A DNA stretch of 30,919 bases from Bacteroidales bacterium (GTDB taxonomy: Bacteria > Bacteroidota > Bacteroidia > Bacteroidales > VadinHA17): assembly GCA_012514255.1 (NCBI GenBank), contig JAAZAP010000295.1, forward strand, positions 1-30,919. Reading direction: 5' to 3'. This document shows positions 1-30,919 of this stretch, piece by piece (position 1 is the stretch's first letter; the number at the start of each line of letters is the position of its first letter). Position numbers and translations under genes: made by a program. The notes under the pieces were generated by a model. It had not been told where the DNA came from and made no database searches. It saw only the letters and a program-made list of their open reading frames with translations.

Positions 1-127
1 AAGTGCGAAGCTCGTCTCAAGATGAGATTTCCCTTAAGGGTCGTTGTAGACTACGACGTTGATAGGCTGCAGGTGTAAAGGTGGCAACATCAAAGCCGAG
101 CAGTACTAATTACCCGTGAGCTTTCTG
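1..127 (+). rRNA. rrl: 23S ribosomal RNA, 3' end (partial)
   Basis: The first roughly 125 bases match the conserved 3' end of bacterial 23S rRNA: a GATAGGCTGCAGGTGTAAAG segment followed by CCGAGCAGTACTAATTACCC and GTGAG, as in the last helices of domain VI. The gene begins upstream of the window. The exact 3' end is placed by alignment from memory with E. coli and may be a few bases off. It forms the end of an rRNA operon together with the 5S gene that follows. Confidence 0.93.
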
Positions 128-181
128 GGGAATGTCTTAATAATCTTACTTAAACCGGCATGTCACGATATTTAAAGTCTT

Positions 182-295
<114 letters not shown>

Positions 296-305
296 TTACA
301 ACCAG

Positions 306-337
306 AGCCCCCTGGCAGAAACGCCAGGGGGCTTTTT
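306..337 (+). terminator. Intrinsic terminator of the rRNA operon
   Basis: A perfect 11-bp stem (306-316 AGCCCCCTGGC with 323-333 GCCAGGGGGCT), a 6-nt loop, and a run of T at 333-337 lie just after the 5S gene. This separates rRNA transcription from the polysaccharide locus. Confidence 0.93.
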
Positions 338-700
338 GTAGTATATCCCTCCCAAACCCTGATCACCGCTTCACCACAAGCACCGCAAAGCATAACTGCG
401 CCATTCCCGCTCCCCTGATAATCACTCCCCCCTTCTCCTCTCCCGCACGGACAGCATTCCGCCATTATTTCCTGCTGATCGCCACTACGGCACTCCAAAC
501 CCCTCTGAAAAGATTATTATGATCCACCACCGTCATCCTGCCTCATGATTATTATTGTGCCTGCACTTCTCCACCCGTTATACGCCGGAGCAGATAATCC
601 TGCCCTGTCCGCCCGCACCTTACCCCTGAATGATTTTTTATACCTATATATTAATGGCACATAACAGCCTCTCTTTTCCACTGAAATAAAATTCAAATAT
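338..700. other. Non-coding stretch between rRNA operon and xylan locus
   Basis: No convincing gene is visible. Short open frames on both strands here run into the 5S gene or have no recognisable protein features. No tRNA-like cloverleaf, repeat array or insertion-sequence end was seen. The functional elements start just downstream, with the operator and promoter at 706-744. Confidence 0.6.
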
Positions 701-705
701 TTCTC

Positions 706-719
706 TGCAATCGGTTGCA
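706..719 (+). promoter_or_regulatory. LacI-family operator upstream of susC
   Basis: TGCAATCGGTTGCA is a near-perfect palindrome: TGCAA/TTGCA half sites around a central CG, with one mismatched pair. This shape is typical of LacI/GalR-family operators. Exactly the same 14 bases occur on the opposite strand at 24142-24155, in the gap between the transporter gene and the lacI-type gene. The site overlaps the predicted -33 element (TTG 715-717) of the susC promoter, so binding should block RNA polymerase. The link to the regulator at 24212 is inferred from the shared site and location. Confidence 0.82.
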
Positions 720-744
720 TTATTAAATATATTTACTATATTTA
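715..744 (+). promoter_or_regulatory. Predicted Bacteroidota promoter for the susC operon
   Basis: TTG at 715-717, a 19-nt spacer and TATATTTA at 737-744 fit the Bacteroidota consensus TTG-N17-23-TAnnTTTG, except for the last base. The start of transcription would be near 750, giving a leader of about 275 nt before susC. The -33 element lies inside the LacI-type operator. Confidence 0.65.
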
Positions 745-927
745 CAATGTTTCAGCCTATTTTCTTAGGGTAGTATTGCAGGGTTTTATGAGAAAGTGAC
801 GGGTAATCAGGTAAATCCATCATTTGAACCTGAAACCGGGCACCGTGCTGGATAATGTTTGATGAATTGTAACCAACATATAAACACCAGACAGAGTAAC
901 CATGCCAGTAAATGACAAATCACCCTG

Positions 928-948
928 AATCGGGAAACCTTCCCGATT
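928..948 (+). other. Hairpin in the susC leader
   Basis: AATCGGGAA at 928-936 and TTCCCGATT at 940-948 form a perfect 9-bp stem with a 3-nt loop. No T-run follows, so it is not a standard terminator. It lies about 80 nt before the susC start in the unusually long leader and could affect mRNA stability or translation. Function is unknown. Confidence 0.5.
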
Positions 949-1024
949 GAACAGAAGAGAGGTGAATACATGCTGTAATCCCCTTTCTGATACCCGGAAA
1001 ATTTAACCTTAAAACCAAAATCTT

Positions 1025-4000
1025 ATGATTAAAAATCCCTCATGCCAAGGTATTTTGTTGAAGAAATACTACGGAAAACTACTTTTAAGCGTGATGCTCC
1101 TGATTGCGCTTCTCCCTGCTCATACGGGAAAGGCTTTTGCATCAGGATCTGTGCCTGACATACCGGACCTGACTCAGCAGAGAGTCGTAACCGGTCTGGT
1201 TACGGAAAGAGACGGTACACCTATCCCTGCCGTAAGCATCCTGGAAAAGGGTACAATGAACGGCGTCCTGTCTGATGCCTCAGGCCAGTACAGGATTACT
1301 CTTACCACCGCTGATCCCGTTCTGGTATTCTCCTTCGTAGGATATGAGACCCAGGAAGCAGCAGTAGGTTCAAGAACCGTGGTCAATGTGACCATGGCTA
1401 CCAGCACTATCGGACTAGATGAAATAGTGGTGGTCGGTTACGGTACTGTCAGAAAAAGTGACGTGACCGGATCAATCACTTCTGTGGATGTGGATAAGAT
1501 ACGCGACGTGCCGGCTGCAACCGTTGTCAAAGCCCTCCAGGGTAAAACCGCAGGGGTGGAGATACAGAACATAGGCAGACAGCCGGGTGCCGGCTCGCAG
1601 ATAAGAATCCGCGGTAACAGATCACTCTCGGCTTCCAATGATCCCCTGATAATTGTTGACGGAATCCCGTACGGGGGAAGCATCAATGACATTGCCTCGG
1701 ATGATATCGCCTCAATAGAGGTACTGAAGGATGCCTCCGCAACTGTGATCTACGGATCCCGCGGCTCCAACGGGGTTATTATCATTACCACCCGCAAGGG
1801 AGAGGCCGGCGCCATAAAGGTCAGCTACAACGGCTATTATGGACTTAATACGGTTGCACGCCAGTATGATCTCTTCAATGCGGAAGAATTCGTTAAATTC
1901 CGTACAGTGGCCAACTACACCAATTACATGACTGATGAGATTGAGTCAATGCTCCTCGGCCGCGATGTGGACTGGCAGGACCTGATGTACCAGACCGGCC
2001 AGACTCACAACCACGAGCTGAGCTTCTCTGGTGGTACGGAAAAAGCACAGTATGCGCTTTCTGGAGGCTTCTACAGCGAGACAGGTGTTCTGCCCATCAT
2101 CAATTATGGCAGATATAATCTCCGCATGGCTATTGACCAGCAGATAGGTGAGAGATTCAGGCTCGGTATCACATCAATGAACTCTATTGCCAATACCAAG
2201 GATTCCCAGGCAACACAGATGATGTGGCCCATCTACTCGCTCTCACCCTTGATGGTTCCCTACAATGAAGACGGAACAGTGAACAAGCAGCCCGCATATG
2301 ATACGGACAATACCTATAATCCCCTTACACTGCTTGACCAGACCAACTGGGGTGACAGGAACAGGAGAAACTCCTCATTCAATACAATGTATCTCGAGAT
2401 TGACCTGCTGAAGGGATTGAAGTACAGGGCTAACCTGGGTTTCGACTTTAACACCACCAAATATACAAGCTACCAGGGCAAGGATACCCACATGAGGCAG
2501 GGTAGCGAGAGTACCGGGACAGTCTCCAACAGTGACAATCTCGGCTACACCATTGAGAACCTGCTTATCTATGATCTTACTGCCGGGGACCACAGGCTTG
2601 GAATCACAGCCATGCAGAGTGTGCAGGAGTCTACCTCAACCGGGTCAAGCTTCACTGGTACCACCCTGGCTGCAGATTATATACAGTGGAATAACTTCGG
2701 CCTCTTCGAAACAAAGGATGCCAGCAGCTCGGGCAACTATTATTCAAACTGGGGCCTTGTATCATTCATGGGAAGGATAAACTACTCCTTCATGGACAGG
2801 TATCTGATAACCCTGACCGGCAGGAGTGACGGCTCCTCGAGGCTGGCTGAAGGGAAGAAATGGCACTCTTACCCGGCGCTTGCACTGGCATGGAAGATCA
2901 AAGAAGAGCCCTTCCTCAAAGACTCTGATGCCATCTCAACACTTAAACTGCGCGCCGGATACGGTCAGACCTCCAATACATCAATCAACCCCTATTCAAC
3001 CCTTGGAGGCCTTTCAAAGACAAAATACAGTTACGGTGACCGTGGTGTTTACGGTTATTACGTTTCTACACTTCCCAATACTGACCTTACCTGGGAATTT
3101 ACCAAGCAGACCAACCTCGGACTTGACTTCGGATTCCTGAATGACCGTATTAACGGTTCTGTGGATGTCTATCTGCAGAAGACGGACGGAGTCCTGCTGG
3201 GTGTTTCACTTCCCCCGACACAGGGCGTTCCCGGATCATTCATGAAAAACATCGGGGCAACCGAGAACAAGGGAATAGAGGTGGTGCTTAACGCCGTTAT
3301 TGTCAGCCCACAGAAAGAGAAGGGATTCTCATGGGATGTAAACACCAACCTGTTCCTTAACAGGGAGAAGATCACTGCCCTTCAGGACACCAGCATCAAG
3401 CAGGATATAGGTAACGGGTGGTTCGTAGGATATCCTTCAAGCGCCATCTATGACTATGTAAAACTGGGCATCTGGCAGCTGGGCGAAGAGGTGCAGGCTG
3501 CTGTTTACGGAGCCAAGCCGGGTGACATAAAGCTTGAAGACCTCGATCCTGACGGTGATGGTCCGCTGGAGCCCGATGGCAAGATAGATGACAAAGACCG
3601 CAAAGTGCTTGGTTCATCTCAGCCTGATTTCATGGGAGGATTCACCTCCACCTGGGGCTGGCAGGGCTTCGACCTCAGCATTGTGGGATACTATCGCGTC
3701 GGAGGCACGATTGCCAGCACGCTGCATATGCCCAACAACTACTGGAACCGTCTAGACGGAAGGCGCGGCCAGCTTAAGGTCGATTACTGGTCGCCTGACA
3801 ACCCCACCAATGACATGCCCAGACCGGATATGTCAATTAACGCTGCAAGAACCAACGTGCTGGGCTATTTTGACGGATCTTTCCTCAAGATCCGCAGTAT
3901 CAACCTCGGCTATAACATTGATCCGAAGCTAACCCGGTGGCTGGGAGCCAGCTCCGGCATAAGGATCTATGCATCTGTTGCTGACCCCTTCATCTTCTTC

Positions 4001-4156
4001 TCGCCTTACCTCAAGGTAGGAGGCCTTGACCCGGAGCCCACAAACAATGCATCATCGGACAACAATGCCCTTGCCATGCCAGCCAGAACGCTCGTCGTCG
4101 GCACAGGTATTCCGCCGGTCCGGAAGTATGTCTTTGGTTTAAATGTTAGATTCTAA
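1025..4156 (+). CDS. susC: SusC/RagA-family TonB-dependent outer-membrane transporter
   Basis: This 1043-residue protein is the outer-membrane channel that imports oligosaccharides with energy from TonB. After a long N-terminal signal segment (hydrophobic about 18-33, AFAS near 38-41) comes a carboxypeptidase-regulatory-like beta domain (about 52-125). It is followed by the TonB-box-like LDEIVVVGYG and the SusC plug with DVPAATVVKALQGK, then IRIRGNRSLSASNDPLIIVDG and EVLKDASATVIYGSRGSNGV. The rest is a 22-strand barrel ending in an aromatic residue (NVRF). There is no STN domain, so it should not signal to an anti-sigma factor. susD follows 12 nt later. Length and motifs are normal for the family. 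The substrate, xylan-derived oligosaccharides, is inferred from the surrounding enzymes. Confidence 0.96.
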   Translation: MIKNPSCQGILLKKYYGKLLLSVMLLIALLPAHTGKAFASGSVPDIPDLTQQRVVTGLVTERDGTPIPAVSILEKGTMNGVLSDASGQYRITLTTADPVLVFSFVGYETQEAAVGSRTVVNVTMATSTIGLDEIVVVGYGTVRKSDVTGSITSVDVDKIRDVPAATVVKALQGKTAGVEIQNIGRQPGAGSQIRIRGNRSLSASNDPLIIVDGIPYGGSINDIASDDIASIEVLKDASATVIYGSRGSNGVIIITTRKGEAGAIKVSYNGYYGLNTVARQYDLFNAEEFVKFRTVANYTNYMTDEIESMLLGRDVDWQDLMYQTGQTHNHELSFSGGTEKAQYALSGGFYSETGVLPIINYGRYNLRMAIDQQIGERFRLGITSMNSIANTKDSQATQMMWPIYSLSPLMVPYNEDGTVNKQPAYDTDNTYNPLTLLDQTNWGDRNRRNSSFNTMYLEIDLLKGLKYRANLGFDFNTTKYTSYQGKDTHMRQGSESTGTVSNSDNLGYTIENLLIYDLTAGDHRLGITAMQSVQESTSTGSSFTGTTLAADYIQWNNFGLFETKDASSSGNYYSNWGLVSFMGRINYSFMDRYLITLTGRSDGSSRLAEGKKWHSYPALALAWKIKEEPFLKDSDAISTLKLRAGYGQTSNTSINPYSTLGGLSKTKYSYGDRGVYGYYVSTLPNTDLTWEFTKQTNLGLDFGFLNDRINGSVDVYLQKTDGVLLGVSLPPTQGVPGSFMKNIGATENKGIEVVLNAVIVSPQKEKGFSWDVNTNLFLNREKITALQDTSIKQDIGNGWFVGYPSSAIYDYVKLGIWQLGEEVQAAVYGAKPGDIKLEDLDPDGDGPLEPDGKIDDKDRKVLGSSQPDFMGGFTSTWGWQGFDLSIVGYYRVGGTIASTLHMPNNYWNRLDGRRGQLKVDYWSPDNPTNDMPRPDMSINAARTNVLGYFDGSFLKIRSINLGYNIDPKLTRWLGASSGIRIYASVADPFIFFSPYLKVGGLDPEPTNNASSDNNALAMPARTLVVGTGIPPVRKYVFGLNVRF

Positions 4157-4168
4157 ATTCGACTTGAT

Positions 4169-5917
4169 ATGATGAATAAAATTAAATATTTGGCAGTGAT
4201 TATCGTTCTTGCCTTCATGGCCTCCTGCGAGGATTTCCTGAAGGAAGATCCGAAATCATTACTTACGGCCCAGTACCTTGAAACGGAGGCGGGTGTCAAC
4301 TCTGCCCTCTATTCAGCGTACTCTGATCTGAGATATATCTATGGCGGAGAAAGTGCAATGAATGCCACCTGCTCAGGTACTGACGAGTGGCAGAAAGGTC
4401 CTGACGGAAACGCCAACTTCAACCTATACCAGACCGGCATGGCTGCCGATGGCGCCATCTCCGGACTCTGGAACTGGGGTTTCACTGCAATCAACACTTC
4501 TAACGCAGTGATTAAATATGCACCTCTTTGCGGAATGAGTGAAGAGAATGTCAAAAAGGTTATTGCTGAAGCAAAATACCTGAGGGCAACATGGTATTTT
4601 CTGATTGTCCAGACATTCGGAGCATGCCCGGTCAATCTTGATTTCATCCAGGAGCCTTCAACAGAGGCTTACAGGGATCCTGTTTCCGAGGTCTATGAAG
4701 CCATTGTGGCTGATCTCACCGAGGCTACGCAGGTCCTGCCCCCGCAGGCTGATGAGTCCGGGCGGATTGATGCTGCTGCTGCACATCACCTCCTGGCAAA
4801 GGTTTATCTCACCAGGGCAACAACCACGGGTGCCAATGCTGCAAGCGACTATCAGCAGGCTTACAACCATGCCATGGAGCTGATCAACAACAAAGGCATG
4901 TACGGTCTTGAGCTCGAGCAGGACTTTGCAAAGGTCTTCGAGCCGCGCAACGAGTACGGTCCGGAAGTGATCTTTACGGTTGAGAGGAATACTGACATTC
5001 TGTACAATGATGCCGGTAACCCTTCAGGTGCGGGCTCAAGCTCGAAGAACAGCATAACCTTCATGTTCTTCAGACCGAACTATTCAGCATGGGGCATTGG
5101 CGGACTTGTCCGTGACATTCCTTACGGAAGGCCCTGGCACCGGGTCAGACCTACCAACTATGTGCTTGATGTCACCTTCGCAGAGAGAAGTGATGATACC
5201 CGTTATCTGAAGACATTCCAGACTGTATGGCTGTTGAATGAAGCTGCCGGTATTACTGCACCCGGATTTGCACTTGGCGATACTGCAGCATGGCTGCCCG
5301 GAGTGGAAAATCCGCGTGCTGCACAGGCCGTGAAAGTCTTCCCGCCCTCACAGTACTATAACAACAACGGTCAGACCATGTCTATTTACCCTGCCCTGAG
5401 CAAGTTCAATGATATTGACAGGCCTGAAGTGGCAGAGTCATCAGTACGCCCGTTCATAGTACACCGGTTTGCAGAGACCTATCTTATAGCTGCTGAGGCA
5501 GCCATGTACCTTGACAGGCCGTCGGATGCCGTGGCCATGCTCAATGTGGTTCGCGATCGCGCTGCCTATGACGCCGACCGCTCTTCAGCGGAGAATGTGC
5601 TTGCAGTTCAGAGAATGCGGAACAAGGTACCTGCCATGACCGATCATGGAGTGGGCATTGACTTCATCCTTGAAGAGCGTTCGCGCGAGCTTTGCGGCGA
5701 ATACATGCGCTGGTGGGATCTTGTCCGTACCAGAACCGGATCAGGGGAGATACAGCTTCTCTACAGGGTGCGTAACCTTGTTTCACCTACTGCCTATTCT
5801 GATGAGGGCCATATTCCCGCTTATGCAAATATCCGGGATTACCACGTGCTGCGTCCGGTCCCGCAGGGACAGATTGACCTTACGTCAAACGAATTCCCAC
5901 AGAACCCCGGCTATTAA
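4169..5917 (+). CDS. susD: SusD/RagB-family surface glycan-binding lipoprotein
   Basis: The 582-residue protein starts with a lipoprotein signal peptide, with cysteine in the lipobox FMASC and acidic residues right after it (EDFLKED), the Bacteroidota surface-export type. Typical SusD features follow: the N-terminal 'SALYSAYSDLR' helix region, the TPR-like 'AEAKYLRATWYFLIVQTFG' segment, 'HHLLAKVYLTRA', 'AETYLIAAEAAMYL', and the C-terminal 'ILEERSRELCGEYMRWWDL' signature. It caps SusC and delivers xylan fragments to it. It sits 12 nt after susC and before the two IPT/TIG lipoproteins in one operon. The family call is secure; ligand specificity is inferred from context. Confidence 0.96.
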   Translation: MMNKIKYLAVIIVLAFMASCEDFLKEDPKSLLTAQYLETEAGVNSALYSAYSDLRYIYGGESAMNATCSGTDEWQKGPDGNANFNLYQTGMAADGAISGLWNWGFTAINTSNAVIKYAPLCGMSEENVKKVIAEAKYLRATWYFLIVQTFGACPVNLDFIQEPSTEAYRDPVSEVYEAIVADLTEATQVLPPQADESGRIDAAAAHHLLAKVYLTRATTTGANAASDYQQAYNHAMELINNKGMYGLELEQDFAKVFEPRNEYGPEVIFTVERNTDILYNDAGNPSGAGSSSKNSITFMFFRPNYSAWGIGGLVRDIPYGRPWHRVRPTNYVLDVTFAERSDDTRYLKTFQTVWLLNEAAGITAPGFALGDTAAWLPGVENPRAAQAVKVFPPSQYYNNNGQTMSIYPALSKFNDIDRPEVAESSVRPFIVHRFAETYLIAAEAAMYLDRPSDAVAMLNVVRDRAAYDADRSSAENVLAVQRMRNKVPAMTDHGVGIDFILEERSRELCGEYMRWWDLVRTRTGSGEIQLLYRVRNLVSPTAYSDEGHIPAYANIRDYHVLRPVPQGQIDLTSNEFPQNPGY

Positions 5918-5956
5918 CAGCACCGGCGAATGAACATATTCAAAATGAGATATACG

Positions 5957-7078
5957 ATGAAACATATTAATATCAAAACAGGACTAATTCTGGTTTCTTT
6001 TCTTGCCCTCTTGCTGGCAGCAGGATGTACTGAGAAGGAAACCTATATGGATGCCGGTGTCATTGACATGAATGACCGGATCACATCTGTTGACAAGCCG
6101 GTCACTCAGCCCGGTGATGTGGTGACAATCAAGGGAACGGATCTGGATAAGGTATACAAGGTTATGCTCAATACCGACAATGTTCCAGTCCCCTTCACCG
6201 CAACCGCATCAGAACTGAAAATAACAATTCCTGCAACATCTCCGCTCGGTGATGTTATCACCGTGAGTCTGCTGTTTTCAGGCAAGGGACTGGCCCAGAT
6301 ACCTCTCAGGATCATCTCACCGCCGGTGATCTTTGCTATTGTGCCGGAAGCAGCTCACCCGGGAGACGTTATCAATCTCTACGGAAAAGAGCTTCATCTC
6401 TCACAGGTGGTCAAAATAAATGATGTTGATGTGACTGCATCAATGGTCATTGAGTCTGACAAGATCCTTTCAGTGGTGGCACCGGCAGGCTTTACCGGAG
6501 GAAATGTCACCATAACAACAGAGAGCGGTGGCGTTTCTACAAGTCCGTACCCGATGATCCTCGGCAAGGAGATAATGATCAACAATTTTGACGGGATAAG
6601 CAACTATGCAGCAGCCAGCTTCATAAGCAGCAACGGTAACCTTGACGATGATACTGAAGAGACCGGCGAGTTTCCCCGGAGCAAGTTCTGGACCTTCACC
6701 ATCAAGGATAACAACACCAGCTGGGGAGGTAACCTTGACCTCTATACCACAGGCATGCCTGACACCTATACGGATCTGACAAAGATCAGGCTGTGTGTTG
6801 ATATCCAGCTTACCAAGGCTATGAGCGTCAACGTCATGATAGCCAGGGGATCGGATGTGTGGGGCAAGACAATCTCACTTTCTCAGGGATGGAACTCTGT
6901 CGTACTGCCGTTCAATGACATGGGATCCGGCTACGGAAGCACAATCCCTCCGGAAATGCCTCTTCCCCTGTTCAAGGATATATCCGGGGTCAAGATTCAA
7001 CCGCCAGCCCAGACAGCCAATGGTAACTTCGGAGAAAAAATCTCCGTTGACAACATCAAGTTTATAATTGTTGACTAG
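5957..7078 (+). CDS. IPT/TIG-domain surface glycan-binding lipoprotein (SGBP 1)
   Basis: About 373 residues from the ATG at 5957. That start is preferred over the in-frame ATG at 5930 because it gives a clean lipoprotein signal peptide with lipobox LAAGC. Two IPT/TIG immunoglobulin-like repeats follow (roughly residues 30-105 and 108-190), each with the 'PGDVVTIKG' or 'PGDVINLYG' type motif. A C-terminal beta-sandwich region (about 195-373, with 'INNFDG', 'WTFTIKDNN' and 'DNIKFIIVD') is probably the glycan-binding module. In susCD operons such proteins hold polysaccharide at the cell surface, with the Ig-like repeats as a spacer. Binding of xylan is inferred from context. No catalytic motif is seen. 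Confidence 0.85.
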   Translation: MKHINIKTGLILVSFLALLLAAGCTEKETYMDAGVIDMNDRITSVDKPVTQPGDVVTIKGTDLDKVYKVMLNTDNVPVPFTATASELKITIPATSPLGDVITVSLLFSGKGLAQIPLRIISPPVIFAIVPEAAHPGDVINLYGKELHLSQVVKINDVDVTASMVIESDKILSVVAPAGFTGGNVTITTESGGVSTSPYPMILGKEIMINNFDGISNYAAASFISSNGNLDDDTEETGEFPRSKFWTFTIKDNNTSWGGNLDLYTTGMPDTYTDLTKIRLCVDIQLTKAMSVNVMIARGSDVWGKTISLSQGWNSVVLPFNDMGSGYGSTIPPEMPLPLFKDISGVKIQPPAQTANGNFGEKISVDNIKFIIVD

Positions 7079-7090
7079 AACCGAACGAAA

Positions 7091-8794
7091 ATGAAAAAAA
7101 CAGATATTCTCTTAAAACTATCCTTCGCGATACTGCTGCTCATTTTCGCTGCTACAGGTTGCAAGGAGACCGGTGATCTTCTCATTGATCCGGTTGATTA
7201 CGATAATCCGTTTACATTTACTCCGTCACACGGAGCTCCCGGATCCACAGTGGCCATCCAGGGAGGTGACCTTTCCGGGGTGACAAAGGTGTCATTCGGA
7301 AGTATTGAGGGCGAGATACTGTCACAGTCAGGGTCATCAATCAGCGCTGTGGTACCGGTGGGAGCCCTTACCTCAAAAATCAAGATGGTCAAGGGAGGAA
7401 TAGTACTTACATCACGCGAAAGCTTTGTGGTTGATCCCTCCCCGATACCTTCAGTGATAGGATTTGATCCGGCAATTGCCGGCAGCGGTGATGTGATCAC
7501 AATCACCGGCAACCTGCTTGACCAGGTAGACTCCGTATTCATTGGCGACCTCAAAGCCGAGATTCAGGGTACCCCAGCTGCCACCGAGATGCAGATCGTT
7601 GCCCCTGTAGGTTTGCAGACAGGGAAGATAAGGCTCTTCTACACCTACCTGACACATTATGGCATGTATAAGCCTGCAGAGGCTGCAAGCGAGACTGTGC
7701 TGACACTGGCACTCCCCATAATAACGGGTATTGAACCTGATATAACTGCCCTGAACATCGGCGATGAGATTGTTATCTCGGGATCACTTCTTGACAAAGT
7801 GACCAAAGTTGAGTTCGGAACAATTGATGCAGGTACCTTTACCTATGATAATGGCGTCATAACATGCAACGTGCCGGAAGGCGCAACAACGGGCACCATT
7901 AAACTAACGTGCCCTGACGGCGCAACGGAGAGTGCAATATTCATGGTCAACCTGCCCTCCATTGACCTGTTCCTGCCCCAGAAAGGAGCGGAAGGAGTGG
8001 CCACCGATTCGCGCTCATTTGTAGTTGACGGGACAAATCTCAGCCTTGTGACCCAGGTACTGGTCGGAACTACTGACGCTACAATCCACACTCACACAGA
8101 CACCAAGATAATCTTTACAGTGCCGGCAAACACGGCCGGATTTATCTCCCTGGTAGCTGAGAATGGAACGGTAGTAAGCAGTATTCCCTTCATCTTTACC
8201 GGGGAATTCTGGGTCAATGACTGGAGTACAGTGTTCCCGGTTGACCGTTACAGCCATATTCAGAACAACGGCTTTGGTGGATTTGTTCTCGATGAGACCA
8301 CAAACCCATATGCCAGTATATCAGCCGATGGTGACATTAACGGCAAGAGCATCTATATCTGGGGACCCAATGACGGAAACGACAAGTTCCTGCTGTTTAC
8401 CCCCAATCCGGATGGTGTTTACCTTGAGTTTGACCTGAATGTGATGGCGCTGCCTGATACTCTGAAACAGACCGACGGCACACTCAAATTCAAGATTTTT
8501 GCAATGGATGCCCGTGGCTGGGGCGCAAGCGGTGAGTATTCGTACGGATACAACAGCCCGACTTCCTATGTGCCTGCTGACGGAGAATGGCATCATATAA
8601 GTATGCATCTGAATAACTTCAGGGCTTCCAATAACAGCGGATTGTATACGGCTGACCAGGTGACCACAATCTCTGGCGCCTTCTGTCATCCCAACAGCCT
8701 GCGTATCCTTGCCTTTGTGGTTGGTACTCCCAATCCATCAGGCAAGGGGACAATTACATATGCCCTGGATAACATAAAATTTGTTATTAATTAG
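7091..8794 (+). CDS. Larger IPT/TIG-domain surface glycan-binding lipoprotein (SGBP 2)
   Basis: 567 residues with lipoprotein signal peptide (lipobox AATGC) and about four IPT/TIG repeats. These are recognisable by 'HGAPGSTVAIQGGDLSGVTKV', 'GSGDVITITGNLLDQVDSV', 'NIGDEIVISGSLLDKVTKV' and a more divergent fourth unit near residues 295-370. The C-terminal domain (about 375-567) ends in 'YALDNIKFVIN', like the end of the preceding protein ('VDNIKFIIVD'), suggesting a related binding fold. It starts 12 nt after SGBP 1 and is the last gene before the terminator. It probably acts as a long surface arm binding xylan. The ligand is inferred, not shown. Confidence 0.85.
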   Translation: MKKTDILLKLSFAILLLIFAATGCKETGDLLIDPVDYDNPFTFTPSHGAPGSTVAIQGGDLSGVTKVSFGSIEGEILSQSGSSISAVVPVGALTSKIKMVKGGIVLTSRESFVVDPSPIPSVIGFDPAIAGSGDVITITGNLLDQVDSVFIGDLKAEIQGTPAATEMQIVAPVGLQTGKIRLFYTYLTHYGMYKPAEAASETVLTLALPIITGIEPDITALNIGDEIVISGSLLDKVTKVEFGTIDAGTFTYDNGVITCNVPEGATTGTIKLTCPDGATESAIFMVNLPSIDLFLPQKGAEGVATDSRSFVVDGTNLSLVTQVLVGTTDATIHTHTDTKIIFTVPANTAGFISLVAENGTVVSSIPFIFTGEFWVNDWSTVFPVDRYSHIQNNGFGGFVLDETTNPYASISADGDINGKSIYIWGPNDGNDKFLLFTPNPDGVYLEFDLNVMALPDTLKQTDGTLKFKIFAMDARGWGASGEYSYGYNSPTSYVPADGEWHHISMHLNNFRASNNSGLYTADQVTTISGAFCHPNSLRILAFVVGTPNPSGKGTITYALDNIKFVIN

Positions 8795-8808
8795 GGTTGG
8801 TTCAGGTT

Positions 8809-8843
8809 AAAGTGTCCGTGGCCTTGTCCACGGGCACTTTTTT
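8809..8843 (+). terminator. Intrinsic terminator after the susC-susD-SGBP operon
   Basis: The 11-bp stem 8811-8821 (AGTGTCCGTGG) pairs with 8828-8838 (CCACGGGCACT), with one G-T wobble, a 6-nt loop, and a run of T at 8838-8843. Flanking AA/TT may extend the stem. It should end most transcription from the susC promoter, so the following GH10-corrinoid genes probably have their own promoter. Confidence 0.88.
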
Positions 8844-8856
8844 ACCATTAACCTGC

Positions 8857-8864
8857 TATATTTG
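8857..8864 (+). promoter_or_regulatory. Predicted -7 promoter element for the GH10/corrinoid operon
   Basis: TATATTTG is a perfect match to the Bacteroidota -7 consensus TAnnTTTG and lies just after the terminator. No clear TTG is found at the expected -33 distance, which falls in the terminator T-run. The predicted leader would be only about 10-13 nt before the TTG start of the xylanase gene. Confidence 0.5.
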
Positions 8865-8881
8865 CAAGAAAAATTGCTGAT

Positions 8882-9988
8882 TTGAAACGTTTTTTCCCCA
8901 TACTGGCCTTTTCATTGATTTCCCTGCTCATATCCTGTCAAGGCGAAGATCCTCCTCCACAGGAGGAGAATACGCGGCCGACGACTGTTGCCGAATATAA
9001 CCTGGTAACCGAGGGGCTGAAGGATTATTATGATCAGGATACCTATTTTGCCATTGGAGCTGCCATCGAGCCGGCATCACTGGATAACCCGGCGGAGACA
9101 GCCCTGCTGAAAAGGCATTTTGCCAGCATCACGGCAGAAAATGTAATGAAGTGGTCAACACTTCAGCCAACAGAAGGGAACTTCAACTTCGGGCCAGCAG
9201 ACAGGATTGTCGATTTTGCCAGGGCAAATGGAATGATTGTCTTTGGCCATACCCTCTGCTGGCACAACCAGGTACCCGCATGGGTATTCACCGATGGTGG
9301 CACCCCGGCATCGAAGGAACTGGTACTTCAGAGACTCCGAACACATATATCTGCTGTGATGACTCATTTTCAAGGGAAGGTCTACGGTTGGGATGTGGTC
9401 AACGAGGCAATTGATGACGGGTCAGCTACCTACAAGAATAATAACTGGTACCAGGCATGCGGGCCGGACTATATCTTTGAGGCTTTTGAGGCTGCCAGGT
9501 CTGCTGACCCGGATGCAAAACTGTTCTATAATGACTATTCCGCAACCAACGCCACCAAAAGGGAGAAAATATACAACCTGCTGTCAGAACTGAAGACTCA
9601 GAACCTGGTTGACGGAATGGGCCTCCAGGGACACTGGAATACAGAAGCTCCTTCTGATGACCTGATATCAGCCGCATTTAACAGGTACTCTTCATTGGGT
9701 CTTGAATTAAGGGTAAGCGAGCTTGATGTCTCTATATACCCGAATAACAGCGACCCGGAGAGTGAGTACACCTCAGATATTGCACTCAAACAAGCTATTG
9801 CCTACGGGCGGTTCTTCAGGCTTTTCAGGCAGTACAGGGATGATATCACAGGGGTGACAACATGGGGGATGGCAGATAATCACACATGGCTTGATAATTT
9901 CCCCGTTACTGACAGAAAGAATTACCCTCTTCTTTTTGACATTAACCTGGTGCCCAAACAGGCTTATTTTACCATTATAAACTTCTAA
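8882..9988 (+). CDS. GH10 endo-beta-1,4-xylanase lipoprotein (first copy)
   Basis: 368 residues, starting at TTG. No upstream ATG fits, and this start gives a good lipoprotein signal peptide with lipobox LISC (Cys19). A single GH10 TIM barrel follows: 'ITAENVMKWSTLQP' near 83-96, 'GHTLCWHNQVPAW' near 122-134, 'WDVVNEAIDDG' with acid/base Glu175, 'YNDYS', 'GMGLQGHW', and 'LRVSELDVS' with nucleophile Glu280. It cleaves internal beta-1,4-xylosidic bonds, most likely at the cell surface. The next gene, a corrinoid protein, starts after a single base, so the two are almost certainly co-transcribed and translationally linked. That is an odd partner for a xylanase. Confidence 0.95.
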   Translation: MKRFFPILAFSLISLLISCQGEDPPPQEENTRPTTVAEYNLVTEGLKDYYDQDTYFAIGAAIEPASLDNPAETALLKRHFASITAENVMKWSTLQPTEGNFNFGPADRIVDFARANGMIVFGHTLCWHNQVPAWVFTDGGTPASKELVLQRLRTHISAVMTHFQGKVYGWDVVNEAIDDGSATYKNNNWYQACGPDYIFEAFEAARSADPDAKLFYNDYSATNATKREKIYNLLSELKTQNLVDGMGLQGHWNTEAPSDDLISAAFNRYSSLGLELRVSELDVSIYPNNSDPESEYTSDIALKQAIAYGRFFRLFRQYRDDITGVTTWGMADNHTWLDNFPVTDRKNYPLLFDINLVPKQAYFTIINF

Positions 9989-9989
9989 G

Positions 9990-10655
9990 ATGACTGAAAT
10001 ACTCGAAAGAATCTCAACCTGTGTTGAATATGGCAAGGTTGATCTGAAATCTCCGTATCCTCCGGCCATGAAGGATCAGGAAGGGGCTTTTGAGCTTACG
10101 AGACATGCCCTCGATGCCGGCATCAGTCCAGGAATAATCCTCGAAGAGGCTCTTATTCCCGCAATGTCAAGAGTGGGGCAGAAGTTCTCAAGAAATGAGA
10201 TATTTGTTCCACAGATGCTCATGGCAGCCAAGGCTATGAGCAGCTCAATGATCCATATCAAACCCTATTATCTGTCAGGTGAGACAAAGCGGAAGGGCAC
10301 ATTCATCATCGGTACCGTTAAGGGAGATCTTCATGATATTGGAAAGAACCTGGTATCAATGATGATAGAAGGCGCCGGATGGGAGATCATTGACCTGGGT
10401 GTGGATGTGAGTACCGAGAAGTTCATCGAGGCCGCAGATGATCATCCCGGAGCTGTCATCGGTCTCTCTGCCCTGCTGACCACCACTATGGAGAACATGC
10501 GCAGGAGCGTGGCAGAACTCAGGGAAAGATTCCCTGACCTGAAGATACTCATAGGAGGGGCCCCGGTAACAGCCGAGTTCTGCCAGAAGATCGGTGCCGA
10601 CCACTATTCGCCTGACCCTCAGGGTGCAGTTGAATATCTGAATCAATTGTCATAA
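9990..10655 (+). CDS. Corrinoid (B12-binding) methyl-carrier protein, MtaC/MtvC-like
   Basis: 221 residues, cytoplasmic, no signal peptide. The N-terminal four-helix cap (about 30-90) contains 'SRVGQKFSRNEIFVPQMLM', and the Rossmann-like B12-binding domain (about 102-221) contains the cobalamin motif D113-x-H115-x-x-G118 in 'GTVKGDLHDIG', then 'GLSALLTTTM' and 'ILIGGAPVT'. His115 would be the lower cobalt ligand. Such proteins carry a methyl group on cobalt between two methyltransferases, as in methanol, methylamine and aryl-ether demethylation. It starts one base after the GH10 stop codon and is followed by a pterin-binding methyltransferase and a reactivase gene. Its methyl donor here is inferred to be 4-O-methylglucuronate. 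The family call is firm. Confidence 0.93.
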   Translation: MTEILERISTCVEYGKVDLKSPYPPAMKDQEGAFELTRHALDAGISPGIILEEALIPAMSRVGQKFSRNEIFVPQMLMAAKAMSSSMIHIKPYYLSGETKRKGTFIIGTVKGDLHDIGKNLVSMMIEGAGWEIIDLGVDVSTEKFIEAADDHPGAVIGLSALLTTTMENMRRSVAELRERFPDLKILIGGAPVTAEFCQKIGADHYSPDPQGAVEYLNQLS

Positions 10656-10683
10656 CTCAGCTGCATCTTTACAAAAAATACAG

Positions 10684-11529
10684 ATGAGAACAACACTGAC
10701 GGGAAAAACAAAGGAGGTAATAATTGACACTGAAGGGCCGGTAATCATCATCGGTGAATGTATTAATCCCACCAGGAGGAAGAAGCTGGTATCCACCCTG
10801 CAGGCGTGTGACTTCAGCTATATGCTGGAGCTTGCAGAATCACAGATCAGGGCTATGGCTGATGTACTTGACGTAAACGTGGGATATCCGGGAGTGGATG
10901 ATGAGGATTTGCTGCCGCGGGCTGTCAAAGCGCTGCAGGAAAGATTCGACATTCCGCTCTGTCTTGACTCACCCAACCCGAAGGCCATAGAGGCGGCGCT
11001 GAAGGTGGCCGGGGGCAAATGCCTTATCAATTCCGTGAACGCTGAGGAGTCTTCCCTTCAAAAGCTATTGCCTGTAGCACGGGAGTATGGCGCAGCAATA
11101 ATAGGCCTGGTGCTGGATGATGACGGCATCACCCATGATCCTGAAAAAAGACTCAGGATAGCTGAGAAGATCATTGAACGGGCTGTACGATCCGGCATAA
11201 AGGAGGAGGATGTGATAATTGATCCCATGGCCATGGCAGTCAGTGCAGATCCAATTGCATGCAGAGTGACACTCGAGACCATCAGGCTGGTTCATGATAA
11301 ACTCGGACATAACATAACCCAGGGAGCAAGCAACATCTCCTTTGGCCTTCCTAACCGTGAGAATTTAAACAACGCCTACATGGCCATGTCAATCATGTAC
11401 GGCCTTACATGCCCCATCGCCAACCCGGAGAAGATAACCGGACTGGTGCGGGCTGCCGATCTCGTCCTGGCAAGGGATGAGTATGCAATCAGATTCATAG
11501 AGCATTATCAATCTAACCAGAAGCCCTGA
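10684..11529 (+). CDS. Pterin-binding methyltransferase, corrinoid:tetrahydrofolate type (MtvA/AcsE/MtrH-like)
   Basis: 281 residues with a TIM-barrel pterin-binding domain like that of MetH, AcsE and the methyltransferase II of O-demethylases. Visible motifs are 'IIGECINPTRR' (about 22-32), 'DVLDVNVG' (Asp63, Asn65), 'PLCLDSPNPKAIEAAL' (Asp95), 'LINSVNAE' (Asn116), and 'GASNISFGLPNR' with Asn216. The last corresponds to the conserved Asn that contacts N5 of the pterin in this family. It should move methyl between the corrinoid protein and tetrahydrofolate. It lies 28 nt after the corrinoid gene and lacks B12 and homocysteine domains, so it is a stand-alone methyltransferase and not a full methionine synthase. 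Direction of transfer is not fixed by the sequence. Confidence 0.88.
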   Translation: MRTTLTGKTKEVIIDTEGPVIIIGECINPTRRKKLVSTLQACDFSYMLELAESQIRAMADVLDVNVGYPGVDDEDLLPRAVKALQERFDIPLCLDSPNPKAIEAALKVAGGKCLINSVNAEESSLQKLLPVAREYGAAIIGLVLDDDGITHDPEKRLRIAEKIIERAVRSGIKEEDVIIDPMAMAVSADPIACRVTLETIRLVHDKLGHNITQGASNISFGLPNRENLNNAYMAMSIMYGLTCPIANPEKITGLVRAADLVLARDEYAIRFIEHYQSNQKP

Positions 11530-12221
11530 ACAGATTCAGTTATACATTCCGCGAGCTGATGCCCGGAACTGAAGCCCTGGAGAAGGTCATGGGATATTCA
11601 CGGGGCACTGGACCTGAGCCTCTCACCGAGCTCATAGGCGAGGTCTCAGAAGAACTGATCCCGCTGGGTGATGTAAGGGCGGAGTATATCATATTCGCAC
11701 CAGTCATATGTGACAACAATAAAAAAACAGTTGAGGCAGAGGGAGTTGTATTTAATGTTAAGTCTATCATTTTCAATCAGATAAAAAAGGCCAAGGAGGC
11801 AGCCCTGTTCATCTGCACGGCTGGCGCGGAGATAGGAGAGAGGAGCCGGCGATATATGAAGGAAGGAGACCTCCTGCGGGGATATGTATATGATGTGATT
11901 GGCTCAGAAGTGGTGGAGAATGCAGCCGACAGGATGCAGGAGGAACTCCGTGCCTCAGTTTCCTTACGCGGGATGAATATCACAAACAGGTTCAGCCCCG
12001 GATACTGCGGATGGGATGTTGCGGAACAGCACAAGCTCTTCAGCTTTTTCCCTGACAACTACTGTGGCATCACTCTGACCGAATCAGCCCTGATGAATCC
12101 CGTCAAGTCGGTCAGCGGCCTGATCGGCATAGGCAGGGAGGTCAGGTATGCTCCCTACCAGTGTCATCTCTGTGATGACAGGAACTGCATCTACTGGAAG
12201 AGGAAGTCTGAAGGTCGGTAG
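11526..12221 (+). CDS. Stand-alone MetH-type cobalamin reactivation (activation-domain) protein
   Basis: At least 220 residues (from ATG 11559), resembling the S-adenosylmethionine-binding activation domain of methionine synthase. 'ITNRFSPGYCGWDVAEQ' (Arg144, Tyr149 counted from 11559) matches the RxxPGY motif that binds SAM in MetH. The C-terminus has Cys202-x2-Cys205-x4-Cys210, a possible metal or Fe-S site. The frame stays open upstream, and the extra residues NRFSYTFRELMP look like part of the family N-terminus. The real start may therefore be CTG at 11526, overlapping the previous TGA; this is why the feature begins there. The likely job is SAM-dependent reductive remethylation of oxidised cob(II)amide on the corrinoid protein. 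Start codon uncertain; family fairly sure. Confidence 0.82.
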   Translation: MNRFSYTFRELMPGTEALEKVMGYSRGTGPEPLTELIGEVSEELIPLGDVRAEYIIFAPVICDNNKKTVEAEGVVFNVKSIIFNQIKKAKEAALFICTAGAEIGERSRRYMKEGDLLRGYVYDVIGSEVVENAADRMQEELRASVSLRGMNITNRFSPGYCGWDVAEQHKLFSFFPDNYCGITLTESALMNPVKSVSGLIGIGREVRYAPYQCHLCDDRNCIYWKRKSEGR

Positions 12222-12295
12222 GTCTGAGGTCCGATCGCCCTGTAGGCCATGTGGGCTTTATGTCTTATTATAATCATTTACTATTGTCCCGTTTT

Positions 12296-12400
12296 ACTGC
12301 CGACTGCTGACTGCCGACTGCCGACTGCTGACTGCCGACTGCCGACTGCTGACTGCCGACTGCTGACTGCCGACTGCTGACTGCTGACTGCCGACTGCCA
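12296..12400. repeat. Heptanucleotide tandem repeat, 15 copies of ACTGC(C/T)G
   Basis: Fifteen adjacent 7-bp units alternate irregularly between ACTGCCG and ACTGCTG; the last ends CA. The array lies between the convergent stop codons of the reactivase gene (12221) and the esterase gene (12411). Translation gives only low-complexity peptides, so it is not coding. A short relative (about 2.6 units) sits at 14460-14477. The units are directly adjacent without spacers, so this is not a CRISPR array. It may act as a bidirectional barrier or simply be an unstable satellite. Confidence 0.95.
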
Positions 12401-12410
12401 GAAATGACCG

Positions 12411-14354
12411 TTATCTGTCATCAGTACGAAAGGGTGCTGCCGGCAGTCCCTCCATGTTATAGAGATTGGCTCCAACCGGATTATCAGCCCAGGCATATCT
12501 GACTGCGACCGGTCTCTTCACTTTCCTGTTCTTCACAATCACCTGATCTCCCTTTATCCTGGCTTTTGCCCATACAAACTGCATGTCCTCACCTGCGATG
12601 GCAAAATGACCTGGTCTCCTGCTGCCCCGTGCAACCAGTCCTGACCCTGTATTGTCAAACGAGATGAAAATCCTGCGCCCCTTTACTTTCATTGCTTTGA
12701 AGAGAGGCCCGGAGGAGACCACTTCGTTATCACCATATGCAACCCTTCTGGCAGCCAGTGCCAGCCTGACTCCTACATCCTTTTTGTTCAGCGGGTGGAT
12801 GTCATTCCATTCACCTATGTCATATGTGACCGCCATTCCCGTTGCCGGCAGTTTAAGCGCCTCAGTCTGTGCCTCCCTGAATAACGCCCAGCCGCTGTCA
12901 TAAGGAGCCTCCCTTGATTCCATGAAGTTTGGCAGCTGGACCACCAGGAACGGCACATCGCCCTGGCCGAGGCTGTTCCGCCAGTCCCGTATCATTGCCG
13001 GCAGGAGGGTCCTGTACTCTTCAGGTCTTTCTGCGTTGGACTCACCCTGGTACCAAAGGATGCCCTTAATGCTGTAATTCAGCAGCGGAGCCAGCATAGC
13101 GTTATAAAGCCCTGCCGGCTTGTAACCGAAGAAGGTCTGTTCTCTCAGGGGTGGCATTACAGCCCCGACTTTATACTTCCACTCACCGTCGAGGCTGGTT
13201 TTGAAGTCACCGGCTGTCAGTTCATATGTTTTATCCGGCACAAAACCGGCGTCACCGATGTTACTGATCACTCTCACTGTCAGCATATTTCTTCCTTCCT
13301 TCAGTACCCCTGCCGGGATAGTATACCACCTGGGTGGGTACTGGTAGGATATGGTGCCGACAAATGTCCCATTGATGAAAGCAGAGTCGGCGTCAACTAT
13401 CCTGCCAAGGTTGAGGGTTCCGGGTTGGCCGGCTGCTTCAGCGGGGATGTCTATCTCTTTCCTGAACCACACCACACCGTTTATACCTTTCAGAGGGGTG
13501 CCGGACCAGTATCCCGGAACGGCCACACTGTTCCAGCTGTCAGTATCAAGGTCCTCGTCATACCATCTGACCCCCGGGGTATGGTAACCCTCGTCAGCCT
13601 GCTGAAGATTATTGTACCACTCTGCTATGCGAAGACGGTCTTCGGTCTCTACACCACTGATATAGGAGTCAGACTTTAGTTGCTGCAGCTCCTTGAAGTA
13701 ATGGGGAAACTTTTTCAGGCTCTCCGGGCTGATCCATGCTTCAGCCGGTGAGCCTCCGAAAGCGGATGTAAGCAAACCCACCGGTACACCGTAGACCTGG
13801 TTGATCTCCCGGGCGAAGAACCATGCAGCTGCTGGAAAGTCAAGGATAGTCTCCGGTCCGGCTGCCACCCATTTGCCTCCGGGGAGGTCTGTTTGCGGCC
13901 CACTGAAAATAAAAGTCTTGGGCACAATGAATGATCTTATCAGGCTGTTTTCCGATGCAGCTATCTCAGCTTCGTAAAGAGGCCTGACGCGTCTGACCGG
14001 CAGTTCCATGTTCGACTGTCCGGAGCAAAGCCAAACGTCGCCTATCAGAATATCATCAATTATCAGCTCATTGCTTGCAGATATGGTCATTGTGAAAGGC
14101 CCCCCGGCCTGCATTGGCGGCAGCATTATCATCCAATTGCCGGAATCATCAGTCTCTGTGCCGTATTGTTTCCCTGCAAACTCCAGGACGATATTTTCCC
14201 CGGACTTTGCCCAACCCCATATCTTTAGTTCGGTATCGCGCTGAAGCACCATGCCGTCGCTGATGAGTTTGGGCAGTCTCACCTGTGCGTTCAGTGCAAA
14301 TGTGAAGAGAATTGCAACAAGTGTTGTGGAAAGGATATGAGATATTGTTTTCAT
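12411..14354 (-). CDS. SASA-family carbohydrate O-acetylesterase (sialate O-acetylesterase-like)
   Basis: 647 residues with a type I signal peptide (cleavage likely after LNA, residue 23), so periplasmic or exported. SGNH-type catalytic features are 'WLCSGQSNMELP' with Ser114, 'SAFGGSPAEAWI', 'GILWYQGESNA', and 'WNDIHPLNK' with the catalytic His near 519. A beta-galactosidase-like jelly-roll region ('FRKEIDIP' to 'LTVRVISN') is inserted between halves of the esterase domain, as in many PUL-encoded members. Annotated 'sialate esterase' by homology, but in this locus the probable substrate is acetyl on xylose of glucuronoxylan. It is the last gene of the minus-strand cluster, 123 bases after GH115. 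Specificity is inferred. Confidence 0.88.
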   Translation of the reverse strand: MKTISHILSTTLVAILFTFALNAQVRLPKLISDGMVLQRDTELKIWGWAKSGENIVLEFAGKQYGTETDDSGNWMIMLPPMQAGGPFTMTISASNELIIDDILIGDVWLCSGQSNMELPVRRVRPLYEAEIAASENSLIRSFIVPKTFIFSGPQTDLPGGKWVAAGPETILDFPAAAWFFAREINQVYGVPVGLLTSAFGGSPAEAWISPESLKKFPHYFKELQQLKSDSYISGVETEDRLRIAEWYNNLQQADEGYHTPGVRWYDEDLDTDSWNSVAVPGYWSGTPLKGINGVVWFRKEIDIPAEAAGQPGTLNLGRIVDADSAFINGTFVGTISYQYPPRWYTIPAGVLKEGRNMLTVRVISNIGDAGFVPDKTYELTAGDFKTSLDGEWKYKVGAVMPPLREQTFFGYKPAGLYNAMLAPLLNYSIKGILWYQGESNAERPEEYRTLLPAMIRDWRNSLGQGDVPFLVVQLPNFMESREAPYDSGWALFREAQTEALKLPATGMAVTYDIGEWNDIHPLNKKDVGVRLALAARRVAYGDNEVVSSGPLFKAMKVKGRRIFISFDNTGSGLVARGSRRPGHFAIAGEDMQFVWAKARIKGDQVIVKNRKVKRPVAVRYAWADNPVGANLYNMEGLPAAPFRTDDR

Positions 14355-14402
14355 GGTCTGTAACTCTTATGTCTGAATGTCTGTCGCTTCGCTCTGTCAA
14401 TC

Positions 14403-14477
14403 GGCCCTGCGGTCCTGCAGCCCTGCGGTCCAGCGGTCTTGTAGTCAAGGGTTAAGCGGACTGCCGACTGCTGACTG
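14403..14477. repeat. Short intergenic repeats between GH115 and the esterase gene
   Basis: CCCTGCGGTCC occurs twice (14405-14415 and 14421-14431), followed by a related CAGCGGTC. ACTGCCGACTGCTGACTG at 14460-14477 is a short version of the heptanucleotide array at 12296-12400 and abuts the GH115 stop codon. These look like low-complexity intergenic repeat families that have entered the same gene cluster more than once. Confidence 0.75.
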
Positions 14478-17447
14478 TTATCTGTTGTAACTCTCTGGCG
14501 GGCCAAGGTATGACGGCCGCAGTCCTCCGGTGTTCACAACTATCTTTTCAAGTACCATTCCCGGATCAATCATCCATACTCTGAGGATGTGGTAACCGGG
14601 TTCGGTAACAGTAATTTTTCCTTTAACGTATCGTGTGCTGTTGCGGACAGTCTCTTCCCACTCCCTGTTAAAGTTCTCGGCATTGAATCCTGCCGGCACA
14701 ACGGTTAAAAGTTGAGGTTCGCCTTCATCAACGGAGAGCCCGATTTTAAAGTCCCTGTCAGGCAAGAAGTTGAGAGAGGGAGCCATGTGCAGCACTGCTT
14801 CAAACTCACCTGTAGAGAAGAGATACATTTTATACTCAAGCACGGGGGAATCTTTCCCGGGCACTGCAGGAGGGGCATCGGTCATGGCTGAGGTGCGCAT
14901 GCCCGAGCGGGTTCTGCCATAATCCTCAATCCACTCCCATTTCCGGTTCTCAGTATCATGTCTGGCAGAATAACTGTCTGCCTCCATTGACACATATCCG
15001 TCTGCTTCAACAAATCCTTCAACAGTGGCAGGATCGGGAGTTGCATGACGGAAGGCCGTTACGCCTATCTTTATCTCACTGCCTGCCGCAGTGACAGTAA
15101 CATATCCTTCGTTAAGCCCATTGGTCAGCTTATCCCAATTAACGGATACATTTACTCTTTGCTGGTCACTGATGGTTCCGCCGGTTTTGCCAAGGATGAT
15201 CCATGGCTTGCCGGCCTCAACCGTGTATTCAAACGGTTCACTGCCGCGGTTGAAGATCTCAAAATATCTTGTCTGTTTGTTGAATACATCAAACGGAGGC
15301 AGCATGGGATCCGTCCCTGGTCCCGGCCATGCTTCTGCTGATCCTTCCACTGCCACGGCGGGCAGTGATCCCGGAGCGGTAGCGGGGCGTTCAAGCCTGA
15401 TGTGACGGAGGCTGTTCTCCGGCGGATCATTCCATGCAATGTATCCCAGGTGAGCCTGATCCATGAAGTGTTTCCACCTGCCACCGGCATACACACGGTT
15501 ATAATATCCCATCAGGGCAGTGTCAGCAGTGAAGAGTTGTTCCGTGCGGTCAGCCATCTCCGAAGTATTCGCCCTGCCCTGCCGGGCGTAGAGTGCATTC
15601 TTTCCTGCTGTGACATAGAGCTCATTTACAATTGCGCATGCTTTCACGGGAAAGAGAACCAGGTGAAAGTATGCATCCTCCAACTCAGCGGGCAACTTTT
15701 GCCCGATCTCTTCAGCCCTGACAGACAGTCTGTTATATTCATCCACAATCCGCTCAGCTTCGTTATAATTCACAAGACTGTAGGTAGAGGGCGAGAGCAG
15801 TTCTGGTTTGCGGCGCCCGTTGAAGCGGGTGTATTCTCTTATTATCCCGGCTATCTCGCCTGCATGCTCCGGTCCAAAAATATCTGCTGCCCACTGCTCA
15901 ATCCAGGCAGCCATCTCATTGCTGCCCGGCGTGCCGGTATCCCATGCCAGGTCCAGGAAGTATTCAATCGGGATTTCATATCCCCTGAAGTGCCCCACAT
16001 TGACAATCCATATCCTGTCGGCGCCGTACAGTTTTGCCAGTGACATCTGGTCCCAGATCTTCGGGATGGGGCTGGTGTTGATCCACTGGTAGCTTCGCGG
16101 CCCGCCGTGATAATCAAAATGGTAGTAAATCCCTGCACCTCCGCTGCGTTTTCTTTCATCAGCTGTAGGCAGACGGCGCACATTGCCCCAGTTGTCCTCT
16201 GCCCAGAGCAGGGTCACATCGTCAGGCACTCTCATTCCCTTATAATAGTAATCCTGCACCTCCTTATAGAGACACCACATCTGCGGCACTTTTGTGACAT
16301 CAGGATTTATCTCCCTGGCGATCATATCGCGCTGTATCTTCACTATCTCTTCCAGCCTGGCTATATTGGCTGCCGGACCGCCCGGCCCCATCTCCGTGTC
16401 GTCGGCTCCCCGCAGGCCGATGGTGATTATGCTTTCATAATCACGGTTGCGCCTTATGCCGTTACGCCAGAATTTAACAAGTGTGTCCTGGTGGTTTGTC
16501 CAGCTCCAGTATCCCAGGGTTTTCTGGTACCGACGGTCCCATTCCTTCTGTGCCCTGATCATCGGTTCCTGGTGTGACGTTCCCATTACAATGCCGTATT
16601 CATCAGCCAGCCGGGCGTTGCGAGGGTCGTCCTCATTGAAGGCGTTGTTCCACATTGCCGGCCAGAGGTAATTTGCCTTCAGCCTGAGAAGCAGTTCGAA
16701 TATCCTTGAGTAAAACTCACTGCCGTAGCTGGCAACACCCGGTGGTACCGGCGGGTTGTCTGAGGGTGTGACGTCTCCGTACTTATAGGATACCCATCTG
16801 GTCAGTGCGGGGTACTCATCGTTCAGAAATATCCCCCGGTATTTAACTGAGGGTTCACCCCATGTGTAACGGCCGGGATTAACGTAGAGCTCACTGCTCT
16901 TACGGGCCGGCACGTCGGCCCACCAGTGCCAGGGCGAGATGCCTGCCTGCCTTGAGATCTCGTATATTCCGTAGATTGTGCCCCGTTTGTCACTGCCAGC
17001 AATGACGAGTGCACTCTTCACTCCCGGGAAAGGCTTTTCAACAGTCTGGATAACGAAAGATTCCCACCGCCCGGTAATGGCTCCCACATCTATTTTTTTC
17101 TTTTTTATCAGTCGTTCTATCAGGGCACTTCTGCCAATAGTCCCTGCGATGATTACAAACTCAGACCGGGGAGGTTTTGAAGCCGTTACCAAATCCGGAA
17201 TAGCCCCTGTGACCAGGCCGAGGTCATTCTGCAAGTCAGTGAAAGCCCTCTTCACTCCCGGCCACTCTCCGGGGCTGACTAAAAGGGGCGTGCAACCGCC
17301 GGCAGAGGCAAGAACAAGCGATCCGGCGCTCTTCTCAGCTGAAATGATCACCTCAGCCTTCTGCTGACCGGCGGCAGGGATGCCATGAAGTGACAGGACA
17401 AGGAGGAGGGAGGTGACCAGGGTTCTGAGGTCAGAAGGTCCCGACAC
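14478..17447 (-). CDS. GH115 xylan alpha-1,2-glucuronidase
   Basis: About 990 residues from a GTG at 17447. The frame opens at ATG 17576, but the first 43 codons cross hairpin-forming and repeat-like DNA, and the signal peptide (LRTLVTSLLLVLSLHGIPAAG) lies just after the GTG. GH115 landmarks are 'GTIYGIYEISRQAGISPWHW' and 'PSVKYRGIFLNDEYPALTRW'. Also present are 'WPAMWNNAFNEDDPRNARLA', 'MGTSHQEPMIRAQKEW', 'LLWAEDNWGNVRRLP' and 'GAGIYYHFDYHGG'. The family's C-terminal beta domain holds 'WEWIEDYGRTRSGMR'. GH115 removes (4-O-methyl)glucuronic acid from internal xylose residues of glucuronoxylan, probably in the periplasm. This releases the same sugar the methyltransferase genes could process. 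Start uncertain; function well supported. Confidence 0.92.
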   Translation of the reverse strand: MSGPSDLRTLVTSLLLVLSLHGIPAAGQQKAEVIISAEKSAGSLVLASAGGCTPLLVSPGEWPGVKRAFTDLQNDLGLVTGAIPDLVTASKPPRSEFVIIAGTIGRSALIERLIKKKKIDVGAITGRWESFVIQTVEKPFPGVKSALVIAGSDKRGTIYGIYEISRQAGISPWHWWADVPARKSSELYVNPGRYTWGEPSVKYRGIFLNDEYPALTRWVSYKYGDVTPSDNPPVPPGVASYGSEFYSRIFELLLRLKANYLWPAMWNNAFNEDDPRNARLADEYGIVMGTSHQEPMIRAQKEWDRRYQKTLGYWSWTNHQDTLVKFWRNGIRRNRDYESIITIGLRGADDTEMGPGGPAANIARLEEIVKIQRDMIAREINPDVTKVPQMWCLYKEVQDYYYKGMRVPDDVTLLWAEDNWGNVRRLPTADERKRSGGAGIYYHFDYHGGPRSYQWINTSPIPKIWDQMSLAKLYGADRIWIVNVGHFRGYEIPIEYFLDLAWDTGTPGSNEMAAWIEQWAADIFGPEHAGEIAGIIREYTRFNGRRKPELLSPSTYSLVNYNEAERIVDEYNRLSVRAEEIGQKLPAELEDAYFHLVLFPVKACAIVNELYVTAGKNALYARQGRANTSEMADRTEQLFTADTALMGYYNRVYAGGRWKHFMDQAHLGYIAWNDPPENSLRHIRLERPATAPGSLPAVAVEGSAEAWPGPGTDPMLPPFDVFNKQTRYFEIFNRGSEPFEYTVEAGKPWIILGKTGGTISDQQRVNVSVNWDKLTNGLNEGYVTVTAAGSEIKIGVTAFRHATPDPATVEGFVEADGYVSMEADSYSARHDTENRKWEWIEDYGRTRSGMRTSAMTDAPPAVPGKDSPVLEYKMYLFSTGEFEAVLHMAPSLNFLPDRDFKIGLSVDEGEPQLLTVVPAGFNAENFNREWEETVRNSTRYVKGKITVTEPGYHILRVWMIDPGMVLEKIVVNTGGLRPSYLGPPESYNR

Positions 17448-17570
17448 CTTTCGGGTATCGGGTTTTGGCTTCGCCGAGCTCACCGCCAAAGGCGGCTCGG
17501 TTCGGCCCTGCCCGAGGCGGTTCCTCAATCTGAAGGTGTTATAATCTGAAGGTCCGGTTACAGTGATTGT
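17448..17570. repeat. Hairpin and repeat-like DNA upstream of GH115
   Basis: CCGAG (17474-17478) and CCGCC (17483-17487) pair across an AAA loop with GGCGG (17491-17495) and CTCGG (17496-17500), forming a two-part GC-rich hairpin. Nearby, on the minus strand, ACCTTCAGATT and ACCTTCAGATTG-like units recur about every 15 bases (near 17531-17556). The open reading frame runs through it, but the encoded peptide looks unlike a signal sequence. I read this as an intergenic repeat element, not coding. Confidence 0.6.
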
Positions 17571-17597
17571 TTCCATGGTTGGGGTGACTTGATCTGA

Positions 17598-18983
17598 TCA
17601 ATTAAGTTCAAGAACAACTGTTGTTACTGATTTTGGTTTCAGAATAATATACCTGTCAGGGCCTACAGGCTGAATCTCCTTGTAGTTGTTGACCTCATCA
17701 GTCTGGATTGCCCGTATCGTTTTAACTGTCTTACCGGTTACAGGGAAAGTGTAGTTGGTTTCAACATCATTCGGGTTAACCGCAACTACTACTATCTTTT
17801 TGCCTGAAGGATCAATGAAACCTGACATCGGAATCAAAGGAGACAATACATTAACTCTGACATATCCCCTGTCAATCTCTTTTGAAAAGTGTTTCATCAC
17901 ATAGTAAAAGGGCGTAAGGGAGTAGGTGCCTGAGCTGCTTAATTTGATCATTGAATCATCATTTCCGTCGTGCCATGCCATCAGCCAGTAGATATAACCT
18001 GCGGCATTGGCTTCGTTCAGGTTCTGGATGATGAACCAGGCGGTGTTGAGCCACGTGAAGTTTGAATATTCAGTCATGATACAGGGCTTGTTGCCAAAGT
18101 TGTCACGTATCATGTTGAGATCTGATTTTGTCTGGGCAATCAATGTTCCGGCATTGTAATTATAGGTATGGTAGGCATAGGCAGCCAGGTACGGATTGCT
18201 TTTGAGAGGATTTGAAAAAACGGTAAAGGTGTTGCCACCCAGCTTGCTGCTGAAACCTATGTTCTCAGCCTCGGGGCCGATCATCTTCGGTGGGTTGGTC
18301 CGTGTGCTGATCTTATTGTAAACAGCGTCGAAGGCTTCATCATAACCTGGAAACTCAGTCGTCTCCGTGGGCCTCCACTCACATGTCTCCCAGTCGGGTG
18401 TGACCCATCCGGGTTCATTCTGAATGCTTATGTAATCAGGCTGGAAAGAAAGGTTGTCAAGCATGTCATTCCAGTAATCACCAAATGCCTCGTACATAAA
18501 CACTCCATTATCCTTTTTCAGGGTACCCTCCCGCAGGTTGTTGTTGCTTTTCAGAGCCGAAGGAGGGGTCCAGGAGCTGACCAGTATCTGTATATCCGGA
18601 TTGAGCTGCTTTGCTATTGCATATAGATCCCCGGTTACACTCCACAGTGTCTTTATCGAACCGTTCTCCATCGTGTAGGGACTTTTTTCGTCCGGGTAAC
18701 CCAATGGATAGTAATTGTTCTTGAACCTGATTATGTCCGTCCCCAGATCCTCAAAGAGGAGCTGGCATATCTGGTTCTTCTGCGGACTGGACGTGATCCT
18801 GTCTGAGTACCATGTCAGTGATCCTCCAAAACCGATCATCTCCTGATAGGTCACTGACGGATCAATGAAGGCATTTGTGATTACCGGAACAATATCCGGC
18901 TCATCCGGACCTCCGGTCTCACCGCACGATTGGCACAGCAGAATCATTCCTGCCGAAATTGCATAGACTAACAGAATTTTCAT
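17598..18983 (-). CDS. GH30 xylanase lipoprotein, probably glucuronoxylan-specific (GH30_8-like)
   Basis: About 461 residues from the ATG at 18983. The longer frame to 19058 overlaps the GH3 gene and would bury the lipoprotein signal peptide, while this start places lipobox LCQSC at the right distance. GH30 motifs are 'EMIGFGGSLTWYSDR', 'ILVSSWTPPSALKSN', 'YISIQNEPG' (acid/base Glu, about residue 190), 'YAYHTYN', and 'CIMTEYS' (nucleophile Glu, about 305), with a trailing beta domain. GH30_8 enzymes cut xylan next to 4-O-methylglucuronic acid branches, matching the neighbouring GH115 and GH67. Subfamily assignment is from motif style and context; other GH30 specificities remain possible. Confidence 0.85.
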   Translation of the reverse strand: MKILLVYAISAGMILLCQSCGETGGPDEPDIVPVITNAFIDPSVTYQEMIGFGGSLTWYSDRITSSPQKNQICQLLFEDLGTDIIRFKNNYYPLGYPDEKSPYTMENGSIKTLWSVTGDLYAIAKQLNPDIQILVSSWTPPSALKSNNNLREGTLKKDNGVFMYEAFGDYWNDMLDNLSFQPDYISIQNEPGWVTPDWETCEWRPTETTEFPGYDEAFDAVYNKISTRTNPPKMIGPEAENIGFSSKLGGNTFTVFSNPLKSNPYLAAYAYHTYNYNAGTLIAQTKSDLNMIRDNFGNKPCIMTEYSNFTWLNTAWFIIQNLNEANAAGYIYWLMAWHDGNDDSMIKLSSSGTYSLTPFYYVMKHFSKEIDRGYVRVNVLSPLIPMSGFIDPSGKKIVVVAVNPNDVETNYTFPVTGKTVKTIRAIQTDEVNNYKEIQPVGPDRYIILKPKSVTTVVLELN

Positions 18984-19054
18984 AAAATCAGATTTCAATA
19001 AACCTTCGGACCCTTTCAAACAAAAGGACCCATGCCAATCCCTGTTCCGGGATC

Positions 19055-21328
19055 TCAAACTACGACCAACACCGTCTTCTGCAGATCTTCGTCCCTTGAC
19101 GAAGAGCCTGTCATGATCTCAAAGTCGCCCGGCTCCACAACATATTTCATGTCAATGTTATGGAATGCCAGTTTATCCGGTGTCACGTCAAACGAGACCT
19201 TCTTCGTCTCCCCGGGTTTCAGTGAGATCCTTGCAAATCCTTTCAGCTCCTTCACCGGGCGGGTGACACTGCTCACCGTATCGTGGATGTAGAGCTGCAC
19301 TATCTCGTCACCGGCCATCTTGCCGGCGTTGGTGACCTCCACCGTGACCTTAGTGGATTCTCCCTTCTTAATAGTACTTTTCTTCAGCACCGGCTTACCA
19401 TATTTGAATCTTGTATAGCTCAGTCCGTAACCGAAATGGAACAGTGGTCTGACATCCTGCGACAGGTAGTCCTGCCACTGTGCGGTGGGCTTATGGTTGT
19501 AATACATTGGCAGTTGTCCGGCCGACTTCGGGAAGGTTATTGTCAGCTTGCCCGAGGGATTGACCTCGCCAAAGAGAATGTCTGCGGCTGCGGTACCGGT
19601 CTCCTGTCCCATATACCAGCCCTCTACTATTGCAGGCACTTTCTCAGCCAGTTTATTGACGGAGAGTGGCCTGCCGTTCATCAGGTAAAGGACCACAGGC
19701 TTGCCGAGTGCGGTTATGGCATCAGCCAGCTCATTCTGTTCACCGAAGAGATCAAGGGTCATGTTATCTCCGATATGGGTCTGTGCCCATGCCTCGCGGC
19801 AGAGGTGCTCGTTCTCACCCAGGGCAAGGATGACCAGGTCAGCTCCTGAAGCCACTTTGACAGCTTCCTTGATAAGCTTCAGGTTCTCCTCGCGCGAAGC
19901 GAACTTTATTTCGTCATATTTCCAGTTGAAATAGCTGAGAGTTGTATTGATGGTCAGTCTGCAGCCCTGTGCGAAGAGCACCTCGGTGCTGTTCCCGGCT
20001 TTGGCTCTGACACCGTCAAGGATGCTCACCTTCTCATAGGGCTCACCGGAGTATCCGCCGAACCACAGATCTTTGGCGCAGGGACCAATGACAGCTATCT
20101 TTTTATATCTGCCCTTCTTCAGAGGAAGCAGGCCGTCATTCTTCAGAAGCACAATTGATTCCCGGGCAGCTTTCAGGGCCAGTTTCCTGTGCGTCAGCGA
20201 TTTGCTAACTACAATCGCCTGTTTCTCATCCACATATGGATCCTCAAAAAGGCCCAGGCTGAATTTGAATGTCAGCACCTGCTCCACTGCATGGTCAACA
20301 TCCTCTTTTTTTACCTTTCTTTTCCTTACCAATTCGGGAAGGATACGGTACATGTTTGCCTGTGGGAACTCATATTGCACACCGCAATTGAATGCCGTGG
20401 TGGCTGCCTCTGTGGCATCGGCAGAGACAAAATGCTTGTTGTAAAGCTGGTCTACCCCATAGTAGTCAGACACAATCATTCCCTTATAGCCCCACTTACC
20501 CCTGAGGAGATCCTTGAGCAGCCACTTATTGGCGTGCGACGGCACACCGTCCACCTCATTGTATGACGGCATGACCGAAAGCGGTTTTGCATGGTCAATG
20601 CACATCTTGAACGGAGGCATGTGATAATCGTGCAGCACCCTCATGGAGTAATTTGCCGGCCCCTGGTTCAGTCCTCCTTCTGACTCACCATGACCAACAA
20701 GGTGCTTCAGTGTTGCAGCCACATGGTTCTTGTCAACCTTCCCCTTATCATTTCCCTGCAGGCCTTTTACTGCTGCAATTGAAAGCATGCCATTGAGGTA
20801 CGGATCTTCGCCGTAAGTCTCCTCCGTGCGTCCCCAGCGTGGATCACGGCATACGTCGATGACCGGGGTGAGGGCGTGGTGCGTGCCTCTTGAGCGCATC
20901 TCATGAGCCACCACGCCATAGATTCTTTCAAAGAGCGTGGTATCCCACGAGCAAGCCATTCCGATTGCCTGCGGGAAGACTGTTGCCTCAGGTCTCATCA
21001 TGCCATGCTGACCCTCATCAACAAAGATGGCCGGGATGCCAAGACGGGTCTCCTCTACAAGATATTTCTGTATGGCGTTGCGCATCCTTACAGTATCCTT
21101 AATACCAAATGGTGCAGGATGGACAGAGTGGCACCCATTGCCAAAGATCTCTTTCATTTTTTGGGGATCATCAAAGATCTCAGGCTTGAAATCCTCCACT
21201 CCTCCGTTCCACAGACCCATCAACTGGGCACATTTCTCCTCAATGGTCATTCTTGCCATCAGATCCTCCACTCTCTTCCTGACAGGAAGAGAGGCATCCT
21301 TATATGGTGCTGCTGCTTTCTTTTTCAT
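19055..21328 (-). CDS. GH3 beta-xylosidase (cytoplasmic)
   Basis: 757 residues with no signal peptide (starts MKKKAAAPYKDASLPVRKRV), so it probably acts in the cytoplasm on imported xylo-oligosaccharides. The N-terminal TIM barrel holds 'RDPRWGRTEETYGEDPYL', 'KHLVGHG' and the nucleophile Asp288 in 'GMIVSDYYG'. The alpha/beta sandwich domain has 'ESIVLLKNDGLLPLKK' and 'LALGENEHLCREA'. A C-terminal fibronectin-III-like domain starts near 'SYTRFKYG'. Length and architecture are normal for GH3. It lies 20 nt downstream of the second GH10. Beta-xylosidase is inferred from the locus; beta-glucosidase is possible by family alone. Confidence 0.9.
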   Translation of the reverse strand: MKKKAAAPYKDASLPVRKRVEDLMARMTIEEKCAQLMGLWNGGVEDFKPEIFDDPQKMKEIFGNGCHSVHPAPFGIKDTVRMRNAIQKYLVEETRLGIPAIFVDEGQHGMMRPEATVFPQAIGMACSWDTTLFERIYGVVAHEMRSRGTHHALTPVIDVCRDPRWGRTEETYGEDPYLNGMLSIAAVKGLQGNDKGKVDKNHVAATLKHLVGHGESEGGLNQGPANYSMRVLHDYHMPPFKMCIDHAKPLSVMPSYNEVDGVPSHANKWLLKDLLRGKWGYKGMIVSDYYGVDQLYNKHFVSADATEAATTAFNCGVQYEFPQANMYRILPELVRKRKVKKEDVDHAVEQVLTFKFSLGLFEDPYVDEKQAIVVSKSLTHRKLALKAARESIVLLKNDGLLPLKKGRYKKIAVIGPCAKDLWFGGYSGEPYEKVSILDGVRAKAGNSTEVLFAQGCRLTINTTLSYFNWKYDEIKFASREENLKLIKEAVKVASGADLVILALGENEHLCREAWAQTHIGDNMTLDLFGEQNELADAITALGKPVVLYLMNGRPLSVNKLAEKVPAIVEGWYMGQETGTAAADILFGEVNPSGKLTITFPKSAGQLPMYYNHKPTAQWQDYLSQDVRPLFHFGYGLSYTRFKYGKPVLKKSTIKKGESTKVTVEVTNAGKMAGDEIVQLYIHDTVSSVTRPVKELKGFARISLKPGETKKVSFDVTPDKLAFHNIDMKYVVEPGDFEIMTGSSSRDEDLQKTVLVVV

Positions 21329-21348
21329 AGTCTATTGTTTAATAAGTT

Positions 21349-22467
21349 TCACTTTTTTTTTTCTGCTTCACGCACAACAGCATCATAGGCAGGTTTGGGA
21401 TAATAGCTCCGGTCGAAGAGCAGCGGATAGTTGGTCCGGCCGGGTACTGGCCAGTTGTTTTTCCATGAGTAGCCGTCGTGCAATCCCCAGAAGGTGACCC
21501 TCGTAACCGCATCTCTGTGCTTCAGAAGAATCCCGAACAGTTCCGCATACCGTTCATTAAGCTGTGTCTCAACTGAATCAGGGAGGCCTTCCACATAAGG
21601 ATTAAGTGAGTCCCTGTATTCCGCCATACGTGATATTTCTGCGCCATAGAACTGAGTGGGTGTAGGTAATACATTGATCTCCAGTTCGGTGATCATAACC
21701 TTCATTCCAAGGGCGGCATATTCGCCTATGCTCTCGTCAATGATTTCCATGTCAGGTGAATCAAGGTGCCAGTGACCCTGGATACCCACGCCGTCAATGC
21801 GGATGCCTTTCTCCTGCAGATTTTTAACAATGGGGATCACCCCGGAACGCTTTGCTCTCTCTTCATTGTTATAGTCATTATAGTAAAGCTCAGCCTCCGG
21901 ATCAGCCTCATGGGCAAAGGTGAATGCCTTTTCAATATAGTCTTCACCTATAATCTCGAGCCATTTTGTCTGACGCAGTGAACCGTCCTCATTCAGTGCC
22001 TCATTGACCACATCCCAGCCCAGTACCTTACCCCTGTAATGACCCACTACCGTGTGGATATGGTCTCTCATTCTTTCCAACAGGGCGTCACGTGTCAGCG
22101 GGTTGCCAAGAGAGTCCTGGAAAACCCATTTCGGTGTCTGTGAGTGCCATACAAGCACATGGCCTATGACTTTCATGCCATTGCGTTCCGCGAAATCCAC
22201 TATGCTGTCGGCCAGGCCGAATTCATATCTCCCGGGCTCGGGATGGATACGCTCCCATTTCATTGCATTTTCAGCGGTGACTGAATTAAAGTGCCTGGCA
22301 ATGAAAGGCATGGCCTGAGGATCAGCTCCGGAGACATGGACCCTGTTCATTGCAGTACCGATAAGGAAATATCCGTCATATGCATCCTTGAGCCCCTTAT
22401 CATCATTTGAGCATGATAAAAGGAGCATCAGGGTCACTATGACTGCCGGCAGGATTATTCTTTTCAT
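21349..22467 (-). CDS. GH10 endo-beta-1,4-xylanase lipoprotein (second copy)
   Basis: 372 residues with lipoprotein signal peptide (lipobox LLSC, Cys19, followed by SNDDKG) and a single GH10 barrel: 'VTAENAMKWERIHP', 'GHVLVWHSQTPKW', 'WDVVNEALNEDGS' with acid/base Glu156, 'YNDYN', 'GVGIQGHWH', and 'MITELEINVLP' with nucleophile Glu261. A short insert after the nucleophile strand (about 265-300) distinguishes it from the copy at 8882, so the two may differ in cleavage pattern. It is preceded by the sugar symporter and followed by GH3, making an uptake-and-degradation cluster. Location is surface or periplasm. Confidence 0.95.
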   Translation of the reverse strand: MKRIILPAVIVTLMLLLSCSNDDKGLKDAYDGYFLIGTAMNRVHVSGADPQAMPFIARHFNSVTAENAMKWERIHPEPGRYEFGLADSIVDFAERNGMKVIGHVLVWHSQTPKWVFQDSLGNPLTRDALLERMRDHIHTVVGHYRGKVLGWDVVNEALNEDGSLRQTKWLEIIGEDYIEKAFTFAHEADPEAELYYNDYNNEERAKRSGVIPIVKNLQEKGIRIDGVGIQGHWHLDSPDMEIIDESIGEYAALGMKVMITELEINVLPTPTQFYGAEISRMAEYRDSLNPYVEGLPDSVETQLNERYAELFGILLKHRDAVTRVTFWGLHDGYSWKNNWPVPGRTNYPLLFDRSYYPKPAYDAVVREAEKKK

Positions 22468-22501
22468 CAGGTAATTTTTTATTAGTTTATTGGTTCAATG
22501 G

Positions 22502-22555
22502 AACTTGCATGAGAAAATAATCATATTCTTATATGAGTTGCCGCTGATGCAAGTT
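22502..22555. repeat. Nested inverted repeat between the symporter and GH10 genes
   Basis: Outer arms AACTTGCAT (22502-22510) and ATGCAAGTT (22547-22555) are perfectly complementary. Between them, TCATAT (22521-22526) and ATATGA (22531-22536) form a second hairpin with loop TCTT. It could slow or partly end transcription after the symporter gene, or be a protein-binding site. No T-run supports a simple terminator. Confidence 0.55.
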
Positions 22556-22576
22556 TCATCTCAGTATTTTTTGTTC

Positions 22577-24034
22577 TTATTCAGTATAAGCCTTGCGTCT
22601 CTCGGCCAGTTCATCCTGCATCTGGTATTCCACCTTCTTACCGATGCCATAGATGAAGAGGGCTATTACGCACAGTGCCAGGGCTATGACCGGGAAGATG
22701 CTTACTGAGAGCCTGATGCCCTGAACGGCTGTAGGAGTCTGCACCACATTGGCAACATATCCGTATCCGTTGAGGAGCCATCCGGCCACGGCACCGCCGA
22801 CTGCCAGGCCCACCTTGAGACCCACAACAATACCTGCGAAGACGATACCTGTAGCACGGCGGTTGAACTTCCATTCGGAGTAGTCGGCCACGTCAGCCAT
22901 CATTGCCCAGGGCAGAGGCATTGTAACGCCCCATGAGAAGTTAAAGAGTATTGAGAGGATGAGTATTGCCCAGATGCCTGACGGTGGCACCACAAAGAAG
23001 AGGGCTGCCATTATGCCTGCAATGATGAGCCATGTCCTGAAGACATCTCTCTTGCCGAATCTCTTGGCCAGTGCGTTGCCGACTGCTATGCCGGGGATCG
23101 CACAGAGCTGACCTATAATATTAATAACGCTGAAGCTGTTGTCGGCATAATTGGCCCCTACGGAGGTCAGTTTCAGTCCTTCGAGCAGGCCAAAGAGCCC
23201 CTTGTCAATATTGACCAGGAATTCCCTCATGCTCTCAGGATCAAGATAGTACTTGAAGTAGTAGAGAAGGATGCTGTTTCGCATTGACAGGAAGATGAAC
23301 ATAAAGAGGAAGACGACGAACATCAGCACCCACTGCCTGTTGTTGATAAGGTCCGCGAGGTCCTGCTTCAATGACGACTTCTGCTGTGGCGGAGGAGCTA
23401 TCCTCTCTTTAGTTGAGAAGAAGGTAATAAAGAAGAAGATTATGGCAAGGATACTGAAAATCCCCATTGTGATCTGGTACCCTTTTGCACTGTCACCGGC
23501 ACCGAAGTGGTTTACCATTGGCAGTGTGAATCCCATGATGGCTATTGTAGCCAGTGTGACGACCACAAACCTGACCGAGGATAGGCTGGTGCGTTCCTTC
23601 ATGTTGCCTGTGATCACGCCGCTAAGGGCTGAGTAGGGATTATTGTTTGCCGAATAGACGGTCAGCAGGAGCAGGTAGGTAATGTATGCATAGATCAGTT
23701 TTCCTGTCTGACTGAAATCAGGGGTTTTAAAGGCAAGATAGCCCAGCACGCCGAACGGTATCGCCGTCCACAGTATCCAGGGTCTGAATTTGCCCCACCG
23801 GGTGTTGGTACGGTCAGCCAGTGCCCCGAAGATGGGGTCACAGACCGCCCCCCACAGGCGGGCAATAAGGAATAGTGTTGCAGCGGCTCCTGCCGATAGT
23901 CCGAATGTATCTGTGTAGAAACTGAGCTGAAGCAGCATCATTGTCTGGAAGATGAAGTTGGCGGCACCGTCTCCCAGACTGTAGCCAAGCTTCTCCCTGA
24001 AAGCGAGTTTTCCTGTCGCGGATTGCATTGTCAA
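22577..24034 (-). CDS. GPH-family sugar:cation symporter (xyloside/glucuronide transporter)
   Basis: 485 residues with about 12 hydrophobic helices and no signal peptide. The GPH signature is clear: 'LGYSLGDGAANFIFQ' at the N-terminus, 'DPIFGALADRTNTRWGKFRPW' after helix 2, and 'MADVADYSEWKFNRRATG' in the second half. The family (MelB, XynB/XylP, GusB-type) imports pentosides, glucuronides and small oligosaccharides with Na+ or H+. Here the cargo could be xylobiose, aldouronic fragments or free 4-O-methylglucuronate; the sequence does not decide. It is the first gene of the minus-strand operon, divergent from the lacI-type gene, and its promoter overlaps the LacI-type operator. Confidence 0.92.
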   Translation of the reverse strand: MTMQSATGKLAFREKLGYSLGDGAANFIFQTMMLLQLSFYTDTFGLSAGAAATLFLIARLWGAVCDPIFGALADRTNTRWGKFRPWILWTAIPFGVLGYLAFKTPDFSQTGKLIYAYITYLLLLTVYSANNNPYSALSGVITGNMKERTSLSSVRFVVVTLATIAIMGFTLPMVNHFGAGDSAKGYQITMGIFSILAIIFFFITFFSTKERIAPPPQQKSSLKQDLADLINNRQWVLMFVVFLFMFIFLSMRNSILLYYFKYYLDPESMREFLVNIDKGLFGLLEGLKLTSVGANYADNSFSVINIIGQLCAIPGIAVGNALAKRFGKRDVFRTWLIIAGIMAALFFVVPPSGIWAILILSILFNFSWGVTMPLPWAMMADVADYSEWKFNRRATGIVFAGIVVGLKVGLAVGGAVAGWLLNGYGYVANVVQTPTAVQGIRLSVSIFPVIALALCVIALFIYGIGKKVEYQMQDELAERRKAYTE

Positions 24035-24077
24035 TTGGTTAAAGAGTTACACTGATTGTTTAGGCATGTTCGCTGAT

Positions 24078-24104
24078 GCCGGGCATGACAGTTCAATGCC
24101 CGGC
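24078..24104 (-). other. Leader hairpin of the symporter mRNA
   Basis: GCCGGGCAT (24078-24086) and ATGCCCGGC (24096-24104) form a perfect 9-bp stem with a 9-nt loop. It would lie at the very 5' end of the minus-strand transcript if transcription begins near 24108-24110. It may stabilise the mRNA; no T-run follows. Confidence 0.5.
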
Positions 24105-24115
24105 CCAAAGCGTAA

Positions 24116-24146
24116 CTAAAGTAGATAATCTGGATTAATTATGCAA
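24116..24146 (-). promoter_or_regulatory. Predicted promoter for the symporter operon
   Basis: On the minus strand, TTG (24146-24144), a 20-nt spacer and TACTTTAG (24123-24116) fit TTG-N-TAnnTTTG with one mismatch. As at susC, the TTG lies within the LacI-type operator in the same orientation. Confidence 0.55.
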
Positions 24147-24155
24147 CCGATTGCA
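24142..24155 (-). promoter_or_regulatory. LacI-family operator in the divergent symporter/lacI gap
   Basis: TGCAACCGATTGCA is the exact reverse complement of the site at 706-719. It sits between the divergently transcribed symporter and lacI-type genes, the classical place for autoregulation, and overlaps the predicted symporter -33 element. Confidence 0.82.
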
Positions 24156-24211
24156 AAAAATAGTTCAAAAAATTTCAATAATAGCGGTTTTCTTACTTAT
24201 TTTGAAGAATT

Positions 24212-25252
24212 ATGACCGGAATGAAGAAAAAGGCCGAGGTCACCATCTATGACATCTCCAGGGCGCTGAATATCTCGGCCTCAACGGTCTCGCGCGGCCT
24301 TAACAACAGCCCGCAGGTAAGAAAGGAATTGCGCAGAAAGATATTGCAGACGGCACAGGAGATGGGCTACCAGCACAACAAGTTTGCCGCTAACCTGAGG
24401 CAGAAAAGGACAAGGACCCTCGGGGTGGTCATACCCCGGATAGACAGCCACTTCATGTCCACAGTCATCTCAGGCATGGAGAAGGTGGCCAATAATGCGG
24501 GCTACCAGCTTCTGATCAGCCAGAGCGAAGAGTCGGCCATCCTCGAGGAGGCGAATATCCAGGCCCTCTTCAACAGCCGGGTAGATGGCATGTTCGTATC
24601 ACTTTCCTATGAAACAAAGAACAGTGACGGATTCAAAAACATACTGCGCAGGGATATCCCACTCGTCTTTTTCGACAGGGTGCTGGAATGCAACAACTGC
24701 GTAAGCGTGGTGATTGACAACTACCGGGCCGGATATGAGGCAACAGGGCATCTCATCAGACAGGGGTGCAAAAAGATTGTACACGTTGCAGGGAGCCTGA
24801 ACAGGAACGTGTATAATGATCGTTACAGAGGTTACAGGCAGGCTTTGTCTGACAACTCACTGCCGTTTGACGAAAGGATGCTCATAGTGACGGATCTGGG
24901 TGACAACTCGGGAATGACAATACTTAACCACCTCCTGAACAACGGAACGATGCCTGACGGTATTTTCACGGCAAATGACAACTCGGCCGTCTCACTCATC
25001 TGCGAGCTCAAGAGAAAAGGATATCGGATCCCTGATGATATAGCCGTTGCGGGTTTCAATGACGACCCCGTCTCACGAATAGTGGAGCCCAACCTTACCA
25101 CGGTTCATTACCCGGGCAGGGCAATGGGAGAGGTGGCTGCCTCAACCATGATACGGATACTCGAGGGGACACAGTACGAAAAGGTCAATACCATAACACT
25201 GACACATGAGCTCATTATAAGGCAGTCATCACTCAGGTCAGGCAAGGAATGA
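24212..25252 (+). CDS. LacI/GalR-family transcriptional regulator
   Basis: 346 residues. The N-terminal helix-turn-helix and hinge helix ('VTIYDISRALNISASTVSR' to 'KFAANLRQKRTRTLGVVIP') are typical LacI. The rest is a periplasmic-binding-protein-like sugar-sensing domain with 'DSHFMSTVISGMEKVA', 'RVDGMFVSLS', 'IPLVFFDRV', 'VVIDNYRAGYEATGHLI', 'GIFTANDNSAV' and 'DDIAVAGFNDDP'. It probably represses the locus through TGCAA-N4-TTGCA sites at 706 and 24142 and releases them on binding a xylan-derived sugar; the inducer is unknown. Its stop overlaps the GH67 start (ATGA at 25249), so it leads an operon with GH67, the UroD-fold gene, xylB and xylA. PULs in this phylum usually use hybrid two-component or ECF systems. 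Confidence 0.94.
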   Translation: MTGMKKKAEVTIYDISRALNISASTVSRGLNNSPQVRKELRRKILQTAQEMGYQHNKFAANLRQKRTRTLGVVIPRIDSHFMSTVISGMEKVANNAGYQLLISQSEESAILEEANIQALFNSRVDGMFVSLSYETKNSDGFKNILRRDIPLVFFDRVLECNNCVSVVIDNYRAGYEATGHLIRQGCKKIVHVAGSLNRNVYNDRYRGYRQALSDNSLPFDERMLIVTDLGDNSGMTILNHLLNNGTMPDGIFTANDNSAVSLICELKRKGYRIPDDIAVAGFNDDPVSRIVEPNLTTVHYPGRAMGEVAASTMIRILEGTQYEKVNTITLTHELIIRQSSLRSGKE

Positions 25253-27408
25253 CTATTATGATAAGGAGATCACTACTTATTATCTTTCTGCTGGCACCCC
25301 TGGCGGTAGCGCTGGCTGATGATGGTTACAGACTGTGGCTCGGGTATGACCGCATTACTGACAGGGTTTACCTGAGAGATTGCTCCCGGCGGTTTGAGAA
25401 TGTCATGATCACCGGCACCTCTCCGGTGCTCAGAACCGCTCATGATGAATTAATAGCAGGCCTGGAAGAGATGACCGGACTGGAGATCAGGGAGGTGAAT
25501 GCTCCCTCAGGACGGGGAACAATTATTGCAGGAACGTTTATTTCATCACCGCTTATCGCTTCGCTTCTTCCCAACATGGAACCGGGTACTACAGGAGAGG
25601 AGGGGTATATAATAAGAAGCTTCAGGCAGGGAAGGAGAATGATCACGGTGGTTGCCTCTGAAGGAGAGAGGGGTGTGCTTTATGGTATCTTCCATCTTCT
25701 CAGGATAATTGAGACAGAATCGCCTCTTGATGACCTCTCAATACTGGAGAAGCCTGCCGCAACCCTCAGGCTCCTAAATCACTGGGATAACCTTGACGGT
25801 ACGGTTGAGAGGGGTTATGCCGGCGGATCAATATGGAACTGGCATCTGTTGCCTGATTATATCCATCCGCGTTATGTTGATTATGCCAGGGCAAATGCCT
25901 CCATTGGTATCAACGGAACTGTCATCACCAATGTCAATGCAAATGCGCTGGTATTAACCCCGCATTATCTCGCCAAAGTTGCTGCGCTGGCTGATGTGAT
26001 GAGGCCTTACGGCATAAAAGTTTACCTTACTGCCCGCTTCAGCGCCCCGCAGGAGATTGGCGGTCTTAATACTTCCGATCCGCTTGATCCGGAGGTTATC
26101 CGCTGGTGGAAAGACAAGGTTGCAGAGATATGCGCCCTGATCCCTGATTTCGGTGGTTTTCTCGTCAAGGCCAACTCTGAAGGCCAGCCCGGGCCTCAGA
26201 ACTACGGGCGCTCTCATGCTGACGGTGCCAATATGCTGGCAGCTGCCGTGGAGCCCTGTGGAGGGGTTGTCATGTGGAGGGCGTTTGTATATGATAATAA
26301 TGTTCCCGTTGACAGGGCGAAGCAGGCTTATAACGAATTTGTGCCTCTTGACGGCACCTTCAGGGATAACGTGCTGGTGCAGGTAAAGAACGGACCCATC
26401 GACTTCCAGCCCAGGGAGCCCTATCATCCGCTCTTCGGTGCCATGCCCTCCACACCCTTGATGATGGAGTTCCAGATAACCCAGGAGTATCTTGGGTGCT
26501 CTACCCACCTTGTCTACCTTGCTCCCCTCTTCAGCGAGGTTCTTGAGAGTGACACCTATGCTGCCGGCCCTGGATCAGAAGTGTCAGAGGTTATTGACGG
26601 TTCTCTCCACGGCCACACCCTTACAGGTATGGCAGGTGTTTCCAATATAGGTACAGAAAGAAACTGGACGGGTCATCTCTTCGGACAGGCCAACTGGTAT
26701 GCCTTCGGCCGGCTGGCATGGAACCCGCGACTGACTCCTGCTGAGATCGCTTCCGAATGGATCAGGATGACAATTACCCATGACCCTGACATTGAAGAGG
26801 TTATTGCCGGCATAATGCTCACGTCCAGGGAGACGGCGGTGAACTATATGACACCCCTCGGCCTGCACCACATCATGGCCGAAGGGCATCACTGGGGCCC
26901 GGGCCCGTGGGTTGACCGCGGACGACCGGACTGGACATCAGTCTATTACCACAGGGCTGACACATTCGGGATTGGTTTTGACCGGACACGGTCAGGAAGT
27001 GATGCCGTCAGCCAGTACTTCCCGCCTCGGGATGAGATCTTCAATGATCCGCAGAGATGCCCTGAGAATTTGTTGCTCTGGTTCCATCATCTGCCCTGGT
27101 ATCATGTCATGAAATCAGGCAGGACACTATGGGATGAGATGTGCCTCACCTACCAGGAGGGAGTGGACACTGCTGAAGAGTACCGCCTACTGTGGGAGAC
27201 GCTCAGGGGGAAGGTTGATGAGGGGCAATTTGAGCACGTAAGGCAGATGCTCGGAATACAGGCTGCGGAGGCACGCTGGTGGAAGGATGCCTGCCTGCTC
27301 TATTATCAGACATTTTCACGGATGCCCTTCCCTGAAGGGGTGGAGCAGCCACTACATAGCCTGGAATATTACCGCGGATTGAGATTCCATTATGTTCCAG
27401 GCATTTAG
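25249..27408 (+). CDS. GH67 alpha-glucuronidase
   Basis: 719 residues with a type I signal peptide (MIRRSLLIIFLLAPLAVALA, cleavage near 23); the start may be ATG 25249 or 25258. GH67 signature 'LNHWDNLDGTVERGYAGGS' is at about 176-194. Likely catalytic residues by family comparison are Glu311 in 'VKANSEGQPGP' (acid), Asp385 in 'NGPIDFQP' and Glu413 in 'ITQEYLG' (bases). GH67 removes 4-O-methylglucuronic acid from the non-reducing end of short aldouronic acids, complementing GH115. Many GH67 enzymes are intracellular; the signal peptide suggests periplasmic action here. Four-base overlap with the regulator gene; the UroD-fold methyltransferase gene begins 28 nt downstream. Confidence 0.96.
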   Translation: MTIMIRRSLLIIFLLAPLAVALADDGYRLWLGYDRITDRVYLRDCSRRFENVMITGTSPVLRTAHDELIAGLEEMTGLEIREVNAPSGRGTIIAGTFISSPLIASLLPNMEPGTTGEEGYIIRSFRQGRRMITVVASEGERGVLYGIFHLLRIIETESPLDDLSILEKPAATLRLLNHWDNLDGTVERGYAGGSIWNWHLLPDYIHPRYVDYARANASIGINGTVITNVNANALVLTPHYLAKVAALADVMRPYGIKVYLTARFSAPQEIGGLNTSDPLDPEVIRWWKDKVAEICALIPDFGGFLVKANSEGQPGPQNYGRSHADGANMLAAAVEPCGGVVMWRAFVYDNNVPVDRAKQAYNEFVPLDGTFRDNVLVQVKNGPIDFQPREPYHPLFGAMPSTPLMMEFQITQEYLGCSTHLVYLAPLFSEVLESDTYAAGPGSEVSEVIDGSLHGHTLTGMAGVSNIGTERNWTGHLFGQANWYAFGRLAWNPRLTPAEIASEWIRMTITHDPDIEEVIAGIMLTSRETAVNYMTPLGLHHIMAEGHHWGPGPWVDRGRPDWTSVYYHRADTFGIGFDRTRSGSDAVSQYFPPRDEIFNDPQRCPENLLLWFHHLPWYHVMKSGRTLWDEMCLTYQEGVDTAEEYRLLWETLRGKVDEGQFEHVRQMLGIQAAEARWWKDACLLYYQTFSRMPFPEGVEQPLHSLEYYRGLRFHYVPGI

Positions 27409-27436
27409 ACATTATTAAACCAAGCGTATCTGACCT

Positions 27437-28471
27437 ATGAATGACAGACACTGGGAGACCCTTCTTAAGGTTATCAACGGAGAAAAGACAGAAGAGAGGC
27501 CTGTGGGTTTCATCATTGACAGTCCATGGCTGCCCGGCTGGCATGGAACAACCATCCTTGAATATTTCACTGATCCTGTCACCTGGTTCGAGTCTAACCT
27601 CCATGCGCAGGAAGCTTTTCCCGATGTGATGTTCCTGCCGGGCTTCTGGTCCGAGTACGGTATGTGCACTGAACCTTCTGCCTTTGGCACCAGGATGGTA
27701 TGGACTGAGAACGACTTTCCTCACCCGGTTAAGCTGAACTGTTCCACCGAAGCCATATCGGCATTGACAAAACCCAATGTGAAGACTGACGGTCTTCTTC
27801 CCTTCGTCATAAGCCGTATGGCGAAATATGAGGATAAGGTCAAGACAACCGGATGTCACTACCGCTTTGCCGTCAGTCGCGGGCCACTCAATATAGCTTC
27901 CTTCCTCTTCGGGACTACCGAGTTCATGATGGCGCTGGCGGTCACCCCTGACGAAGCACAGAAGGCACTGACGGTAATTACTGACTTCGTCATTGACTGG
28001 CTGGAGCTGCAATATGCCAGGTTCCCTGACATAGAGGGAGTACTTGTGCTGGATGATATTGTGGGCTTCCTCGGACAACCTGACTTTGAGACATTCGTTC
28101 TGCCTCACCTGAAAAGAATTTACAGTACATTCAACCCGAAGGTTGGTTTCTTTCACAATGATGCGGCAGGCGTGATTACAGCGCAATACCTTAAGCAGAT
28201 AGGTATCAACCTCTTCAACTTCAGTTTCAATCATCCGATCACTGAGATAAGAAAGCTTGCCGGTGAAGAGGTCATTCTTCTTGGCAACCTGCCGCCAAGG
28301 GATGTTCTTGCCATGGGTTCACCAGCCGACGTGGAGGCAGGCGTGAAGAGCATGATGCGCGAGGCTGCCAACACAAAGGGAATAATTTGGTCATGCGGGG
28401 GCGGCATGCCTCCAGATGCACCAACGGAAAATATCCGTACATTTATCTCGACAGTGAGAAATTATTCCTAA
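27437..28471 (+). CDS. UroD-fold cobamide-dependent methyltransferase (candidate methyl-ether:corrinoid methyltransferase)
   Basis: 344 residues, cytoplasmic, of the uroporphyrinogen-decarboxylase superfamily. It lacks the N-terminal Arg-rich substrate motif of true HemE, and 'LDDIVGFLGQPDFETFVLPHLKRIY' is the helix-strand pattern seen in MtaA/MtbA/CmuA-type methyltransferases. Where MtaA has zinc ligands His-x-Cys and a distant Cys, this protein has His240-Asn-Asp242 ('GFFHNDAAG') and Cys320 ('WSCGGG'): one ligand is Asp, not Cys. It lies between GH67 (28 nt) and xylulokinase (12 nt), so it is expressed with enzymes that release and use xylan sugars. With the corrinoid protein at 9990, it would demethylate 4-O-methylglucuronate. 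Superfamily sure; substrate inferred. Confidence 0.8.
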   Translation: MNDRHWETLLKVINGEKTEERPVGFIIDSPWLPGWHGTTILEYFTDPVTWFESNLHAQEAFPDVMFLPGFWSEYGMCTEPSAFGTRMVWTENDFPHPVKLNCSTEAISALTKPNVKTDGLLPFVISRMAKYEDKVKTTGCHYRFAVSRGPLNIASFLFGTTEFMMALAVTPDEAQKALTVITDFVIDWLELQYARFPDIEGVLVLDDIVGFLGQPDFETFVLPHLKRIYSTFNPKVGFFHNDAAGVITAQYLKQIGINLFNFSFNHPITEIRKLAGEEVILLGNLPPRDVLAMGSPADVEAGVKSMMREAANTKGIIWSCGGGMPPDAPTENIRTFISTVRNYS

Positions 28472-28483
28472 AACAGAATCCGT

Positions 28484-29971
28484 ATGCTATTATTAGGTGT
28501 AGACCTTGGCAGCTCATCGGTGAAGGTATCCGTTATTGACGGAGAGACCGGCAGGGCTTTATCATCATCATCATACCCACCAACAGAGATGGAGATATCC
28601 GCTCCATATCCCGGCTGGGCCGAGCAGGACCCGGAAGAGTGGTGGAGCAACTTTGCCCTAGCTCTGGCAGCATGCCTTAAATCCCTGGGCGCAAAGCGAA
28701 AAGACATCGGCGCCATCGGCATCTCCTACCAGATGCATGGCCTGGTGGCCGTTGATAGGGATAAAAAAGTACTTCGCCCTTCAATAATATGGTGTGACAG
28801 CAGGGCAGTGGAGATAGGCGAAAGGGCGTTTGACAAGCTGGGAAGGGACTTCTGCCTGCATCATCTGCTCAACTCACCGGGCAACTTCACGGCCTCAAAG
28901 CTGGCATGGGTCCGGGAGAATGAACCTGATATTTTTGAGAGGATACATAAGATCATGCTTCCCGGGGACTACCTGGCCATGAGGATGACCGGTGAGATCA
29001 GAACCACCTTCTCAGGCCTCTCCGAAGGGATCTTCTGGGACTTCATGCGCAATGAGGTCTCCGAAGAGTTGCTTGATTATTACGGCATTGATCCCGCACT
29101 TCTGGCTGAGCCTGCTGAGTCATTCTCCATACAGGGAGAGCTGACCGGCAAGGTTGCTGAGGAACTTGGCCTGCCAGCCGGTATACCTGTCTCCTACAGG
29201 GCGGGAGACCAGCCTAACAATGCCCTGTCACTCAATGTGCTGAAGCCGGGAGAGGTGGCTACCACGGCAGGCACTTCTGGTGTCATCTATGGAGTGACCG
29301 ACAAAACCCAGTTTGATCCGCTGTCACGGATCAACACTTTCCTGCATGTCAATCATACGGAGAGGCTGAACCGGCTGGGCGTGTTACTCTGCATCAACGG
29401 CACGGGGATACTGAACTCCTGGCTCAAGAAGAACACGGGAGCGGGACTGACCTATCCTCAGATGAATGATATTGCTTCCTCCGTGGAGCCAGGGAGCGAA
29501 GGACTATATATACTGCCATTCGGCAACGGGGCGGAGAGAATGCTGCGTAACAGGGATATCGGAGCCTCTGTCCATGGCCTCAACTTCAACATTCACGGGC
29601 AGGGTCATCTCTACCGCGCAGCCCAGGAGGCTATTGCATACTCCTTCCGCTTCGGGCTTGAGATAATGAAGGAGACAGGTATCAATCCCACCGTTATCCG
29701 GGCCGGCGAATCAAACATGTTCCTCAGCAAGGTCTTCCGTGATATACTCTCAAGCCTGACATCCACGGTGATTACCTTATATAATACTGACGGATCGGTT
29801 GGTGCTGCCCGCGGGGCAGGAATAGGATGCGGCTATTTCAAATCTGAGCAGGATGCTTTTGAAGGGCTTCAGATCACCGGATCCAGTGAACCTGACAATC
29901 AGCTCTCCATGATCTATGACTCAAAGTACATGGAATGGCTGGATATACTTCAGAATTACTTTTACGAATAA
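28484..29971 (+). CDS. xylB: Xylulokinase
   Basis: 495 residues of the FGGY carbohydrate kinase family. It phosphorylates D-xylulose with ATP to xylulose 5-phosphate, feeding the pentose phosphate pathway. Features are the N-terminal phosphate loop '[14 protein letters not shown]', '[11 protein letters not shown]', the 'ISYQMHGLV' motif (Met84-His85-Gly86), 'IIWCDSRA', and the catalytic base Asp242 in '[11 protein letters not shown]' followed by '[12 protein letters not shown]'. The C-terminal half has '[19 protein letters not shown]' and '[12 protein letters not shown]'. Length is normal. It starts 12 nt after the UroD-fold gene and is followed 10 nt later by xylose isomerase, confirming the sugar. 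Confidence 0.95.
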
Positions 29972-29981
29972 TAATAACATT

Positions 29982-30919
29982 ATGACTAAAAAGAGCAAAA
30001 GTGAAATTTTTCCCGGAATAGGGAAAATCAAGTATGAGGGCAGGGATTCAAAAAATCCCCTGGCATTTAAATGGTATGATCCTGAGGCAACCGTAGGCGG
30101 CAAGAAGATGAAGGATGTCCTTCGCTTTGCGATAGCTTACTGGCATTCATTCTGCGGTGACGGCCTCGACACCTTCGGTGCAAAGACAAGGGATTTCCCT
30201 TATGACGGACTGGAAGGTGATGACAGGATCAAGGTCAAGCTTGATATGGCATTTGAATTCTTTGATAAGATCGGAGCACCCTATTATTGCTTCCATGATA
30301 CTGACCTTGTTGGTGACGGATCCGTATTTGAGATTGAAAAACGTCTTGAGAAATGGGTGCCGGTGATCAAGGCAAGGCAGAAGGAGACAGGTATGAAGCT
30401 TCTCTGGGGTACAGCCAATGTCTTTGGCAATCCCAGGTACATGAACGGTGCAGCCACCAATCCTGATTTTAATGTTTTGACCAATGTGGCCGTTCAGTTG
30501 AAGAACGCCATTGATGCCACCATAGCCCTTGGCGGACAGGGTTATGTCTTCTGGGGCGGACGTGAGGGTTATCTTACATTGCACAATACTGACATGAAGC
30601 GTGAGATTGAGCACCTGGCAATGATGCTCACCCTGGCGCGTGACTACGCACGCAAGAAGGGATTCAAGGGCACTTTCTATATTGAGCCCAAGCCCATGGA
30701 GCCCACCAAGCACCAGTATGACTATGATGCTGCAACGGTGGTTGGCTTTTTACGTCACTACGGACTTGACAAGGACTTTAAGCTAAATGTTGAGGTCAAT
30801 CATGCAACCCTTGCAGGCCACTCTTTCCAGCATGATCTTCAGGTGGCTGCCGATGCCGGGATGCTGGGAAGCATTGATGCCAACAGGGGCGACTACCAGA
30901 ACGGCTGGGACACCGATGA
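29982..30919 (+). CDS. xylA: Xylose isomerase (3' end outside the window)
   Basis: The ATG at 29982, 10 nt after the xylulokinase stop, opens a frame that reads to the end of the window: 312 codons of the roughly 440 expected for a group II xylose isomerase. It converts D-xylose to D-xylulose. Family residues are 'YYCFHDTDL' with His105, '[18 protein letters not shown]' with metal ligand Glu235 and Lys237, '[10 protein letters not shown]' with Glu271 and His274, and '[14 protein letters not shown]' at the cut end. No frame break is seen. It completes the path from xylan to xylulose 5-phosphate. Confidence 0.96.

What the first reader, a model, noticed from the sequence alone, without database searches (positions are those of the whole stretch)
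9990..28471. Candidate cobamide-dependent O-demethylase for 4-O-methylglucuronate built into a glucuronoxylan locus
Seen: one locus encodes a corrinoid carrier protein (9990), a pterin-binding methyltransferase (10684), a MetH-type reactivase (11526), and a UroD-fold methyltransferase (27437). These match the roles of CP, MT II, activator and MT I in anaerobic aryl-ether O-demethylases. Established: the locus also has GH115, GH67 and GH30, enzymes that deal with 4-O-methylglucuronic acid, the only O-methylated part of hardwood xylan. Inference: the system removes the methyl ether of the released sugar acid, giving glucuronate for normal uronate breakdown and methyl-tetrahydrofolate for C1 metabolism or energy. 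I know of no described sugar methyl-ether demethylase of this type. An alternative is a general methyl-transfer module placed here by chance.
Basis: partly seen in the sequence, partly recalled or inferred. Interest (0 to 1): 0.95.

Follow-up and report, generated by a model that had tools for sequence, protein, structure and literature searches.

The report
B12-dependent demethylase for xylan's methyl-glucuronate
Inside its gene set for digesting wood-type xylan, an uncultured Bacteroidales bacterium carries a vitamin-B12-type methyl-transfer gene set headed by the same candidate control-site sequence as the xylan genes, and this system likely removes the methyl group from 4-O-methylglucuronic acid, the methylated sugar acid of xylan, a step for which no enzyme turned up in the papers searched here.

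Summary
Confirmed: the window holds a glucuronoxylan locus (GH10, GH115, GH67, GH3, GH30-like, acetylesterase, SusC/D, GPH symporter, LacI) with a corrinoid protein (CP), a pterin-binding methyltransferase (MT2), a MetH-type activation protein (ACT) and a UroD-fold protein. It is not a chance placement. In related genomes CP-MT2-ACT and LacI-(GH67)-UroD keep their places. The UroD operon continues past the window's end into a MetV-MetF methylene-THF reductase in 12 of 12 loci L001-L012. One operator-like sequence, TGCAACCGATTGCA, lies before susC and before lacI in the window. In 18 genomes scanned, all 25 sites of this type lie by SusC, LacI, GH67, esterase or GH115 genes or before CP; in two genomes the only exact site lies just before CP-MT2-MetVF-ACT. 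Separate MetH-length and MetF genes speak against a split methionine synthase. UroD and CP co-occur across the order (17 of 19 against 28 of 276). Most likely UroD moves the methyl of 4-O-methylglucuronate to CP, then THF, then methylene-THF. The substrate is inferred; no assay exists. Many distant UroD relatives sit in other contexts.

The parts
706..719 (.). LacI-type operator-like site TGCAATCGGTTGCA upstream of the susC...GH10-CP-MT2-ACT operon
   Evidence: Exact; reverse complement of the site at 24142; two matches against 0.12 expected by chance
1025..8794 (+). SusC, SusD and two TIG-domain proteins: outer-membrane capture of xylan fragments
   Evidence: Pfam
8882..9988 (+). GH10 xylanase, one base before CP
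   Evidence: PF00331 E 1.4e-99
9990..10655 (+). corrinoid protein (CP), methyl carrier
   Evidence: PF02607, PF02310; DxHxxG motif DLHDIG; best solved relative 1y80, E 5.5e-47
10684..11529 (+). methyl-THF:corrinoid methyltransferase-type protein (MT2)
   Evidence: PF00809; PRK07535 254.9 bits, cut-off 259; best solved relative 4o0q, E 2.4e-35
11559..12221 (+). MetH-type reactivation protein (ACT)
   Evidence: PF02965; solved relative 1j6r, E 9.3e-8
12411..14354 (-). SASA-family acetyl esterase
   Evidence: PF03629
14478..17576 (-). GH115 alpha-glucuronidase
   Evidence: PF15979 E 1.5e-144, PF17829
17598..22467 (-). GH30-like protein, GH3, GH10
   Evidence: Pfam; GH30 below its cut-off
22577..24034 (-). 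GPH symporter, probable importer of the released uronic acid or oligosaccharide
   Evidence: TIGR00792 395.8 bits, cut-off 231
24142..24155 (.). LacI-type operator-like site TGCAACCGATTGCA between the GPH and lacI genes
   Evidence: Exact; kept in related loci
24212..25252 (+). LacI-family regulator
   Evidence: PF00356, PF13377
25249..27408 (+). GH67 alpha-glucuronidase
   Evidence: PF07488 E 1.8e-151
27437..28471 (+). UroD-fold methyltransferase, proposed MT I (O-demethylase of 4-O-methylglucuronate)
28484..29971 (+). xylulokinase-like FGGY kinase
   Evidence: PF00370; XylB model 308 bits, cut-off 380
29973..30917 (+). xylose isomerase-like gene, cut by the window end; followed by MetV-MetF in relatives
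   Evidence: PF01261, weak and below its cut-off; order in L001-L012

Best explanation
The locus encodes a corrinoid protein, a methyl-THF:corrinoid methyltransferase-type protein, a MetH-type activation protein and a UroD-fold protein among glucuronoxylan genes that carry one shared operator-like sequence, and together they likely form an anaerobic cobamide-dependent O-demethylase for 4-O-methylglucuronic acid. Proposed course, inferred unless a call is named: GH115 and GH67 release 4-O-methylglucuronate, the GPH symporter imports it, UroD passes the O4 methyl to Co(I) of CP, MT2 passes it to tetrahydrofolate, and the MetV-MetF protein encoded further on in the UroD operon of relatives oxidises methyl-THF to methylene-THF. 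The glucuronate left would enter the UxaC route; a UxaC gene was hit in 24 of 25 genomes examined, one of them by a short fragment. ACT would rescue CP when its cobalt is oxidised. The LacI regulator would switch all of this on with xylan.
For: Families and order. CP-MT2-ACT present in 11 of 11 genomes G001-G011, beside the esterase or GH115 in 8; the other 3 are cut by contig ends. LacI directly upstream of UroD, or of GH67-UroD, in 14 of 14 loci L001-L014. MetV-MetF after XylA in 12 of 12 loci L001-L012 (Pfam on 4 of them, L002, L003, L009, L012), and inside CP-MT2-MetVF-ACT in G014, G021, G028 and G029 (Pfam on G014's). Operator-like site: 25 of 25 sites of the ACCGAT/ATCGAT type in 18 genomes lie by SusC, LacI, GH67, esterase or GH115 genes or before CP; in G028 and G029 the only exact site lies 70-95 bases before CP, and in G028 a one-mismatch copy lies by the lacI-GH67 genes. 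UroD and CP co-occur in the order: 17 of 19 against 28 of 276, and lie in one divergent cluster with ACT in G045 and G285. MTTB-type MT I in 0 of 14 genomes, MtaB in 0 of 11 close genomes (1 of 14 searched, G027). UroD directly after GH67 in a planctomycete (L064) and directly before UxaC in L076. In L009-L011 GH67 is broken or gone while LacI and UroD stay, with GH115 seen in L009 and L011, as expected if UroD follows the released sugar acid rather than one glycosidase.
Against: No assay. Removing a methyl from an unactivated sugar ether is harder than from an aryl ether. UroD is remote from CdmB, the only solved MT I of the O-demethylase group that was hit (9rui, E 0.02). No RACE activator in the window. 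UroD is not the only possible partner of CP: each of the 11 close genomes has at least one further PF01208 hit, and the one examined (G002, L234) is MtaA/CmuA-like, so the argument by exclusion is weak. GH115 occurs without this UroD in 33 of 276 genomes, so it is not required for glucuronoxylan use. GH115 is present in 11 of 19 UroD genomes of the order, and GH67 in 19 of 39 UroD genomes, one a fragment. Most distant UroD relatives lie away from GH67/GH115, often by GFO/IDH/MocA, DUF6807 or GcvP genes. G012, G013 and G024 have UroD but no standalone CP at E 1e-20; these drafts may be incomplete. G028 and G029 have the operator-like site at CP, but in G028 no copy within 2 mismatches lies in the UroD locus L041. 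Before CP no site within 3 mismatches was found in G018 or G021, and only a 3-mismatch one in G014; near UroD in L064, L076 and L203 only 3-mismatch sites or none. The tree label for xylan context is not more clustered than chance (78 of 500 shuffles as low).
Confidence: 0.7

Rival explanations
1. The same four-part system demethylates methoxylated aromatics (ferulate, vanillate, syringate) freed with xylan, as known anaerobic O-demethylases do.
For: Known UroD-superfamily MT I enzymes MtvB, OdmB and VdmB act on methoxylated aromatics (PMC13222342, passages); MT2's best solved relative, 4o0q, is as I recall the Desulfitobacterium O-demethylase MT II.
Against: No feruloyl esterase or aromatic-degradation family was hit among the 19 window proteins scanned. 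UroD follows GH67 and precedes xylose genes, lies before UxaC in L076, and is remote from CdmB by sequence.
Confidence: 0.08
2. CP, MT2, ACT and UroD are a split methionine synthase that happens to lie in the xylan locus.
For: CP, MT2 and ACT match the three C-terminal modules of MetH, MetV-MetF could supply methyl-THF, and in other lineages CP sits near a homocysteine S-methyltransferase (PF02574 in L146; a homologue in L214).
Against: No homocysteine domain in the window's trio; in 8 of 11 close genomes a MetH-length open frame (about 1,150-1,290 aa) and a classical MetF lie on one contig elsewhere; the trio's operon is headed by the xylan operator-like site.
Confidence: 0.04
3. The system demethylates another methylated compound that arrives with plant polysaccharide: another O-methyl sugar, a methyl glycoside or methanol; or CP's partner is the second, MtaA/CmuA-like UroD protein of these genomes.
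For: Distant UroD relatives lie by GFO/IDH/MocA oxidoreductases, DUF6807, ThuA, GH95 or SusC/D without GH67/GH115, so the family likely has several substrates; a further PF01208 hit occurs in each close genome.
Against: In the window clade the neighbours and the operator-like site are those of glucuronoxylan, whose only O-methylated sugar is 4-O-methylglucuronate (established chemistry); the methanol enzyme MtaB is absent from 11 of 11 close genomes; the second UroD gene in G002 lies on another contig than the xylan locus, by a SIS-domain gene.
Confidence: 0.12
4. A general methyl-transfer module placed here by chance, or running in the methylating direction.
For: The reaction direction cannot be read from sequence; 14 of 276 genomes without UroD carry a CP of 54% identity or more.
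Against: Conserved synteny, shared operator-like site and UroD-CP co-occurrence.
Confidence: 0.06

Closest known systems
Anaerobic aryl-ether O-demethylases (OdmB/VdmB of Acetobacterium, MtvABC of Moorella, archaeal MtoABCD)
   Same: MT I of the UroD superfamily, small corrinoid protein, methyl-THF (or H4MPT) methyltransferase and a reactivating protein
   Different: Here the activator is MetH-type, not ATP-dependent RACE; MT I looks only distantly related; genes sit in a xylan locus with a LacI operator-like site; predicted substrate is an aliphatic sugar ether
Cdm chloromethane methyltransferase (CdmBCA), PMC13222342
   Same: UroD-superfamily MT I with CP and MT II
   Different: Haloalkane substrate; assayed with an ATP-dependent activating enzyme; not in a polysaccharide locus
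P450 demethylase of 6-O-methyl-galactose in porphyran-degrading Flavobacteriia (PMC10033563; Reisky 2018 as cited there)
   Same: Removes a methyl ether from a sugar, encoded beside polysaccharide-degrading genes
   Different: Oxidative, releases formaldehyde; here corrinoid-dependent, predicted oxygen-free, methyl kept as methyl-THF
Type 1 mlp gene clusters (PMC10418091)
   Same: UroD-superfamily proteins with a corrinoid protein
   Different: Those have two or more Mlps and a Ram/RACE protein, the examples read lack the THF methylase, and they are linked to sulfur/selenium

Membership tests
Corrinoid-dependent O-demethylase system | MT I, CP, MT II and an activator in one locus | tested here: met
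   candidates for all four parts, 9990-28471
Corrinoid-dependent O-demethylase system | CP with the DxHxxG corrinoid-binding motif | tested here: met
   DLHDIG; motif recalled
Corrinoid-dependent O-demethylase system | MT II of the methyl-THF (pterin-binding) type | tested here: met
Corrinoid-dependent O-demethylase system | MT I of the UroD superfamily | tested here: met
Corrinoid-dependent O-demethylase system | MT I falls in the clade of MtvB/OdmB/VdmB | tested here: inconclusive
   CdmB only at E 0.02; no MtvB/OdmB sequence was in hand for a tree
Corrinoid-dependent O-demethylase system | ATP-dependent RACE/Ram activator in the locus | tested here: not met
   Activator is Met_synt_B12; whole genomes were not searched for RACE
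Corrinoid-dependent O-demethylase system | Demethylates a methyl ether in vitro | not testable with these tools
   no assay
Cobalamin-dependent methionine synthase (MetH) | Homocysteine-binding module | tested here: not met
   absent from the trio; MetH-length frame elsewhere in relatives
Uroporphyrinogen decarboxylase HemE | Passes the hemE equivalog cut-off | tested here: not met
   53.5 bits against 303
Type 1 mlp gene cluster | At least two Mlps plus a RACE protein | tested here: not met
   one UroD-family protein and no RACE among the 19 window proteins scanned
Glucuronoxylan utilisation locus | SusC/D with GH10, GH115/GH67 and esterase | tested here: met

The most novel reading that the evidence does not exclude
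A new class of corrinoid methyltransferase that cleaves aliphatic methyl ethers of sugars without oxygen: the window's version acts on 4-O-methylglucuronate of wood xylan and feeds the methyl into folate, and its relatives in Bacteroidota, Planctomycetota and Verrucomicrobiota (beside GFO/IDH/MocA, DUF6807, UxaC or GH95 genes) demethylate other O-methyl sugars.
Probability: 0.58. Interest if true: 0.88.

Novelty: new variant of a known kind. Interest (0 to 1): 0.82.

Why it matters
4-O-methylglucuronate is the standard side group of hardwood xylan and a large pool of biomass methyl, yet nine literature searches here (open-licence papers, listings of at most 20 titles) showed no enzyme that removes its methyl ether. 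If true, xylan methyl groups enter anaerobic one-carbon metabolism directly as methyl-THF, without methanol or formaldehyde. It would join hemicellulose breakdown to methyl-group metabolism and add aliphatic sugar ethers to the substrates of corrinoid methyltransferases. One purified-protein assay would settle it.

Tried and rejected
Split methionine synthase: rejected because 8 of 11 close genomes carry a MetH-length frame and a classical MetF on one contig elsewhere; G004 and G005 show no MetH-length frame, G005 and G007 no classical MetF, and G004 only a MetF fragment. HemE: rejected on score. MttB- or MtaB-type donors: absent from the close genomes. Argument that UroD is the only possible MT I: dropped on re-check, because each close genome has a further PF01208 hit; the one in G002 is MtaA/CmuA-like. 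The TGCAACCGGTTGCA variant found by the operator pattern is not counted as regulatory: 8 of 33 sites; the 5 inspected lie inside lipA coding sequence, the other 3 (G004:C90, G009:C51, G010:C2) were not inspected. Tree test of whether xylan context is clustered: weak, three changes of the label, shuffled mean 3.8, 78 of 500 shuffles as low. Pocket analysis was not possible for want of model coordinates; residues invariant in 63 of 63 sequences (D28, E73, E79, R148, D206, D207, H240, N241, D242) are only noted. CdmB appeared weakly in the sequence search and is not among the 50 entries shown by VIA-align. Literature searches that showed nothing on a corrinoid sugar-ether demethylase; some searches listed 20 of 58, 20 of 22 and 20 of 559 papers, one search listed 12 of 228.
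Full report
Observation. The window has 49 mechanical ORFs of 90 aa or more; 19 were scanned against Pfam. They give three gene blocks. Plus strand: SusC, SusD, two TIG proteins, GH10, CP, MT2, ACT. Minus strand: GPH symporter, GH10, GH3, GH30-like, GH115, SASA esterase. Plus strand: LacI, GH67, UroD, xylulokinase-like, xylose isomerase-like, cut by the window's end. Gaps inside the blocks are short (1 base from the GH10 stop to CP, 28 and 29 bases within CP-MT2-ACT, 28 bases from GH67 to UroD), so each block reads as an operon (inference). GH67 begins with a signal-peptide-like stretch, while CP, MT2, ACT and UroD do not (read by eye), which would place release of the sugar acid outside the cytoplasm and demethylation inside.

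Synteny. A profile of 29 UroD sequences found 487 relatives in the genome collection, of which 80 loci were kept. In L001-L014 (65-87% identity) LacI lies directly before UroD, or before GH67-UroD, in 14 of 14. GH67 is intact between them in 8 (L001-L008), a fragment in L010, a trace in L009, and absent in L011-L014 (one search finds no intact GH67 anywhere in the genomes G009-G014). GH115 is seen in L009, L011 and L014; the flank of L010 ends before it. XylB, XylA and then a protein of about 480 aa follow UroD in 12 of 12 loci L001-L012; Pfam on four of these (L002, L003, L009, L012) shows MetV (DUF5981) fused to MTHFR. CP-MT2-ACT are present together in 11 of 11 genomes G001-G011, beside the esterase or GH115 in 8, the other 3 being cut by contig ends. 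G002, G008 and G011 show the same SusD-TIG-TIG-GH10-CP-MT2 order.

Beyond the close clade. CP-MT2-MetVF-ACT form one operon in G014, G021, G028 and G029 (in G029 CP itself was placed); G018 has CP-MT2-MetVF without a found ACT. In G014 the operon continues into XylB-XylA, and in G028 it lies near two GH67 genes and a LacI. UroD relatives follow GH67 directly in the planctomycete L064, lie by GH10 and GPH in the planctomycete L080, follow SusD-GH115-esterase-LacI in L027 and L202, precede UxaC directly in L076, and are divergent to ACT-CP in G045 and to ACT-CP-homocysteine-methyltransferase-like genes in G285. In a maximum-likelihood tree of 95 UroD rows, 15 of the 17 xylan-context rows fall in one Bacteroidota group of 19 (support 100/97) and the two planctomycete rows fall elsewhere.

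One operator-like site. TGCAANCGNTTGCA occurs exactly twice in the window, at 706 before the susC operon and at 24142 between GPH and lacI, as exact reverse complements; 0.12 matches are expected with one mismatch allowed. A whole-genome scan of 18 genomes found 33 sites in 16 of them and none for the backward-read control. Eight are the CCGG variant; the five inspected lie inside lipA. The other 25, in 13 genomes, were all looked at and lie by SusC, LacI, GH67, esterase or GH115 genes, or before CP. In G003, G007 and G012 the site before lacI differs by one base, so the exact scan misses it. In G028 and G029 the only exact site in the genome lies 70-95 bases before CP-MT2-MetVF-ACT; in G028 a copy with one mismatch lies between lacI-GH67 and a GFO gene. 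In G024 one site lies at the start of a GH67 gene on another contig than UroD, and another lies before LacI-UroD. Chance expectation of the asymmetric 14-mer is about 0.025 per 3.4-Mb genome. Against: in the stretches scanned no such site within three mismatches lies before CP in G018 or G021, only a three-mismatch one in G014, and only three-mismatch sites or none near UroD in L064, L076 and L203. That LacI binds the site is inferred.

Not methionine synthesis. In 8 of 11 close genomes (G001-G003, G006, G008-G011) and in G012-G014, G021, G028 and G029 a MetH-length open frame (about 1,150-1,290 aa, found through its corrinoid domain) and a classical MetF (in G006 in pieces) lie on one contig, apart from MetV-MetF. 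G004 and G005 show no MetH-length frame; G005 and G007 no classical MetF.

Co-occurrence. In 295 genomes of the order of G002, UroD is in 19. A CP at E <= 1e-40 is in 17 of these 19 and in 28 of the other 276 (Fisher 9e-14); counting only CPs of 54% identity or more, 17 of 19 against 14 of 276 (2.4e-17). GH115 is in 11 of 19 against 33 of 276 (7.6e-6). Shared ancestry and genome size inflate these values. UroD genomes also often lack GH115 or GH67 (GH67 in 19 of 39, one a fragment), so the family as a whole is not tied to xylan. MTTB is absent from 14 of 14 genomes searched; MtaB is absent from 11 of 11 close genomes and present in 1 of 14 searched (G027). PF01208 has 2-4 hits per close genome: this UroD and at least one more. 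The one in G002 (L234, by a SIS-domain gene on another contig) is MtaA/CmuA-like, 126 bits against a cut-off of 235. It cannot be excluded as a partner of CP. UxaC is hit in 24 of 25, in G029 as a fragment, in G001 not at all.

Literature. UroD-superfamily MT I enzymes MtvB, OdmB and VdmB demethylate methoxylated aromatics, and CdmB does not act on methoxylated alcohols (PMC13222342, passages). MtoB/MtoC/MtoA act on methoxybenzoates with an ATP-dependent activator (PMC8630106, passages). The sugar demethylase described in the papers I looked into is the P450 for 6-O-methyl-galactose (PMC10033563, abstract and passages). A reference title records fermentation of 2-methoxyethanol by Acetobacterium malicum (seen in the reference list of PMC12062537), so anaerobic use of an aliphatic methyl ether has a precedent; its enzyme was not looked up. 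Mlp clusters (PMC10418091, outline, abstract and passages) differ in content. The passages seen of PMC5217386 and PMC4428132 say nothing on demethylation of the sugar acid.

Shown and inferred. Shown: gene content, order, conserved synteny, shared operator-like sequence, co-occurrence, separate MetH-length and MetF genes. Inferred: that UroD is the MT I of this CP, that its substrate is 4-O-methylglucuronate, the direction of methyl flow, the role of ACT, and that LacI binds the site. I put 0.9 on one co-regulated methyl-transfer system serving glucuronoxylan use, and 0.70 on UroD with 4-O-methylglucuronate (free or xylose-linked) as the donor.

Noticed in passing
window, between 12221 and 12411: Short tandem repeats of GACTGCCGACTGC type fill much of the gap between ACT and the esterase gene (printed; no repeat finder run).
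   Followed up: no
L145, L146, L214: Other Bacteroidota carry CP with a homocysteine S-methyltransferase (PF02574 in L146) and ACT; L145 and L146 also have a CobW protein and a UroD protein of about 539 aa, in L146 ending in a thioredoxin domain. This suggests methyl flow to methionine instead of THF.
   Followed up: partly
L148, L149, L151: CP beside homologues of MtaB (methanol type), CobW and RACo/RACE; MtaB and RACo confirmed by family models in L149 only.
   Followed up: partly
many of L018-L079 and L204-L211: Distant UroD relatives recur with GFO/IDH/MocA oxidoreductases, DUF6807, ThuA or GcvP; substrate unknown.
   Followed up: partly
L020, L026, L028, L039, L045, L050, L054, L061, L062: Planctomycetota UroD relatives lie by a second URO-D protein and an Nramp-like protein; some also by SSF and 3-hydroxyisobutyrate-dehydrogenase-like genes.
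   Followed up: no
L009 and L010, between LacI and UroD: Broken GH67 remnants where close relatives have an intact gene, while UroD is intact.
   Followed up: yes
L154 (G006), L162 (G014), L141 (G018): A CP beside a different UroD-family protein of about 418 aa, likely another methyl donor system.
   Followed up: no
L234 (G002:C34): A second, MtaA/CmuA-like UroD protein next to a SIS-domain sugar-isomerase-like gene in a close relative; role unknown.
   Followed up: partly
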